DNA of 64,000 nt, taken from positions 6,260,501-6,324,500 of the forward strand of contig NC_011894.1 of the NCBI RefSeq assembly GCF_000022085.1, read 5' to 3'. Below, in pieces: positions 1 to 64,000 of the stretch; the stretch's first letter is position 1; every line of letters begins with the position of its first letter. Position numbers and translations under genes: made by a program. Source of the stretch: Methylobacterium nodulans ORS 2060 (GTDB lineage Bacteria; Pseudomonadota; Alphaproteobacteria; Rhizobiales; Beijerinckiaceae). The notes beneath the pieces were generated by a model. The model did not search any database and was not told the DNA's origin. It saw only the letters and a program-made list of their open reading frames with translations.

Positions 1-153
<153 letters not shown>

Positions 154-235
154 TCACAGAGCCGCAGGGGCCACTCGTTCCGATTTCGGGTGTGGGGCAG
201 CCGGCAGTCTCAAGAGGGCGGCCGCGGGCTCGCGC

Positions 236-1315
236 TCAGGCCTTGAGCGAGGCCATGTCGATGACGAAGCGGTACTTCACGTCGCTTCGCAGCATCCGCT
301 CGTAGGCGGCGTTGATGTCCTGGATCCGGATGACCTCGACGTCCGAGACGATGCCGTGCTCGCCGCAGAAATCGAGCAGCTCCTGCGTCTCGGGCAGGCC
401 GCCGATGACGGAGCCGGCCACCGCCTTGCGGCCCATGATCATCGGCACCGAGTTCACGGCGGGCTCCAGGGGCCCGAGATAGCCGACCAGCACGAGCGTC
501 CCGCTCAGGGCCAGCGTCGGCATGTATGGGTTGAGGTCGTGGGCGTAGGGGACTGTGTCGATGATCAGGTCGAACTCGCCCTTAACCGAGGCCATTTGCG
601 CCTCGTCGGTTGAGAGCACGACGCGGTCGGCGCCGAGGCAGCGCGCGTCCTGCTCCTTGCCCGGCGAACGGGTGAACAGGGTGACGTTGGCGCCCAGCGT
701 GCTGGCGAGCTTCAGGGCCATGTGGCCAAGCCCGCCCAGGCCGACAACGGCAACCTTGCTGCCCTTGCCCACCTTCCAGTGCCGCAGCGGCGACCAGGTG
801 GTGATGCCGGCGCACAGAAGCGGGGCGGCCCCTTCCAGGTCGAGGGCGTCCGGGATCCTGAGCACGAAGCGGTCCGAGACGACGATCCGCTCCGAGTAGC
901 CGCCAAAGGTCGGCATGCCGTCGTGCCGGTCCTTGTCGTCGTAGGTCAGGGTCGGGAGTTCCTCGCAATACTGCTCCAGGCCTTGGCCGCAGGCCGAGCA
1001 AGGCCGGCAGGAATCCACGAGGCAGCCGACGCCGACGCGGTCGCCGGCCTTGAAGCGGGTGACCTCCGGCCCGACCGCGGTCACGCGGCCGATGATCTCG
1101 TGGCCCGGCACCAGCGGGTAGGTGCTGCGGCCCCAATCATTCTGAACGTGGTGCAGGTCCGAATGACAGACGCCGCAGTAGAGGATCTCGATAACCACGT
1201 CGTCAGCGCGCGGCTCGCGCCTGTAGAAGCGGTAGGGGACGAGAGCCGCCTTGGCGGACTGCGCGGCGTAGCCCAGGACGTTCATTGCCATTCGGATGCT
1301 CGATGCCTTGGACAT
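236..1315 (-). CDS. Zinc-dependent alcohol dehydrogenase (CAD/YahK-like MDR)
   Basis: A 359-residue medium-chain dehydrogenase that should interconvert alcohols and aldehydes with NADP(H). The catalytic zinc motif GVCHSDLH is near residue 42, PGHEIIGRV carries the GHE signature, and cysteines in VDSCRPCSACGQGLEQYC bind the structural zinc. The Rossmann motif GLGGLGH is near residue 185. The ATG at 1315 is chosen because it starts just before the conserved domain; the reading frame is open further upstream but encodes only low-complexity Pro/Arg sequence. Its natural promoter region is cut by the IS630 element directly upstream, so its original control has probably been lost. The aldo/keto reductase follows downstream. 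Confidence 0.88.
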   Translation of the reverse strand: MSKASSIRMAMNVLGYAAQSAKAALVPYRFYRREPRADDVVIEILYCGVCHSDLHHVQNDWGRSTYPLVPGHEIIGRVTAVGPEVTRFKAGDRVGVGCLVDSCRPCSACGQGLEQYCEELPTLTYDDKDRHDGMPTFGGYSERIVVSDRFVLRIPDALDLEGAAPLLCAGITTWSPLRHWKVGKGSKVAVVGLGGLGHMALKLASTLGANVTLFTRSPGKEQDARCLGADRVVLSTDEAQMASVKGEFDLIIDTVPYAHDLNPYMPTLALSGTLVLVGYLGPLEPAVNSVPMIMGRKAVAGSVIGGLPETQELLDFCGEHGIVSDVEVIRIQDINAAYERMLRSDVKYRFVIDMASLKA

Positions 1316-1359
1316 TTCGGGGGGCGGCGGGGGACGCCGACCGGGTACGGGATGGAAGC

Positions 1360-2421
1360 TAGAGCGGGGTCCGAGCGGGTTGAAACCGTGGTGATGGCAA
1401 CGCGTTGGCCGGTCCCCGGGGGGGCGGCTCAACGGAGGTGGCCCATGCCCTCAGCTTTGTCTGTCGACCTGCGCCAGCGCGTCGTCTCGGCCGTTGCAGA
1501 AGGCGCCTCCTGCCATCAGGCCGCCGCGCGCTTCGGGGTCAGCGTGGCCAGCGTCAGCCGCTGGTCCAGGCAGCAGGAGGGCCAGGGAGATGTCACGCCC
1601 AAGCCCATGGGCGGCGACCAGCGCTCGCAGCGCATCGAGGCTCATGCCGAGCTCATCCTGCAGACCTACCAAGCCCACCCGCAGAGCTTCCTGCATGAGC
1701 TCTGCGAGACGCTCCAGGAGCAAGGCGTTCCGGTCAGCCGCAGTAGCCTGTCGCGCTTCTTCGCCCGGCACCGCATCACGCGGAAAAAAGGGCGACGTAC
1801 GCAGCTGAGCAGGAGCGGGAGGATGTAAAGGCGGCTCGTGAGGCGTGGTTTGCCGGCCAGCTTGAGCTGGATCCGGAGCGACTGGTGTTCCTGGATGAGA
1901 CCGCCGCCACCACCAGCATGGTCCGCCGCTACGGCTGGGCCCCGCGCGGCGAGCGTTGCCGCCTCGCGGCACCCGCAGGGCACTGGAAAACCACCACTGT
2001 GATTGCCGGGCTGCGCACGAGCGGGCCTGACGCGATCGCTCTGCTGGACGGCCCTGTGACGGGCGAACGCTTCCGCGCCTACGTGACCGACACCCTGGTC
2101 CCCACCCTGAGACCCGGCGACACCGTGATCCTGGACAATCTGGGCGCTCACAAGGTGGCCGGCGTGCGCGAGGCGATCGCGGCAACCGGGGCCCGGCTGC
2201 TTTATCTTCCTCCGTACTCACCTGAGTTCAACCCGATTGAGCAGGCCTTCGCCAAGCTGAAAGCGCTGTTGCGCAGGGCGGCGGCCCGCAGTGTCAGTGA
2301 ACTCTGGGCGGCGATCCACCAAGCCTTCAAATGCTTCTCGCCGGCTGAGTGCCGCAACTACTTCACAGCTGCTGGATACGAGGATGATGCTTACGCTTCA
2401 ACCTGATCGGGAGCGGCTCTA
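1360..2421 (+). mobile_element. IS630-family insertion sequence with TA target duplication
   Basis: The element is bounded by TA at 1360-1361 and 2420-2421. Its inverted ends match at about 20 of 26 positions (CTAGAGC...GGTTGAA at each end). It holds one frameshifted transposase gene. Removing it restores a stretch (GGAAGCTAGCC...) that matches the LysR promoter region at about 3315, so it landed inside a pre-existing repeat upstream of the alcohol dehydrogenase. Confidence 0.85.
1445..2406 (+). CDS. IS630-family transposase, two frames joined by a -1 frameshift
   Basis: The first frame (ATG at 1445) encodes a helix-turn-helix domain (residues 1 to about 60: HQAAARFGVSVASVSRW) and a linker, and ends at 1828. 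The second frame encodes the DDE catalytic core: VFLDETAATTSMVRRYGWAPRGER supplies the first Asp, TVILDNLGAHK the second, and YSPEFNPIEQAFAKLK the Glu. The frames join by a -1 shift at the A6-G3 run at 1784-1792, after which the reading is continuous into the DDE domain. Programmed -1 frameshifting is usual in this family, so the element may still be active. Whether the shift is programmed or a mutation cannot be told from sequence alone. Confidence 0.85.
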
Positions 2422-2435
2422 GCCCACGCTCACCC

Positions 2436-2492
2436 ATCGAATTAGGTGGGGAGTGTCGATTGAGGCTATGAGTTGTGCTCATCAATGGCACG
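2436..2492 (+). repeat. Promoter repeat, copy 1 (vestigial LysR start)
   Basis: These 57 bases match 3337-3393 with about seven differences, including the palindrome ATGAGTTGTGCTCAT at 2468-2482 and the ATGGCACG that in copy 2 starts the LysR gene. Here the ATG leads into no recognisable protein. The similarity extends leftward across the IS630 insertion (GGAAGCTAG at 1354). This appears to be the older adh-lysR intergenic region, split from the second copy by the TetR gene. Confidence 0.7.
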
Positions 2493-2598
2493 CAGGTGCC
2501 GGATTGACCTGACCTTCGTCCGGTTCGCTTGGCTGCGCCGAGTACGCTTCAGCTTCGCCGGATGGTGCAGGGTTGCGCGCCGACCCGATGCCGGTGTC

Positions 2599-3198
2599 TC
2601 AGCGCCCGCTCGGGAGCGACTCGGTACGGTCGAAGGTGTCGAAGGTAGCGAGGGCGGCGCTGTCGTAAGCGAATGCCTGCTCGATGGCGGTGCGGGTACG
2701 GTGCAGCGCCACGTCCACATCGTCGAGCCAAGCCGCGGCCGCGGTCACGAAGGCGAGCGAGACCGCCTCGGCGAGATTGCGCGCCCGCGGTCCGCGGTGG
2801 TTCAGGCCTGCGGCGATTAAGGTCCAGCGATGTTCCTCGACCGAGACCCGACCGAAGAACAGGGCCGTGGCGGGGTCGGCGGCGCCTGTGAGGAGCGAGC
2901 GGATTGCAGGCTTGAGCGGCGCCAGCACCTCGAAACGGGCCAGCATCGCGGTGACGATCCGCGCACGGGGATCGTCCGCCCATGGATGTGCGTCGACGCG
3001 GTCCAGCATCGCGCCGTCCACCCGGGCGGCGAAGCTCTCCAGCAAGGCTTCCTCGGACGCGAAGGTCGCGCGTAGCTGCGCAAGCGAAATGCCGGCCGCT
3101 TCGGCCACCATCCGCATCGACACCCGGTCGAACGGCCGGTCGGCCATCAGCGCCAGATAGGCGTCAAGCACCCGGTCGGCGGTCGCATCTTCGTTCAT
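2599..3198 (-). CDS. TetR/AcrR-family transcriptional regulator
   Basis: A 199-residue protein with an N-terminal TetR helix-turn-helix (residues 7-50: DRVLDAYLAL..FDRVSMRMVAEAAGISLAQLRATFASEEAL) and an Ala-rich helical ligand-binding domain. The ATG at 3198 has a GGAGCG ribosome site eight bases upstream; an in-frame extension to 3249 lacks one. The gene is flanked on both sides by copies of the same LysR-type promoter repeat, which suggests that it was inserted, or the region duplicated, between adh and lysR. Its ligand and targets are not visible; it may repress the neighbouring redox genes. Confidence 0.8.
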   Translation of the reverse strand: MNEDATADRVLDAYLALMADRPFDRVSMRMVAEAAGISLAQLRATFASEEALLESFAARVDGAMLDRVDAHPWADDPRARIVTAMLARFEVLAPLKPAIRSLLTGAADPATALFFGRVSVEEHRWTLIAAGLNHRGPRARNLAEAVSLAFVTAAAAWLDDVDVALHRTRTAIEQAFAYDSAALATFDTFDRTESLPSGR

Positions 3199-3336
3199 TG
3201 TTTCGCTCCGTCCGACGTCGGGCACGTGTGAGGCGGGAAGGCGTGTCACGCGCGATTGCGCGGGGTGCGCTGGCGGTCGCGGATGGGCCCAAGCGATCTG
3301 CGCGGGTTCGAGACGGAAGCTAGCCTTGTCCCCCCA

Positions 3337-3393
3337 ATCGGATTAGGTGGGTAGTGTCGATTGAGGTTATGAGCACGGCTCATCAATGGCACG
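3337..3393 (+). repeat. Promoter repeat, copy 2 (active LysR promoter)
   Basis: Direct-repeat partner of 2436-2492. It runs up to and includes the start codon of the LysR gene at 3386. The two copies bracket the TetR gene. Confidence 0.7.
3369..3383. promoter_or_regulatory. Perfect palindrome ATGAGC-N3-GCTCAT, likely LysR operator
   Basis: ATGAGCACGGCTCAT is a perfect 6+6 inverted repeat three bases before the lysR ATG. A slightly degraded form (ATGAG-N5-CTCAT) occurs in copy 1 at 2468-2482. The size and dyad symmetry fit a LysR-type binding site used for autoregulation. The assignment is inferred from position and symmetry. Confidence 0.5.
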
Positions 3394-4279
3394 AGAGAAC
3401 CTGAACGACTTGGCCGCCTTCCTGGCGGTCGCGCGCGAGGGCAGCTTCACCCGCGCTGCGGCCAAGCTCGGAGTCTCGCAGTCGGCCCTGAGCCACTCGC
3501 TCAAGGGGCTGGAGGCGCGCCTCGGCATCCGGCTCCTGACCCGGACCACCCGAAGCGTCTCGCCGACGGAGGCGGGCGAGCGCCTGGTGCGCACGCTCGC
3601 GCCGCGCTTCGACGAGATCGACGCCGAGCTCGCCGCGCTGACCAAGTACCGGGAGAAGCCGGCCGGCAACGTCCGCATCTCCGCAGGCGAGCACGCGGCC
3701 GAGAGCATCATCTGGCCGACGCTGGAGCGGCTGCTGCCCGAGTACCCGGACGTGACCGTGGAGGTGGTGGTCGACAACGGCCTGACCAACATCGTGGCCG
3801 AGCGCTACGACGCCGGAGTGCGGCTCGGCGAGCAGGTCGAGAAGGACATGGTGGCGGTGCGCATCGGGCCCGACATGCGCATGGCCGCGGTGGTCGCCCC
3901 GTCCTACTTCGAGGGGCGCCGGAAGCCCCGCACGCCCGAGGACCTGACGGGCCACGCCTGCATCAACCTGCGCCTGCCGACGCGAGGGGGCATCTACGCC
4001 TGGGAGTTCGAGAAGGGCTCGCGCGCGCTGAACGTCCGGGTAGAGGGACCGCTGGTGGTCAACACCGGGTCGATGGCGCTCAAGGCGGCGCTCTCGGGCC
4101 TGGGCATGGCCTACCTGCCCGAGGATCGGGTCCGGACGGGACTCGATGAAGGCCGGCTGGTGCGGGTGCTCGCCGACTGGTGCCCGCCGTTCCCAGGCTA
4201 CCACCTTTACTACCCCAGCCGGCGCCAGCCCACCCCGGCCTTCGCCCTGTTGGTCGAGGCTCTGCGCTTCAGGTCCTGA
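3386..4279 (+). CDS. LysR-family transcriptional regulator
   Basis: 297 residues, the normal LysR length. The winged helix-turn-helix lies at residues 5-64 (LAAFLAVAREGSFTRAAAKLGVSQSALSHSLKGLEARLG), followed by a periplasmic-binding-protein-like effector domain (about 90-297). The protein resembles regulators that sit next to aldo/keto reductases and alcohol dehydrogenases in proteobacteria. The ATG at 3386 lies directly after the palindromic operator. It probably controls the redox genes at 1-1315, but the IS630 element and the TetR gene now separate it from them. The inducer is unknown. Confidence 0.88.
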   Translation: MARENLNDLAAFLAVAREGSFTRAAAKLGVSQSALSHSLKGLEARLGIRLLTRTTRSVSPTEAGERLVRTLAPRFDEIDAELAALTKYREKPAGNVRISAGEHAAESIIWPTLERLLPEYPDVTVEVVVDNGLTNIVAERYDAGVRLGEQVEKDMVAVRIGPDMRMAAVVAPSYFEGRRKPRTPEDLTGHACINLRLPTRGGIYAWEFEKGSRALNVRVEGPLVVNTGSMALKAALSGLGMAYLPEDRVRTGLDEGRLVRVLADWCPPFPGYHLYYPSRRQPTPAFALLVEALRFRS

Positions 4280-4348
4280 CCCGTTCCGGGCCATGACGGC
4301 GCATGTCAGGAACGTCCGGTTGCAAGCGTTTTCCGGACATTTGAGGTC

Positions 4349-5146
4349 AGGCCCGCATCCGATCTCGACCTTGATGCCGTCGCAGCCATCACGGTTGGTT
4401 TTACCGGTGCCGATCTCGCTAACCTTGTGAACGAAGCGGCTATCGTCGCGACCCGGCGCGAGGGAACCGACGTCAACTACAACGACTTTACGGTCGCGAT
4501 CGAGCGGATCGTTGCCGGCTTGGAGAAGAAGAGCCGGGTTCTTGGACCGGAGGAGCGCCGGCGTGTGGCCGTTCATGAGATCGGCCACGCGCTCGTAGCT
4601 GCCAGCCTTCCGAGGGTCGACCGCGTGCTCAACATCTCGATCATCCCGCGCGGAGTCGGGGCCCTCGGTTACACGATCCAGCGCCCGACCGAGGACAAGT
4701 TCCTCATCACTGCGACGGAGCTTCGTGACCGGATTGCCGTCCTGATGGGAGGGCGCGCCGCTGAAGCCCTGCTCTATGGCGGCGATGTGTCGACAGGCGC
4801 TGCCGATGATCTGCAGCGAGCCACGGAGATCGCGCTGGACATGGTGACCCGCCAGGGTATGGCGGCGGAGGTGGGAGCACGATCTTACCTGCCGCCGCCC
4901 AATCCATTCCTGGCGGTCAAAGGCACGGACCGACCGAATGCTTCGGAAGCGACCGCGCGCGAGATTGATATTGCAGCACGCGATCTCGTGGCTGACGGTT
5001 TTGCTCGCGCGACCGAACTCCTGAAACAACGACGCAAGGAGATTGAAGAGGGTGTTGTTCTTTTGCTAGAAAAAGAGTCCATTACAGCTGATGAATTCCC
5101 CGCATTAGCAATGAAGCTGCCTCTGGGTGAGCAGCGGGCTGCCTAA
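4349..5146 (+). pseudogene. ftsH: FtsH-type AAA+ metalloprotease, 3' fragment
   Basis: The frame from about 4349 encodes the end of the AAA+ module (GFTGADLANLVNEAA) and the whole M41 peptidase domain, with the zinc motif HEIGH and the third-ligand segment GAADDLQRATEIA. The ATPase core and the two N-terminal membrane segments are missing: about 265 of the usual 610-650 residues remain. A GTG at 4427 could start translation, but a protease domain without its unfoldase and membrane anchor is unlikely to work normally. The break lies near 4345, just after the LysR gene. Confidence 0.75.
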
Positions 5147-5292
5147 GCAGATATCGGCGCAGCTTGAGGGTGAATATGGCCGTAGATAATGCCTGGAATC
5201 GGAAGGGTCATCCTCCATACAGGAGAGGCCCTTTGAAGGCGACGCTGTCCTTGCTCTGCTGAGCAGTGATCAAATGGAGAAGGCTTGAAGCG

Positions 5293-5401
5293 CTAGTGCA
5301 CTGACGCCAACGGACGATTCAGGGTGTACGCCGCTAATTTGCTGCTATAGCGGCGAAAATGGCGGCGTGCCGTGTATCTTCTGAATGCGTATGTGCACTA
5401 G
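5293..5401. repeat. 109-bp MITE-like unit, copy A (TA-flanked inverted repeats)
   Basis: The unit begins CTAGTGCACTGACGCC and ends with the inverted form GTGCACTAG. It is exactly the same length as the unit at 35823-35931 and has matching ends but a different interior. The CTAG ends hint at TA target duplication as in Tc1/IS630-type MITEs. The stop codon of the GH65 gene lies inside it, so insertion replaced that protein's C-terminal tail. Confidence 0.55.
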
Positions 5402-7678
5402 AGACAGTGCTAGCGCCTCGCCGGCTGGAGCCAAGTAGCGCTCCTCCCCAATGTAAATTGCCATGGCAGAGCCCTTTTCAAGCACTACTCGAAGGCTCTG
5501 GGCGGTTCGATCGATGGTAACTCGCAGCTGTCTTGCCTGCCAGTGGACACGAAACTCAAGCTTGCACCAAGCTTCTGGCAACTGCGGAGCGAAAGCCAAT
5601 CCATCAGGTCGCAGTGACAGGCCGGCAAAACCAAAGACCGCGGTAAGCCAGACTCCGCCCAAAGCTGCAATATGAACACCGCCGCCAATGGCGACGTGAG
5701 TGTCCGCGAGGTCAATCGCCGCGGCTTGCCGGAAGTACCGCAACGCTGTCTCCGGACGCCCAAGCCGTGCTGCAGCGAGGCCGTGCAAAGCGCGACTCAG
5801 CGAACTGCCGTGCCCACAGCGTGGCTCGTAGTAATCAAAGTTTTTCTCACCCGCAGCATCCGGAAATATCTCCGGCAGCAACGCGAGAAGCGCAACGACA
5901 TCGGCCTGCTTGATGACCTGTGTCCGTTGGGTCCGTTCGCGCCCGAGCACCACGTCCATAGGGACTGAGCGCCCTGCATAGGCCGCCAGATCGATCTTCT
6001 CCAAGGCCGAGAACCCTGTGAACTGCTCGAACAGACTCGTTTCTGGATCGAAGCCGATTGCAATTGTCTCTGCAGCTTCACGCCATTGTTTCAGCTCCAC
6101 CTCGTCAAGGCCAAGTCGCTCCGACAGGTCGTTCCAGATGCCGGGCCAGCGTTCTCGCAAGAGGCTCGCCGTCTCAAGCCCGCGCTCTATGTTCCACTGG
6201 GCCATTACGTTTGTGTAGGCGTTATCATCGACCGATTCATGGTACTCGTCCGGCCCAATGACGCCGCGGATATGCCGAGCTCCGTCTGCCTCCAATTCGG
6301 CCCGGCTTGCCCAAAACCGGGCAGTCTCGAGGATAATCTCGGCTCCCGCCTGGCAGAAGAAGGCCTCGTCAGAAGTTGCTTGCCAATATTGCCAGACCGC
6401 ATAGGCTACATCAGCGCTGATATGTTGCTCCTGGCTCCCGCAGAGGATGTCAAGGATCTTGCGATCAGGGCCGACGGTCTGCGCTGGTGTAACCTCGGCG
6501 CCAGTATCAGCGGACTCCCAAGCATACAGAGCTCCTCGCCAGCCCATCGCAGCGGCCTTGGCTCTGGCAGCATCTAGCGTGCGGTAGCGGTACAGGAGAA
6601 GCGTACGCGCTGCTTCTGGCCAGGTCAGAGTATAGAACGGCAGCAGGAAGATCTCTGTATCCCAGAAAACGTGCCCTCTGTAATCGTCGCCCGTAAGCGC
6701 GCGGGCGGCGACAGAGACCTGCGGGTCGGCAGGGTTGACCGCTCCATTCAGGTGGAAGATCGCGTAGCGCAGGGCAGCCTGCGCCGCTGCATCGCCCTCC
6801 ACTTGGACGTCGCTGCTGCGCCAACGCTCGGCCCAGGCCGCCTCGTGGCGGTCGATGACGCCTCGCCAGCCCAACGCGCGTGCCGCAGCCAATTCCCGGC
6901 GCGCTCGTGCGCCAGAATGAACGTCCACAGAGTGGTGACGCGTCACCGCGATGATGCGCTGAAAACTCACGACCTGACCCGGACTGGCCGTCCAGCTCCA
7001 GGACCACATCAAGTCACCTCGGGCGGTAGGGGCACGTTCTACACCGTCGACATGAAGCGAAGCTGCCGCTGCGATGGCAAGGCTCCGGCTGGAACGCCAC
7101 GTGCGCCAAGCCCGCAGATCGGGCTCTGCCCGTTCAGGTGCGAGTTCAAAATCTGTCGGCCCGAATGAGGCTTCGAGCGTGAGGTCGCTGACTCCATTCT
7201 CGATTTGAAGTTCAATCAGCTGCATCCCGACAGCGCGTGCATCAAGCGACACCAAGCGCAACGTGCGAAGATAGACGTCGAGAGGAGCATTGCAGCTCTG
7301 GCGCGCCTCGGTAAACAGTATGCCTCGGTGCATATCCAGGGTGAGCGCGCGCGAGGACCGATTTGGACAGCGCATCATTGGACCGTCCGGCAACAGGATG
7401 CGCACCTGCAACCAGTCGGCGGCTGGCACGAGCTCAGGCACTGTGCTGTCCGGCGTGGGGGTATCGAACAGCCCAGCCACGTAGGTACGAGGCAAGATCG
7501 TACGGCACGCTCCGAGATGAGTCGCCAACCCACCTCGAACACCTAGAAAGCCGTTGCTGATGGCGAACCGCGTCTCGAAGGTGCTCTCACGCAGGAGTTC
7601 GTATCCAGTCTCTCGCAGGAGCCAAGCCGGATCCTCGGTTGGCGTCAGCGCTTGCGCCATGATGCCGGATACGATCAT
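5345..7678 (-). CDS. Glycoside hydrolase family 65 disaccharide phosphorylase
   Basis: 777 residues, the usual GH65 size. These cytoplasmic enzymes phosphorolyse maltose, trehalose, kojibiose or nigerose to beta-glucose-1-phosphate plus glucose. There is an N-terminal beta-sandwich (residues 1 to about 270), then an (alpha/alpha)6 barrel with HVFWDTEIFLLPF and the catalytic-acid motif GPDEYHESVDDNAYTN. The start is the ATG at 7678, which overlaps the stop of the upstream HAD gene as ATGA; an ATG at 7660 is possible. Coupling to a beta-phosphoglucomutase-like HAD supports phosphorolysis: the HAD would convert beta-glucose-1-phosphate to glucose-6-phosphate. The last 18 residues come from the MITE-like unit. 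The exact disaccharide cannot be decided. Confidence 0.87.
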   Translation of the reverse strand: MIVSGIMAQALTPTEDPAWLLRETGYELLRESTFETRFAISNGFLGVRGGLATHLGACRTILPRTYVAGLFDTPTPDSTVPELVPAADWLQVRILLPDGPMMRCPNRSSRALTLDMHRGILFTEARQSCNAPLDVYLRTLRLVSLDARAVGMQLIELQIENGVSDLTLEASFGPTDFELAPERAEPDLRAWRTWRSSRSLAIAAAASLHVDGVERAPTARGDLMWSWSWTASPGQVVSFQRIIAVTRHHSVDVHSGARARRELAAARALGWRGVIDRHEAAWAERWRSSDVQVEGDAAAQAALRYAIFHLNGAVNPADPQVSVAARALTGDDYRGHVFWDTEIFLLPFYTLTWPEAARTLLLYRYRTLDAARAKAAAMGWRGALYAWESADTGAEVTPAQTVGPDRKILDILCGSQEQHISADVAYAVWQYWQATSDEAFFCQAGAEIILETARFWASRAELEADGARHIRGVIGPDEYHESVDDNAYTNVMAQWNIERGLETASLLRERWPGIWNDLSERLGLDEVELKQWREAAETIAIGFDPETSLFEQFTGFSALEKIDLAAYAGRSVPMDVVLGRERTQRTQVIKQADVVALLALLPEIFPDAAGEKNFDYYEPRCGHGSSLSRALHGLAAARLGRPETALRYFRQAAAIDLADTHVAIGGGVHIAALGGVWLTAVFGFAGLSLRPDGLAFAPQLPEAWCKLEFRVHWQARQLRVTIDRTAQSLRVVLEKGSAMAIYIGEERYLAPAGEALALSLVHIRIQKIHGTPPFSPL

Positions 7679-8412
7679 GCTGCTGCTCCGGACGGCTGAT
7701 GCAGACGGAGTTCGTCTCCCCGTAGCTCGTCCAGGCTCGTCACAACGTGGTGGGCGCCGGCCGCCCACAAGCTCGCCGCCTCGCCGAACCTGGCGATTCC
7801 AATGGCTGCCATGTGCGCCGCACGGGCCGCCTGGATGCCCGCTGGCGCGTCTTCGAACACAAAGCAGTGCGCCGGCTCGATATGGAGTTCTGCCGCAGCA
7901 AGTAGGAAGATTTCTGGATCAGGCTTCCCGTGGCCCAGGTCGCGGCCGCAGACGGTAACCGTGAAGACGTCGAGCAGCGTCCGGCTCCCCCCCAGGTCCA
8001 CCATGCGCATCATCCGTTCGGCATTCTTCGAGGAGGACGCAGCCGCCATCAGCCAGCCCCGCTCGGATAAGACTCGAACGAAGCGGAGCGCGTCGGGAAA
8101 AGCCTCAACGCCCTCCGCTGCGATAATCAGGTCCAGGCAATGCTGCTTGGCGTCGGCGTATGCCGCCGCGAGGCGTTGAGCATCAGGAACCCCTAAGGCC
8201 GTCAGCGCAGCACGGGCGCCATCGAGCCGTGGCTTTCCCGCCACGTGAGCTTGGTAGAAAGCAGTAGTAAAGCGACCGGGATCGGCGTAGCCGAGAAGTG
8301 CTTGGCGCCATGCGCGTTCGTGTGGCGAGGCCAGCAGGACGCCGTCGACGTCAAAGATGCACGCCTGATTGGTGATCGGGTCGGCGATACCGGATCGTGC
8401 CTTGGACCACAT
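7675..8412 (-). CDS. HAD-superfamily hydrolase, beta-phosphoglucomutase-like
   Basis: 245 residues with all HAD motifs: I FDVDGVL (residues 21-27, nucleophile Asp), II ASSSKN, III GKPDPE and IV FEDAPAGIQAA. DVDGVL followed by a cap helix and an ED-acid motif is typical of beta-phosphoglucomutases and related sugar phosphatases. The gene overlaps the GH65 phosphorylase start, so the two are translationally coupled. This supports beta-glucose-1-phosphate to glucose-6-phosphate conversion. The ATG at 8412 is used; a GTG lies one codon earlier. A FixK-type box lies about 137 bases upstream. A phosphatase role is the main alternative. Confidence 0.83.
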   Translation of the reverse strand: MWSKARSGIADPITNQACIFDVDGVLLASPHERAWRQALLGYADPGRFTTAFYQAHVAGKPRLDGARAALTALGVPDAQRLAAAYADAKQHCLDLIIAAEGVEAFPDALRFVRVLSERGWLMAAASSSKNAERMMRMVDLGGSRTLLDVFTVTVCGRDLGHGKPDPEIFLLAAAELHIEPAHCFVFEDAPAGIQAARAAHMAAIGIARFGEAASLWAAGAHHVVTSLDELRGDELRLHQPSGAAA

Positions 8413-8542
8413 CACTTCATCTTCCCCGGAAGACTCGTGCGCTCATCCTTGCCTCCGGCCAAGGGAGCGGGCCGGGAGCGGCTCACGCAGCTGGCCCGCA
8501 GCGCGTGAAGAGCCAGCCTAGGACCTGAGGGCACAATGATGA

Positions 8543-8556
8543 TTGCGCTGGATCAA
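8543..8556. promoter_or_regulatory. FNR/FixK-type box upstream of the HAD-GH65 operon
   Basis: TTGCGCTGGATCAA matches TTGAT-N4-ATCAA at 8 of 10 positions. Read on the minus strand it is TTGATCCAGCGCAA. It lies in the gap before the HAD gene and points toward it. Confidence 0.6.
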
Positions 8557-8880
8557 GTTTGACCGGTTCACCGTCACGCTCAGCCCGATCGAGCTTTGAT
8601 CTTCCGCAAATGGCAAGCCCGAGATCGACTCTATCATGCAATGGGGGGGCAACGGCACGATACGAGGCGGGCGATGCGATCCATCGTAGTGTACTCCTCG
8701 CGGCCGAACGCGACCCATGCCGTGGTCACGGGTCGGAGTCGACGCTGCACGGCATCCGTTGCCGCTCTCCTTTGGGCCGCGCACGCTCTCATGCCTATGG
8801 CCACCCTGCGCAGCGCCCGTTTTGGCTGGCCAAAGCCCACTGGACAGACACCAAAGTGGCTGCCGCAGCAGCCAAACGTC
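8557..8880. other. Gap without a convincing gene
   Basis: These 324 bases lie between the HAD promoter box and the cytochrome c stop. Open frames exist on both strands but none shows a domain, a good ribosome site or sensible composition. Confidence 0.5.
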
Positions 8881-9219
8881 TCATCGCTCCAGACTGGCAA
8901 GATAGCGGATTACGTCCTCCATCTGGTCCGGGTCGAGCCGGAATTCCGGCATGCTCGGGTGTCCCGTCCGGATGCCCTCGGCCAGCGACTCGGCGAGGTC
9001 GGTCACTGGGTACCGAGTATGAAGATCCCGAAAGCGGGGCGCCTCTGCCAGCGGGCTCTCGCCCGTGCGCCCGACAGCGTGACAGCGGGCACAATGGACC
9101 TGAACGAAGGTGCGCCCGCGCTGGACATGGGGATCCTCGGCCGCCTTGGCCCACCCTGCGCAGAGGTTCAGGGCCGCGAGGAGCCCGGCCACGACCAGGG
9201 TTGAGGTGGGGTGGCGCAT
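8881..9219 (-). CDS. Small periplasmic c-type cytochrome
   Basis: 112 residues: a signal peptide (residues 1-26, LVVAGLLAALNLCAGWAKA), one heme-binding CARCH (residues 43-47) and a C-terminal methionine ligand in HPSMPEF, the layout of a class I monoheme cytochrome c. It should carry electrons in the periplasm. It lies just downstream of the Nramp gene but has its own FixK-type box about 76 bases upstream, consistent with use at low oxygen. Its redox partners are unknown. A broken relative is seen near 23.8 kb. Confidence 0.88.
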   Translation of the reverse strand: MRHPTSTLVVAGLLAALNLCAGWAKAAEDPHVQRGRTFVQVHCARCHAVGRTGESPLAEAPRFRDLHTRYPVTDLAESLAEGIRTGHPSMPEFRLDPDQMEDVIRYLASLER

Positions 9220-9288
9220 GGAGTCTCCCGCAGATCGCCAGCTGGTGGCCTAGATTCCCGAGAACCTCGCCCAGGTGCAAGCGTGGCG

Positions 9289-9302
9289 TTGATCCAGCAC
9301 AA
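9289..9302. promoter_or_regulatory. FNR/FixK-type box upstream of cytochrome c
   Basis: TTGATCCAGCACAA matches TTGAT-N4-ATCAA at 8 of 10 positions. Its centre is about 76 bases from the cytochrome ATG at 9219, in the gap after the Nramp stop codon. Confidence 0.55.
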
Positions 9303-9303
9303 A

Positions 9304-10647
9304 TCACGGCCAGGACGTCACGGCCATCCCAATGACCGCCAGCGCCATGACGGCAGTGGCGATCCAACCGAGCGCCTTCAGCCAGCCCCGTATCGCGAAG
9401 GATCCCATCACGTCAGGCCGGGCGGCAATCCGCATCATCACGGCCATCACTGGCACCGCAACGACGCCGTTCAGCACTGCGCTCCAGAACAGCGCCCGCA
9501 CCGGGTCGAGGCTGGGGGTCAGGCTGATCAGCATGCCGACCAGAGTGGCGAGCCCCACCACGCTGTAGAAGGCCTTGGCCTCCTGCACCCGCCGCGAGTA
9601 GCCGACCGGCCAGCGCCGGGCCTCCCCGACTGCGTAGGCTGAGGAGCCGGCAAGCACCGGCACGGCGAGCAGCCCCACCCCGACGACGCCGAGGGCGAAG
9701 ACCGCCTCGGCAAAGCGCCCCGCCACCGGCCGCAGGGCCGCGGCCGCCTCCGCGGAGGTGCGGATGTCCGTCGCCCCGTGGGCGTGGAGCGCCGCCGCCC
9801 CGGTACCGAGGATCGCCAGCGCCACCAGGTTCGACACCGCCATGCCGGTGAGGGTGTCGACCTCGATCCGATGCAAGGCCACCGCGCTCTGCTCGGGCGC
9901 GTGGACGAGATCGCGGCGGCGCGGGTGCACCCGCAGGTCCTCGGCTTCCTCGGAGGATTGCCAGAAGAACAGGTAGGGGCTGATGGTGGTCCCGAAAACC
10001 GCCACGACGGTCGTGAGCTCCTCCTGCCCCAGGCCAATCCGGGGCATCAGCACCCCGTGTGCGAAGGCGGCCCAGTCGACCTGCGTCGTCGCGAGCGCGG
10101 CGAAGTAGGCGAAGAGCGCGAGGGTGAGCCACTTCAGTACCGCGACGTAGCGCGTGTAGGCGAGGAGCATCTGCATGAGCACGCAGATCCCGGCGAAGAG
10201 CAGCACCAGGAGCCAGCGCGGTGATCCGGGCAGGAGGAGCGTGGTGGCATCCGCCATGGCGCCGAGATCCGCCCCGAGATTGGCTGTGTTGGCGACGAGC
10301 AACAGGACGACCGTGACCTGGAGCAGGCCGTTCGGGGCATGGCGCTGCAGCACGCCGGCGATGCCGTGCCCGGTTGTGCGGCCGATCCGGGCCGAGACCA
10401 TCTGCACGGCCGCCATCAGTGGATAGGTGTAAAGCAGCGTCCAGCCGAGCCTATACCCGAAGGCGGCTCCTGCCTGGGCGTAAGTGGCGATGCCACTCGG
10501 GTCGTCGTCGGAGGCGCCGGTGATGAGCCCAGGGCCGAGCACCTGCAGAAGCCGCGGCTTCGACGGTCCGACGACCGGGCTTGTCTCCTCGGGATCATCG
10601 TCTTGGACGCTGCTCTGCACCGCGAAGGACGAGACGATCCTGGACAT
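9304..10647 (-). CDS. Nramp-family-related divalent metal transporter
   Basis: 447 residues with about 11 predicted membrane helices, the Nramp/MntH fold. TM1 reads GLITGASDDDPSGIATY where canonical Nramps have DPGN, and TM6 reads GTTISPYLFFWQSSEEAED instead of the canonical MPH motif. The methionine that selects transition metals is therefore absent, which suggests a different ion (for example Mg2+ or Mn2+) or a divergent mechanism. The gene follows the YeeE-like gene by three bases, so they form an operon. The family call is firm; the substrate is open. Confidence 0.82.
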   Translation of the reverse strand: MSRIVSSFAVQSSVQDDDPEETSPVVGPSKPRLLQVLGPGLITGASDDDPSGIATYAQAGAAFGYRLGWTLLYTYPLMAAVQMVSARIGRTTGHGIAGVLQRHAPNGLLQVTVVLLLVANTANLGADLGAMADATTLLLPGSPRWLLVLLFAGICVLMQMLLAYTRYVAVLKWLTLALFAYFAALATTQVDWAAFAHGVLMPRIGLGQEELTTVVAVFGTTISPYLFFWQSSEEAEDLRVHPRRRDLVHAPEQSAVALHRIEVDTLTGMAVSNLVALAILGTGAAALHAHGATDIRTSAEAAAALRPVAGRFAEAVFALGVVGVGLLAVPVLAGSSAYAVGEARRWPVGYSRRVQEAKAFYSVVGLATLVGMLISLTPSLDPVRALFWSAVLNGVVAVPVMAVMMRIAARPDVMGSFAIRGWLKALGWIATAVMALAVIGMAVTSWP

Positions 10648-10650
10648 GGC

Positions 10651-11076
10651 TCAGGCTCCGATGAGGTGGCGGGTGACGAAGACCGTCAGGACGGCGACGG
10701 CCACGAAGACGCCGGTCGCGGCGAGGGAACGGGGCGAGCCGCGACCGATGCCGCACACACCATGACCGCTGGTGCAGCCGGCCCCGAGCCTCGCCCCGAA
10801 ACCGACCAGCAGCCCGGCGAGAGCGAGGAGGGCGTACGAGGCAGCGACCGTGACCGGCGGCAGGGTGCCGCCGAGGCCGGCATAGACGAGGGGCGCCAGG
10901 ACCAAGCCGGCCAGGAAGGCGATGCGCCAGCCGGTCTCGCCGGGCTCCGGCGGCAGCAACCCGCCGAGGATGCCGCTGATGCCGGCGATGCGCCCGTTGA
11001 GGACGAGCAGCAGCGCGGCGGAAACGCCGATCATGAGGCCGCCGAGAAGGGCGGGAAGCGGGGTGAAAGCGTCCAT
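10651..11076 (-). CDS. YeeE/YedE-family half-transporter (sulfur-compound transport)
   Basis: 141 residues with about four membrane helices and the family signature GAGCTSGHGVCG, whose cysteines are thought to handle thiosulfate-like sulfur. The ATG at 11076 precedes the first helix; an extension to 11127 lacks membrane character. In many bacteria two half-size YeeE genes are paired, but only one is present here and its neighbour is the Nramp-type gene three bases downstream. Joint transcription is likely. A role in sulfur uptake is inferred from the family. Confidence 0.8.
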   Translation of the reverse strand: MDAFTPLPALLGGLMIGVSAALLLVLNGRIAGISGILGGLLPPEPGETGWRIAFLAGLVLAPLVYAGLGGTLPPVTVAASYALLALAGLLVGFGARLGAGCTSGHGVCGIGRGSPRSLAATGVFVAVAVLTVFVTRHLIGA

Positions 11077-11366
11077 GAGGCTCACTTCTGGCCTGCCGCG
11101 CCGCCCTCCTGGATCGCGCAGCGCCAAAGTGAGGCTTTCCAGCGGCCGTCCCGAGGCACCGCCTCCGACATGTGGGCGGCCAGCATTATTAGCCTGCCGG
11201 CGAGGTTAGCGTTTGAGCGGATGGCCTCAGCCCAGGCCTTTCGATTGCTCCTATTGTGACTCTTGACGGTCAAGCTTCCTGGATTCAGCACATCTCGCAG
11301 GAAGTCGAGATCCTCGTTCTCAAGGGCACTCGCGGTGAAACTGGCATGGCACGTCTCCCCGGTCCT

Positions 11367-11606
11367 TTAGCGCGCGAGCGAGACCTGTATGCGCGTCTGC
11401 TGAAGGGAGATGTCCTCCTCGGCAGCATCAATCGGCTGCATGGGACCGTGCGCCGCATGAGCCACGCGGGCCGCAATGGCCGCGTCAGAGAGCGCGACCT
11501 GGGCGCCCATCTCGGCCAGCGCTATAATGCCGACCAGACAGAGCCCGGTGGCCAAGCCGATCTCCGAAGCCCTGGCCCGCCATCCCCGGTGCTGCTGTTT
11601 GGCCAT
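11367..11606 (-). CDS. Small single-pass membrane protein, unknown function
   Basis: 79 residues with a basic N-terminus and one hydrophobic stretch (residues 17-34, IGLATGLCLVGIIALAEM). A strong ribosome site (GGGAGG, seven bases before the ATG) supports real translation. I do not recognise the family. Its upstream region shares a promoter module with the Crp/FixK-type gene (see 11647-11704), so the two are probably co-regulated. Confidence 0.6.
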   Translation of the reverse strand: MAKQQHRGWRARASEIGLATGLCLVGIIALAEMGAQVALSDAAIAARVAHAAHGPMQPIDAAEEDISLQQTRIQVSLAR

Positions 11607-11646
11607 GTTAACCTCCCTGAACGAGGGTTAACCTGGCTCTCGCGCG

Positions 11647-11704
11647 TGACACTTGTATTAGGCGACCGTGCGATCACGTTCTAAACCGTAACACTGTGTG
11701 ACAG
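11647..11704 (-). promoter_or_regulatory. Promoter module shared with the Crp/FixK-type gene, copy 1
   Basis: Two blocks, CGCGTGACA and CGTAACA-N5-TGACAG, are separated by the same distance (the TGACA starts are 52 bases apart) as at 14998-15055, with an intervening GATC. Both copies lie 80-100 bases upstream of minus-strand genes. This looks like a common activator site plus core promoter. Confidence 0.45.
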
Positions 11705-11709
11705 GCCGG

Positions 11710-13731
11710 CTATTCGGCGCGGCTCTCCTCCTCGTTGGCGAGGACCGTGCGGAGCGCGCGGGCAAGATCAAGAAGCGTATAAGGCTTGCGCAGCCATTTC
11801 GCGTCTGTGATCTGACCCTGTTTCACGACGTCGGGCTCGGCGTATCCAGACGTGAACAGCACCTTCACGCTCGGCTTCCGCGCCAGTACCTGCTCGGCCA
11901 GATCCGCACCTGTCATGCCACCCGGCATGACAATGTCTGTGAACAGCAGATCAATCCCGGCTGTCTCCAACACGGACAAGGCGGCCGGGCCGTTTGCGGC
12001 TTCCAACACCCGATAGCCCAGCCCTTGCAGGCGCGACACCGTCACGCGCCGCACCCGCGTTTCGTCCTCGACTACCAAGACCGTTTCGCCCTGCCCCTGA
12101 TAGGCGTCCAGCCACGGCTCGGGAGCAGGCCCTTGCACCTCTGCCTCGTCACCAGCCGCATTCGGCAGATAGATCCGGACGGTGGTGCCGTGGCCGAGTT
12201 CGCTATAGAGCGCGACATGCCCGCCTGATTGCTTGGCAAAGCCGTAGACCATGGACAGCCCGAGGCCGCTCCCCGTGCCTACCTCCTTGGTCGTGAAGAA
12301 CGGTTCGAACGCGCGCTCCTGGACCTCCCTGGTCATGCCCGAGCCAGTATCCGTCACGGCGATCTGCACATAGCGCCCGATGCGCACCTCAGGATGCTGG
12401 CGTGCGTACTCGGCATCGATGTGGGTGTTCTCGGCGGCCAGAGTCAGCCGCCCGCCGTTCGGCATGGCGTCCCGCGCATTGATGGCTAGGTTCAGGATGG
12501 CGTTCTGCAGTTGGCTCGCGTCGACGCGAACCTTCCAGAGGTCCGCGTCGAGACGTGCTTTGACCTGGATGGTCTCACCCAATGTGCGGCGCAGAATGGG
12601 GGTGAGATCGGCAAACAGCTGCCCCACGTCGGTCAGGCGTGGACGCAGGGGCTGACGGCGTCCAAAAGCCAGCAGCCGCTCCGTCAGTTGCGCCCCATGC
12701 TCGGCCGTCTCGCGTGCTTCCTTGACGAGCTCCAACTGTCTGGGCTCACGGATCTGCGCCTCCAGCATCTCCAGGTTTCCCAAGATAACGGTGAGCAGAT
12801 TGTTGAAGTCGTGAGCGATCCCGCCGGTGAGTTGGCCCACCGCCTCCATCTTCTGGGCCTGCCGCAACTCCTGTTCGATCTTGCGGCTGGCGGTGAGATC
12901 ACGAATGAAGCCGGTGAACATAGGCCTGTCGCCGGCGCTGACCTCACCGACGGCGAGTTCCATCGGGAACACGGTACCATCCTTCCGTTGTGCGCTCACC
13001 ACACGGCCGATGCCGATGATCCGGCGCTCACCTGTGCGCAGGTAGCGCGCCAGATAGCCGTCATGCTCCTCGCGGTAGGGTGAGGGCATCAGCATGGCCA
13101 CGTTCTTGCCGATCACCTCGTCGGCGCTGTACCCGAACAGGCGCTCGGCGGACCGGCTGAACGAGTGGATGGCGCCATGCTCGTCAATGGTGATGAGCGC
13201 CTCGGGGGCAGTATCGAGAATGGAGCGCAGGCGAGCCTCGCGCTCGCGCAGTGCGGCTTCGGCCTGGTGGCTTCGGGTGATGTCGACGGCAGTCGAGATG
13301 CCGCCGACCACCGCCCCGGTCGCATCGCGCAGGGGTGAGGCATTGTAGAGCAGGTGCAGGGCGTGACCGTCACCCAGCCGCACATCTAACTCTTCTCCCC
13401 TGACGTCTTCACCGCGCATAGCGCGTTGCAGTGGGTCGTCCGCCGGGGCGAGCTCATGACCATCTCTGTAGAGGTGCAAAGCCTGCCGCTTATCCACGCT
13501 TCCTGCCGCAAAACCTAGATCTTCGCCCGGAGGTGCGCCGAGAAGTTCTGCGGCGAAGCGGTTGGAGTGGACCTCACCAAGCTCAGGATCGTAGCTGAAC
13601 CAGACAGCAATCGGGGCCGTATCCACGATAGCCTCCAACTCGGCCGTGCGGGCCCGCAGTGCCTCCTCGGCAGCCAGCCGAAGCTGACGGGCCTCCGTGT
13701 TTGCCGAACCTCCTGTTCTCGTGCCTGCCAT
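11710..13731 (-). CDS. FixL-like heme-PAS hybrid histidine kinase with receiver
   Basis: 673 residues. Order: PAS 1 (about 30-155), PAS 2 (about 165-285), HisKA with phospho-acceptor His307 in GGIAHDFNN, HATPase (N-box [12 protein letters not shown]-boxes DTGSGM and [10 protein letters not shown]), and a C-terminal receiver (about 549-670, Asp599 in [10 protein letters not shown], Lys649). PAS 2 closely resembles the oxygen-sensing heme PAS of FixL: EEHDGY places His223 at the proximal heme ligand and RRIIGIGR places Arg243 at the oxygen-gating arginine. No transmembrane segment is seen, so it is a soluble oxygen sensor. It probably feeds the Crp/FixK-type regulator or the OmpR-type regulator nearby. 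Heme binding is inferred, not shown. Confidence 0.87.
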
Positions 13732-13816
13732 CTCGGTTCATCCTGATTCGCCCGCCGTGCACTCCTGCCTCACTCGCCGGCGCCCAGCAATGAAACTCCC
13801 ACCGTAAACGGAGCGT

Positions 13817-14164
13817 TCAGGCGTAAACGTGAGGGCGATCGGCGCCGGCCCAGTCCCGTGCTCCAATCGCTCTTCGCTGAGGGCGCCTGCCTGGCAGCGC
13901 TTTCGCCAGCTGGAAAACGTAGAAGCCGTTCATGTTCATGCCGAGATCAGCGGCTTTTGCATCGAATCCCGTGCGGCGCAGCGAGGATTCGTCGAATGCA
14001 CCGGCGAGTTCCCAGTCTGATCCGGCAATGAAGACGGGCACCGGATAGCATTCCAGGACGGCAAAGCACAGATCGGGCGCCGAACGACGGCGGAACAGGT
14101 TGTAGCGTGGACGGCATTCCAGAGCTGCCCCAGGTTTGAGGCTGTTCCGCTTGCTCGCAGGCAT
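13817..14164 (-). CDS. Conserved-looking small protein, unknown function
   Basis: 115 residues, Arg-rich at both ends, with a central hydrophobic strand pattern (LCFAVLECYPVPVFIAGSDWELAGAF) that suggests a small folded domain. It lies between the Crp/FixK-type gene and the heme-PAS kinase on the same strand, so it may belong to that signalling operon. I do not recognise the family and see no catalytic motif. Confidence 0.5.
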   Translation of the reverse strand: MPASKRNSLKPGAALECRPRYNLFRRRSAPDLCFAVLECYPVPVFIAGSDWELAGAFDESSLRRTGFDAKAADLGMNMNGFYVFQLAKALPGRRPQRRAIGARDWAGADRPHVYA

Positions 14165-14200
14165 GGCCCTCTCCAGCAGGAATATCCACCTCGGGTATGC

Positions 14201-14944
14201 TCAATGTGCGCTGGCCATCCGCGGGCAGCCGGTAAAACCGTCGTCCTCATCGAACTCGCCGGTGAGCTCCTGAAGGAACTGCATGCGCCGAAGGCGTATG
14301 GTGCGCTGAACCACCGGAGCGATCAGGCCGTCGCGCTTGAACTTGGACATGATCCGGCTGACGGTCTCAAGCGTCAGGCCCAGGAAGTCCGCAATGTCGC
14401 GGCGGGTCATCGGCAGCTGGATCTGAACCGGGGATTTCAGGTCGGCGCCCGTCCGCTGGGCGACGGTGACGAGGAACGTGGCGACACGCTCCTCGGCCGT
14501 TTTGCAGCCCAGCATGATGATGTGCGCCTGCGCAGCGCTCACCTCGGCTTGGATCATGGCCAGGAGCTGAGGACGCAGTTCGTCCGAGCGGTCGACCTCG
14601 GCGTGGAAGGCACGTCGGTCGATCCGGCGCAGCCTGACCGGGGTGACGGCTTCGGCGGAGCAGTCATGGCGGCTTCCGACGGCCACACCGACAACTGCTC
14701 CCGCATAGATGAAGCCCGTGACGACACGGCGACCATCGGGCAGGATCCGGCACAGGCGCAGGCATCCCTCTGCTAATTCGAAGACCTCCCGGGCAGCCTC
14801 ACCCTGCCAGAACACCGTCTCGCCGGCCTCGAAGCTCTCGACCGGACGGCCCAGGAAAATGCTCGCCAGGGTGGGACGCCCAAGCACGGCCGGAGGGGCG
14901 GAGGTCCCGGTGCGAATGGTTGCGGTCTGGCTGAGGGGGTGCAT
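14201..14944 (-). CDS. Crp/Fnr-family regulator (FixK-like)
   Basis: 247 residues: an N-terminal cyclic-nucleotide-like beta barrel (about 30-150, FEAGETVFWQGEAAREVFELAEGCLRL), a dimerisation helix, and a C-terminal winged helix-turn-helix (TRRDIADFLGLTLETVSRIMSKF) characteristic of FixK/FnrN/Crp. The N-terminal cysteine cluster of true Fnr is not seen, so it fits a FixK-type protein controlled by expression. The ATG at 14944 has a GGGAG ribosome site; frame extension to 15232 is unsupported. Such proteins bind TTGAT-N4-ATCAA boxes, eight of which occur in this window. It is divergent from the OmpR-type gene. Confidence 0.87.
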   Translation of the reverse strand: MHPLSQTATIRTGTSAPPAVLGRPTLASIFLGRPVESFEAGETVFWQGEAAREVFELAEGCLRLCRILPDGRRVVTGFIYAGAVVGVAVGSRHDCSAEAVTPVRLRRIDRRAFHAEVDRSDELRPQLLAMIQAEVSAAQAHIIMLGCKTAEERVATFLVTVAQRTGADLKSPVQIQLPMTRRDIADFLGLTLETVSRIMSKFKRDGLIAPVVQRTIRLRRMQFLQELTGEFDEDDGFTGCPRMASAH

Positions 14945-14997
14945 CAGGTCGCTCCCGATCGGATCTGCTGGAACGCAATAAAGAAAGAGCGCCCGCG

Positions 14998-15055
14998 TGA
15001 CAGCCGTAGCCGCCTTGCGTGGGATCGTGTGGAGCTGCGTAACAGTTTGTGACAG
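14998..15055 (-). promoter_or_regulatory. Promoter module shared with the 79-residue gene, copy 2
   Basis: Partner of 11647-11704: CGCGTGACA and CGTAACA-N5-TGACAG with 52-base spacing between the TGACA starts and a GATC between them. It lies in the divergent region between the Crp/FixK-type gene (starting at 14944) and the response regulator at 15204. Confidence 0.45.
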
Positions 15056-15203
15056 CATCTTCCGATGCAGCTGGAGCGACGGCTTTGCCGTGCCTTTGCC
15101 GTGCATAAGAAGGTTCGTATGAGCTTGGCTGTCAGACCGGGTTGCCAGATGCTGGCCAGAGAGGCACTGGACCCCCATCCCTGCTCGCAACCAGGAGGAG
15201 GCA

Positions 15204-15941
15204 GTGAGCGAGCCACCGCACATTCTGATCACGGACGATGATCCTCGAATCCGCCAGATGCTGTCACGTTATCTTGAGAGCGAGGGCTTTCGGGTCAGCA
15301 CGGCCGAGAGCGGAACAGCGATGCGTAAGGCTCTCGCCTCCGAGAAGATCGATCTTGTCCTGTTGGATCTTGTCCTAGCCGGAGAGGACGGACTTGAACT
15401 GGCTCGCGAAATCCGTGCGTCCTCTCGGGTCGGCATCATCATGGTCACAGGCCGATCCGATATAATCGACATGGTGGTTGGCCTGGAGGTCGGGGCGGAC
15501 GACTACATTGCAAAACCGTTTCAGCTTCGGGAAGTCCTTGCGCGGACGCGGAGTGTTCTCCGACGGCTGCAGCCGAGTGCATCGACGGAAACCGCCAAGG
15601 CTGTTGGGCCTTCATCCCGAGCGGAAGTGATCGGATTTGAAGGTTGGCGCCTCGATATTAGCCGTCGCGAACTGATGTCGCCAGAGGGTCAGGAGGTTCC
15701 TCTTACGACGGGTGAGTTTGACCTGCTCGCCGCGATGGCCAAGCACCCGGGCCGGGTTCTCAGCCGTGACATGCTGATGGATCTGACACGCGGAAGGGAG
15801 TGGGATGCGCTGGACCGCTCCATTGACGCGCAGGTTGTGCGTCTCCGCCGCAAGCTTGAGGCAGATCCGAAGAACCCTAAGTTGATTAAATCGGTTCGTG
15901 GTGCTGGCTATGTGTTCGCAGGTCGGATTGAACGAATGTAG
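15204..15941 (+). CDS. OmpR/PhoB-family response regulator
   Basis: 245 residues. The receiver is at residues 5-118 (acidic pocket DDD, phospho-acceptor in LVLLDLVL, Lys in IAKPF); the winged-helix DNA-binding domain is at about 140-242 (TTGEFDLLAAMAKHPGRVLSRDMLMD and IDAQVVRLRRKLE). The start is the GTG at 15204, preceded by GGAGGAGG. It is divergent from the Crp/FixK-type gene and close to the heme-PAS hybrid kinase, so it is a candidate partner of that kinase. The conserved module at 14998-15055 in the shared promoter region is a possible binding site. Confidence 0.88.
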   Translation: MSEPPHILITDDDPRIRQMLSRYLESEGFRVSTAESGTAMRKALASEKIDLVLLDLVLAGEDGLELAREIRASSRVGIIMVTGRSDIIDMVVGLEVGADDYIAKPFQLREVLARTRSVLRRLQPSASTETAKAVGPSSRAEVIGFEGWRLDISRRELMSPEGQEVPLTTGEFDLLAAMAKHPGRVLSRDMLMDLTRGREWDALDRSIDAQVVRLRRKLEADPKNPKLIKSVRGAGYVFAGRIERM

Positions 15942-16081
15942 CTTTTCAGAGGCTATCTAGAAGAGCCAGTTGGTCGTCATGATTGAAGATGTAGTGCTGC
16001 GCCATCATGCTGCCATCATGCTGTTGACGCCAACAGCCCCGCTCAGGGCGGATTGTTAGCAGCCCACACGTCGAGTGATCG

Positions 16082-17914
16082 GCCCCCACGAGGTGGCTCT
16101 TCGCCAACTTTGATACTGCTGGCGAAGTCAGCCGGCTGCAGCGGGCGCGAGCAGGCGGCCGACATGACTGCGGCGGGTCGGGGCGATCGGTTCGCCCAGG
16201 ATCCAGCGGACGATGCGGGTGAAGTTCAGCGCGGCCGCCGTCGCGATGTGCTGCAAGCGAACCTTGGCCAAGCCGGCATAGCGCGCCCGGCGCAGACCGA
16301 AGTTGCGCACCGCCAACGAGAGCGTGGCCTCGATGCCAGCACGCTGGGCGTAGAGCCGGGCGAAGGTGGTCGTGTCTTGGCGCTGACGCGCTTGCGTGAG
16401 CGCCTCGTGCCGCGCCTGCGAGCGCAGCGACATTAGGCGGCGCGTCGCGCTCGGACCGGCGCAATCGACGCGATCCGGGCAGGGCTGGCCGTCGCGTCGC
16501 GCGAACGTCACCTTGACGCCCGGCGTCCCGCGGCTGTCGAGCGCCGGTGTCCAGCTGGAGCTCGTGATGCCCCATGGGCAGGTCACCCGCTCGGCCGCCC
16601 AGTCGATCTGAAACGCCGCGATGGCGAAGCGACCGCCGGCCTGGGCTCGCCAGCGCACGTCCCGCCGCACGGGCCCGGTCAGGTCGACCCCGAAGCGCTG
16701 CTGGGCCTCGATCAGTAATCCAGCATCAGTATAGCCCGTGTCGACGAGGTGCTGGGCCGGGAGCAGGTCCCGATCGGCCAGGGCCTTGTGGACCGGCGTG
16801 ACCATTCGGTGATCGGCGACCGGCGCAGGGCCGGTCTGGACGGGGGTGATGATGCGCGGGCGGTCGTCGTCGCAGGTCTCGGTCAGGTGGGCTTTGGACC
16901 CGACCCAGGAGATCGTGTCGGTGCGCGCGGAGTGCGCGTCGAGGTCGTGGGGCGAGTTCAGGAACAGGCCGGCGGGTGGCGTGTCCTGCGAGGAACGCCA
17001 GTGGACAGCGTCATCCTGCAGATAGAATTGCGGCACCCAGATCCGGCGCAGGATCTCGACGGCCGGGATCCGGCGGAGCCAGTCCGGCGCGTCCGCTGCC
17101 CACACGGCGGCGAGCAGGTGATGGCCGTCCTCGCCGATCGCCTGCGCCAGGGCGACGCGTTTGGCCTCGGAGCGAGGCCGGCCGCTCGGCGCTGAGCGAG
17201 CGGCGCTCGTCGCGGGCGACCCAGCCTGATCGAGCGTAGGCCTTCAGCCAGTCCGGCGCGGTGTAGGCCAGCGCCTCTAGGGCAAAGCGCATCGCTTCGG
17301 TGACGCAGGCGAGGCGGTTGAGACCGCGCACGGCGGCCAGCACGTGTGTGGCGTCGGTGCGTTGCCGGCCCCGCGCCCGGACGAGAGCGCGCGAGCGCGC
17401 CAGCTCCAGGACGGCGTCGAACAGGATGCTCTCCGCCCTGCCCGCGACGAGCCGCGACCGGAACTCGCACAGCACGCTGCTGTCGAAACCGGAATCGCGC
17501 AGCGGCAGGGCGAGCCCGTCCTTCCAGTCAATGCGTCCGCGCCCCGCGTCGGCGGCGGCGCGATCCGGCAGTCCTTCCATGACCTCTGCAGCAGGGTCAC
17601 GAGCGCCAAGCGCCAAGGAGCCTCGGCCGGCTGGCCGAGCCTGGGGAACAGGGCGGCGAAGCGCTGGTCGTCGAAGACGGGACCGAGTTCGTCGCGCAGG
17701 CTCAGCAGCAACGAGCCGCGCGGAACTGCGGCGCGGGCCACCTGAGCGGTGTCCTCCGGGATGGTGGCGGGATTGCTGGGGCGGAGCGACATCGCGCTCT
17801 CCTCGTCGGGGTGGCAGAAGCCGCCCTAACGCGACCGCGACACGCCCGATCCAACACCCCTCCCGACTTCGCCAGCGGTATCAAAGTTGGCGAAGAGCCA
17901 CTCCAATGGGGGCT
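16082..17914 (-). mobile_element. IS1182-family element, inactivated
   Basis: Long near-perfect inverted ends (GTGGCTCTTCGCCAACTTTG... at 16093 and its complement ending at about 17902, about 37 matching bases, with GCCCCCA outside on both sides) enclose a frameshifted transposase. It abuts an IS3 orfA fragment on the right. Confidence 0.75.
16128..17792 (-). pseudogene. IS1182-family transposase, two frameshifts
   Basis: Three consecutive reading frames (about 17792-17590, 17616-17130 and 17105-16128) together give one transposase of about 550 residues. The N-terminus reads SLRDELGPVFDDQRFAALFP, and the C-terminal DDE part includes VDTGYTDAGLLIEAQQRFGVDLTGP and the end of the catalytic core QRAGIEATLSLAVRNFGLRRARYAGLAK. 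At least two frame breaks separate the parts, so the gene is not expected to make active enzyme. Confidence 0.75.
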
Positions 17915-18075
17915 GACCAGGGAGATCTGCCGCAAGATGGCGTCTCCGAGCCGACCTTCTATCGCTGGAAGAAGCAGTTCGGCGGCATGGGCGTGCCGGA
18001 GATCCGCCGCCTCAAGCAGCTGGAGGAGGAGAACGCCAAGCTCAAGCTGCGGTCGCGCACATCGCGTCCGGGCGT
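17915..18075 (+). pseudogene. IS3-family orfA fragment
   Basis: Two frames give REICRKM and then GVSEPTFYRWKKQFGGMG..RRLKQLEEENAKLKL, the helix-turn-helix and leucine-zipper part of an IS3-family OrfA. The 5' end is lost at the IS1182 junction, a single-base frameshift lies near 17938, and the 3' half and orfB are missing. Confidence 0.7.
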
Positions 18076-18122
18076 AGCGCCCGGAGAGCCGCGCTGGTTG
18101 GGCGAGCCTTGCTCGCCCGGCA

Positions 18123-20960
18123 TCAATGGCGCCTGTCCATCGCGCGGGTCACCACTTTACTCAGCTCGCGCAGTAACAGCACCGAGCTTGCGACAGCCGT
18201 ACAGAACAACCAGTCACAGACGCTCAGGCTCACGGTCGAGAACGCCTTCTGAAGGAAGGGAATGTAGATGACCGCGATTTGCAGGAGGAGCGCCAATGCG
18301 ATCGCGCCCCAGAGCCAGGCATTCCGATCAAGCCCCTCAAATGCGCTTCCCTCGTCCGAGCGCGCGTTGAACACGTTAAAAAGCTGAAACAACACGAGCG
18401 TCGTGAACGCCATCGTTTGGGCATAACGCAATGTGCCCGACCCTTCGACAAGCCCTCCGGGAAGAGAGGCATCGAGCACGAACAAGGTGCCGACCGCCGT
18501 CACCACACCAACAAAGATGATGCCTGCCCATGTCCGGGGGGTGAGTACTCCCTCTTCCCGCGGCCGAGGGGGCCGCCTCATCACCGCCGGATCCACAGGA
18601 TCGACACCAAGGGCGAGAGCAGGTGCGCCGTCGGTGACGAAGTTGATCCAGAGGATCTGCGTGGCCAGCAGCGGAAGGACGACTTTGTCACCGCTCGCCC
18701 CGGATAGTCCGAGCGCCTCAATCAGCACGACTCCGAAGAACATGGTCATGACTTCACCGATGTTCGACGAAAGAAGGTATCGCAGAAACTTACGGATGTT
18801 CGAGAAGATTCCTCGGCCTTCCTCGACAGCTGCGACAATGGTTGCGAAGTTGTCGTCGGCAAGCACCATGTCGGCCGCTTCCTTGGACACATCGGTGCCG
18901 GTCATGCCCATGGCCACGCCGATATCAGCGGCTTTCAACGCGGGAGCATCATTCACTCCGTCTCCGGTCATGGCCACGGTCAGGCCGTTACGCTGCAGCG
19001 CCTGCACGATCCTCAGCTTGTGCTCGGGATTGACCCGTGCATAGACCGATACGTCGCGCACGGCATGGTCCAGCGCCTCGTCCGACATCCCTTCGAGTTG
19101 GGCACCCGTGACGGCGCGGGTGTCAGCCATGATGCCAAGTTCGACAGCGATCGCCGAAGCGGTTCTCGGATGATCGCCCGTGATCATGATGGGGCGAATG
19201 CCGGCCGCTCTCGCACGCGCGACCGCCTCACGTGCCTCCTCACGGGGCGGGTCGATCATGCCGATCAGGCCCAGGAAGACGAGATCCTGCTCGACGGCGT
19301 CGTCCGGAGCGGAACTCCCGAAATTGTCCTTCGGGAGCGAGCGGGAGGCGACCGCGAGCGTCCGGAGTGCTTTGCCGGCCAGTTCCTCGTTCGTTGCCAA
19401 AATCTCGTTGCGACGCTCCTCCGTCAGCGCGCGCGGGTGCCGACCCACGAACTCGTGTGAACAGCGTGCGAGCAGGACATCCGGAGCGCCCTTCGTGGCA
19501 ATGAAGACATGCTCCTGGTGTTCGGCGTCGCTGTGAACCGTGCTCATCAGCTTGCGCTCGGATGAGAACGGAATCTCGGCTATGCGCACGAAGCGATTGC
19601 CGAGTGCCGCGGCCTCCAGGCCCGCCTTGCGCGCCGCAACGATCAGCGCACCTTCGGTCGGATCGCCCTGCACGATCCAGCGCCCGTCCTGCTCCTGCAG
19701 GGCAGCATTGTTGGCCTGCTCGGCCGCGAAGAGAGCACACTCAACCTCGGACCGAAGCAATTCGTCGAGATCACCGCCATCGTCCCGGGTGAGCTGTCCC
19801 ACGGGAGCGTAGCCGATACCGCTGACGGTGACGTGCCCGCTTGCCGTCGCGACGGCGCGCACGGTCATCTCGTTCTTGGTCAGCGTACCGGTCTTGTCGG
19901 TCGCGATGACTTCGGCCGAGCCGAGGGTCTCCACGGCCGCAAGGTGGCGCACGATGGCCTTCTTCTGGGCCATGCGCTGCACGCCCAGGGACAGCGCCGC
20001 GGTGACAATCGCCGGCAAACCTTCGGGAACCGCCGCGACCGCGAGCGCCACACCCAGGATCAGCACATCGAAGAGGGCGGAGACTCCCTGGATATCCTCG
20101 ACGAAGAGGATCGTCGCGATCATCACGACGGCGATTGCAACGACGACGAGCCCGAGCAGCTTGCCAACGCGAGTGAGTTCCGCCTGCAGCGGCGTAGTCT
20201 CGTCCTGCGCAGCCCTCAGCATTCCCGCGATGCGCCCCATCTCGGTTCGCATTCCGGTTGCTGTCACGGCGGCCAGCCCACGCCCGTAGGTCACTGCAGT
20301 GCCGCTGTAGATCATGTTATGGCGGTCGCCGAGTTCCACCTCGCCAGTGACGGTCGCAGTGTCCTTGCGCACCGGCAGGCTCTCGCCTGTCAGGGCTGCT
20401 TCCGCGGTTTGCAGCGCGGTCGACTGGATGAGGCGTGCGTCGGCCGGAACGGTGTCGCCCTCTTCGAGAAGGATGATGTCACCCGGCACAAGTTCCGCTG
20501 CCGGAACGGTCTGGTGCGCCCCGTCCCGAACGACCCTCGCCTGCGCGGCCGACATCTGCCGCAGAGCCGCGATGGCCTGCTCGGCACGTGCCTGCTGGCA
20601 GTAGCCCATCACCGCATTGAGAAGCACGATGGCGAAGATCGCGATGGCTTCGTAGGGCAGAGCGGCATCGCGCTCGTACAGCCACAGCCCTGCGGAGACG
20701 AACGCAGCGGCGAGGAGCAGCACGACGAGGACGTCCGTGAACTGGGCGAGGAACTTGCGCCATGCGGGCACGGGCTCTTCAGCGCGCAGTTCGTTCTTGC
20801 CGCAGCGCTCAAGGCGCGAGCGTGCTTCTCTCCGGCTCAGCCCAGCGCCTTTATCGACGCGCAGGACCGTGAGGACCTGTTCCGTGCCGAGGCGATAGGG
20901 CTCTGCCGGTTGCTGCTCGAGATACTCGGTGCGGTCCTCCGGCGACCAGATTTCTGTCAT
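18123..20960 (-). CDS. P2A-type cation-transporting ATPase (Ca2+-ATPase-like)
   Basis: 945 residues. An N-terminal cation-ATPase domain is followed by TM1-2, the actuator loop (LTGESLPV), TM4 with AVPEGLPAIVT, the phosphorylation site DKTGTLT, the hinge MTGDGVNDAPALK, and a C-terminal bundle with WINFVTDGAPALALG. PEGLP in TM4 and NxxTDG in TM6 are the Ca2+-site motifs of SERCA/PMR1-type pumps. It should export Ca2+ or Mn2+ across the inner membrane. The ATG at 20960 is preferred over a GTG at 20972. It is downstream of, and likely co-transcribed with, the P1B-5 ATPase. Its class matches CtpF of the mycobacterial DosR regulon. Confidence 0.88.
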   Translation of the reverse strand: MTEIWSPEDRTEYLEQQPAEPYRLGTEQVLTVLRVDKGAGLSRREARSRLERCGKNELRAEEPVPAWRKFLAQFTDVLVVLLLAAAFVSAGLWLYERDAALPYEAIAIFAIVLLNAVMGYCQQARAEQAIAALRQMSAAQARVVRDGAHQTVPAAELVPGDIILLEEGDTVPADARLIQSTALQTAEAALTGESLPVRKDTATVTGEVELGDRHNMIYSGTAVTYGRGLAAVTATGMRTEMGRIAGMLRAAQDETTPLQAELTRVGKLLGLVVVAIAVVMIATILFVEDIQGVSALFDVLILGVALAVAAVPEGLPAIVTAALSLGVQRMAQKKAIVRHLAAVETLGSAEVIATDKTGTLTKNEMTVRAVATASGHVTVSGIGYAPVGQLTRDDGGDLDELLRSEVECALFAAEQANNAALQEQDGRWIVQGDPTEGALIVAARKAGLEAAALGNRFVRIAEIPFSSERKLMSTVHSDAEHQEHVFIATKGAPDVLLARCSHEFVGRHPRALTEERRNEILATNEELAGKALRTLAVASRSLPKDNFGSSAPDDAVEQDLVFLGLIGMIDPPREEAREAVARARAAGIRPIMITGDHPRTASAIAVELGIMADTRAVTGAQLEGMSDEALDHAVRDVSVYARVNPEHKLRIVQALQRNGLTVAMTGDGVNDAPALKAADIGVAMGMTGTDVSKEAADMVLADDNFATIVAAVEEGRGIFSNIRKFLRYLLSSNIGEVMTMFFGVVLIEALGLSGASGDKVVLPLLATQILWINFVTDGAPALALGVDPVDPAVMRRPPRPREEGVLTPRTWAGIIFVGVVTAVGTLFVLDASLPGGLVEGSGTLRYAQTMAFTTLVLFQLFNVFNARSDEGSAFEGLDRNAWLWGAIALALLLQIAVIYIPFLQKAFSTVSLSVCDWLFCTAVASSVLLLRELSKVVTRAMDRRH

Positions 20961-21088
20961 TTCATTGCCCACCGAGGTGCTCAGTTGATCGGCCGGATTT
21001 GGACCGGGCGGAGTAAGAGGGCTTGCCCTAGCCCGAGGGGCCAGGGATGACCCGTAGTGTCAGCCGGCTTAGGTCAAAGCCCGGCTTG

Positions 21089-23503
21089 TCAGGCAGGCGC
21101 CACTTGGCTTTCGGGCCGGACGGCTTCGGCGCTGGCGAGGCCGTGGTACAGTTCGTCCTCCTGCGCAAAGTGGAGCCGTAGTATGGCGTCGAGCCCGTAG
21201 AGCACGCGCCGAAAGTCGTTCAGCGCAGACAACTCGATGCCGTCGGGTGGCAACTCCCCCACCATCCGGGTCAGCACGCTCCCCAGTTCCTGCACCTCGC
21301 GATGGGTTCGGTGCATCGCCGCAATCGGGTCGTCGCCCCCGAGCGCCCGCTCGATGCGCGGATAGAGCTGAAGGTCATCCTCGCGCTCGTGCCGCAGAAG
21401 CCGTTCGCGCACGAGGCTCTCGACCTCTCTCAACGCTGTAACCGTCTCGTCAGACGGCAGCGTTGCCAACTGGTCCGCGACCGCGCGCAGCTGGGCGAGA
21501 GGGCCGATGAGGCGCTCGTGCTCCTCCTTCAGGCGCGTGACCTCCGCAGGTGGAAGGCTGACCTGAGGACGCCCGGGAATGCGGACCCGCAGCACCCGGA
21601 GCGCGTTGAGAATGGCGGCGACGTCGATGGCCTCCTGCAGCAGAGCTCCGGCCACGGGCGGAAGGAGCCCGAGAGCAGCCACGACCATGGCTGCGATGGA
21701 CAGTCCCATGCCGATCCAGACGCTCTGGAGAGCAATCCGACGGGCCCCTTGAGCGATGGCAAGCGCGTCTGCCAAGCGGTCGAGACGGTCGACCAGGAGG
21801 ACGACGGACGCAGCCTCCGACGAGGCACCCGAGCCACGCGCGCCCATGGCGATCCCGATATCGGCGGCGGCCAGAGCGGGGGCGTCGTTCACGCCGTCAC
21901 CGACCATGGCGCAGATCCCCTGCGTCTTCGCCTCGGCAATGGCCGCGAGCTTGTCCTGCGGCTGCTGCTCGGCCCGGACCTCGTCCACGCCGAGAGCTGA
22001 TCCGATCCGCTCGGCGACGTCGTGCCGATCGCCGGTCAGCATCACGACACGGCCGATGCCGGCCCGGCGCAGCAGGCGCAGGGCCCGGGCGGAATCCGCG
22101 CGGATCTCGTCGGCGAGCAGGATCGCGCCGAGCATCCGGCCCTCCGCGGCGACGAAGACGCCCGTTGCTCCCTCATAGCCCATGCGCCTCAGGAAGCGCC
22201 CGCTCCAATCGGACTGCCCGGCCCGGGCCGAGACGTAGGCGTAGCTCCCCACCGAAACGCACCGGCCCTCCAGGTTGCCTGTCAGACCCGCACCGGGCTC
22301 CTCTTCCACATTCGTCGGGAGGCACAACTCCAAGCCGCGGCGACGGGCCGCCGCGACGACAGCCTCGGCGATCACGTGCTGGGAGAGTTGGTCGAGGCTC
22401 GCAGCGACCCGCAGGACCTCGTCGCTCGCCACTCCCGTCTCCGTCTCGACGGCAACCACCCGGGCTTGGCCGCCGGTCAGCGTACCGGTCTTGTCCAGGT
22501 AGAGCGTCCGCAACCGCGCCAGTTGCTCCAGCGCACCGCCGCCCTTGACCAGCACGCCACGTCCGGCGCAACGCGACAGGCCCGAGACGATAGCGACGGG
22601 CACAGCGAGGATCAGCGGACAGGGCGTGGCAACGACCAGGACGGCGAGACCACGCACCGGGTCTCCGCTCCAGGCCCAGGCAGCGCCGGCGAGGGCGATC
22701 GCCAGCGGCGTGAACACGAAGGCGGCTCGATCGGCGAGGCGGGCCGATGGCGCTTTGGCTTCCTGCGCGGCTTGGACGAGGCGGACAATGCCGGCGAAGG
22801 TGCTGTCGGCCGCGCTGGACGTTGCGGTCATGTCGAACGGGGCGCCGGCATTGATGCTGCCGCTGCGCAGACGCTCGCTCCGGGCCCGCGTCACAGGCAG
22901 CGACTCACCCGTCAGAGCCGCCTCGTCGAGCACGGCCGTGCCTCCGCTCACGATGCCATCGACGGGAACTGTCTCTCCCGCTCGCACGAGGAGGCGGTCC
23001 CCGGCTCGCACGCTCTCGAGCGGCACAGCCTTGAGCTGCTCTGCCTCGTAGAGGTTTGCCGTTCTCGGCACGCGAGCGAGGAGTGCGGACATTTCCCGGC
23101 GCGCCCGCGCATCGGCGAAATCCTCCAGTGCCCGGCCGCCCGAGAGCATCAGTCCGATGACGGAAGCGGCGACGTATTCGTGAAGCAGGAGGGCCCCGCC
23201 GATGGAGACCAGTGCGATGATGTCGAGCCCAACCTCTCGCCGCAGCAGGCTCGCGGCGCTGTCGGCCAGGACGGCGACGAGCACCGGCACGGTACCGGCC
23301 AGGAACAGCCAGGCTGCCCAGTCATCCTGGTGCAGCCCTCGTGCCACCAGTCCGGCGGCCAGTCCCGCAAGAGCGAAGGCCAGCAGTGCGAGATCCAGGA
23401 TGCGCTTGTGCTCGGCCATGACCGGAGTTGGCTCCACCTTGACAGATGATCCCTGACCGCCTCCGCCCCGCATCTCCTGTTCCGGGCGCAAGTCCAGCGG
23501 CAT
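21089..23503 (-). CDS. P1B-5-type metal ATPase with C-terminal hemerythrin domain (Nia-like)
   Basis: About 804 residues from the ATG at 23503. Heavy-metal P-type ATPase core: TGESLPV, the TM6 motif TPCPLILA (the TPC signature of P1B-5 pumps, Ni/Fe/Co exporters), DKTGTLT, and MVGDGVNDAPALA. After the last membrane helices (about residue 640) a four-helix hemerythrin-like domain follows, with metal-ligand-like residues EEHERLI, LLRHEREDD..YPRIE, MHRTHREV and LRLHFAQEDELYH. This domain could sense oxygen or iron. No N-terminal metal-binding domain is seen. A FixK-type box about 41 bases upstream of 23503 would place the transcript start at that ATG, so the true start may be 23473 or 23419. Confidence 0.88.
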   Translation of the reverse strand: MPLDLRPEQEMRGGGGQGSSVKVEPTPVMAEHKRILDLALLAFALAGLAAGLVARGLHQDDWAAWLFLAGTVPVLVAVLADSAASLLRREVGLDIIALVSIGGALLLHEYVAASVIGLMLSGGRALEDFADARARREMSALLARVPRTANLYEAEQLKAVPLESVRAGDRLLVRAGETVPVDGIVSGGTAVLDEAALTGESLPVTRARSERLRSGSINAGAPFDMTATSSAADSTFAGIVRLVQAAQEAKAPSARLADRAAFVFTPLAIALAGAAWAWSGDPVRGLAVLVVATPCPLILAVPVAIVSGLSRCAGRGVLVKGGGALEQLARLRTLYLDKTGTLTGGQARVVAVETETGVASDEVLRVAASLDQLSQHVIAEAVVAAARRRGLELCLPTNVEEEPGAGLTGNLEGRCVSVGSYAYVSARAGQSDWSGRFLRRMGYEGATGVFVAAEGRMLGAILLADEIRADSARALRLLRRAGIGRVVMLTGDRHDVAERIGSALGVDEVRAEQQPQDKLAAIAEAKTQGICAMVGDGVNDAPALAAADIGIAMGARGSGASSEAASVVLLVDRLDRLADALAIAQGARRIALQSVWIGMGLSIAAMVVAALGLLPPVAGALLQEAIDVAAILNALRVLRVRIPGRPQVSLPPAEVTRLKEEHERLIGPLAQLRAVADQLATLPSDETVTALREVESLVRERLLRHEREDDLQLYPRIERALGGDDPIAAMHRTHREVQELGSVLTRMVGELPPDGIELSALNDFRRVLYGLDAILRLHFAQEDELYHGLASAEAVRPESQVAPA

Positions 23504-23537
23504 CAATGCTCGGCTATCGTGTCACAGACGCAAGGCC

Positions 23538-23551
23538 TTGCTCTGGATCAA
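23538..23551. promoter_or_regulatory. FNR/FixK-type box upstream of the P1B-5 ATPase
   Basis: TTGCTCTGGATCAA matches TTGAT-N4-ATCAA at 9 of 10 positions; on the minus strand it reads TTGATCCAGAGCAA. It lies just upstream of the hemerythrin-ATPase gene. Confidence 0.65.
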
Positions 23552-23732
23552 GATCCTGGCATCAGCCCACCATTGCGGTTCAGCATCGAGCGTCTTCCCG
23601 GCAAGCACGGCTCCCTAGAGTGGGCCAGAGTGACCTGGCGTTCGACTCAAGACTCGCAACGAGTTTGGGATCTAAATCCTCCCGAACGGGCTCGGCCTCC
23701 GGCGTGACCACCGGGCTGTCGCGCAACGTGTT

Positions 23733-23830
23733 CTTGCAGAGCCACATCAGCCCATGCCGAGCTTACGGCTCGATCGCGACAAAATGGACGCGGTGATCGA
23801 TTACATCCTCCCTCAGGGGCAGCGAGGCGA
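23733..23830 (+). pseudogene. C-terminal remnant of a c-type cytochrome
   Basis: The plus-strand frame reads EPHQPMPSLRLDRDKMDAV followed by IDYIL, the methionine-ligand loop and final helix of a monoheme cytochrome c, closely like the end of the intact cytochrome at 8881. No CXXCH or in-frame start remains upstream. It appears to be a decayed gene in the gap between the P1B-5 ATPase and the receiver gene. Confidence 0.45.
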
Positions 23831-23884
23831 AGCCGTTCTGAGGTGGGTCGCGACTCGTCGCGGCGCGCCCGCATCGGCCGTCGG

Positions 23885-24265
23885 TCAGGCCGCCCGACAA
23901 TGGCCGGGCGCCAACCCGGCGATGGTCTGCATCACGGTCCTCTTGTCGATCAGACGATCGAGAACGGGCACATCCGTGAACGTGCGTGGCACCGGAACAC
24001 TGCCGGCGATCAGCGCGAAGGGAATTCCCCGCTGGCGAAGAACGCGGGCCAGCGGGAAGCAAGGGCCCTGATTCAGATCGACGCTGACGATGGCGACGCT
24101 GGGTCGCGTCCGGCCCAAGCTCTCGACCGCATCGGCGCAGGTTCCGTACGGGCCGCTGATCGTGCAGCCAGCATCGGTCAAGAGATCCTCCAGCCACATG
24201 CCCGGGAGTGCCTGAGGCTCCGCGATCAGCACAACGGGCTGAGATTCCGCATGATTTTCCTGCAT
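23885..24265 (-). CDS. Stand-alone receiver-like protein
   Basis: 126 residues with a receiver fold: VVLIAEPQALPGMWLEDLLTDAG (beta1-alpha1), the Asp-containing VAIVSVDLNQG at the phospho-acceptor position, and a beta4 strand IPFALIAG. The acidic pocket is reduced to one Glu (AEP instead of DD) and the usual Thr/Ser and Lys are unclear, so it may be a pseudo-receiver. There is no output domain. A perfect FNR/FixK box lies 63 bases upstream of the start, a spacing typical of class II activation. It is divergent from the APH/P-loop kinase. Confidence 0.68.
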   Translation of the reverse strand: MQENHAESQPVVLIAEPQALPGMWLEDLLTDAGCTISGPYGTCADAVESLGRTRPSVAIVSVDLNQGPCFPLARVLRQRGIPFALIAGSVPVPRTFTDVPVLDRLIDKRTVMQTIAGLAPGHCRAA

Positions 24266-24321
24266 CACTCAGACCCTCGTGGTGCGACGGTGACAGGGTG
24301 AGCGGTGCCGTCGGCGAGGCA

Positions 24322-24335
24322 TTGATGCAGATCAA
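24322..24335. promoter_or_regulatory. Perfect FNR/FixK box (TTGATGCAGATCAA)
   Basis: A 10/10 match to TTGAT-N4-ATCAA in the divergent region between the receiver gene (starting at 24265) and the APH/P-loop kinase gene (starting at 24480). It could serve both directions. Confidence 0.8.
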
Positions 24336-24479
24336 CGGGGGCTGATGCCCACCGCCTATTTATCAGTTTCGAGAGGCGAGCAGTCTTGAGGGACGAGCGA
24401 GCGGAAACCGGCCGCTGCGAAGCGCCTGACGGACCGAGCAGGATCGCAGAGGGCGGGCCGCCGCGCGAGGACCGATGCC

Positions 24480-26054
24480 ATGCGGGACGAGAGCCAGATC
24501 GAGACCGTGGACTTCCTCCGGCGCTGCCTTGCCGGTCACGGCAGGCTCGAGACGATCCGCACGCACATCTCCGTCGTGCTCCTGGCGGAGGATCGCGTGT
24601 ACAAGCTCAAGCGCGCGGTGCGCTTCCCCTTCGTCGATTTCTCGGCGCCGGAGGCGCGGCTGGCGGCCTGCGAGGCCGAGCTCGCCCTCAACCGCCGCAC
24701 GGCGCCCACCCTGTATCGCGGGGTGCACCGGATCACGCGGACGCCGGACGGGGGGCTCGCCCTCGACGGCACCGGACCCCTGGTCGACGCGGTCGTGGCG
24801 ATGCGGCGCTTCCCGCAAGGTGACCTGTTCGACGCCATGGCCCGGGAGGGGCGGCTCACCCCCGCCCTCGTCGCCGCTCTCGCCCACCGCATCGCCGCCT
24901 TCCACGCCGCCGCGGAGATCAGCCGCGCCCATGGCGGTGCGGCCGCCATGGCGGCCCTCGTCGCCGTGAACGACCGGGCCCTGCGGGCCTGCGGGCTCGC
25001 AAGCGCCGGTGAGGCCGACGCCCTCACGGCCCGCTTCGAGGCCGCGCTCGCCCGGCACGGCGACCGGCTGGAGGCGCGGCGCGCCGCCGGCAAGGTGCGC
25101 CGCTGCCATGGCGACCTGACGCTGCGCAACATCTGCCTGTACGAGGGGGTGCCGACGCCGTTCGACTGCCTCGAATTCGACGAGGCCCTCGCCACGATCG
25201 ACGTGCTCTACGACCTCGCCTTCGTGCTGATGGATCTGTGGCATCGCGGCCGGCGCGACCTCGCGAACCTGCTGTTCAACCGCTACCTGGACGAGAGCGA
25301 CGAGGCGGATGGCGCCGGCCTGCTGCCCTTCCTGATGGCGACCCGCGCCGTCATCCGCGCGCATGTCACGGCGACCCAGGCGGCGGAGGCGCCCGGCGAG
25401 GCTGCCCGTGCGCTGCGGGACGAGGCGCGGGCCTATCTCGATCTCGCCGGCACCCTGCTCGCCGAGGAATCCGCGACCCTGGTGGCGGTCGGGGGCCTGA
25501 GCGGATCCGGCAAGTCGACCTTCGCCGCCGCGCTCGCGCCCTGGCTCGGCGCCCCGCCCGGGGCGCGCATCGTGAGCAGCGACCGCACGCGCAAGCGCCT
25601 GCACGGCGTCAGCGCCGTGACGCGGCTCTCCGACTCGGCCTATGCGCCCTCCGTCTCCGAACGGGTCTATGCGGCGATGCGCGACGAGGCGGCCCGGGTG
25701 CTCGCCACCGGCGGCGCAGTGATGCTCGATGCGGTCTTCGATCGTTTCGAGGCACGGGAGGCCGTCGAAGCGCTGGCACGGCGGTGCGGCGTCCCCTTCC
25801 GGGGGGTGTGGCTGCAGGCGCCCGCGGCGATGCTCGCCGCCCGCATCCGCGCCCGGCGGGACGATCCCTCCGACGCCACGATCGAGGTCCTTGCCGCGCA
25901 GGCCAGCCGCGACTGCGGCCCGCTGACGTGGCATCGCCTCGACGCGCGGCTGCCGGCGGAGACGCTGCGCGCGGTGATCCTGGCGGGCTGCGGCACCGAC
26001 GCGGCGCGGGCGGCGAAAGCCGCCGGTGGCGGGGCCGCGGAGGATCTCGCCTGA
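24480..26054 (+). CDS. Bifunctional APH-like kinase / P-loop kinase (Rv2004c-like)
   Basis: 524 residues. The N-terminal half has aminoglycoside-phosphotransferase-like features (YKLKRAVRFPFVDF, the Brenner-type motif CHGDLTLRNICLYEG and FDCLEFDEALATIDVLYDLAF). The C-terminal half is a P-loop kinase domain with Walker A VGGLSGSGKST and RIVSSDRTRK. The same two-domain layout occurs in M. tuberculosis Rv2004c, a member of the DosR dormancy regulon. The natural substrate is unknown; drug resistance is not implied. A perfect FNR/FixK box is about 150 bases upstream. The ATG at 24480 follows a GAGGACC ribosome site. Confidence 0.82.
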   Translation: MRDESQIETVDFLRRCLAGHGRLETIRTHISVVLLAEDRVYKLKRAVRFPFVDFSAPEARLAACEAELALNRRTAPTLYRGVHRITRTPDGGLALDGTGPLVDAVVAMRRFPQGDLFDAMAREGRLTPALVAALAHRIAAFHAAAEISRAHGGAAAMAALVAVNDRALRACGLASAGEADALTARFEAALARHGDRLEARRAAGKVRRCHGDLTLRNICLYEGVPTPFDCLEFDEALATIDVLYDLAFVLMDLWHRGRRDLANLLFNRYLDESDEADGAGLLPFLMATRAVIRAHVTATQAAEAPGEAARALRDEARAYLDLAGTLLAEESATLVAVGGLSGSGKSTFAAALAPWLGAPPGARIVSSDRTRKRLHGVSAVTRLSDSAYAPSVSERVYAAMRDEAARVLATGGAVMLDAVFDRFEAREAVEALARRCGVPFRGVWLQAPAAMLAARIRARRDDPSDATIEVLAAQASRDCGPLTWHRLDARLPAETLRAVILAGCGTDAARAAKAAGGGAAEDLA

Positions 26055-26582
26055 CCGCGGACCCTCTCGCTTCCGGGCGGAGCCGCGTCAGCCGCGAGGA
26101 TTCGCGGATGCCCCCGGCCCGGCGCCCGGGACCAGCCGCGCGGCGGCCCGCGCGATCGGCAGTTCCTCGTTCGCCGGCACGACATAGACCGCTACCGGGG
26201 ATCCGTCGCGGCTGATGCAGCCTCGCCCGGCCGCGTTGCGCTCCTCGTCGAGCTCCACCCCCGCGAAGGACAGGCCAGCGGCGATCGCGGCCCGGACCCG
26301 CGGCGCGTGCTCGCCGATGCCGGCCGTGAAAACGATGAGGTCGAGGCCGCCGAGCGCGGCCATGAGAGAGCCGGCCTCGCGCACCGCCCGGTAGGCGAAG
26401 AGGTCGAGTGCTTCCGCGGCCCGCGGGTCGCCGGATTCCTGGAGCACCCGCACGTCGTCGCTGAGTTCGGAGACGCCGAGGAGGCCGGAGCGGTTGTTGA
26501 GGAGGTCGGCCACAGCAGCGGGATCCAGGCCGCGCTCGAGGATGAGGTGAAGCACCAGCCCCGGATCGACGGCACCGGAGCG

Positions 26583-28001
26583 GTAATTACCCACGGGGTG
26601 CGCGCGAGCGCGGCGTGACCCACAAGCGAGGCCGCTAGAGGGAGTTCGCCGCGCCTCTTGCCGGGAGGCGATTTGGCTGATTCCCTCGTGGGATGGGCCG
26701 CAGCGAGCTGGAACGCCTGAGCAAGCAGGAGCTGATCGAGCTGGTGCTGCGGCTGCAGCGCCCCGAGAAGACCTCGCGCACCTCGTCCAAGCCGCCCTCG
26801 ACCGACCGCAAGGAGCGGCGCGAGCAGGCCAAGCCCGGCGGCGCCAAGCCGGGTCACGAGGGACATAGCCGAACGCTCAGCCCCGATCCCGACGAGATCG
26901 TCGCTCACCGCCCGGGTCACTGCCCCTGCTGCGGAGGTGTTCTGGCTCCGGATCTGCCGGCCGAGATCGTCAGCGTGTGCGAGCAGATCGACTTGCCCGC
27001 GGTGGCACCGATGGTCACCCAGCATCAACGGCTCGCCGTCCGCTGCCCGGCTTGTGGCACGCGCGTCGTCGCTCCAGTGCCGCAGGCCGCACGCGGCACG
27101 CCGTTCGGCCCGCGCCTGCACGCGGTGGCGGTGTATCTGAAGACCTTCCAGGCTCTGTCCTACGAGCGGCTGCAGGCCGCGTTGTCGGACCTGTTCGGGC
27201 TCACCTTGAGCCAGGGCGGGCTGATGAACCTGCTGCGTCGGGCCCAGAGGCAGTTCCGTGCCGATCGCGAAGCTGCGGTCTCGGCGCTGCGCCGGGCCGC
27301 GGTAGTCGCCTCGGATGAGACCGGCGTGCGCATCGAGGGCAGCAACTCGTATCATTGGGTGTTCCGCTCGGACGCAGCGGTCGTTCATCACGCGGCCTCG
27401 ACGCGGGCCGCCGCGGTGGTGCACGCGATGATGGACGGACACCGGCCGTCCGTGTGGCTGTCGGACCGCTACACCGCCCAGCAGGGCCACGGTGAGCATC
27501 ACCAGACCTGCCTGGCGCATTTGGCCCGTGACGTCGCCTACGCGGTCGAGGTCAGCGACGACCCCGTGCCGCTGCGCCTACAACTCTGGCTGGGAAGCGT
27601 GTTCAGCCTGGCCGAGCGCGTCACCGACCTGGCCGCCTCGACGCTCTCGGCCAAGCGCCGGGCCCTGGATCGGCAGCTGTCCGCCATCCTCGCTGCACCA
27701 AGCCGCTGCGATCTGACCCGCGCTCTGCAAGCCAAGATCGGCCGAGCCCGCGACCAGCTCCTGGTCTTCCTCGACCATCCCGGCCGCGTGGCGGTCACCA
27801 ACAACGCTTGCGAGCGCGCGCTGCGCCCGGCAGTGGTGCAGCGGAAGGTGACGAACGGCTATCGGGCCATGTGGGCGGCCGCGGGTGAGGCGGACGTGCG
27901 CACCGTCGTCGACACGGCCCGCCTCTCGGGGGCCGGCACCTTCGCCACTATCCTCAACATCATCCGCGCCTGATCCTACCGCCACGGGCGTGGGTAATTA
28001 C
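26583..28001 (+). mobile_element. IS66-family element inserted in ackA
   Basis: Inverted ends GTAATTACCCACG and complement, the GTAA start typical of IS66, are flanked by the 8-bp target duplication CCGGAGCG at 26575-26582 and 28002-28009. It carries a single transposase gene and no tnpA/tnpB, as in the ISBst12-like subgroup. The clean duplication and intact gene imply a recent insertion. Confidence 0.92.
26693..27973 (+). CDS. IS66-family (ISBst12-type) transposase
   Basis: 426 residues: an N-terminal leucine-rich coil (SKQELIELVLRLQ), a Lys/Pro-rich linker, a zinc-finger-like cluster (HCPCCGGVL and CPACGTRVV), then the DDE core with VVASDETGVRIEG, a central DRYTAQQ segment and VTNNACERALRPAVVQRKVTNG near the end. 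Full length with no frame break, so likely active. It runs opposite to ackA. Confidence 0.9.
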   Translation: MGRSELERLSKQELIELVLRLQRPEKTSRTSSKPPSTDRKERREQAKPGGAKPGHEGHSRTLSPDPDEIVAHRPGHCPCCGGVLAPDLPAEIVSVCEQIDLPAVAPMVTQHQRLAVRCPACGTRVVAPVPQAARGTPFGPRLHAVAVYLKTFQALSYERLQAALSDLFGLTLSQGGLMNLLRRAQRQFRADREAAVSALRRAAVVASDETGVRIEGSNSYHWVFRSDAAVVHHAASTRAAAVVHAMMDGHRPSVWLSDRYTAQQGHGEHHQTCLAHLARDVAYAVEVSDDPVPLRLQLWLGSVFSLAERVTDLAASTLSAKRRALDRQLSAILAAPSRCDLTRALQAKIGRARDQLLVFLDHPGRVAVTNNACERALRPAVVQRKVTNGYRAMWAAAGEADVRTVVDTARLSGAGTFATILNIIRA

Positions 28002-28707
28002 CCGGAGCGGGTGCCCATCATCAGCCCGTCGAGGGCCGTGAAGCCCATCGTGGAGGCGATGCTCCGCCGCGCCCGCATGGCGCAGAGGCTGGCCCCGTGC
28101 CCGAGATGGGCCACGATCACGCGGCCCTCCGCCCGCTCGCCCGCGAGCTCCGGCAGCGTCTCGGCGACATGCTGGTAGGAGAGTCCATGGAAGCCGTAGC
28201 GGAGGATGCCCGCGTCGGTGAGCGCCCGCGGGATCGGGAAGAGCTGCGCCAACCGCGGCTGCGTGCGATGGAAGGCCGTGTCGAAGCAGGCGACCTGCGG
28301 CAGGTTCGGCCAGGCCGCCGCCACCGCCCGGATGGCCGCGAGGTTGTGGGGCTGATGCGCCGGGGCGAGGGGCACGAGCCGCTCGAGCGCATCGAGGACC
28401 GCGCCGTCGATCAGGACGGGGGCGGCGTAGTCCCGCCCGCCATGCACGACCCGGTGTCCCGCCGCCCGCAGGACGAGGTCCGGCATGCGCCGGACTGCAT
28501 CGAGAAGCCACGCGATGGCGGTCGCGTGGTTGCTGCCCTCCGGCGGCGGGGCCCCGGTCGCGAGCCGGACCGGACCCGACGCCTCCACGGCGACCGGGCC
28601 GCCGAGACCGGAGACGCCGCCCCGGCACAGCAGCGCCAGCGAGCCGGCCGCGTAGAGGGCGAATTTCAGGCTCGACGAGCCCGCATTGATCGCCAGGATC
28701 GCATCGC

Positions 28708-28893
28708 TCATACGGCGGCTCCTACGGGACCCGCGGCGGCTCCTGCCGGCGCCGCGGCGGCACCGGCCCGGTGCACGAAGAGCTGGGCGAGCGCACAGGA
28801 AGCCTCGCGCACCTCGGCGCTGTCGGATCGGCTCGTCAGGATGATCGGCACCCGCGCCCCGAGGATCAGCCCGGCCGCATCCGCGCCGCCTGA
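28708..28893 (-). pseudogene. Phosphate acetyltransferase (Pta/Ptb type), C-terminal remnant
   Basis: The frame ending at 28708 reads LSGGADAAGLILGARVPIIL then TSRSDSAEVREASCALAQLF, the C-terminus of a phosphate acetyl/butyryltransferase. Only about 60 residues remain; the preceding sequence belongs to a phasin-like protein, so a deletion joined the two. The stop overlaps the ackA ATG. A full Pta would have linked acetyl-CoA with acetyl-phosphate. Confidence 0.72.
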
Positions 28894-29206
28894 CAGGGAT
28901 AGGCGGTGTCCGCCTCGTCCTGCGAGAGCGTGCCGGCCTCCCGCTGATACTCCGACAGGGCTCGAGTGACAAAGGCCACTTGGAGCTTGAATGCTTCCGC
29001 GGGGGAGCCGCAACGGCTGAGCGCCGCAATATGCTCCGCTTGAGCTTGCAGTCACCGACCAGCAAAGCTCAGGAGTTCCGCTGCGATCTGCGCCGGCAGG
29101 TCGACGCCGAACGATTTCCAGACCGCGGCATCGGAGAAAACGCGGACATCGCATCGCTCAGTCCAAAAGCCTGGTTGTTCTCTCCATACTTCCTCTCGAT
29201 CGACAT
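28890..29206 (-). pseudogene. Phasin-like PHB granule protein, frameshifted
   Basis: From the ATG at 29206 (strong AGGAGG ribosome site) successive frames read MSIERKYGENNQAFGLSDAM, then VFSDAAVWKSFGVDLPAQIA, AELLSFAGR, then LQAQAEHIAALSRCGSPAEA and FKLQVAFVTRALSEYQREAG. This is the helical pattern of polyhydroxyalkanoate granule phasins. At least two single-base frameshifts break it, and its 3' end is fused to the pta remnant. A FixK-type box is centred 60 bases upstream, suggesting that it was the first gene of a phasin-pta-ackA operon. Confidence 0.65.
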
Positions 29207-29259
29207 GGTTGCCTCCTTTGAACGGTCAGCCATCGCTGACACGATGAGCGGGATGGTCA

Positions 29260-29273
29260 TCGACGCAGATCAA
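29260..29273. promoter_or_regulatory. FNR/FixK-type box upstream of the phasin-pta-ackA remnants
   Basis: TCGACGCAGATCAA matches 8 of 10 positions; on the minus strand it reads TTGATCTGCGTCGA. Its centre is 60 bases from the phasin ATG, about the same spacing as at the receiver gene. Confidence 0.55.
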
Positions 29274-29321
29274 GAGAGCTGGAAGCAGTGCTGGTCGATC
29301 CGCCGGCAGGCGCAGGCTTGC

Positions 29322-30062
29322 TCATGCCGCCGGCGCACTGCCCTGATTAGCATCCTGCGTGGACAGCAGGACGAGGCCCGACATCGGATCGACCCAGGTC
29401 AGGTCGTCGCGCAGGCCGACGACCCCCGGCACCGACTCGGCCGCTGCGTGGATCGCGGCGCGCTGCCGCTCGTCCGTGAGGGAGCCGCGCAGCGTGACAA
29501 TGCCGTTCGTAACCGAGACCTCAATCAGCTCCAGCGGAATGAACCCCGCATCGAGGAAGGCCGCCTCCACGTCGGCGCGGATCGCGGCATCGTTCCGCGG
29601 CGGCGCCTCGCGCGCCTGCTCTAGCGCCCGGCGCAGGGCACGCAGGAGATCCGCCCGTGTGACGATCCCAATCATCCGCCCCTTGTCGACAACCGGCACC
29701 CGCTTGATGCGGCGCCGCGCCATCAGGTCGACGATCTCGTCGAGCGGCGTGTCCGGCGACGCGGTCACAACCTCCTTCGTCATCACGTCGCCAACCTGCC
29801 GCCCCCGCTCCCGCGCGTACGCTTCGGCCAGCCGGCCCGGACTGATCAGGTATTGAACCCAGTTCGGCTTCGGGCGGGCCGTGCCGAGCTCCGGGCGGGC
29901 GAGAAGATCCCCTTCGGTCACGATGCCGATGACCGCGCCGTCCGGATCGAGGACGGGCAGCCCGCTGATCCGCTTCTCCAGCATGAGGGCAACCGCCAGC
30001 TCCAGGGGGAGGTCGGCCCTGACGCCCGTTACCTCTTCGGTCATGATGTCGCGCGCGCGCAT
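29322..30062 (-). CDS. CBS-pair plus BON domain protein
   Basis: 246 residues: two CBS motifs (about 5-60, RDIMTEEVTGVRADLPLELAVALMLEKRISGLPVLDPDG; and about 95-150, GDVMTKEVVTASPDTPLDEIVDLMARRRIKRVPVVDKGR) followed by a BON domain (about 165-230). CBS pairs bind adenine nucleotides and report energy state; BON domains bind membranes or other macromolecules. The ATG at 30062 has a GGAGGCGACG ribosome site and lies downstream of a near-perfect FixK box; the longer open frame to 30377 would put the box inside the gene. CBS proteins such as Hrp1 also belong to the DosR regulon. Confidence 0.82.
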   Translation of the reverse strand: MRARDIMTEEVTGVRADLPLELAVALMLEKRISGLPVLDPDGAVIGIVTEGDLLARPELGTARPKPNWVQYLISPGRLAEAYARERGRQVGDVMTKEVVTASPDTPLDEIVDLMARRRIKRVPVVDKGRMIGIVTRADLLRALRRALEQAREAPPRNDAAIRADVEAAFLDAGFIPLELIEVSVTNGIVTLRGSLTDERQRAAIHAAAESVPGVVGLRDDLTWVDPMSGLVLLSTQDANQGSAPAA

Positions 30063-30137
30063 CGTCGCCTCCGCCACTGGCCTGCTGCTCCGATCGGGCA
30101 GCCCGGCGAACTTTAGGAGCTGCGGTCGAAACGCGGC

Positions 30138-30151
30138 TTGATCTGGATCAT
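30138..30151. promoter_or_regulatory. FNR/FixK-type box upstream of the CBS-BON gene
   Basis: TTGATCTGGATCAT matches 9 of 10 positions. Its centre is about 82 bases upstream of the CBS-BON start at 30062. Confidence 0.7.
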
Positions 30152-30263
30152 ATTGCGGCGCCGGGCTCATAGCTTCTGACGGATGCCTGGCGCCGACCGG
30201 TTGGCACGTGTCCGGGCTGGGCGGGCTCGCGACAGTCACACCGCAACCCCTGTTTAGTGGGGC

Positions 30264-30277
30264 TTGCGCGAGATCAA
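30264..30277. promoter_or_regulatory. FNR/FixK-type box upstream of the universal stress protein
   Basis: TTGCGCGAGATCAA matches 8 of 10 positions. It lies about 97 bases upstream of the UspA-like start at 30368, in the divergent region with the CBS-BON gene. Confidence 0.6.
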
Positions 30278-30367
30278 AGCCCGACGCCGCAGACACGGCA
30301 TCATCGCGGTCGGTGCGGGATATGGGCCCGTCGGAACGGGCACCGTGCTGGGGAAGGCAGCGTCGCG

Positions 30368-31210
30368 ATGATTGCATCGATCAAGAGCGTCCTCATCGGC
30401 GTGACGGAGTCCATCGGCTCGCAGGGACCCTCAGCGGCGCTCGCCTATGGCTTCTCCCTGGCCCAGCAGGCCGAGGCCCACGTCAGCGTGCAGGCGATGG
30501 CGGTGGACATCGTCGTGCCGAATGCCTGGATCAGCGGATTCGCGGACTCGCTCGCCGCTGCCGAGAACCGACGGCTCAAGAGCCTGGCCGAGACTGTGGC
30601 AGAGCGGGCGCGGGCCGATGCGTCGGCAGCCGGCCTGCGCTGCACCGCACGGGCGCGGCACCTCACCGCGAACGAGCTCTTCGGGAGCCTCGCCGCCCAG
30701 GCGCGCATCCACGACGTCACCGTGCTCGATGCGGAGCCGAATTTCGTCGCGGTGCGGCGCGGCCTGATCGAGGATCTGATCCTCTATAGCGGTCGCCCCC
30801 TGCTGGTCGTCCCGCCGGCCGCGGAGGCGTTCACGGCGGAGCGGATCGTAGTCGCCTGGGACGGCAGCGCCCCCGCGGCGCGCGCGGTCGGCGATGCGCT
30901 GCCCTTCCTGCGCTGCGCCCGCGAGGTCCACGTCGTGACGGTCACCGGAGAGAAGGACCTCTCGGAGACGGTTCCCGGCGCCGAACTCGGCCCATATCTC
31001 GCGCGCCACGGCGTGCCCGTCACGATCGTGGACCTGCCGATGGAGGAGGGGAGCGTCGCCGAGACGCTGCGGCGCCACGCGATCCTGTCCCGCGCCGACC
31101 TGATGGTGGCGGGCGGCTTCGTGCATGCCCGCCTGCGCGAGATGGTGCTCGGCGGGGTGACGGAGGCGCTCCTCACCGCCTGCCCGGTGCCCCTGCTCCT
31201 CTCTCATTGA
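30368..31210 (+). CDS. Tandem universal stress protein (UspA family)
   Basis: 280 residues with two Usp-like halves: a degenerate first (about 1-150) and a second (about 155-280) beginning RIVVAWDGSAPAARAV and ending MVAGGFVHARLREMVLGGVTEALL, which resembles the GxxGxxxxxxxxGSxxxxxx ATP-binding signature but lacks the second serine. Usp proteins act in cytoplasmic stress survival, often at low oxygen. The ATG at 30368 follows GGAAGG. The gene is flanked by FixK-type boxes on both sides and precedes the phosphoketolase on the same strand. Confidence 0.83.
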   Translation: MIASIKSVLIGVTESIGSQGPSAALAYGFSLAQQAEAHVSVQAMAVDIVVPNAWISGFADSLAAAENRRLKSLAETVAERARADASAAGLRCTARARHLTANELFGSLAAQARIHDVTVLDAEPNFVAVRRGLIEDLILYSGRPLLVVPPAAEAFTAERIVVAWDGSAPAARAVGDALPFLRCAREVHVVTVTGEKDLSETVPGAELGPYLARHGVPVTIVDLPMEEGSVAETLRRHAILSRADLMVAGGFVHARLREMVLGGVTEALLTACPVPLLLSH

Positions 31211-31231
31211 GGTGCCCGATAACGACGGGCG

Positions 31232-31245
31232 GTGATCCACATCAA
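31232..31245. promoter_or_regulatory. FNR/FixK-type box upstream of phosphoketolase
   Basis: GTGATCCACATCAA matches 9 of 10 positions of TTGAT-N4-ATCAA and lies about 84 bases before the phosphoketolase ATG at 31323. Confidence 0.68.
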
Positions 31246-31322
31246 GGCGGAAGCCGTCCCGACCATGAAACTCTCAGCTGAGGCCGCGCAACATTTGCCG
31301 GCCGGTGTGGTGGGAGGACGAC

Positions 31323-33821
31323 ATGACAGTCCTGACAGGCTCGTCTCGGAACGATGCGCGCGCTGCGCGGCAGGATGCGGGCGACGGCTTCGTGCCGGGT
31401 CCGCTCGGCCCCCAGGAGCTGGCGGGCCTCGACGCGTATTGGCGGGCCGCGAACTACCTGTCGGTCGGTCAGATCTACCTTCTCGACAACCCGCTCCTGC
31501 GCGAGCCGCTCGCCCCCGCGCATGTCAAGCCGCGGCTGCTCGGCCATTGGGGCACCACGCCCGGCCTCAACTTCATCTACGCCCATCTGAACCGGGTGAT
31601 CCGGCGGCGCGACCTCGACATGATCGCGGTCTGGGGGCCGGGCCACGGGGCGCCGGGGCTTGTCGCCAACGCCTATCTCGAAGGAACCTACAGCGAGGTC
31701 TACCCCGACGTCGCGCCGGACGCGGAGGGAATGCGCCGGCTCTTCCGCCAGTTCTCGTTCCCGGGCGGGATTCCGAGCCACGCCTCGCCCGAACTGCCCG
31801 GCTCGATCCACGAGGGCGGAGAGCTCGGCTACTCGCTCGCCCATGCCTTCGGGGCCGCCCTGGACAATCCGGACCTGATCGTCGCCTGCGTGGTGGGCGA
31901 TGGCGAGGCCGAGACGGGGGCGCTCGCCGCCTCCTGGCACTCGGCGAAGTTCCTCGACCCGCGGACGGACGGCACCGTCCTGCCCATCCTCCATCTCAAC
32001 GGCTACAAGATCGCCAATCCGACGATCCTGGCGCGCATGCCCGAGGCGGAGCTGATGAGCCTGCTTACCGGCTACGGCTACGATCCAATCGTCGTCGCCG
32101 GCGAAGAGCCGGCGCCGATGCATCAGGCGATGGCGGCGGCGCTCGACCGCGCGCTCGACCGCATCGCGCAAATCCGGCGCGAGGCCGGCTGCGAGCGGCC
32201 GCGCTGGCCCATGATCGTGCTGCGCAGCCCGAAAGGCTGGACCGGCCCGAAGGTCGTCGGCGGCCTGCCCGTCGAGGGGACGTGGCGCTCGCATCAGGTT
32301 CCGGTGGCCGCCACGCGCGAGAACCCGGAGCACTTGGCGATCCTCGAGCGCTGGATGCGCTCCTACCGTCCCGAGACCCTGTTCGACGCCGCGGGACGCC
32401 TTGTGCCGGACCTGGCCGCCCTGGCCCCGGCGGGCGAGCGGCGGCTCTCCGCCAACCCGCAGGCGAATGGCGGGCGCCACGCCCAGCCGCTCCGCCGGCC
32501 CCCCATCGCGGACCATGCGGTGAGCGTCGAGGCGCCCGGGGCCGCCACGGCCGAGGCGACGCGGGTGCTCGGCGCCTATCTGCGCGATGTCGTCACCCTC
32601 AACACCGCGAGCCGGAACTTCCGGATCATGGGGCCGGACGAAACCGCCTCGAACCGCCTCGACGCCGTCCTGTCCGTGACGAACCGGGTCTGGCAGGAGG
32701 AGATCCTGCCGGGCGACGACCATCTGGGCCGCACCGGCCGGGTGATGGAGGTGCTGAGTGAACAGCTCTGCGAGGGCTGGCTCGAAGGCTACCTGCTGAC
32801 CGGCCGCCACGGCCTGTTCGCGAGCTACGAGGCCTTCATCCACGTGGTCGACTCGATGGTGAGCCAGCACGCCAAGTGGCTCAAATCCTCCCGCGCGCTG
32901 CCCTGGCGCCGGCCGGTCCCGTCGCTAAACCTGCTGCTGTCCTCCCATGTCTGGCGCCAGGACCACAACGGCTTCAGCCACCAGGATCCCGGCTTCATCG
33001 ACTTCATCGCCAACAAGCGCGGCGACGTCGCGCGGGTCTACCTGCCGCCGGACGCCAATTGCCTGCTGTGGGTGATGGACCACTGCCTGGGCACGCATGA
33101 CCGCATCAACGTGGTCGTGGCCGGCAAGCAGCCCGCGCCCCAGTGGCTTGCTCCCGACGCGGCGGCGCGCCACTGCGCGGCGGGGATCGGCGTGTGGGAC
33201 TTCGCCTCGAACGAGGGGGAGGGCGAGCCCGACGTGGTGATGGCCTGCGCGGGCGACGTGCCCACGATGGAGACCCTGGCGGCGGTGGACTGGCTGCGCC
33301 GGGCGGTGCCCGACCTGCGGATGCGCGTCGTCAACGTCGTTGACCTGATGACGCTGCCCTCGCCAGACATGCACCCGCACGGGATCGAGGACGCGGCCTT
33401 CGACGGGCTGTTCACGAAGGACCGGCCGGTGATCTTCGCCTATCACGGTTATCCCTGGCTGATCCATCGGCTGACCTACCGGCGCACCAACCACGCCAAC
33501 TTCCACGTCCACGGCTTTCAGGAGGAGGGCACGACCACAACGCCCTTCGATATGGCAGTGATGAACCGCCTCGACCGCCATCACCTGGCGATCGCCGCCC
33601 TGCGCCGCGTACCGCGCCTCGGTGCACGGGCGGACCGGGCCGTGCACGCGCTGGAGGAGCGGCTCGCGGTCCATCGCGCGCATGTCTGTCGGACCGGCGA
33701 GGACCTGCCGGAGATCCGGGATTGGCGCTGGCCGCAGCCGGGCATGGCAAAGCCGGAGGAGTCGGGCGCCCGCATCCAGGAGCCGGACCGGGAGGCGCTC
33801 AAAGCCGGCGGCAGTTCTTGA
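31323..33821 (+). CDS. xfp: Xylulose-5-phosphate/fructose-6-phosphate phosphoketolase
   Basis: 832 residues, full length. A thiamine-diphosphate enzyme that splits xylulose-5-P or fructose-6-P with phosphate to give acetyl-phosphate plus glyceraldehyde-3-P or erythrose-4-P. Visible motifs: [47 protein letters not shown], the ThDP motif [34 protein letters not shown], and NAN-type [13 protein letters not shown]. The ATG at 31323 follows GGGAGGAC. It should feed acetyl-phosphate to acetate kinase, yet ackA and pta next door are broken, so its product must go elsewhere or the pathway is dead-ended here. A FixK-type box lies upstream. Confidence 0.92.
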
Positions 33822-33944
33822 GCTGACGGATCAGGCGAAGGGCCCCGGCGTGTTACCGTGGAGGGCCTTCGCCGCCGGTATCCCGGCGCTCAATGGGTCG
33901 GGAGCCGAACCGCCGAACCGAAGGGGCCCGACCGGGCATGGCTC

Positions 33945-34560
33945 TCACAGCATGATCGGAGCCATTGGAGCTGCGCCGGCATAGCCGACGAAAGTGTGGT
34001 CGCGGACGGCCACGACGCCCGGGATGCTCTCGGCCGCCGTGACCAGCGCCTGCGCCTCCGCTTCGTTGGTCACCATGCCCCAGAGATGGACGACCCCGTC
34101 GAGGACCGTGACGTTGCCCTCGCCCGTCTCCGTCCAGGGCTGCCGGGCGAGTTCCGCGAGCAGCATGTCGCGGATGCGCTGGTCGGTGAGTTGCTGCGCG
34201 TTGCTCGGCCCGGCCGTCGCGGGCATCAGGGTGGCGAGCGCGCGCACCAGGTCGCCGCGGGTGACGATCCCGACCACCTGCTCGGCCCGATCGGGGCGGG
34301 GCTCGACGATCGGCACGCGACGGATCCGGTTGCGCTCGAGAATCTCGACGATCTCCGGCAGGGGCGTGTCCGGCTTTGCGCTGACGACGGGGCGCGCCAT
34401 CACGTCCCGCGCCGTGCGCCCATGTACCATGCGGTACTCGCTGGCGAGTTCCTCGATCGAGGTGAAGAGGTCGAGCCAGCGGTTCCGGCGGCGGCGCTCG
34501 GTTGCGAGTTCGGCGCGATGCAGCAGATCGCCCTCGCTCACGATCCCGACCAGGGCGCCG
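33945..34560 (-). pseudogene. CBS-BON protein, N-terminally truncated
   Basis: The frame encodes the end of a first CBS motif (GALVGIVSEGDLLHRAEL), a complete second CBS (ARDVMARPVVSAKPDTPLPEIVEILERNRIRRVPIVE) and a BON domain (VTVLDGVVHLWGMVTNEAEA). It is a paralogue of the gene at 29322. The first half of CBS 1 is lost at a junction near 34560, where phage-like sequence begins. A GTG at 34541 could start a shortened product of about 198 residues, but a lone CBS plus BON is probably not functional. Confidence 0.7.
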
Positions 34561-35299
34561 CTTCGGATGCTCTCACCGGAGCAGCGGACCGGGCTTGAGA
34601 TTTATCGGCGCGGGCTTCAGCAGGCCGAGGCGGCACGGACCTCCGTTCCCGGATGGCTGGAGAACCTGGCCCGCACGGGGTTCGACCCCAACGCCGTGGT
34701 CTCCGGGCTTTTTGGGGCTGGCATTCCCGGCGCCGACCGGCTCCGCGGAGTACGGCCGGAGCCTGAAGCGGGCGCTGGGCGACCAGAGCCCGGAATGGGC
34801 CAACCTGCGGCAGGCGGCCTGGCTCCGGCTGACGGGAGCGGGTGAGGCGCAACGCATGCCGGCGGCGCGCGAGGCGGAGCGCATCCGGGCCTTCACCGAG
34901 GGCGAGGGCAGCGGGCTCGCGCGGACCCTGTTCTCTCAGGATGAGCTCGCTCTGATGAACCGCTACGCTGATGCCGTGTGGGCAACCCATGCGCCGAGCG
35001 GGACTCGGCTGCCGGACGGTGGCCGGTCCCGGGCGCTCGCGCGGCAGGTCATGAACCTGATCTCGGGCGCGGTCGGCTACAAGCTGGCCGGTCCGGGGGG
35101 TGGTGCTCTCGCCTACGGCATGCGGATGGGGCAGCGGGTGCTGGACGGCAGCCTTGATGCCATGCGGGCATCACGGTCGTTCGAGGGCGGAGCGCCGCGG
35201 GTGGTGCTGACGCTGCCGGCGCCTCCTCCTGCTCTTACGGCGGGCGCTGGAGCAGCTGGTGGCCTGATCCGGCCGTTCGGCGCGCTGCCCGCCTTCTGA
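34561..35299 (+). pseudogene. Phage-type large protein, C-terminal fragment with frameshift
   Basis: Two frames join near 34750: LSPEQRTGLEIYRRGLQQAE followed by VPGWLENLARTGFDPNAVVS, then YGRSLKRALGDQSPEWANLR, QAAWLRLTGAGE and DELALMNRYADAVW. The helical, Ala/Arg-rich composition and the conserved-looking blocks resemble a phage virion or mobile-element protein whose N-terminal part is missing. I do not recognise a named family. The left end is the breakpoint with the CBS-BON gene. Confidence 0.5.
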
Positions 35300-35303
35300 G
35301 CAG

Positions 35304-35822
35304 ATGATGATGAGCCCACGTGAAGCGGCTTGGATTGTTCACCACCGTACCGGCGCGGACATCACCCCCTGCACGCTCCACGAGCGGGCCGGCGACATCC
35401 GCGCCTGGGTGGTCCGCAACCCGCATGCTCATCACGCACAGGTCTGCACCGATGACGAGCTCGTAGCGTGGGTGGCTCGGCCGGAGCCCTGCGGGGACTA
35501 TCGAGATGGAGGCCATGTCGGTGGAGGCGCACTTCAGGGTGCGCACCACTTCGGGTCAGGCCGTGAACCATACGAGGTCAGCGCCGGCGGGGACCGTGAA
35601 CTCGGCTGTCGCGTGCACAAAGCCGTTGTGACAGCCCCACTCCAGGCCGCCCGCACACTGTTCGCGGGCCTCGGCGAGGCCGAGCAGCTGCAGGCGATCG
35701 GGGCGGCCGGCGCCTACGCGGAGTTCTGCCAGCGCGACCCGACCACCAAGCCGAAGCAACCTGCAGAACTGGCTGCGCAACGGGCTGTTCCGGAACACAG
35801 GGCGCCGGCTGCTGCAGCCGAC
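35304..35822 (+). pseudogene. Degenerate phage/plasmid small genes
   Basis: Short plausible protein segments occur in different frames: MMMSPREAAWIVHHRTGADI..HERAGDIRAWVVRNPHAHH (from about 35304), MEAMSVEAHFRVRTTSGQAVN (from 35512) and QLQAIGAAGAYAEFCQRDPT followed by NLQNWLRNGLFRNTGRRLL up to a stop at 35825. The last resembles the end of a DNA-related phage or plasmid protein. No continuous frame links them. A further fragment (VFVAADSPGAAAWERYYARF) lies at 35953-36167. Confidence 0.35.
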
Positions 35823-35931
35823 CTAGTGCACTGACGCCTTCAAAACGTACAAAGCTCAGCGTGATGTCTTGCGCGTTTGCAAGCGGTTGGTGAGCGCGCG
35901 TGTGATGCGTTCGTTGGCGTCTGTGCACTAG
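35823..35931. repeat. 109-bp MITE-like unit, copy B
   Basis: It starts CTAGTGCACTGACGCC and ends GGCGTCTGTGCACTAG, inverted repeats with one mismatch over 15 bases. It has the same total length as the unit at 5293-5401 but a largely unrelated interior. Confidence 0.6.
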
Positions 35932-35952
35932 ACTCTGCCAGCGGACCGGAGG

Positions 35953-36167
35953 CAGTGCGAGCTGCTGTGGCGGTGCAGATGGTGGTGCGAGGCGAGTGGC
36001 CGATCGGCGGCAGCGTTTTCGTGGCGGCCGACTCGCCCGGGGCGGCGGCGTGGGAGCGCTACTACGCGCGGTTCGGGCGACGGGCGCGCTGGAGCGAGTG
36101 CGGGCGACACGCGCGCGGCTGGTTCATGCCGAGCGCACTTCCGCCAGACCACGCGGCGGCACTTTGA
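35953..36167 (+). CDS. Short fragment of unknown protein
   Basis: An open frame of about 70 residues (AVRAAVAVQMVVRGEWPIGG..AAWERYYARFGRRARWSECG) ends at 36167. It has no clear start because the MITE-like unit lies directly upstream; it may be a gene cut by that unit. The family is unknown. Confidence 0.3.
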
Positions 36168-36204
36168 TGTAGTGTGATGCGCCCAGATAGTGGGAAGGCG
36201 AGGC

Positions 36205-36741
36205 ATGATGCGAACCTGCGTAGCAGTTATCGGCATTGCCCTCCTATGCAGTCGGAGCGCGCTTGGTGCAGAGGCTGGTTGGCAGAGGTACGTCAACCCT
36301 CGTTTCGGCGTTGTGGTTAACTATCCGGCCGCGTTCAGCGTGCGCGATCGGCCGCCCGACAATGGCGATGGGCAGACCTTCCGAACGCCACGCGGCGACG
36401 CCGTGCTCAGGATTTTCGGCAGTTACAATGTCGACCATGAACCATCCGCTCGGCTGATGCAGTCTCGAAAGCAGGTCGAGATAACCTACTCCTACATTAA
36501 GGTGGAGGCTGATTGGTTTGTCCTCTCTTGGTCAAAGAATGGGCGAATTTCATATTTGCGCTGCAACCTGGGTGGACAGGAATATGATACCATCGGCTGT
36601 GTAGAATTGAATTATCCTGCGGCTGATGCGAGCCGATGGGCGTTGATTGTTGACCGAATCAGCAAATCGCTTCGGGTTCAGTCGCGCGCATCCGGACTGA
36701 TTATTCCGCAGTTCAGGCCGGTCCCTGGTCATCTAACGTAG
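36205..36741 (+). CDS. Secreted protein, unknown function
   Basis: 178 residues with a signal peptide (MMRTCVAVIGIALLCSRSALG, cleavage near residue 21). The mature part begins WQRYVNPRFGVVVNYPAAF, a pattern seen in secreted stress proteins of alphaproteobacteria, with two cysteines (CNLGG, TIGCVEL) that may pair. The ATG at 36205 follows GGAAGGCGAGGC. Lower GC than its neighbours suggests transfer. No enzymatic motif is seen. Confidence 0.65.
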   Translation: MMRTCVAVIGIALLCSRSALGAEAGWQRYVNPRFGVVVNYPAAFSVRDRPPDNGDGQTFRTPRGDAVLRIFGSYNVDHEPSARLMQSRKQVEITYSYIKVEADWFVLSWSKNGRISYLRCNLGGQEYDTIGCVELNYPAADASRWALIVDRISKSLRVQSRASGLIIPQFRPVPGHLT

Positions 36742-36980
36742 CTATCGTGCGTCTGTCCCTCGTGCAGCGTGTTCAGTGGGCCCCTATGCGGCAGCGCCAG
36801 AAGGCGCTGAGTTTATGGCGTGATCAATCGGGATCCTGTCGGCTGGTAGGCCGTCCTCCTCATTGTCGTGGTTCTCTATTAGGACGCGGCGCCGGCCTCG
36901 GCGGCGTATCGGCGTCCTGATAGGCGCGCCGGCTGGCCCAGAAACCCGGCTGCAGCGCCAGGCGGTTGAGGGTTGCTTCG

Positions 36981-38651
36981 AGCACTCGGAGCAAATTCCC
37001 GGGCCGTTAGGCTGATGCGATCTGTCTGACGAGGTCGCTCAGAGGCGGGATGGCTGGTCCGTCATCCGGGATGCGCAAACGATCCCCGAGATAACGGAAG
37101 AACGAGACCTTGAGCTTGCCGCAGGTCTTCATCAGCCCCAGCAGCGCGTCGCGCGCCGCCAAACCCGCTCCACTCATCGTGCCGCCCGAGATCTTGCGCT
37201 TGGTCACGCAGGCGCGAATGTCGCTCTCCGAGCCATTGGTGTGCAGCGGGATCTCCGGCCGCTCCAGCACCCGCAGCAGCTCCGCCTTGCGCCGGTGCAG
37301 CCGCGCCAACAACCGCAGCACCATCCCGCTGCGGCGCCGGAAGATCCGCTCAAAGCGTGCCCGCAAGGCGCTCGCCCGGCGCGGACAGGGCGCCCGCGCG
37401 TAGGCCTTCAGGTCGGCGTAGAACCACCAGATCAGCTGGCGCGTCATCTGGAGCGCCCGGGCCTGGGCCGGGGTGGTCGGGATCAGCTTGTGCACCAGGC
37501 GCTCGGCATGCACCCAGCACAGCGCGTGCCGCCCGACCCGGAACTGACCGGCATCGTCGGAGACGATCACCGCCTCGCGCAGCAGCCCATGGTGCTCAAC
37601 CGCACCCCAGAGCGCCCCTTCGCTGGCGATCGTCACCGGATCGGGCGTGACCGCCTGCCGGTCCAGGCCCAGGGCCGTCAGGTGCGCCCGCCACGCCGCC
37701 TCATCCGGGACGATCTTGGTGGGATGCGCCGCCAGGACGGCCAGCGCCGGCCCGGCCAGGGAGCGCCCGCGCCTGGAGGCCAGCGCCGCTTCATTGACCA
37801 CGTACTCCAGGTGCCCGGCCCGCAGCAGCGCCAGGAAGCTCAGACGCGACTTGGAGAAGCCGGTGCGGAAGGCCGTGAAGCGGTCGTTGCCGATCTGCGT
37901 GGTCACCCCGTCGGCCCGGGCGTGGCGGGCGGCCGTGTCGTCCACGCTGATCCAGCGCGCGCCCGCCAGTCCGGCCCGCAGCACCGCCTGGTCCTCGCCG
38001 AGGAAGACGTCGAGCTGCGTGGTCAGGAGCCGCACCACCTGACGCTTGGAGATCGCCAGACCCAGGCCGGAGAGCAACGCGCCCAGCCGCTCGCAGGTGA
38101 CTTGGCCCTGGACGTGGGCGGCCAGCAGGAAGCGGCGCAGATGCGGCCCGAACCCGCCCGTCACACCCGGTGGCAGAGGGGCCACCAGGGTCCTGCCGTC
38201 CGGGGTCAGCCAGCGCTCGCGCCGGTAGCGGATCAGCTGGGCTTCCAGCCGCAGATCACGGACCAGCACGTCCTCGTAGCCCTTAAAGCGCGAGCCGGCC
38301 GGGGCCGGGGCAGCGAGCACGACATCCTGGGCGAGCGCGCAGCGCTCCTGCAGCGGACCGCGCCGCCGCGGCGCACCCGGCGGCTTGGTGGCCGCGGCGG
38401 TGGCCCGCTCCATGCCCGAAGGCCGCGCGGGCGGGCGCGGCGGCAAGCCCTTGAGCCGGGCATCTCGTCGCGCAACGCCCGGTTCTCCTCGGACAGGCGC
38501 TGAACCTGCCCGGTCAACGCGCCCACCAGAGCCCGAAGATCGGACACGGCAAGCGTCTCGACCTCAGTCGGATCCGGCAGCGTCATCTCGAGCTTGAATC
38601 ACGCTCGCGATCCGACCGCAAACCCGCCGCCCGGGAATTTGCCCCGGTTAC
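36981..38651 (-). mobile_element. IS66-family element (second copy, different type)
   Basis: The ends share GCAAATTCCCGGGC in inverted orientation; the right end starts with the IS66-like GTAACCGGGGC. The direct repeat TTGCTTCG flanks it at 36973-36980 and 38652-38659, the 8-bp duplication expected for IS66. Confidence 0.78.
37007..38586 (-). pseudogene. IS66-family transposase with a frameshift
   Basis: The N-terminal leucine-zipper part (from 38586: LRALVGALTGQVQRLSEENR) and the main frame (37007-38446) are joined by a one-base deletion near 38460, at the DE(I)ARLKGLPPRPP boundary. The main frame carries the DDE core (ISVDDTAARHARADGVTTQI, VIVSDDAGQFRVGRHALCWV) and the C-terminal NGSESDIRACVTKRKISGGT. 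It probably needs frameshifting or is dead. Confidence 0.75.
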
Positions 38652-38985
38652 TTGCTTCGAGTTGATTGATCAAGGCCCGGAGCTGATCCGGGTTAAAGAC
38701 TACGGGTCTCCTCCCACCCTCGACCCACATACGGGTGGACATAGGGACGGTAAGCGTCCTCTTCCGCCGACGGCAGATGAATGGCGACCACCAAGTAGGA
38801 GGATCTTTCCGCCTGCGTCTGCGTCGAACTTGCCGCACCAGAGGAGGCCCACGATCGGCTGGCGGGGGCTGCCCCCGCAGCGGCGGCTCGCTCAAGCACC
38901 TCGCGGAGGCCTCCCTCAACCAGTGGACGACCATCATCTTAAGGCTATTATTCATCTGCTGATGACCGAACACAGGGGCGGAGCC

Positions 38986-41900
38986 ATGCATCGGATCCGC
39001 GCACTGATGCTTGCTTTGGCGCTGCTTGGCCTGGCAGCTCCGGCAGCCCAGGCATTGGATGCAGTTGGCTACCGCAATCGCGGGTTAGCCTCCCTGCATA
39101 ACGGCGCATATGACCGTGCGATCGCGGACCTCAATCAGGCCCTGCGGCTCGATCCTAAGTCCGCAAGTACCTACAATGATCGCGGGATAGCCTTTAAATT
39201 CAAGGGCGAGTACGACCGGGCGATCGCGGACTACGATCAAGCCCTGCGGCTCGATCCTAAGGACGCGGTCTTCTACAACAATCGCGGCAATGCCTTCGGT
39301 GCCAAAGGCGAGCACGACCGGGCGATTGCGGACTTCAATCAGGCCCTGACGCTCAATCCCAGGTATTCGATCGCCTACAAAAATCGCGGGGATGTCTTCC
39401 GGATCAAAGGTGAGCATGATCGGGCAATTGCAGACTATGATCAAGCTTTGCAGCTCGATCCCAAATACAAACTGGCCTACAACAATCGTGGTCTAAGCTT
39501 CCAGAGAAAAAGTGAGTACGATCGGGCGATTGCAGACTTCGATCAGGCTCTGCGGCTCGATCCTAAGGATGCAGTCATCTACAGAAATCGCGGGGACGCC
39601 TTCCGAAGCAAAGGTGAATACGACCGGGCAATAGCGAATTACGATCAAGCCCTGCAGCTCGATTCCAAATATGCAGCCGTCCATAACAATCGCGGGCTGG
39701 CCTTTTATGGCAAAGGTGAGTACGGCCGGGCCTTGGCGGACTACGATCAAGCTTTGCAGCTCGATCCCAAGCAAGCCATTGTCTACACCAATCGCGGGGA
39801 TGTCTTCCGGATCAAAGGTGAGCATGAGCGGGCAATTGCAGACTACGATCAAGCCTTGCGGCTCGATCCTAAGTACAAATTGGCCTACAACAATCGTGGG
39901 CTAATCTTCCAGAACAAAAGTGAGTACGATCAGGCGATCGCAGACTTTGATCAGGCTCTGCGGCTCGATCCTAAGGATGCAGTCATCTACAGAAATCGCG
40001 GGGACGCCTTCCGAAGCAAAGGTGAATACGACCGGGCAATAGCGAATTACGATCAAGCCCTGCAGCTCGATTCCAAATATGCAGCCGTCCATAATAATCG
40101 CGGGCTGGCCTTTTATGGCAAAGGTGAGTACGGCCGGGCCTTGGCGGACTACGATCAAGCTTTGCAGCTCGATCCCAAGCAAGCCATTGTCTACACCAAT
40201 CGCGGGGATGTCTTCCGGATCAAAGGTGAGCATGAGCGGGCAATTGCAGACTACGATCAAGCCTTGCGGCTCGATCCTAAGTACAAATTGGCCTACAACA
40301 ATCGTGGGCTAATCTTCCAGAACAAAAGTGAGTACGATCAGGCGATCGCAGACTTTGATCAGGCTCTGCGGCTCGATCCTAAGGATGCAGTCATCTACAG
40401 AAATCGCGGGGACGCCTTCCGAAGCAAAGGTGAATACGACCGTGCAATAGCGAATTACGATCAGGCCCTGCAGCTCGATCCCAAATATGCAGCCGTCCAC
40501 AACAATCGCGGGCTGGCCTTTTATCGCAAAGGTGAGTACGGCCGGGCCTTGGCGGACTACGATCAAGCTTTGCAGCTCGATCCCAAGCAAGCAGTCGTCT
40601 ACACCAATCGTGGGGATGTCTTCCGGATCAAAGGTGAGCATGATCGGGCAATTGCAGACTACGATCAAGCTTTGCGGCTCGATCCTAAGTACATATTCGC
40701 CTACAACAATCGTGGGCTAGTCTTCCAGAACAAAGGCGAGTACGATCGGGCGATCGTGGACTACGATCAGACCCTGCGGCTCGATCCCAAGTATGCAATC
40801 GCCTACGCCAATCGCGGAGATACCTTCCAGAGCAAGGGCGAGTACGACCGGGCGATCGCGGACTACGATCAAGCCCTGCAACACAATCCCAAATACGTGA
40901 TCGCCTACAATGGCCGAGGGCTAGCTTTCTACCGCAAGGGCGAGCACGACCGGGCGATCGCGGACTACGAAGAGGCCCTGCGGCTCGATCCCAAGTCCGC
41001 AGCGGCCTTCAACAATCGCGGAGCGGCCCTCAACAAGAAGGGTGAGTACGACCGGGCGATCACAGACCTCGACCAAGCCCTCCGGCTCAAGCCCGGGTTC
41101 GCCAACCCGCATTACCATCGCGGGACGGCCTTCCGGCACAAAGGCGATCTCGACCGCGCGCTTGCGGACCTGAATGAAGCCGTGCGCCTCAATCCCAAGT
41201 ACGCGGACGCCTACCAGGAACGCGGGGTGACGTTCCAGGCCCGCGGCGAGCCGGACCGGGCGCTGGCGGACTTCGCTGAGGCCGTGCGGCTGAAGCCTGA
41301 GCTTGAAGCAGACGCAACTTTTCTCAAGGTGCGCGGTGAGGCGCAGGCGGCTCTGGCCAGCCGGCCTGCAGCCGCCGCGGTGGTGGCGGCCGTCCAGACC
41401 CCACCGGTCGTCCACACGCCTGCCGTGTCGGCTGTCACCCCGCTGGCTGAGACCCGGGTCGCGCTCGTGATCGGCAACAGCGCCTATGCGGCTGCCGCGC
41501 CGCTCGATAACCCGGCGCGAGACGCCACCGCAATCGCCCGCTCCTTGCGGGACACCGGCTTCAAGACTGTTCAGCTCAAGAACGATCTCAGCTACGAGGA
41601 TCTGCGGCGAGCCCTGAACAGCTTCTCGGCGGAAGCGGACAAGGCCGACTGGGCCGTCGTCTACTACGCGGGGCACGGCATCGAGGTCGGCGGCGTCAAC
41701 TATCTTGTTCCAGTCGATGCTCACCTGAAGACAGACCGGAGTGTACAGTTCGAGGCAGTCCCGCTTGAGCAAGTATTAGGCAGCATTGAAGGCGCACGTA
41801 AGCTGCGCCTCGTCATCCTGGATGCCTGCCGCGATAATCCGTTCCTGCAGCAGATGACGCGGACGATCGCGACGCGTTCGGTCGGGCGAGGCTTGGCGAA

Positions 41901-42156
41901 GATCGAGCCGGAGACAAGCGGTACGTTAGTGGCATACGCTGCCAAGCACGGCCAGGTTTCGCTGGATGGGCAGGATGGCCAAGGACATAGTCCATTCGCT
42001 ACAGCTCTAATCAGTAATATTTCAAAGCCCGGTGTCGAAATCCGCAAGATGTTCGGGCTGATACACGATGATGTCATGGCAGCCACAGGCCGCAAACAGG
42101 AGCCTTTCGTTTATGGCGCTCTTGGAGGAGACGACTACTTCTTTAATGTGCGGTGA
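38986..42156 (+). CDS. Secreted TPR-repeat protein with C-terminal caspase-like peptidase domain
   Basis: 1,056 residues. A signal peptide (residues 1-22, LMLALALLGLAAPAAQA) is followed by about 22 tandem 34-residue TPR units (about 24-775), a linker rich in Ala/Val/Pro, and a caspase/metacaspase-like (C14) domain from about residue 822. The catalytic dyad is visible as His897 in YYAGHG and Cys948 in LDACRDN, with VALVIGNSAY at the domain start. The TPR array should bind partner proteins and the peptidase would act in the periplasm or outside the cell. Three copies of a 408-bp block inside the array show recent expansion. The ATG at 38986 follows GGGCGGAG. Targets are unknown. Confidence 0.88.
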   Translation: MHRIRALMLALALLGLAAPAAQALDAVGYRNRGLASLHNGAYDRAIADLNQALRLDPKSASTYNDRGIAFKFKGEYDRAIADYDQALRLDPKDAVFYNNRGNAFGAKGEHDRAIADFNQALTLNPRYSIAYKNRGDVFRIKGEHDRAIADYDQALQLDPKYKLAYNNRGLSFQRKSEYDRAIADFDQALRLDPKDAVIYRNRGDAFRSKGEYDRAIANYDQALQLDSKYAAVHNNRGLAFYGKGEYGRALADYDQALQLDPKQAIVYTNRGDVFRIKGEHERAIADYDQALRLDPKYKLAYNNRGLIFQNKSEYDQAIADFDQALRLDPKDAVIYRNRGDAFRSKGEYDRAIANYDQALQLDSKYAAVHNNRGLAFYGKGEYGRALADYDQALQLDPKQAIVYTNRGDVFRIKGEHERAIADYDQALRLDPKYKLAYNNRGLIFQNKSEYDQAIADFDQALRLDPKDAVIYRNRGDAFRSKGEYDRAIANYDQALQLDPKYAAVHNNRGLAFYRKGEYGRALADYDQALQLDPKQAVVYTNRGDVFRIKGEHDRAIADYDQALRLDPKYIFAYNNRGLVFQNKGEYDRAIVDYDQTLRLDPKYAIAYANRGDTFQSKGEYDRAIADYDQALQHNPKYVIAYNGRGLAFYRKGEHDRAIADYEEALRLDPKSAAAFNNRGAALNKKGEYDRAITDLDQALRLKPGFANPHYHRGTAFRHKGDLDRALADLNEAVRLNPKYADAYQERGVTFQARGEPDRALADFAEAVRLKPELEADATFLKVRGEAQAALASRPAAAAVVAAVQTPPVVHTPAVSAVTPLAETRVALVIGNSAYAAAAPLDNPARDATAIARSLRDTGFKTVQLKNDLSYEDLRRALNSFSAEADKADWAVVYYAGHGIEVGGVNYLVPVDAHLKTDRSVQFEAVPLEQVLGSIEGARKLRLVILDACRDNPFLQQMTRTIATRSVGRGLAKIEPETSGTLVAYAAKHGQVSLDGQDGQGHSPFATALISNISKPGVEIRKMFGLIHDDVMAATGRKQEPFVYGALGGDDYFFNVR
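39469..40692 (+). repeat. Three tandem 408-bp (4-TPR) blocks inside the TPR-caspase gene
   Basis: Blocks beginning at about 39469, 39877 and 40285 are nearly identical in DNA; each encodes four TPRs in the order LAYNNRG, VIYRNRG, AVHNNRG, (I/V)VYTNRG. The near-identity at silent positions indicates recent duplication or gene conversion, and the region is prone to copy-number change. Confidence 0.85.
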
Positions 42157-42339
42157 CGAGGGCGATGACGGGTCTCTGCCCGACCGCCGCCAGGCGCCTA
42201 TGGGTCGAGTGAGGTGCCGTGCCGGGCTTCATTGTGGCGTCTACGGCAGCGTGCATCGCTTGCACAGGGCGATGTGAGATCCGGGCTTGTCGCAAACTCG
42301 GAGGCAGGTCGCAGAAGGGGCTCTGCCGTCCCACTTTCA

Positions 42340-42850
42340 CGCTTTGTCGCGACAGGAAGTCCGAAGCAGTAGGACAGGAGCTGGTTCTGCTCGCGCACCG
42401 TCTACGCGCCGGCGAACCCGAAGCCCTTGCGCAGCCGCAGCATGGCTTCGAAGCCCTGGATCGTGCGCCGCGCTGTGGCGAACGAGCGGAACCCGCCCAC
42501 CCGATGCATCGGCCGCTTCACCCGGAAGTGGTCGTCGCTCTCGATCCCTTGCTGCAGGTGCTTGGTGACGTGGTGGGTGGGCATGCGCAGCAGCAGGCCC
42601 TCCTTGCGGCTGTCGGCGATGGCCGGCGGGTAGGGACCGGCGCCATCGGTTTCCGATCCGGTCCGGAGCGAGCAGCGGCTGATCCTGCAGCATCTGGCGA
42701 AAGAAGCGCTTGGCGGCGTCCAGATCGCGGTTGGCCGTGAGCAGGAGTCGTCCGTGAAGAAGACTGATCAGGCGGGTTGAGGCCGTGACGCGCGGCCTGG
42801 GGCGGCTGCGAGCAGAGCAGCGATCCAGGCCGACAAAAGCGCCAGTCACG
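42340..42850 (-). pseudogene. IS6-family transposase remnant
   Basis: Frames on the minus strand read LLTANRDLDAAKRFFRQMLQ and, after a shift, HVTKHLQQGIESDDHFRVKR..FATARRTIQGFEAMLRLRKG and FGFAGAWTVREQNQLLSYCF, the C-terminal half of an IS6 (IS26-like) transposase. The N-terminal part is missing and there is at least one frameshift. Confidence 0.68.
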
Positions 42851-42873
42851 TGAGCAGGAGGCGGAAGTTGTAG

Positions 42874-44111
42874 CTAACAGCCGCCAGCCCTGCATTGGCG
42901 GCATCGCCCTTTGATCCGACCAGGTGGTTGCGGCCTATGCGGTGCTTGGCCTTGAGGTGGCCGATTACGGGTTCGACGGCCGACCGTCGTCGGAAGGCGC
43001 GCTTGATGGCGGCGGTGAGCCCGCGCTTCTGGCCGGCAACATCGACCTGGAAGCGCCTTGGGCGCGGTGTGGCCCTTGTAGCCGGCCTCGATGACGGTCC
43101 GCGCGAGGGGGGTGCCGATGGTCCGTTCGATCGCCGGGATCACGGTGGCAAGCGTGGGGCCGTCATCGGGATTGCCCGGCAGCGCCGTGACATGGGCCAC
43201 GAACCGGCCGCCGCGGCAGCGGGTGAGGCGCGTCGCAACCGAGACCGTCACGCCGAACTCGAAGGGCTTGTGGGTCTTGCCGATGCACTCGACCTCGGGC
43301 GCGTGCAGGCGGTAGACCTTGCGGCCCAGCTCCCGCTAGCGCTGGTCCCGGACGCGCCGGGCGAGCGCGAGCGGCAGCGCGAACACCTCGGCCAGGTCGG
43401 GGCGGGGGCCGATCTGGCGAGTGATGTCGCGGATGACGCGCCCGAGCATCGTGCGCAGGCGCGTCAGGGCCCGCTTTGCCCGGTTGAACTGCTGGGCGGG
43501 GGCGTAGCGCTGGTGCTTGATCAGCGCGCTCTTGCCGACCCGCGCAGAGGACTGGCGCAACCGGAGGGCGTGCGCCTTGGCCAGCCGCACCAGGCGCTCG
43601 CGCGCCCGATGCATCAGCTTGGCGTCGGTCGGGAAGGCGATCGCCTTCTCCTGCACCGGGGTGTCGACAATGACCTGCCGGAAGTCGGCCGGCCGGGCGG
43701 CCCCGGTGCGGGTCGCCACCGCCAGGCTCTCCTGGAGCAGCGCTGCGAGTCGCTCCGCACCCATCCGCTGGCGCCAGCGCGTCAGCGACGAGCGGTCGAA
43801 GGGGAGTGGTGCTGGAAGAACTCCTCGCCGCAAACGAGCTGATCGTACGGGGTCTCGATCCAGCGATCGCACCGCCCCTCGTCGGAGAGGTCGTGCAGGT
43901 GCTTGAGGATGGCGAGCCCGGCCATGAGCCGGGTCGGCAGGGGCGGCTGGCCGGGGCCGTCGGTGTAGACCGCGCCCAGCCGCTCTTCCAGGAAGCGCCA
44001 GTCGATCGTCTGCGCCAGCTTCACCAGCGCATGGGTGTGATCAACGCTCTGATCGAGCCGGGCCCGGAAGAGATCGGTCTGGCCCGTGTCGCGCCGCTCC
44101 TTCGGTCGCAT
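42874..44111 (-). pseudogene. IS5-family transposase, several frameshifts
   Basis: The N-terminus (from 44111: KERRDTGQTDLFRARLDQSV, IDWRFLEERLGAVYTDGPGQ, RLMAGLAILKHLHDLSDEG), the middle (LPFDRSSLTRWRQRMGAERL, VIVDTPVQEKAIAFPTDAKL) and the C-terminus (GKTHKPFEFG, FVAHVTALPGNPDDG, ARTVIEAGYKGH) lie in different frames. A stop near 43336 and frame changes near 43810 show that it is inactive. Confidence 0.75.
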
Positions 44112-44278
44112 GAAAGCCCCCGCCGTGATCCCGCAGCGAGCCTGGAATCACGGCCCATGGCCCGCTTCAATGTGCAAGGAAATGGGCCCACAGCCCATTC
44201 AAACCGGCAAATCCGAAGACTTGCTGAGAGCCAAAACTCACGCTAGTTCAAAGCGTTGCAGATTCTTCACAGACGGCG

Positions 44279-44382
44279 CTTCAGCTTGAGGGCGAGGGCG
44301 TCGAGGATCATGAGCCGGCTCCGGGACGGAGGCGGCAAGTTGGGCGGGTAGGCCCAACCACCCGTGAACGCCGGCGCGTTAG
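44279..44382. repeat. Direct repeat left of the Sel1-repeat gene
   Basis: About 100 bases (CTTCAGCTTGAGGGCGAGGG...GTGAACGCCGGCGCG) are similar to 45468-45571, with a shared GAGGATCATG core. Together they bracket the Sel1-repeat gene. No gene is visible in the repeat. The flanking bases from 44112 contain only the end of the IS5 remnant. Confidence 0.55.
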
Positions 44383-44446
44383 GCCCCTATGAAGTGCCAA
44401 CGCTGATATAATCGAGCCTGGCAGTCGGCAGGGGAGCTCGTGTTCC

Positions 44447-45397
44447 ATGCCTGCACCACGCCTGAGCTGGTTCACCAAACGCGTGCTTCCGGCTGTCATC
44501 GGCCTGATCGCGGTTATGATGATCCGCGCACCGCATATTGGCAAGCGGGTGTCCCCTACGGCAGCATTTTACCTGGACCAGCTTCTAGCCGCAGCCGGCA
44601 GCGCATATGCCATGACCGACCTGGGCTCTTTCTACGCCCGCGGCCAGGGGGTGACTCAGGACTATGCTGTGGCCAAGAGCTGGTACGAGAAAGCCGCCGC
44701 ATTAGGCGACGCGCTCGCCATGAACAACCTGGGAGGTATGTACGCCCACGGTCAGGGGGTGCCTCAGGACTATGCTGCGGCCAAGAGCTGGTACGAGAAG
44801 GCTGTCGCTTTAGGCAATGAGGCTGCCATGAATAACCTGGGCATTTTGTACGCCTACGGTCGGGGCGTGGCGCAGGATTACGTTGTGGCCAAGAGCTGGT
44901 ACGAAAAAGCCGCTGCAGCCGGCAGTACAGAGGCCATGCACAACCTAGGCTTCATATACGGCCACGGCCAAGGCGTGGCGCAGGACTATGCTGTGGCCAA
45001 GAGCTGGTACGAGAAAGCCGCTGCAGCCGGCAGCGCGTATGCCATGAACGACCTGGGCGCTTTGTACGCCCGCGGCAAGGGCGTGGCACAGGACTACGCT
45101 GCGGCCAAGAGCTGGTACCAGAAAGCTGCCGCATTAGGCGACGCGCTCGCCATGAACAACCTGGGAGGTATGTACGCCCGCGGTCAGGGCGTGGCGCAGG
45201 ACTATGCTGCGGCCAAGAGCTGGTACGAGAAGGCTGCCGCAGCCGGCAATGCAAAGGCCATGTACAACCTAGGCTTCTTATACGAGCACGGCCAAGGCGT
45301 GGCGCAGGATTATGTTGCGGCCAAGAGTTGGTACGAGAAAGCCGCCACCTTGGGCTCTGATGATGCTCAGAAGCGCCTCAAAATATTACGTCCGTGA
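44447..45397 (+). CDS. Sel1-like repeat protein, membrane-anchored
   Basis: 316 residues: one N-terminal hydrophobic segment (about 13-28, VLPAVIGLIAVMMI) then seven 36-residue Sel1-like repeats of the form AMNNLGxxYAxGQGVAQDYA followed by AAKSWYEKAAAAG. SLR arrays are alpha-solenoid scaffolds for protein binding, usually outside the cytoplasm. The repeats are very similar in DNA, which suggests recent expansion. The gene is flanked by roughly 100-bp direct repeats. The partner is unknown. Confidence 0.82.
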   Translation: MPAPRLSWFTKRVLPAVIGLIAVMMIRAPHIGKRVSPTAAFYLDQLLAAAGSAYAMTDLGSFYARGQGVTQDYAVAKSWYEKAAALGDALAMNNLGGMYAHGQGVPQDYAAAKSWYEKAVALGNEAAMNNLGILYAYGRGVAQDYVVAKSWYEKAAAAGSTEAMHNLGFIYGHGQGVAQDYAVAKSWYEKAAAAGSAYAMNDLGALYARGKGVAQDYAAAKSWYQKAAALGDALAMNNLGGMYARGQGVAQDYAAAKSWYEKAAAAGNAKAMYNLGFLYEHGQGVAQDYVAAKSWYEKAATLGSDDAQKRLKILRP

Positions 45398-45467
45398 CAA
45401 GATCTCCGTACGTCATGGATTGTGGCCGGGCATCGCAGACCTGGGGCCGGGATACAGGCCTGTCTCT

Positions 45468-45571
45468 TCAGCCTGCGGGCGAGGGCGGTGAGGATCATGG
45501 GCCAGCTCCGGGGCGGAGCGGTAAGCTCGGTCGGTATGCCAAACAACGCGTGAACGCTGGCGCGGTCGCGT
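45468..45571. repeat. Direct repeat right of the Sel1-repeat gene
   Basis: Partner of 44279-44382 (CTTCAGCCTGCGGGCGAGGG...GTGAACGCTGGCGCG). The pair suggests that the Sel1-repeat gene was duplicated, or moved by recombination between the repeats. Confidence 0.55.
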
Positions 45572-45628
45572 TTGCGACAGGCCCCGCGCTACCGCCATCG
45601 AGTTGCCCGTCTGGTCCGATCAGCAGGG

Positions 45629-46102
45629 CTAAAGGCGTGTCCACTGATTTGCAATAAAACCACGTGGATCGACCGTTTCAGAGCTGACGATGCGCGGCTT
45701 TTTTCCTACGCATTTCCAACTGTAAATGGTTCCGTGGCCAGTGGCAGCCATAGGCACAATATCTGATCCGGGATTTTCTCTACAGAATTGTGTAGCTCCT
45801 TCTGATGTGCGGCGAACGTCTGCTTTAGTGCATGGGATATTTGCACCGTGGTTGCAGAGCCAGACGTATCCGCTCATGCATCGGTAAACCGTACTCTCCC
45901 TAACCCAAGCGTTATCCATGTCGCGCAGATCCAGAGCGCGGCGCGCATCTTGAACCAGGGTCGCTGGCAACGGCTTCACTCGGTCGTCATTTCCTACCTT
46001 CGCGCAGTACGACTTGGCGTCCTGGCCCTGCGCGATGGAAACGCTCGTCAATAACAATGCCGTTAGCAGCGTCAGCATCGAGAACCTTAGCGCGCGTATC
46101 AC
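45629..46102 (-). CDS. Secreted cysteine-containing protein, unknown function
   Basis: 157 residues with a signal peptide (SMLTLLTALLLTSVSIAQG). The mature protein has six cysteines (SYC, YRC, WLC, NIPC, QFC, WKC) that could form disulfides and a C-terminal SETVDPRGFIANQW. The GTG at 46102 is chosen because GGAGGGG lies seven bases upstream; an ATG at 46078 is the alternative. Lower GC than its surroundings suggests transfer. The family is not recognised. Confidence 0.6.
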   Translation of the reverse strand: MIRALRFSMLTLLTALLLTSVSIAQGQDAKSYCAKVGNDDRVKPLPATLVQDARRALDLRDMDNAWVRESTVYRCMSGYVWLCNHGANIPCTKADVRRTSEGATQFCRENPGSDIVPMAATGHGTIYSWKCVGKKPRIVSSETVDPRGFIANQWTRL

Positions 46103-46319
46103 AACGTGTCCCCTCCAAGTTCGCCCCAAGCATTAAGGCTGGTGCTGCCACTGGCCGCAAGTGCTGCTCAACCTTCGCAAACACCTGTCACGGTTTAAGC
46201 TTGACCGGGAACCACTGTCCTGTTTGTTCGCTTTTTGTTCTGGTAGGATGGAGACACGGACGTGGGCCGCTATCGAGTCAGCGAGCAGGCGGCGGACTGG
46301 AGCGGGTTGGTGCGCATCC

Positions 46320-46586
46320 CCTTCATGCGCACCACTTGTGATCACGACCGAGCTTGTGCCGCTCATGGACGCGCCACGGGCACTGTTCGGCTCGCTGGAC
46401 CGGGAGCGCGGTGGAGCGTTGATGGCAGCGATGGACACCTGCAACGCCCGCTTCGGCCGCGGTGCTGTCGTACCGGCCCGGGCGGGCCTGGTAGAGAAGC
46501 GCACCTGGTCGACGAAGTTCGAGATGCGCACGCCGCACTACACGACAAGGCTGGCCGAGGTGCCGGTCGCGACAGCGCAGCTGTAA
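46320..46586 (+). pseudogene. umuC: UmuC (DNA polymerase V) C-terminal fragment
   Basis: The frame reads VITTELVPLMDAPRALFGSL..ERGGALMAAMDTCNARFGRG and ends RTPHYTTRLAEVPVATAQL, the C-terminal domain of UmuC-type translesion polymerases. The catalytic N-terminal 330 or so residues are absent and a frameshift is seen near 46330, so this is a leftover piece, probably from a plasmid or phage umuDC. Confidence 0.7.
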
Positions 46587-47140
46587 GATGAGAAAAGATG
46601 AGCTTCTAGGTCAGCACAGTCGCTATCTCGGCCCGGAGTACGCAAATCACGACGAAATGATAGCCGCCAGCGGACGCGGTGCGATGTCCGACCCTAGCAA
46701 GAGGTAATAGTAATCGCTGCACCTCTTCCTAGATTGTTGAGTGATTAATGTGTTAACCAAAGCACTCGCTCGCTCAATTCGGCTTGGAAGAGGGCCACAA
46801 TTATTCCCCATTCGGGATGTCGTCTGTGGGTGTCTCGCATCAGAGACTCATTCCCGAGGCTCGTACTGCCGGCCGGAACTTGCCTCCGCGCCGGCTTCTC
46901 TTCGTACATTACGTGCCAGTCCGCGCCACGATGACCGGCAGAATTGAGCCTAATTGATAGCCTGGAGATCCGAGGCGGCGTAGCTCGGTTGGAGAACGCT
47001 GAACCTGGTCGTAGGATGCGTCGCGACTGCAGCGCCCGCCACCTACGAATAACGGTGGAAGCGCCGTAGATCGTGGCGTGCCAAGTGCGTTGGTAAATCA
47101 AATACGGCTAGCGTACGCCACAATCAGGGGAGGGGTGCTC
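46587..47140. other. Gap without a convincing gene
   Basis: AT-richer sequence of about 550 bases. One short frame (46588-46707, MRKDELLGQHSRYLGPEYAN..) has a start but no clear ribosome site or family. Nothing else is supported. Confidence 0.4.
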
Positions 47141-47401
47141 GTGCAAGAAAAGCTGGATTGGAACCGGTACGCAGTAGTTCATTGGCGTGAAACCTCATCG
47201 CCTCGGAGCAATGAGTATCATAGTGGCAGTCAAACGCGAGCCTTCGCGGGCCTGGGAGAAGCAGTACTGTTCATCGTGATGAGAGGTCTACGCGATCAAC
47301 AGACCCTGAGGATCAGTTGCGGCGGTATGACCTATCACTATGCCGGGATCAAGGCTCTTGCAGAGCATCCTGAATTCCCGCTGGAGCTGGCGGATACCTA
47401 A
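47141..47401 (+). CDS. Small protein, unknown function
   Basis: 86 residues starting at a GTG with an AGGGGAGGGG ribosome site (VQEKLDWNRYAVVHWRETSS..LRISCGGMTYHYAGIKALAE). The composition is that of a soluble folded protein. The 3' end abuts the IS1380 end (ACCCGGATTTCTC at 47401), so the last residues may have been altered by the insertion. The family is unknown. Confidence 0.5.
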   Translation: MQEKLDWNRYAVVHWRETSSPRSNEYHSGSQTRAFAGLGEAVLFIVMRGLRDQQTLRISCGGMTYHYAGIKALAEHPEFPLELADT

Positions 47402-48264
47402 CCCGGATTTCTCACCGTACGGGAGTGCATCGGGGCTCTGAGTGCGTCAAAGTTGTTGTGCAGCAACGACTTCAGACGGTTCAGAGGAGGTCCCCGATGC
47501 CGACACAGTGTAGCGCAGAACAGTTCGCGTTTGGAACCGCCGAAGGGCGCACCGTTGTGGCCGCCTTTGATGGCGGACGGGTCACCTCGGATGCCGGCGC
47601 GCTGCTCCTGGGCGCCACCGATCGCGCCCTCCGCCTGGTTGAGCGCTTCGCCGCCTGCTTTGCGGATCACCGTTCGGCGGAGGACGTCGAGCACCCGCTC
47701 GCGACGCTGGTCGGGCAGCGCATCTTCGGCCTTGCCCTGGGCTACGAGGACCTGATCGACCACGACGAGCTTCGCCATGATCCGGTCCTGGCCGCCGTGC
47801 TCGGCAAGCTCACGGCCCGCCGCACCGCTTGTGCCCCGCTCGCCGGCAAATCGACCCTGAACCGGCTCGAGCATGCGCCTGTGGGCGAGGTCACTCGCTA
47901 TCACAAGATCACGCACGACGGGGCGGCGATCGAGCGGCTCTTCGGCGAGCTCTTTCTGGACGCCTATCCCACCGCGCCCGCGAAGATCGTGCTGGATCTT
48001 GATGCCACCGATGATCCGCTGCATGGCCACCAGGAGGGCCGCTTCTTCCACGGCTATTACGACTGTTACTGCTATCTGCCGCTGTACATCTTCTGCGGCG
48101 ACCATCTGCTCTGCGCCAAGCTCCGGCCCGCCAATATCGATGCCAGTGCCGGGGCGCTCGAAGAGGTGGCGCGCCTCGTCGCCCAGATCCGCGCCCGCTG
48201 GCCGCAGGTGCGGATCGTGCGGCGCGCCGATTCCGGCTTTGCGCGCGAGGTGCTCTGGACTTAG
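47402..48264 (+). pseudogene. IS1380-family element and transposase, 3'-truncated
   Basis: The left end CCCGGATTTCTCACCG begins at 47402. The transposase starts at the ATG at 47497 (GAGGAGG ribosome site): AFDGGRVTSDAGALLLGATD, LTARRTACAPLAGKSTLNRL, KIVLDLDATDDPLHGHQEGR, then VRRADSGFAREVLW and a stop at the ISL3 junction. About 255 of roughly 450 residues remain, so it is inactive. Confidence 0.8.
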
Positions 48265-48273
48265 CCCGGAAAA

Positions 48274-50050
48274 GTGGCTCTTCGTCATTTCGTGTGGATC
48301 ATGGGGGCAGGAGCATCCGCCGGCGCAGTAGATCGAACCCGGCTCGGCCGTACATCAGCCGCTTGATCAACTTCAGCTTCGTGATCTGGCCCTCCGCCTG
48401 AGCGTTACTCCACGGCGTGGTCAGCGCGGCCCGCACCGCGGCTCCGTCCATGACGAGGCCGCTTGCGAAGGTCTGCAAGGCCCGGATGCTGCTGGCTCGC
48501 GCCTCGGCGAGCCACGCCTCCAACGCTGCTAGGCGCCGGATGCCGCGAGCGGACACGCCGTTCCCTCCCACACCGGCTGCTCGCACGAGCGCGGCGAATT
48601 GCTGGACCAACCCGTGCATCGTGGCCGCCTCCGGATCCTGCATGACTCGCGCGAGGAGAGCGCCCTCGGGCGGGCTTAGTCGCGCCGGCGCCGCCATCAT
48701 GATCCAGGCGAGCGCCTTCGGCCCCGGCAGCCGCACGGCGACCGGCCGTACCGGCGGAGCAGCCGGGTCGAGGGCGGCCCCCTCGGGAAGAGTGCCGCGC
48801 CAGCGTCGCGCCGTGTTACGCGCGCGCCTCGTTCGCCGGCTCTGCAGCCATTTGTGACCTTGCCGCGAGCCGCCCGCGTAGCCCAGATTGCGCAACTCCC
48901 GCACGAGATGCAGCCCATTCTCGCAACCCTCGGCGAGGCGTTCCTCGAGATGGGCGAGGAAGGGATCAAGCAGGCTCGGTCCGATCCGGCGCTCGCCGCG
49001 CTCCGGAGCATGATCCGTGGAGGCATAGCGGCGCACCGTGCCCGGGGCCAGTGGGATCGCGCGGGCGATCGCCATGATCGACTCGCCTGCCGCGCGCCGA
49101 CGCTGCACCTCCGCGTGACGTGCGACGCGGCGACGTTGCGCCTCGCGCGCGGCGGCTTGGTCCGTGCGGCTTCGCGGAAAAGCGTGATCGCGGGTCGGCC
49201 GCGAAGAGCCTGAGGGGACGGGCCAAGCGTCCAGGCGGGCATGGGCGCCGACCAGCCAGCGTTCCAGCATCTGCCGCGCGTTCAGCAGGAGATGCCATCG
49301 ATCCGCGACCTGCTGGGCACCTGGCACGACGGCCTGGGCCGCACGGGCGGACCCGGTCGAGCGATCCCGCGCGACGATCTCCAGGCCGGGGCGCGACCGC
49401 AGCCAAGCCTCGAAGGTCGTGGAGGTGCGGTCAGGCAGGAGATCGATGGTGCGATGACGGTCGAGGTCGACGAGGAGGGTGCCCCAGGCGCGACCGCGGC
49501 GCCACGCCCAGTCGTCGACCCCGATCGCCCGCACTCGTCCGGCCCGGGGCAGCGGGGCAGCGTGCATCAGGCGCAGCAGCGTCGATCCGCTCGTCGGCAT
49601 GGCCAGGGACGCGAGCAGGCGCGCACCGGCGCGAGCGCTGGTGGCGAGGCCGACGCGCTGCTGCGCCTTGGCGAGACGTCGCGTGCGTCGCACGCGCGGC
49701 GCCAGGAGCGTGGGAACCGGGAGGCAGAAGGTGCGCCGTGTGCAGGATGGATTGAGGCAGCGCAACCGCCGGACGGCCAGATCGAGCCGCACCGCCCGTC
49801 CGAGGGAGGGCAGGTCGGCGGGGCGGCGCCGGTAGCACCCGTGCCCAGCAGCACTCGGGGTCCCGCAAGCGGGGCATCGTCCCTCGCGTCGGCGGCCATG
49901 AACCTGCATCACGATGTTTGCAGCGCGATCGGTGTGGATCGCGATCAGGTCACAGCCGGGGATCTCGTACAGCCGCGTCATCACCATGCCCCGTCATGCT
50001 GGCACGAGAGGAGAACGCGTGCGGATCCACACGAAATGACGAAGAGCCAC
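48274..50050 (-). mobile_element. ISL3-family element
   Basis: Perfect 27-base inverted ends (GTGGCTCTTCGTCATTTCGT... at 48274-48300 and complement at 50024-50050). No matching 8-bp duplication flanks it (left CCGGAAAA, right TAATTCGA), and the IS1380 transposase does not resume on the right, so a deletion or recombination accompanied or followed insertion. Confidence 0.85.
48299..49987 (-). CDS. ISL3-family transposase
   Basis: 562 residues with the N-terminal zinc finger (CPACGTPSAAGH..CLNPSCTRRTFCL), a helix-turn-helix, and the DDE core (AIGVDDWAWRRGRAWGTLLV, VARDRSTGSARAAQAVVPGA QVADRWHL) ending with TTPWSNAQAEGQITKLKLIK and LMYGRAGFDLLRRRML. It is intact and full length, so probably active. 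Confidence 0.9.
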   Translation of the reverse strand: MVMTRLYEIPGCDLIAIHTDRAANIVMQVHGRRREGRCPACGTPSAAGHGCYRRRPADLPSLGRAVRLDLAVRRLRCLNPSCTRRTFCLPVPTLLAPRVRRTRRLAKAQQRVGLATSARAGARLLASLAMPTSGSTLLRLMHAAPLPRAGRVRAIGVDDWAWRRGRAWGTLLVDLDRHRTIDLLPDRTSTTFEAWLRSRPGLEIVARDRSTGSARAAQAVVPGAQQVADRWHLLLNARQMLERWLVGAHARLDAWPVPSGSSRPTRDHAFPRSRTDQAAAREAQRRRVARHAEVQRRRAAGESIMAIARAIPLAPGTVRRYASTDHAPERGERRIGPSLLDPFLAHLEERLAEGCENGLHLVRELRNLGYAGGSRQGHKWLQSRRTRRARNTARRWRGTLPEGAALDPAAPPVRPVAVRLPGPKALAWIMMAAPARLSPPEGALLARVMQDPEAATMHGLVQQFAALVRAAGVGGNGVSARGIRRLAALEAWLAEARASSIRALQTFASGLVMDGAAVRAALTTPWSNAQAEGQITKLKLIKRLMYGRAGFDLLRRRMLLPP

Positions 50051-50095
50051 TAATTCGAAGCAAGTCCAGGACGCCCATACTCCTACACGGAGGAT

Positions 50096-50287
50096 GTGAA
50101 CGAAGCGCCTGCGGTTGTTGCGGCCAAGCCCGTCGATATTGAAGCGGAAGCCCCCGCGCTGCCTAATCCGCCGGTCGAGCGCGTGCCACCAGAAGATCGC
50201 GATGCGGCGCTTCGCGTCGAGGGCGGCGAGCTCGCCTCTGAAGCGGGAGAGACGCCGGAGACTGGGCCGAGGAGCTTCGACCGATGA
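50096..50287 (+). CDS. Small acidic Pro/Glu-rich protein, unknown
   Basis: 63 residues from a GTG with a nearby GGAGG (VNEAPAVVAAKPVDIEAEAP..). The stop overlaps the next ATG as ATGA, so it would be coupled to the Usp-like remnant. It may be the 3' end of a longer gene cut by ISL3. No family is recognised. Confidence 0.35.
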   Translation: MNEAPAVVAAKPVDIEAEAPALPNPPVERVPPEDRDAALRVEGGELASEAGETPETGPRSFDR

Positions 50288-50475
50288 GGCGAATTCTTGT
50301 CGCTACAGGCGACTCTGATCACGAAGGCGCTCGCCTTGCAGTGGAGATTACCGCCAAGTTCGATGCCGAATTTCTCATTCTCCACGTGGCCACGGACAAC
50401 CCGCTGTCCGCGCGGGAGCGAGGTATGATCTGCCGCTCAGTTCGCGGACTTCATCGAGGCCCGCGGTTCATAACC
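50284..50475 (+). pseudogene. Universal stress protein, frameshifted remnant
   Basis: The start reads MRRILVATGDSDHEGARLAV and AKFDAEFLILHVATDNPLSA, the first strand and loop of a UspA-type protein. A frame change near 50430 leads to AAQFADFIEARG in another frame, and the rest is missing. This is another decayed member of the stress set. Confidence 0.6.
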
Positions 50476-50689
50476 GTGCTGAGAGGCCGAACATATGATA
50501 CCAGCGCGCGTTTGCCCTGATCCGTTCACACGAACCATGTTCCGCTGGGATGTGGGTGGTGCTGCAAACGCGTCAGTGCGAACGCGCGGCGGTATGACTG
50601 CACTCATCCCAGTAAGGGCCGTTGCTAAGCGCTCCTGCCCGAAGGCCGTTCCACATATGGCTTCTGAGCCTGAAGGGCGGACGAGGTGG

Positions 50690-50785
50690 GGAAACGCCCC
50701 CAAGCCCGAGGAGATTGTTGCCAAGCTGCGGCCGGCGGATGTGCTGGTCTCGCAGGGGCAGAGCGTCTCTGACGCAATTGTTGTA
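50690..50785 (+). pseudogene. IS3-family orfA N-terminal fragment
   Basis: The frame reads KPEEIVAKLRPADVLVSQGQ and SVSDAI, the conserved start of IS3 (IS407-like) OrfA. It breaks off after about 30 residues; the helix-turn-helix motif that should follow is absent. Confidence 0.65.
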
Positions 50786-50927
50786 TATTTTGTCACGTCA
50801 TCATCGAACAACCCCGTTGAGATTGACAGGAAGCTGACAGGAGACAACAGCGGGCGGTCAGGACCCCTGCGCCATTCTCCATGACGATCCGGCGCCGAGG
50901 AGGCGCGGAGAGACTGGAGATCACAAT

Positions 50928-51203
50928 ATGCGCACCCTCACAATGATCGCCGCAGCCATTGCCGTCCTTGGCGGCGTGTCCGCCGCCCAGGCGAGCAGCC
51001 TCGGGCGGCCCTGCACCACGGCGCCCCAGAGCCAATGGCTCCCGGTCGAGACCCTCAAGGCCAAGGCTGAGGCCCAGGGCTACAAGGTCCAGAAGGCCAA
51101 GATCGCAAAGGCCTGCGGCGAGATCTATGCCCTCGACCAGAACAACGCCCGCACGGAGCTGTTCGTCGATCCCACCTCGGGCGAGATCGTTGCCAAGGAG
51201 TGA
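50928..51203 (+). CDS. Periplasmic PepSY-domain protein
   Basis: 91 residues: a signal peptide (residues 1-22, MIAAAIAVLGGVSAAQA) and a single PepSY-like domain (WLPVETLKAKAEAQGYKVQK..EIYALDQNNARTELFVDPTS). Such small PepSY proteins are thought to modulate periplasmic or membrane proteins. It precedes the cytochrome b561 gene by four bases in an operon. The ATG at 50928 has a GGAG site. Confidence 0.82.
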   Translation: MRTLTMIAAAIAVLGGVSAAQASSLGRPCTTAPQSQWLPVETLKAKAEAQGYKVQKAKIAKACGEIYALDQNNARTELFVDPTSGEIVAKE

Positions 51204-51207
51204 CGCC

Positions 51208-51795
51208 ATGGCCGCGAGCAAACCCGCGGTCGAGGCCGCCGGCGCAATGCCGGCGGCAGCCGCCTCCTCACCCGAGGCCCAGACCGTCCGTGTCTGGGAT
51301 CCGTTCGTCCGCCTCTTCCACTGGAGCCTCGTGGGCCTGTTCGTCCTCGCCTTCACGACTGGGGACGAGATCGAGTGGCTGCACATCCGCGTGGGCTATG
51401 CCATCGCGGCTCTCGTTGCCCTGCGGGTCGTCTGGGGTTTCGTCGGCTCCCGGCATGTTCGGTTCAGCGATTTCGTCCGCTCCCCCCGTGAAATCGCCAC
51501 GTACCTGCACCGGGCAGCCCGTTGCCAGGCGCCACGGTATCTCGGGCACAACCCGGCCGGCGGCGCCATGGTCGTGGCCCTGCTCGTCACGATCGCTGGC
51601 ATCGCGGCTACCGGGTTCGCGATGACCACGGATGCGTTCTGGGGCGCGCAATGGATGGAGGATCTCCACGAGGGGCTCGTCTACACGACCATCGGGCTCA
51701 TTGCCCTGCACGTGGCGGGCATCGTCTTCTCCAGCCTGGAGCATGGCGAAAACCTGGTGAAGGCAATGATCACGGGCCGGAAGCGGGCATCGTGA
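51208..51795 (+). CDS. Cytochrome b561-family membrane protein
   Basis: 195 residues with four membrane helices and heme-ligand histidines in VRLFHWSLVG, WLHIRVGYA, DLHEGLVYT and ALHVAGIVF. The family shuttles electrons between the quinone pool and periplasmic acceptors. It starts four bases after the PepSY gene, so they are co-transcribed; PepSY/b561 pairs are common in proteobacteria. It is convergent with the histidine kinase at 51807. Confidence 0.87.
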   Translation: MAASKPAVEAAGAMPAAAASSPEAQTVRVWDPFVRLFHWSLVGLFVLAFTTGDEIEWLHIRVGYAIAALVALRVVWGFVGSRHVRFSDFVRSPREIATYLHRAARCQAPRYLGHNPAGGAMVVALLVTIAGIAATGFAMTTDAFWGAQWMEDLHEGLVYTTIGLIALHVAGIVFSSLEHGENLVKAMITGRKRAS

Positions 51796-51806
51796 GGCCG
51801 CGTTCC

Positions 51807-53165
51807 TCAGGCCGGGCTCGGCAGCCGGACCTCTGCGAGGAGGCCGCCGAGCGGCGACCGCCCCAGGGCCAGCGACCCGCCGTTGGCCTCGACCAGATCG
51901 CCGACGATGGCAAGCCCCAGCCCGGTGCCGGGGCGGGTCTCGTCCAGTCGCCCACCACGGGCAAGCACGGTGCCGACCTGCTCGTCCGGCACACCCGGAC
52001 CGTCGTCCTCGACCCGAAGCGCTACAGCAGTGTCTTCCCGCCGGCCCTCGATCCTCACCGCGCCGGCGGCCCAGGTGGCCGCGTTCTCGGCCAGGTTGCC
52101 GAGGATTTCAGTCAGGTCCTGGGCATCCATCCGGACCCCAAGATCATCCGCGGCGTCGATCTCCCACAACAGCTTCTGGCCCTGCGGGGTTCTCCGGAGC
52201 ACGCCGATCACCTGCTCGACCACGAGGCGGACCGGCTGAACCGGCCCTGACCGTGCCCGAAGGCCTGCCCGGGCTCGCACCAACTCGCGTTCGACGTGCC
52301 GGCGCATGCCAACCGCGAGGGTTTCGATCTCGTCGGCCAGGCGCGTATCGCCCCGCGCCCGGAGCTCCTCCGCATCGGCGCTCAGGACCGTCAGCGGCGT
52401 CTTCAAACCGTGCGCTAGATCAGCGGCCCGCGCCCTTGCCCGGGCGATGGTCTGTTCCTGCGCATCGAGCAGGTGGTCGACCTCGGCAGCAAGCGGCCGG
52501 ACCTCGTCCGGAAAGGCCGCTCCCAGCCGGGCCGCCTCGCCGGAGCGAACCTGCGCCAGCCGACGGCGCACGGCGTCGAGCGGGCGCAGGCCGACACCGA
52601 CCTGGATCCAGGCGGCGGCAATCAGGACCGCGGCCAGGAGCGCCAGGGAGGGAACGAGGTCGGACGCGAAGGCCAAGCCGGCCGCCTGGACCTCGCCGCG
52701 GTCGAGGGCCACCACAGCGCGGATCGTTCCACCCCCGAGGCTTGCCGGCAGGGCAATCCGGCGCTCGACGGCCAGCAGCGAGGCACCGCCCGGACCGGGG
52801 ATCGTGTGCTGGTGGACCACCGCAGCAGCCGGCACGTCGGGCGGCAGGGTCAGCGTGGCATCCCAGAGCGAGCGCGAGCGCAGCACGGTGCTGGTTCCCT
52901 CCTCGGCGATCTGCCAGTAGAGCCCGCTCAGGGGCTGGAGGAACCGCGGCTCGGCCGGCGGGGGGCGGACTTGGAGCGTGCCGTCCCCCGCCCGGGCGAG
53001 GCTGCTCACGAGCTGGGTGAGCTGCGAGCCGAGCTCGGCCGCCATGCGCCGCTCCACATGCCACTCGAACAGGAGCAGCAGGCCGAAGCCCGCCATCGCC
53101 AGAGCGAGGACAATGGAGGCCACGCCGGCAGCGAGAAGGCGCAGCCTGAGTGAGCCTTGCCTCAT
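51807..53165 (-). CDS. Membrane sensor histidine kinase (PhoQ/QseC-like)
   Basis: 452 residues: TM1 (about 10-32), a periplasmic sensor domain (about 33-165), TM2 (about 170-190), HAMP, HisKA with the His in ADLAHGLKTPL, N-box EILGNLAENAATWA, G1 EDDGPGVPDE and G2 GTGLGLAIV. Its ATG overlaps the stop of the response regulator as ATGA, so they form one operon. With the neighbouring PepSY and b561 genes it probably senses envelope or redox state. Confidence 0.88.
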   Translation of the reverse strand: MRQGSLRLRLLAAGVASIVLALAMAGFGLLLLFEWHVERRMAAELGSQLTQLVSSLARAGDGTLQVRPPPAEPRFLQPLSGLYWQIAEEGTSTVLRSRSLWDATLTLPPDVPAAAVVHQHTIPGPGGASLLAVERRIALPASLGGGTIRAVVALDRGEVQAAGLAFASDLVPSLALLAAVLIAAAWIQVGVGLRPLDAVRRRLAQVRSGEAARLGAAFPDEVRPLAAEVDHLLDAQEQTIARARARAADLAHGLKTPLTVLSADAEELRARGDTRLADEIETLAVGMRRHVERELVRARAGLRARSGPVQPVRLVVEQVIGVLRRTPQGQKLLWEIDAADDLGVRMDAQDLTEILGNLAENAATWAAGAVRIEGRREDTAVALRVEDDGPGVPDEQVGTVLARGGRLDETRPGTGLGLAIVGDLVEANGGSLALGRSPLGGLLAEVRLPSPA

Positions 53166-53830
53166 GTCGGCGCAGGCTCCGGCACGAGGTAGCCGAAGCC
53201 GCGCCGGGTCTCGATCAGATCGACGCCGAGCTTCCGGCGCAGGCGTCCGACAAGCACCTCCAGCGCATTCGGGTCGCGATCGTGGTCATGCGCGTAGAGA
53301 TGCTCCATCAATTCCGTCGGAGGGATCACCCGCCCGGCATGGTGCATGAGGTAGCTCAGGCAGCGGTATTCGAGCGGCGAGAGGTTGAGGGGAACGTCAT
53401 CGGCCGTGACCCGCATCTTGCGGGTGTCGAGCACGACCGGTCCCGAGATGAAGACCGGCACGGCCCGGCCGGCGGCCCGGCGCAGGAGCGCCCGCACGCG
53501 GGCCAACAACTCCTCCATGGCGAAGGGCTTGGTGAGATAGTCGTCGGCACCGGCATCGATGCCCTCGACCCGCTCCGCCCAGGCGCCGCGCGCGGTGAGG
53601 ATCAGAACCGGCAGGTCACGTCCGGCCGCGCGCCACCGCTTCAGCACGGCAAGGCCATCCATCTTCGGCAGTCCGAGGTCGAGGACGGCGAGATCGTAGT
53701 CCTCCGTGTCCCCCCGGAACCAGGCCTCTTCGCCGTCCTCAACATGATCAACGGCGTAGCCCGCCTCCGTCAGGACGGCTGCGACCTTGCGGGCAACGCG
53801 GGGATCGTCCTCGACAAGAAGAATGCGCAT
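53162..53830 (-). CDS. OmpR-family response regulator
   Basis: 222 residues from the ATG at 53830: a receiver (MRILLVEDDPRVARKV, Asp in LAVLDLGLP, Lys in LTKPF) and a winged helix (LSPLEYRCLSYLMHHAGRVI, ALEVLVGRLRRKLG). It partners the kinase at 51807 by gene overlap. A longer frame to 53887 would overlap the PepSY gene and lacks a ribosome site. Likely targets are the adjacent PepSY and cytochrome b561 genes. Confidence 0.9.
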   Translation of the reverse strand: MRILLVEDDPRVARKVAAVLTEAGYAVDHVEDGEEAWFRGDTEDYDLAVLDLGLPKMDGLAVLKRWRAAGRDLPVLILTARGAWAERVEGIDAGADDYLTKPFAMEELLARVRALLRRAAGRAVPVFISGPVVLDTRKMRVTADDVPLNLSPLEYRCLSYLMHHAGRVIPPTELMEHLYAHDHDRDPNALEVLVGRLRRKLGVDLIETRRGFGYLVPEPAPT

Positions 53831-54141
53831 CAGTGGCCCTCTCGCTTGAGGATTGCGGCGGTGGCGGCGTCGACATAGACCTCCCACAGGCGCCCGGCCG
53901 GATCGATCACCTTGAACTCGTAGACCCAGCGGTCGCGCTTGCGCTCGAACGACACGCCGACCACCTCGCCGCCGAGATCGGAGCGCACCCGCGTCAGGAT
54001 CTCGGCAAGAGCAAGCGCTTCGCCCCGCTCGACGGCGCGGCGGGCCTTGTCATAGTCACGCTCACGGTCGGCCAGGACAGCGGACGGCAGCAGGGCAGCG
54101 ATGAGGCCGAGGACGATGATGCCGCGGCGGGTCTTGCTCAT
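53830..54141 (-). CDS. PepSY-domain periplasmic protein
   Basis: 103 residues: a signal peptide (about 1-24, IIVLGLIAALLPSAVLA) and a PepSY domain (RAVERGEALALAEILTRVRS..RWVYEFKVIDPAGRLWEVYV). The stop overlaps the response-regulator ATG, so it heads a three-gene PepSY-regulator-kinase operon, an arrangement often seen for envelope-stress or metal-responsive systems. Confidence 0.82.
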   Translation of the reverse strand: MSKTRRGIIVLGLIAALLPSAVLADRERDYDKARRAVERGEALALAEILTRVRSDLGGEVVGVSFERKRDRWVYEFKVIDPAGRLWEVYVDAATAAILKREGH

Positions 54142-54272
54142 GGAGCGAGGATGTATCCGCGTGGCTGACAATTTGCTGACATGGATCAACAGGAGACCGA
54201 AAGCGGCACGTCGCCAATGTCGTCCTGATCGATCCGGACATGCCGTTCGGATCAGGACAGCAGGAGACCGAC

Positions 54273-54551
54273 ATGCGCACGATCATCATGGCATCCGCCC
54301 TTCTCGCGACAGGCCTCGCCGTTCCGGCCATGGCCGATGGTCTCGACCACCGCTGCTCTCCCGTTGCCGATGGCCGGATCGTCGCCGCAAGCGAGGTGAG
54401 CAAAGGGCTCGAAGTGCTCGGCTACCGCGTCGACCGGGTCAAGGCCGAGGACGGCTGCTACGAGGTGCGGGCGGTGAACGACAGCGGCCTCCCGATCAAG
54501 GCTGTCTACGCCCAGGCCACGGGCGAGCTTGTCCGCGCATGGCTTCGCTGA
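54273..54551 (+). CDS. Periplasmic PepSY-domain protein (second copy)
   Basis: 92 residues: a signal peptide (MRTIIMASALLATGLAVPAMA) and a PepSY-like domain (GLEVLGYRVDRVKAEDGCYE..GLPIKAVYAQATGELVRAWL). It is a paralogue of 50928. The ATG at 54273 follows AGGAG. It is divergent from the PepSY/two-component operon and probably controlled by it. Confidence 0.82.
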   Translation: MRTIIMASALLATGLAVPAMADGLDHRCSPVADGRIVAASEVSKGLEVLGYRVDRVKAEDGCYEVRAVNDSGLPIKAVYAQATGELVRAWLR

Positions 54552-54639
54552 ATGCAGACGCTCAGAGCCCGACCTGTCTCGGAGGGGTCGGGAGCTGATG
54601 AAACAGGAGATCCAATCATGGTCATGAATAGAACCCGCC

Positions 54640-54789
54640 ATGGTTGCGCTCGGCCTGACGGTGAGCCTTTCCGGGGCGGCCTTCGCTGCCGCCCCGCACG
54701 GTCATGATGGGCACGCTGTGGGTCGAACAGGCACACGGCTACCAAGGAGCAAACTCCGGGCCTGGGGCAGCGTCAATTGGCGGATTTGA
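54640..54789 (+). pseudogene. Small secreted protein, probably frameshifted at its start
   Basis: The frame from 54640 encodes a signal-peptide-like stretch (MVALGLTVSLSGAAFAAAPH) then a His-rich piece (GHDGHAVGR), 49 residues in all. The natural start, with an AGGAG site, appears to be the ATG at 54619 in a different frame, so a one-base insertion near 54635 has probably broken the gene. Confidence 0.4.
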
Positions 54790-54936
54790 GGAAGATCAAG
54801 GCGGACTGCAGGCACGGAAGTTAGGACGCCATATTAGAAACCCCGCCATCCGACAAGGCGGTGGGACCGTCGGCAAAGTAGCCGCGGAAGCTATGCACGT
54901 CCTTGCGCCGGGTCATGAGGTTGCAAGGAGAAGCCG

Positions 54937-55968
54937 ATGATGGATCCGCGCAATCGGGTCGTTCGCGTCAGGCGCTTCGGCGGTCCCGACGAGATGGAAG
55001 TGGTCGATGCTCCCATGCCGACGGCCGGCCCGAGCGAGGTGCGGGTGCGCGTGCTCGCCTCGGGCTTGGAATACACCGACGTCACGATCCGGCGTCATCT
55101 CTACCCGCAAACGATGCACCTCCGGCCGCCGTTCGTGCTGGGCTACGACGTGGTCGGAGAAATCGATCAGCTCGGTGATGGCGTGAGGGGATTCCAGCTT
55201 GGCGATCGCGTGGCCGATATGACGGTCGTCGGCTCGAACGCCGCTTATCGCACGCTCCGGGCCGACGACCTCACCCGTGTGCCGCCGGGGGTCGACGCGG
55301 CAGAAGCGGCCGCCCTGACCTTGAGCTGGACGACCGCTTACCAACTCCTTCACCGCACGGCCCGGGTGCAGCGAGGCCAGCGCGTGCTCGTGCAGGGAGC
55401 TGCCGGTGCTGTTGGTCAGGCACTGCTGACGCTCGGCAGGATGGCCGGACTTCAGCTGTGGGGCACCGCACGCGGCGAGCACACCGGGCTCGTCCGTGAA
55501 CTCGGCGCCCGGCCGATCGACTACCAACGCGAGGACTTCACGCGCGTCCTGCCGGGCGGGTTTGATGTCGTGTTCGACGGGATCGGCGAGGACGGCTATC
55601 GCCGCTCGTTCGCGGCGCTCCGGCGCGGCGGTCTGGTCTGCGCCTACGGCTACACAGCAATGGTGCAGCCGCAGCGCCGCTTGTTCACCATGTCGCTCTG
55701 GATGTCGCGTCTGTATCTCTGGAGGTTGTTGCTGGGGTGGCTGCCTGGTGGAAAGCGCATCCACCTGTACTCGATCAATCTAATGCGAGCGCGACATCCC
55801 GCTTGGTTCCGAGAGGACCTGGAGCGGCTTTTCGGGCTGCTAGCGGCCGGCACCATCCGGCCGCGCGTGGCCGAGCGGATCTCCTTTGACGGGGTCACCC
55901 AGGCGCATCGCCGTCTCGAAGCGGGCAGTCTCGAGGGCAAGCTGGTCCTGTGCCCGGATCTTGGTTGA
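54937..55968 (+). CDS. NADPH:quinone reductase-like MDR protein
   Basis: 343 residues of the medium-chain dehydrogenase family without zinc ligands. It has the quinone-oxidoreductase-like core: [40 protein letters not shown], the nucleotide motif [15 protein letters not shown], and a VAT-1-like C-terminus. It should reduce quinones or enones with NADPH. The ATG follows AAGGAGAAGCC. No operon partner is evident. Confidence 0.85.
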
Positions 55969-55983
55969 CTGCCCCGGAGGTGT

Positions 55984-56326
55984 TCATCCCTGCCCTAACC
56001 GCTTGGCCGACAGCGCTCGCCCAATCGGCAAAGGCAACTTCTCGGCGATCCCCGGTCCGGTATCCGACCCGGCGATCGCGACCATGTCCGCCGAGACCGT
56101 CCGCGCCATCACCCCCCAGCTCGCGGCGCGGGGCGTGCTGCATCGCCTCGCGGGCGTTGCGCAGCAGGTTGACCAGGACCTGCTGGATCTGGACGCGGTC
56201 CGCCAGCACGGACCTGACCCCGGGAGCGAGGCGGAAGCAGAACACCACGCCCTGTTCCCGGGCGCCCACCAGCGCGAGCGCGCTCGCCTCAGGAACGCGG
56301 ATAGTGCGGACCTTGCTGGCCGACAC
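55984..56326 (-). pseudogene. Histidine kinase fragment (FixL-like HATPase region)
   Basis: Frames on the minus strand read [20 protein letters not shown] then [11 protein letters not shown] and, shifted, [11 protein letters not shown], the N-box and G1 region of a FixL-type kinase. Both ends are missing and there is a frameshift. It is a remnant of another oxygen-sensor-like kinase. Confidence 0.6.
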
Positions 56327-56395
56327 CCGTCAGCGCACCGGCCGCTGTTCATCAGTTTGCCGGCACTGCGCCGACGCAATCAGTCACACTGGAGA

Positions 56396-56704
56396 TCAGC
56401 CCTTCCGGGGCGGTAGGTAAGCCTCCGGCCCGACAACGATGTCCGCCGCCATCGGGCGCAGCCGGACCGTCAGCCAGTCGAACGTGACACCGAGCGCCAC
56501 CGCCGCGCAAGCGAGCCGGTAGGTCTGCATGGTCGCTTCATCGACTGGCTGGCCCGGCTTCCACTGCCCGCGCTCGATCGCGGCGATGGAGGACTCGGCG
56601 TAGCCCGTTTGCGCGGCAAGCTCCCGGCGCGAGAAGCCGCACGCTTCCCGCCATGCCCTCGCGCGTTCGCCTTCGGTGGTGTATGGCTCTGGGCTCTTGG
56701 GCAT
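56396..56704 (-). CDS. XRE-family helix-turn-helix regulator
   Basis: 102 residues with a Cro/CI-type HTH (RARAWREACGFSRRELAAQTGYAESSIAAIERGQ) at about 13-48 and a C-terminal extension (LACAAVALGVTFDWL). It lies at the edge of the phage/plasmid-type gene block and may be its regulator. Confidence 0.75.
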   Translation of the reverse strand: MPKSPEPYTTEGERARAWREACGFSRRELAAQTGYAESSIAAIERGQWKPGQPVDEATMQTYRLACAAVALGVTFDWLTVRLRPMAADIVVGPEAYLPPRKG

Positions 56705-57032
56705 CTGCTCCTCGTGGGTGTCTCAGGGCCGCTTCGGCGGGGGCCCGGTGCTGGAACCGCCGGGCCCGAACCGCCTCTCTCACCGGTCAGTTGAGTTCCC
56801 GTTGTCGTATCCGCTCCATCTCGCGCTTGTGGAGCTTCCTGCGGTGCTCGCGGTGGGCGTCTCCACACGCGCAAGCGCGCAGATCGCGGTAGCAGCTGCC
56901 ATGGCCGGCCGTCCGACCAAGCTCCTCGGATAGGCGTGTATCCGCTATCGACTTCGCCTCGTGGTGCTGTCGCTGGCCGGTGGGGAGCGGGCGCTCCGCG
57001 GCCGGGCCCGGCCGCGGACCAAAGCGTCAGCC

Positions 57033-57242
57033 CTACAGCTCCTCGCCGCGGATGCGGATCACGACGTAGGCGGTCTTGCCGGGCTCGTCCGCGTCGCCCT
57101 GGGCGCGGTCCAGGGCGTCCGTCAGCTCGACGTAATCGAGGGGGATGTCGTCGCCCAGCGCGCGGACCTCGCGGCGGCTCAGCGTGACGATGCGCGCCTC
57201 GCTCGCGGTGATCGCGCCGGTGATGCTCTTGGTGTCGGACAT
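57033..57242 (-). CDS. Small phage/plasmid-type protein, unknown
   Basis: 69 residues (MSDTKSITGAITASEARIVT..LDYVELTDALDRAQ..KTAYVVIRIRGEEL). The ATG at 57242 has an AAGGAG site; the longer frame to 57374 is not supported. It is downstream of the DUF932 gene on the same strand. Confidence 0.6.
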   Translation of the reverse strand: MSDTKSITGAITASEARIVTLSRREVRALGDDIPLDYVELTDALDRAQGDADEPGKTAYVVIRIRGEEL

Positions 57243-57331
57243 GATGGCTCCTTGCCGTGGTGGAGGTCTGGCCCGCCCCGCCACGCCGTCGGACAGAAAG
57301 GGAGAGGGGGGCCGGAGCCCCCCTCGGTTGA

Positions 57332-58219
57332 TCAGGCCGCCTTCAACTCGGCCATCCTGTTCGCCAGGACCCACAGGGCTCTGTTAAGCGCCGTATTGCC
57401 GTCCACGCCCTGGACCGGCCGGGTCTGCCGGCGGGCGATCAGCCGGCCCGTCTCCGGGTTGCGCTGCTGGTAGTCGATCCCGCCGCGGATCAGGCCCTCC
57501 TGGGTCCGATTGAACGCCAACCAAAGCGAGTTGCCGACGTCCTCCCGGCGGCGCGGCGCGTGGATCTGGCGGGGCTCGACCGGGACCCTTTGGCCCTCCC
57601 CGTTCCACCGCAGCTCCGCGGCCGCCTCGGCAAAAGCGTCTTGCTCGGCCGGGCGAAGCTCGATCTGCTTCATCTCCGCGGCGATCCGATCGACCTCCTC
57701 GGAGGCGTCCACGATCCGGTAGGCCCCATCGATCACCTGCTGAACGATGTCGCCCTTGTGCGGGATCTTGAGGATCTGGGCGTCGCCGTCGGCGCACACG
57801 AGGCCGTTCGAGCAGATCAGCCGGAACAGCCCGCTCATCAGCTGGTACGACGAGGTGCCGTCGTGGCTGTTGAGCAGCACCAGCTCGCGGGAGGAGTCGC
57901 CGACCCGGGTCGGCGCATCGCCCATCCGGCGCAGGCGCAGGAGGTGCTTCGTGTACCCCCGCTTCTCCTCGTCTCGGGTCCCGCCGACCCGGACCTCGAC
58001 CGGCAGGAAGCCCTCGCGGCCGAGGCCGCGCAGCACCTCGACGGTCGGGATGTAGGTGTACTTGTCCGAGCGCGAGCTGTGCTTGTCTTCCGCGAAGACG
58101 GTCGGCGCCGCGCTGCGCAGGGCGGCCTCATCGAGGCCGCCGTTGTTGCGGACGACGACCGCGCCCGAGCCGAAGCGGGTGATGCGGGCGGTCTGAACCG
58201 TGCGGATGTCGTGAAACAT
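57332..58219 (-). CDS. DUF932 phage/plasmid-like protein
   Basis: 295 residues matching the DUF932 family found on phages, plasmids and ICEs: KYTYIPTVEVLRGLGREGFL, KHLLRLRR, ELVLLNSHDGTSSYQLMSGL, FRLICSNGLVCADGD and NTALNRALWVLANRM. The role is unknown, possibly DNA-related accessory functions. It heads a minus-strand run of small mobile-element genes. Confidence 0.82.
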   Translation of the reverse strand: MFHDIRTVQTARITRFGSGAVVVRNNGGLDEAALRSAAPTVFAEDKHSSRSDKYTYIPTVEVLRGLGREGFLPVEVRVGGTRDEEKRGYTKHLLRLRRMGDAPTRVGDSSRELVLLNSHDGTSSYQLMSGLFRLICSNGLVCADGDAQILKIPHKGDIVQQVIDGAYRIVDASEEVDRIAAEMKQIELRPAEQDAFAEAAAELRWNGEGQRVPVEPRQIHAPRRREDVGNSLWLAFNRTQEGLIRGGIDYQQRNPETGRLIARRQTRPVQGVDGNTALNRALWVLANRMAELKAA

Positions 58220-58312
58220 GGGCTGTACTCCTCGCGGGTGTCCGAAAATTCCGCCCTGGACGGCGGGAGGCTGACGCCTCGCCCGAGGCCCCGCAGGGCC
58301 CCGACCGCGGCG

Positions 58313-58501
58313 TCACGCAGGGCGAACGGCCATGACGGCGCCGTCGCGGATCTCGACCGTCAGGCCGCGGTGCTTGAGGGCGGCGACGACGCGGCGCTGG
58401 CCATGCGCCCGGCTCTGGAAATCCGCCGAGGTGCGACCGGTCACCTCGTCGTAGAGGGCGGCGAGGGCGGCATCGGAGAGGGTTGCAACGGACTGGATCA
58501 T
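58313..58501 (-). CDS. Small protein, unknown (mobile-element block)
   Basis: 62 residues (MIQSVATLSDAALAALYDEV..SADFQSRAHGQRRVVAALKH). GGGAGC lies eight bases upstream of the ATG at 58501. It is upstream of, and probably co-transcribed with, the DUF932 gene. The family is unknown. Confidence 0.55.
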   Translation of the reverse strand: MIQSVATLSDAALAALYDEVTGRTSADFQSRAHGQRRVVAALKHRGLTVEIRDGAVMAVRPA

Positions 58502-58730
58502 GGCTTGCTCCCAGGGGCATCGGGGCTACCCAAGAAATATGTACGGCCATCCGAGCCTCAGATCAACAGTATCTGACAGATCTCTGACCAGTTTTTGTTG
58601 GATGCTGAGACATCGCCCTGCGCCGATGCCGGGGCGGCTGCCGGGATCGGGGCCGTGAAACTGGCGGGATCGGCGCCGGGATCAGGACCGGGTGACAGCT
58701 GGGATCGGTGCCGGGGCGGGCGCCGGAACG

Positions 58731-58764
58731 AAAAAGCCCGCCGCGGCGGGGAGCCGGGCGGGCT
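58731..58764 (-). terminator. Hairpin terminator, minus strand
   Basis: On the minus strand AGCCCGCCCGGC...GCGGCGGGCT is followed by TTTTT, a rho-independent layout. A nearly identical hairpin sits at 59329. The rest of 58502-58858 shows no gene. Confidence 0.5.
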
Positions 58765-58858
58765 GACGGGGGGCAAGGCTTGATCTTGGGCCGGATCGCC
58801 CGCAATTTCGGGGTGTGGCCGAGGGATCATTCCCGGCCGGATTGAGGGACAGACCCCA

Positions 58859-59095
58859 ATGGCGAACCCGTCCGCTCCGCCCTCCCTCGACATGGCCGAG
58901 CAGGTCGCCCGCATCCTGCGCTCCCAGGAGGAGATGCAGAAGTTCGCGGCCGAGCAGCGCAAGCTGATCGCGGAGGCCTCCAAGCTGGAGCGCGACCGGG
59001 CGCTCGCCCCCTGGCAGATCGTGATGTCCAGCATGGCCGCCGGCGCGGCCCTATTCGGGGCCGGCGCAGCCTTCGTGAAGCTCCTCGGCTCATGA
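58859..59095 (+). CDS. Small coiled-coil membrane protein, phage-type
   Basis: 78 residues: a Glu/Gln-rich helix (about 12-48, EQVARILRSQEEMQKFAAEQ) and a C-terminal membrane segment (IVMSSMAAGAALFGAGAAFV). The layout resembles small phage or plasmid membrane proteins. The stop overlaps the next gene's ATG as ATGA. Confidence 0.6.
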   Translation: MANPSAPPSLDMAEQVARILRSQEEMQKFAAEQRKLIAEASKLERDRALAPWQIVMSSMAAGAALFGAGAAFVKLLGS

Positions 59096-59322
59096 CCCCC
59101 GATCGCTTCCGCGAATGCCTGAGCCTCCTGCGCTGGTCCCAGCGCGGGCTGGCCGAGGCCCTGGAATGCGACGACCGTCTGGTGCGGCGGTGGGCGACCG
59201 GCGAGGTGCCGATCCCACCCGGACTGGCCGCATGGCTGGAGACGCTCGGGCAGGTGCACGCCGCGGCGCCGCCGCCGAAGACCTACCGCAGACGATCCGC
59301 GCGGGCGGCCGGCGAGGGGTGA
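59092..59322 (+). CDS. Small HTH protein
   Basis: 76 residues with an XRE-like helix-turn-helix (FRECLSLLRWSQRGLAEALE, DDRLVRRWATGEVPIPPG). It is translationally coupled to the preceding membrane protein gene. Possibly a phage or plasmid regulator. Confidence 0.62.
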   Translation: MTPDRFRECLSLLRWSQRGLAEALECDDRLVRRWATGEVPIPPGLAAWLETLGQVHAAAPPPKTYRRRSARAAGEG

Positions 59323-59328
59323 GAGCGC

Positions 59329-59360
59329 AAAAAGCCCGCGCGGCAGGGCCGGGCGGGCTT
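59329..59360. terminator. GC-rich hairpin after the HTH gene
   Basis: AAAAAGCCCGCGC...GGGCGGGCTT forms a strong stem just after the stop at 59322. The T-run is on the minus strand, with only TT on the plus strand, so it may act in both directions. It is almost the same hairpin as at 58731. Confidence 0.45.
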
Positions 59361-59602
59361 GCTGGCTCCGGGTGCCGGGCGCAAGAGCGTCAAAACCCTA
59401 TCAGCTTGGCTATGAAGGGGCCGCTAGGGATGGTACGCGGTCCTCTACGCTTTCGCCTACAATGACCGGGGCTGACCCTTTCCGGACATTCCGGGCACGT
59501 GTCGAGACTGTCCGGTGACAGGCGAGTTCCGGACGTTTGATTTCCTGAAAGCGCTTCTCAACGTTCGCATCGGCATCCCGCCGTCACACCCGAAGGATCG
59601 GC

Positions 59603-59749
59603 ATGGCATGTCCAGAGAACGTTCGGAGCCTGCTGGCCAACAACCGGCTTGTAGAGATCGTCGGCGGTATCATCGCCGCGACGGAGCAGCTTTCGCTCCT
59701 TGAGCCTGTGTGCGTCCTGATCACGTCCTGGCTGCCGGCGGAGAAGTGA
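59603..59749 (+). CDS. Small protein (48 aa), unknown
   Basis: The ATG at 59603 follows GAAGGATCGGC and encodes MACPENVRSLLANNRLVEIV then GGIIAATEQLSLLEP and a short hydrophobic end, stopping at 59749. It looks helical and amphipathic. It is short, and without a homologue the call is tentative. Confidence 0.4.
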   Translation: MACPENVRSLLANNRLVEIVGGIIAATEQLSLLEPVCVLITSWLPAEK

Positions 59750-59853
59750 ACGGGAGAGCGACACGAGTGCGACGGAGCAGGGCCGCCGGAGGGCTGGATA
59801 ATCCGCCGGCTCGGGGCGAGACTGGACGCCAATCACAGCCGGCGCCCAGGACG

Positions 59854-61368
59854 ATGCGATCACCACAGCCCAACCTCGACTACGGCGGTGATGTCGGCTT
59901 GTGGTTCTGGTGCCTCGCAATCGCCACGGGCATGGCCGCCGGCCTCGCGGCCGGGTTGCTGATGCAGCTGCTGCGCCTCGTACAAAGCCTCGCCTGGGGC
60001 GAGGGGGCGGCTGGGTTCGCAGCGGCCGTCGAGACGAGCTCGTCGCAGCACCGCTTGGCAGTCTTGGCGGGAGCCGGGATCCTGGTGGCTCTCGGCGGCC
60101 TCGCCATGCGCCGAGGAGGCCGGATCGGCGGGGGCCACGCAGGCGAACTCTCGGCCGTCATCTGGTTCGGCGGCGGCCGCCTGCCATTCATAGGCACCCT
60201 CGCCCAAGGGGTTCTGTCGATCACCGCCGTTGGGCTGGGCGCCTCCCTCGGACGCGAGGCGGCACCCAAGCAGGCCGGTGCCGCCTTCGGCAGCCTGTTC
60301 GCGCGCCGCCTCAGGCTGTCGCCGAGCCACACCCGGATCCTGGCCGCTCTCGGGGCTGGTGCGGGCATCGCCTCGGTCTACGAGGTGCCTCTGGGCGGCG
60401 CCTTGTTCGCGCTGGAGGTCCTGCTGGGGAGCCTTGTGCTGCCCCTTGTCGGCCCCGCCGTCCTGGCAAGCGGGTCAGCCACCGCCGCGGCGTGGCTGCT
60501 CCTGCCTGACCGCGCGATCTACACGGTGCCGAATGACGCCGTAACGGCGTCGCTGTTCGGCTTCGCGGTGCTGGCCGGCCCCCTCGCGGGATTGGCTGCC
60601 GCGGCCTACGTGCGGCTGATCGCCTTCGCCGACGCGCACCGCCCATCCGGCGCCTCCGCGGTGCTCGCGCCCATCATCGTCCTCGCCCTGCTCGGCGGCG
60701 TGGCGGTGCTTCTTCCGCAGATCCTCGGTAACGGCAAGGACGTTGCAGAAGGCGCCTTCACCGGCGGGATCGACTGGCCGCTCCTCGCCCTCCTCGTCGT
60801 CGCCAAGCCGCTGGCCACGGCTGCCTGCCTCGGCTGCGGTGCGCCAGGCGGGTTGTTCACGCCGACGGTCGCCTTCGGTGCGGTGTTTGGCGGTCTCCTC
60901 GGCGTCGGCTGGAACCTCGTGTGGCCCGGCGCGGAGGCGGGTGCCTGCGCGCTTATCGCGGCTACCGCGCTGCTCGCGGCCGCGACCCATGGGCCGCTCT
61001 CCTCCGTGGTGCTGATGCTGGAACTGACTCGGCGCCTCGACAGCCTGATGGTGCCCGTGCTGGTGGCGGTAGCCGGCGCGATGCTGGTCGCCCGCTACCT
61101 GGAGCCGCGTTCGCTCTACGCCTGCCGCATCCGCGAGGGCCGCGCAGCTGCGGACGCCGATCCCACCGCGATCTCGGCCGCAGCGCCCTACGCTGAGGTT
61201 CTGCGCGGGCTGCTCGCTGGCGGACCGGTTCCGCGTGTGCTCGACGAGACCGGCACCTGCCTCGGCCACCTCGATGCGGAGCGGGTGCGTGCCCCAGCGC
61301 GCGACGACGGTCCTCTTGTGGCGGCCACGGCGGGAGACTTCCTGTCCTCACCGGAGCGCCGCGGCTGA
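59854..61368 (+). CDS. ClC-family chloride channel/antiporter
   Basis: 504 residues with about 11-12 membrane helices. The ClC landmarks are present though divergent: VGLGASLGREAAPKQAGAAF (the gating glutamate segment, normally GxxxGREGP), GAGIASVYEVPLGGALFALE and GCGAPGGLFTPTVAFGAVFG (the GxFxP motif). It should move Cl- or another anion, possibly with H+. The C-terminal 60 or so residues may be a degenerate CBS-like tail. The ATG at 59854 starts just before the first helix; an earlier in-frame start at 59710 is less likely. Confidence 0.85.
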   Translation: MRSPQPNLDYGGDVGLWFWCLAIATGMAAGLAAGLLMQLLRLVQSLAWGEGAAGFAAAVETSSSQHRLAVLAGAGILVALGGLAMRRGGRIGGGHAGELSAVIWFGGGRLPFIGTLAQGVLSITAVGLGASLGREAAPKQAGAAFGSLFARRLRLSPSHTRILAALGAGAGIASVYEVPLGGALFALEVLLGSLVLPLVGPAVLASGSATAAAWLLLPDRAIYTVPNDAVTASLFGFAVLAGPLAGLAAAAYVRLIAFADAHRPSGASAVLAPIIVLALLGGVAVLLPQILGNGKDVAEGAFTGGIDWPLLALLVVAKPLATAACLGCGAPGGLFTPTVAFGAVFGGLLGVGWNLVWPGAEAGACALIAATALLAAATHGPLSSVVLMLELTRRLDSLMVPVLVAVAGAMLVARYLEPRSLYACRIREGRAAADADPTAISAAAPYAEVLRGLLAGGPVPRVLDETGTCLGHLDAERVRAPARDDGPLVAATAGDFLSSPERRG

Positions 61369-61399
61369 ACGGCTCTGTATCCTCGCCGATTCCGAGAGG

Positions 61400-61700
61400 T
61401 GGTCGCACTGCGCCGGTTCGGTGAGCGACGCGGCAACCGGCCTCAAGCGAAGCCTCCAACATGCGGATCAGACGGCAGCCAATATTGCTCTTGTCGCCCC
61501 GAAGGCGGACAGCTTCACGTGAGAGGCCGACGAACGAGCTCAGCGCGTCCGAAGGCGATTGATTGACGTGCCCGTCTAGATCGATGTCCTCGATCACCAG
61601 CGTGCCGCCTGGTGCAAACATCGATTTCAGCCTCCCGAGGGTGGCATCCCCGCATCGTTGCGACAACCACTCCACAGCGCCTCCAAGGCAATGCTGTCCT
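61400..61700 (-). pseudogene. SAM-dependent methyltransferase fragment
   Basis: The minus-strand frame reads LGRLKSMFAPGGTLVIEDID then LDGHVNQSPSDALSSFVGLS and IGCRLIRMLEASLEAG, motif post-II/III of a class I methyltransferase. The SAM-binding motif I and the C-terminus are absent. It is convergent with the ClC gene. Confidence 0.55.
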
Positions 61701-62059
61701 GACAGCGCCGGACGCATCGACGAACAACGCATTCAAGGGTGTCGAACACGAATAGCCAAGCTTGGCGGGCGCCTTGTTGGATAGTGGACGAGCACGTCAG
61801 CATGCGCCGGAATAGACCAGCGAAGCAGCCAGGGGTACGGCATGCGTTCGACGACAGTACGGGACAGCGTCTGGGATGACGCCGCGCATGTGCTCCGCAA
61901 AAAGATCATTACGGTGTGCAGAGAAGCTCTGACGCATCGCTCCGTGACACGATGTAATATCCTGTGTACATCTTTTCGGATTTCTACGTCTTGCCGGAGC
62001 CTCAAGCTACTGTTGGCGGTACAAGCTGCTAGGTTTGTCGACGGGTGCAAGCGGGTTAA

Positions 62060-63324
62060 TCAATACATCCCGCCGCCACCGCCAGCCGGTCGGTATCCCA
62101 ACCCATTTCGCGGCCGACCACGCGCTACTTCGAGCTCACAGGAAATACTGCGCCCTTTGCTGCAGTCGACCTTGAGGCACGGGTGCAAGGCTTTCTGGAA
62201 GCCATCAGCTACCAGGATGGTGCGAGGGTGGCGAAGGGCACGCCTCTCTTCACCATCCAGCGCAACACCTACGAGGCGCAACTCAGACAGGCGCAGGGCA
62301 ATCTGGCCGCACAGCAGGCGGGCCAGATCAACGCCCAGTCCGAGTACCAACGTCAGGCGACGCTCGGACGGGACGAGTTCGCCTCGCAGGCGTTCGTCGA
62401 GCAGAAGAAGACGGCGCTCGATCAGGCGAACGCTGCAGTGGTCGAAGTGCAGGCCAGCCTCGACTTGGCCAACATCAATCTCAGCTACACGCAGGTGCTG
62501 GCGCCGTTCGACGGCATCGTCACCAATCACCAGGTGGATGTCGGTGCACTCGTCGGCGTTGGCGGCCCGACAAAGCTCGCGCAGATCGTGCGTGTGGATC
62601 CGATCTACGTCTACTTCAACGGCAGCGAGGAGCAGGTGCTTCTCGTCATGCGATCGCTCGCCAAGCAGGGCCGGACGCTGAACGACCTCTCCAACATCCC
62701 GGTCGAGATCGGACGGCGATGTCCTACCAGGAGAAGGCTGTCGGCGGTCAGATCTACCTCGAGTTCGCTCTTGCTCTGGTGCTGGTCTACTTCGTGCTCG
62801 CGGGCCAGTATGAGAGTTGGATTCTGCCGGTATCGGTGCTGCTCGCGGTGCCGCTTGCACTACTCGGCACGGTCGGAGCGCTCACGGCGCTCGGAGTTGC
62901 GAACAACCTCTACACGCAGATCGGACTGGTCCTGCTCATCGCACTGGCGAGCAAGAATGCGATCCTGATCGTCGAATACGCCCGCGACATGCGAGCGGCG
63001 GGTATGGAGATCGACACGGCCGCGGTCGAAGCTGCGCGGCTGCGTCTTCGCCCGATCCTGATGACGTCGTTCGCCTTCATCCTTGGGATAGTCCCGCTCG
63101 TCACCGCGACCGGGGCCGGTGCGGCAGCCCGAAAGTCAATCGGCATTGCGGTGCTCAGCGGCATGCTGGCCTCCACCTGCCTCGCGGTATTGTTCGTACC
63201 CTCCTTCTACGTTGTGCTGCAGCGCTTCGCAGAATGGCGGGTGCGACGTCGGCGCGTAGGCCCCAACATCGGACCTGGCGTCGCAGAGCAGGCGCGATCC
63301 AAGCGCATCGGCACCCATCCGTAG
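62060..63324 (+). pseudogene. Chimeric RND efflux remnant: membrane-fusion protein joined to pump C-terminus
   Basis: From 62060 to about 62715 the frame encodes the N-terminal two-thirds of an RND membrane-fusion protein (VSQPISRPTTRYFELTGNTA, FTIQRNTYEAQLRQAQGNLA, FDGIVTNHQVDVGALVGVGG). Near 62715 it jumps to the last 200 or so residues of an AcrB-type pump in another frame (MSYQEKAVGGQIYLEFALAL, ASKNAILIVEYARDMRAAGM, RPILMTSFAFILGIVPLVTA). An in-place deletion of about 3 kb would explain this. The 5' end (signal peptide) is also missing. It is not functional. Confidence 0.8.
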
Positions 63325-63902
63325 GATGAAGGCACACTTGAGTCACTGTCCTGAAGTCCAAGACGGTATGCCGCTCCATGGTCACCCGCATTGCTCACGC
63401 GCGACTAGAGCCTCCCTGACGGACAAGCCCCTTCCGAGTGGCGGATCACACTGGAAGGTCTCGTTTGTGAGCTGCGGGCTGCTAAGACGTCCGCTATCGA
63501 GTGACAAGCAGCCATTCCGGTGGCCATTATCGAAGGTCCGGCAGTGGCGCACTGCTGAACTAGCCAGACGCGAACAGCTGACTCCAAGCGGACGTTCGAG
63601 CTGCTGGTGACGAAGGTCCGGATGGGCTGGTATGCGGGCGCACTCTGGCGCGAGCAGGCTTTTGCAACATCACGTTGCCGACGCCCCCGAACGAAACCCC
63701 GCTTCCGCCTACATGCGCCCTGGGCCTACGCTCTCTGCCATGCCGCCTGATTGGACAAGGTCGAGCGAACGGCCAGCGCCCTCGGCGGATCTTGGAACGC
63801 GTCGAGGACGCCGCCGTTGCCCCAATCGCGAGAGAGGGTGGGCATTCGGCCGTCGAGGCTGCAGGCGACGCCGAACCCGAGACAGAATGTAAGGGTAGCG
63901 CG
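63325..63902. other. Gap without a convincing gene
   Basis: About 580 bases between the RND remnant and the CsbD-like gene. Open frames exist but none has a good start, ribosome site or family resemblance. Confidence 0.4.
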
Positions 63903-64000
63903 ATGGTCGACAGGGACAGGATCACGGGCGCCCCGCGCGAGCTCGGCGGCAAGGTGCAGGGCGCGGTCGGCGACCTCGCTGGCTCGAACCGCGACTCGGT
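63903..64000 (+). CDS. CsbD-family stress protein, N-terminal part (runs off right edge)
   Basis: The ATG at 63903 (AAGGGTAG upstream) begins MVDRDRITGAPRELGGKVQG then AVGDLAGSNRDS, the typical start of CsbD-like small general-stress proteins. The gene continues beyond the window. Confidence 0.75.
   Translation, partial: MVDRDRITGAPRELGGKVQGAVGDLAGSNRDS

Follow-up and report, generated by a model that had tools for sequence, protein, structure and literature searches.

FixK/FNR-type boxes and an apparent hFixL-FxkR-FixK cascade in a stretch of the Methylobacterium nodulans chromosome

The window, a 64,000-nucleotide stretch of the Methylobacterium nodulans chromosome, carries TTGAT-N4-ATCAA-type boxes in the intergenic DNA near a series of metabolic, stress and transport genes, together with genes for a FixL-like sensor, a FixK-type regulator and an FxkR-type response regulator (Table 1). 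In rhizobia and their kin, boxes of this type are found at genes that are switched on as oxygen falls. All eight boxes listed by the initial annotation were present, and the one at 24322, described as perfect, indeed has no mismatch; the box at 8596 was absent from that list. A similar distance of about 60 to 97 nt to the start codon had been proposed, which holds for five of the eight (56-90 nt) and fails for the HAD and P1B-5 genes. The gene at 23885-24265, taken to encode a receiver, has no Pfam match. The box at 29260 had been placed before phasin-pta-ackA remnants; it faces a degraded stretch in which an IS66-type element interrupts acetate kinase, and no phasin or pta piece was identified by search.

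Table 1. Features of the window. Mismatches are counted against TTGAT-N4-ATCAA, and gaps run from the box to the called start.
Feature	Position	Strand	Mismatches	Remarks
HAD-family hydrolase	7675..8412	-		GH65 gene 5345-7678 behind; start from in-house gene caller
FixK/FNR box TTGCGCTGGATCAA	8543..8556		2	TTGCG class; gap to HAD gene 130 nt
Extra box TTGATCTTCCGCAA	8596..8609			TTGCG class
Cytochrome c	8881..9219	-
Weaker box TTGATCCAGCACAA	9289..9302		2	gap to cytochrome c gene 69 nt
79-aa ORF	11367..11606	-		hydrophobic stretch; downstream of second K-box; no Pfam match
Second K-box GTAACACTGTGTGACA	11688..11703	+		directly behind hfixL
hFixL-type hybrid kinase	11710..13731	-		PAS, FixL-like heme PAS, kinase, receiver
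FixK-type Crp/FNR regulator	14201..14944	-
K-box GTAACAGTTTGTGACA	15039..15054	+		in fixK / fxkR interval
FxkR-type response regulator	15204..15941	+		OmpR family
Heavy-metal P-type ATPase (P1B-5)	21089..23419	-		C-terminal hemerythrin domain
Box TTGCTCTGGATCAA	23538..23551		1	gap to P1B-5 ATPase gene 118 nt
Perfect box TTGATGCAGATCAA	24322..24335		0	56 nt to gene 23885-24265 (-); 144 nt to kinase gene (+) on opposite side
AAA_33 (kinase-like) protein	24480..26054	+
Weak box TCGACGCAGATCAA	29260..29273		2	no intact gene close downstream
CBS-BON protein	29322..30077	-		start from in-house gene caller
Box TTGATCTGGATCAT	30138..30151		1	60 nt to CBS-BON, 216 nt to Usp
Box TTGCGCGAGATCAA	30264..30277		2	TTGCG class; gap to Usp 90 nt
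Universal stress protein (Usp)	30368..31210	+		start from in-house gene caller
Box GTGATCCACATCAA	31232..31245		1	gap to phosphoketolase 59 nt
Phosphoketolase	31305..33821	+

The FixK-type regulator and FixL-like sensor reported by the initial annotation are both encoded, and we additionally found the FxkR-type regulator and the K-boxes. FixK (247 aa) has a Crp/FNR fold with the FNR-type recognition helix (E..SR) TLETVSR, as in its best solved relative, FixK2 (4i2o); its cysteines are single, with no N-terminal iron-sulphur cluster motif. Against its best-matching curated model, the Caulobacter-based NF050806, it scored 165 of 300 bits, below the cut-off, and the genome's remaining FixK-like proteins likewise fell below it. 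hFixL contains a FixL-type heme PAS, a kinase and a C-terminal receiver; heme binding and the roles of the heme-PAS residues in it are putative. The histidine stretch of this domain was aligned to FixL 8js5. Matches to the K-box consensus (from portions of PMC4999443 and PMC7888657) numbered three in the 8.84-Mb genome and none in the control, with two of the three inside the window. Together these features indicate that the window encodes an apparent hFixL-FxkR-FixK cascade.

We examined the number of sites against several backgrounds. The whole window contained 21 sites with at most two mismatches, compared with 6.67 ± 2.59 in 100 shuffles; three of the 21 (39761, 40169, 40577) are copies within one tandem repeat. 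As a second background, the same chromosome was sampled at 40 regular intervals, 20 kb at a time (800 kb, 140,296 intergenic bases), with genes called by a rough in-house script. At this threshold the sample held 25 intergenic and 141 coding sites, and the region 8401-31310, with 4,466 intergenic bases, held nine intergenic sites (the eight and 8596) and one coding site (24068). The expected number of intergenic sites in the region was 0.80 (Poisson P ~2e-7), and the intergenic-to-coding distribution differed between region and sample (Fisher P ~1e-6). Equal density in coding or unrelated DNA was not what we found. With at most one mismatch, the sample yielded no intergenic and four coding sites, and the region four and none. 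These results confirm the earlier claim that the motif is enriched in promoter positions beyond chance. Genome-wide, the motif outnumbered its reversed pattern tenfold (141 vs 14).

Chance matches in AT-richer intergenic DNA are one alternative. When 98 chromosomal sites with at most one mismatch were placed at random, a 22.7-kb stretch with at least four arose somewhere on the chromosome in 1,133 of 5,000 trials, about a quarter; this test drew on 107 of the genome's 141 sites, in four mismatch classes. Clustering was dropped as proof because random placement reaches the same result so often, and taken alone it is weak evidence. The enrichment, however, was measured against intergenic DNA of the same chromosome, and when the letters of TTGAT were rearranged in the 19 alternative orders, each version gave at most two intergenic matches with up to two mismatches in the region. 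The box upstream of CBS-BON is also conserved, being kept in 22 of 29 relatives; of 203 further windows taken from these loci, 3 had a box. A chance origin is highly improbable, and on the shuffles, the chromosomal intergenic sample and the CBS-BON conservation it was rejected.

Conservation was sought for four targets in the best 29 loci each, one P1B-5 locus being dropped for its short upstream sequence. Boxes were present at 2 of 29 kinase, 1 of 28 P1B-5 and 2 of 29 phosphoketolase orthologues, so that among the four targets family-wide conservation was found only for CBS-BON. Within the genome, the pair of Usp boxes is kept at identical spacing in a 94% plasmid paralogue on contig C5, where the half-sites of the 30264 box are retained. 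The phosphoketolase copy on C5 has lost its box through a 3-nt spacer deletion, and a search within 400 nt of that copy and of the kinase copy on contig C1 found no box. Boxes of the same type also lie upstream of ccoN and of a FixL-FixJ pair elsewhere in the genome.

The boxes differ in quality. Those at 23538, 24322, 30138 and 31232 were graded strong, 9289 plausible but weak and 29260 weak, and those at 8543, 8596 and 30264 form a recurrent TTGCG class that is also intergenic in other box-bearing stretches. Of the nine intergenic sites, probably six or seven are functional. That all eight originally listed boxes function, 29260 and 9289 included, is doubtful: both are intergenic, and in a relative (locus L330) a perfect box lies near cytochrome c and Nramp genes, but at 29260 both mismatches fall in one half-site and the box faces the degraded stretch. 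The 29260 box is likely non-functional.

The layout of the regulatory genes recurs in relatives. FixK, an hFixL-type kinase and an FxkR-type regulator are arranged together in Microvirga terrestris (L119), two Devosia loci (L128 and L129) and Methylocystis (L127); an initial scan of genome contigs with the FixK query had found no relative. Among FxkR homologues of at least 52% identity, 31 of 35 had a divergent FixK and a K-box, and below 52% FixK was present in 1 of 65. This survey excluded sequences that contained a stop, aligned over a short length or duplicated another row; M. terrestris L119 is missing from it, presumably as identical to L095. In a quick tree of 72 of the 101 rows (identity at least 43%), the regulator grouped with the characterised FxkR9; FixK was present for 27 of the 35 rows of the set marked 96*, which includes L199_rr, and the FixK label did not form one clade (6 changes).

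Portions of PMC7888657 and PMC4999443 describe a comparable cascade in Rhizobium etli and R. leguminosarum/johnstonii 3841, with a hybrid FixL, an OmpR-type FxkR divergent from fixK, a K-box between them and TTGAT-N4-ATCAA boxes at the targets. The regulator and FixK are 59% and 43% identical, respectively, to the pRL9 proteins. On pRL9, hfixL lies with another fixK copy, whereas here fixK, hfixL and fxkR form a single cluster. Unlike the systems in these excerpts, the present one has a second K-box behind hfixL, and a search between fixK and fxkR for a box with at most two mismatches found none. Two Sinorhizobium meliloti plasmid islands (CP050513.1 and NZ_CP141214.1) share the PAS kinase, FixK and divergent regulator with K-box, have Usp, BON and P-type ATPase genes nearby and carry boxes before several genes; NZ_CP141214.1 additionally has CBS, phosphoketolase and YeeE genes. 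The islands differ in gene order and in sequence (regulator 64-65%, FixK 41-43% and hFixL 58-59% identical).

The boxed genes had been said to look otherwise unrelated. They are no odd mixture, because by annotation name most belong to the predicted alphaproteobacterial core regulons in the excerpted text of PMC2908626: phosphoketolase, CBS protein, cytochrome c, kinase and FixL to that of FixK, and Usp and heavy-metal P-type ATPase to that of FNR. HAD-GH65 and Nramp were not among the core-regulon genes found in that text, which also reports that in Bradyrhizobium japonicum or Rhodopseudomonas palustris the genes for a kinase, a CBS protein, phosphoketolase and cytochrome c depend on FixK or FixK2. 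According to portions of PMC9104804 and PMC6515984, boxes in the FixK2 regulon of B. diazoefficiens, some with TTGCGC half-sites, accompany a phosphoketolase-acetate kinase operon, Usp, a CBS protein and a HAD hydrolase, and Usp, CBS and phosphoketolase proteins appear in the microoxia tables; in that species FixLJ controls FixK2, whereas here the adjacent cascade is hFixL-FxkR. This is a low-oxygen system of a kind already known from related bacteria, and by sequence the seemingly unrelated genes appear to belong to a single known low-oxygen programme.

The supported and best reading of the predicted boxes is an oxygen-controlled FixK/FNR regulon. We consider it likely that they are sites for a FixK/FNR-type activator and that the stretch is a hypoxia island with its own control cascade, which probably acts on the box-bearing genes. 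By analogy with characterised relatives, hFixL would sense low oxygen through its heme PAS and signal to FxkR by phosphotransfer. FxkR would then bind the K-box at 15039 and raise fixK expression, and FixK, as the main binder of the boxes, would activate the promoters of CBS-BON, Usp, phosphoketolase, the kinase, the metal ATPase, cytochrome c and HAD-GH65. The rarity of boxes at kinase, P1B-5 and phosphoketolase orthologues and the presence elsewhere in the genome of FNR/FixK-type proteins with the same helix count against this mechanism.

Functional boxes might instead be served mainly by other regulators, either FnrN-like proteins that carry a cysteine cluster or paralogues of FixK controlled by the FixLJ at 2.2 Mb, leaving the local FixK minor or redundant. 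The genome has 13 Crp-family matches, TLETVSR or TIETVSR occurs in at least four proteins besides the local FixK, and two of these, apparently identical copies, have clustered N-terminal cysteines; FNR and FixK regulons also overlap in the part of PMC2908626 cited above. However, the box-bearing stretch itself contains fixK, fxkR, hfixL and the K-box, and in 5 of the 10 family genomes that have both FixK and CBS-BON the two are no more than 20 kb apart. We regard this alternative as somewhat unlikely.

What is mildly new in the FixK regulon proposed here is the cascade outside Rhizobiaceae and the second K-box. The excerpted text of PMC4999443 traces the cascade back to the Rhizobiaceae ancestor, against which stands the arrangement in the Microvirga, Devosia and Methylocystis loci. 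The second K-box marks a small candidate new FxkR target, the 79-aa ORF. By eye, the ORFs behind hfixL in locus L329 gave no clear match to it; those in L119 include a 72-aa ORF of similar plan and weak similarity, for which homology is not claimed. FixT is known to act on FixL. A speculative reading, to which we give rather low credence, is that the hFixL-FxkR-FixK cassette was not invented in Rhizobiaceae but is spread through the wider Rhizobiales as a perhaps mobile hypoxia module, and that outside Rhizobiaceae it gained this small membrane protein with its own K-box as a second FxkR target, perhaps exerting FixT-like feedback on hFixL. The remaining genomic K-box match, at C7:3985875, was inspected as raw sequence.

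The initial annotation had placed eight FixK/FNR-type boxes (TTGAT-N4-ATCAA) in promoter gaps of the island, and pattern matching in the window located all eight, one without mismatch (24322), three with one mismatch (23538, 30138 and 31232) and four with two mismatches (8543, 9289, 29260 and 30264). At ≤2 mismatches, an additional intergenic site, absent from that list, was found at 8596, and a site at 24068 fell inside a called gene. The background came solely from the chromosome (C7), sampled as 40 stretches of 20 kb at even spacing, with intergenic and coding DNA separated by gene calls from a rough two-class hexamer model. This 800-kb sample contained 25 intergenic and 141 coding sites at ≤2 mismatches, whereas region 8401-31310, in which 4,466 of 22,910 bases are intergenic, contained 9 intergenic sites and 1 coding site (Fisher P ~1e-6). 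Since only 0.80 intergenic sites were expected in the region (Poisson P ~2e-7), the recurrence of boxes in promoter gaps indeed exceeds chance. At ≤1 mismatch, the sample gave 0 intergenic and 4 coding sites and the region 4 and 0, respectively. With TTGAT permuted in its 19 other ways, the region gave at most two intergenic sites at ≤2 mismatches. The window occupies C7:6260501-6324500 in a genome of 8,839,022 bases (8 contigs), in which 141 sites with ≤1 mismatch were detected, versus 14 for the backwards-read pattern.

Clustering alone is less impressive evidence than the intergenic enrichment. Of 5,000 random placements of the 98 chromosomal ≤1-mismatch sites, 1,133 produced a 22.7-kb stretch containing at least four, and four-site clusters, counted from 107 of the 141 sites, occurred three times on the chromosome (2.210-2.239, 2.425-2.439 and 6.284-6.292 Mb) and once on contig C1. 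Three repeated chance matches to the box also arise from 408-nt-period DNA spanned by a long ORF (38662-42156), which contains minus-strand ORFs at 39085, 39493, 39901 and 40309.

As far as sequence indicates, this motif is the FixK/FNR box of the genome itself. A perfect box in the stretch C7:2.21-2.24 Mb (11082 in fetched locus L070) lies upstream of ccoN (called start 11193), and another there (L070:14904) lies upstream of a FixL-FixJ pair, with a 148-aa ORF between. CcoN and FixJ scored above the NCBIfam cut-offs; FixL had the FixL model as its best match, below cut-off (588 of 850 bits). The variant TTGCG-N4-ATCAA, the class of boxes 8543, 8596 and 30264, occurred in intergenic DNA three times in the region and three times in eight stretches picked for other boxes, and the background sample held 0 intergenic and 2 coding copies. 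TTGCGC half-sites are also present at B. diazoefficiens FixK2 targets, according to excerpts of PMC9104804. An IS66-type element whose inverted ends are 14 nt long divides the acetate kinase gene (26088-28711) in two; two full-length acetate kinase matches lie elsewhere (C7:458886 and C7:6993008), the latter preceded by two perfect boxes (6991713 and 6991733).

Near copies of island genes lie in stretches C5:440001-459000 (L324), C1:290001-310000 (L072) and C7:2420001-2440000 (L325). On plasmid-sized contig C5, the Usp copy (94%) kept both boxes, 216 and 90 nt out, the second with unchanged half-sites and an altered spacer; the P1B-5 copy (98%) had boxes 164 and 290 nt out, and the phosphoketolase copy (94%) had lost its box through a 3-nt spacer deletion. 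A CBS-BON paralogue on the chromosome (C7:2.438 Mb, 83%) had a box 65 nt out. No box was found within 400 nt of the kinase copy on C1 (94%), and a P-type ATPase gene just 5' of it had two, ~320 and ~390 nt out. In the window, a second, shorter CBS-BON protein is encoded directly behind phosphoketolase (33945-34541, minus strand).

We examined box conservation among orthologues in 199 family genomes, including our own, taking for each gene the best 29 loci from other genomes. For CBS-BON, 22 of the 29 had a ≤1-mismatch box upstream, its far edge 51-75 nt from the start in 20 of the 22. Elsewhere in these loci, 3 of 203 windows had such a box, and a permuted half-site reached no more than 1 of 29. 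Boxes preceded 2/29 kinase, 1/28 P1B-5 (one locus dropped) and 2/29 phosphoketolase orthologues, versus 3/258, 2/299 and 3/303 other windows, respectively. These results indicate family-wide conservation of the CBS-BON box and not of the other three, which may be local additions. On R. johnstonii pRL9 (L199), the annotated kinase gene at 28012 has a one-mismatch box just 5', at 27955.

The FixK-type regulator and FixL-like sensor proposed for the window are both encoded there, with an OmpR-type regulator.

Regulatory genes and K-boxes (GTNACA-N4-GTNACA) of the island
Feature	Position	Strand	Remarks
hFixL	11710-13731	-	PAS-kinase-receiver protein
FixK-type Crp/FNR protein	14201-14944	-	closest solved relative FixK2 4i2o, identical helix TLETVSR
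OmpR-type regulator (FxkR-type)	15204-15941	+	65% identical to one on S. meliloti plasmid
K-box	15039		between fixK and fxkR
Second K-box	11688		directly behind hfixL

In the hFixL-type protein, the PAS at residues 167-278 could be aligned to the heme domain of FixL, and its histidine stretch is conserved. FixK reached 165 of 300 bits on a Caulobacter-based FixK model, below cut-off. The K-box pattern, the predicted FxkR target, has three genome-wide matches (control, 0), two of them in the window, and a ≤1-mismatch site behind hfixL was also found in Microvirga terrestris (L119) and locus L329. Among 100 distinct FxkR homologues, 31 of the 35 with at least 52% identity had a divergent FixK and an upstream K-box (≤1 mismatch). 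Below 52%, FixK was found in 1 of 65 and a K-box-like site in 18 of 65, making a K-box by itself a poorer discriminator than a neighbouring FixK. A quick tree of 72 rows placed the window FxkR inside a set (96*) of 35 rows, 27 with FixK; the set contains FxkR9 of R. johnstonii 3841 (pRL90026, in excerpts of PMC7888657) and also takes in long-branched Azospirillum rows, and the FixK label is not a single clade. Within 11367-11703, the K-box behind hfixL is followed by a 79-aa ORF bearing a hydrophobic stretch. Between fixK and hfixL, a 115-aa ORF (13817-14164) lacks a Pfam match and has homologues at the corresponding position in L119 and L095 (42%) and L099 (54%). Other FNR/FixK proteins are encoded in the genome and can be expected to share the island boxes; among them are two copies that appear identical, each with clustered cysteines (L084 and L085; C7:4.00 and 5.10 Mb, >1 Mb apart).

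Of the 198 other genomes of the family, 22 had a match to the window FixK (E ≤ 1e-40); the nine listed genus-mates had none, so FixK is accessory here. Relatives' FixK loci (3-4 kb each) contained an FxkR-type regulator in 19 of 23 and an exact K-box in 12 of 23. Locus L330 combined FixK, hFixL, FxkR, cytochrome c, Nramp and P1B-5 homologues with a perfect box. As in the window, S. meliloti plasmids carry FixK, FxkR and PAS kinase together in the vicinity of genes for Usp, BON and P-type ATPase, one additionally with CBS, phosphoketolase and YeeE; on pRL9 the three recur with kinase, Usp and CBS-BON homologues. Among family genomes having both genes, our own excluded, FixK lay ≤20 kb from CBS-BON in 5/10, kinase in 3/10, P1B-5 in 1/10 and phosphoketolase in 1/8, and CBS-BON from phosphoketolase in 0/17. 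According to excerpts of PMC4999443, the hFixL-FxkR-FixKf cascade arose in the Rhizobiaceae ancestor. Loci in Microvirga, Devosia (L128, L129) and Methylocystis (L127) point to a broader distribution, although in Devosia and Methylocystis FixK is just 35-38% identical to that of the window. Among the titles listed by literature searches in a library with few subscription journals, none concerned the cascade in Methylobacterium or Microvirga.

By analogy, low oxygen would act on hFixL, which would signal to FxkR; FxkR would act at the K-box to control FixK, and FixK at the boxes of the island genes. Each of these steps has a characterised counterpart. In excerpts of PMC2908626, the predicted alphaproteobacterial FixK core regulon includes phosphoketolase, CBS protein, cytochrome c, kinase and FixL, and the FNR core regulon includes Usp and heavy-metal P-type ATPase; island genes match these by name. 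According to work cited there, the B. japonicum kinase and CBS genes depend on FixK2, and the R. palustris genes for phosphoketolase and cytochrome c on FixK; the excerpts also describe a well-conserved FixK regulon in a Rhizobiales group including Methylobacterium. The island is ordinary in kind. The reading as an oxygen-controlled FixK/FNR regulon is supported, with corrections, and the observation of the boxes stands. Elsewhere in the window, a LysR-type regulator gene (3386-4279) has beside it a 239-aa ORF (4427-5146) whose sole domain is peptidase M41.
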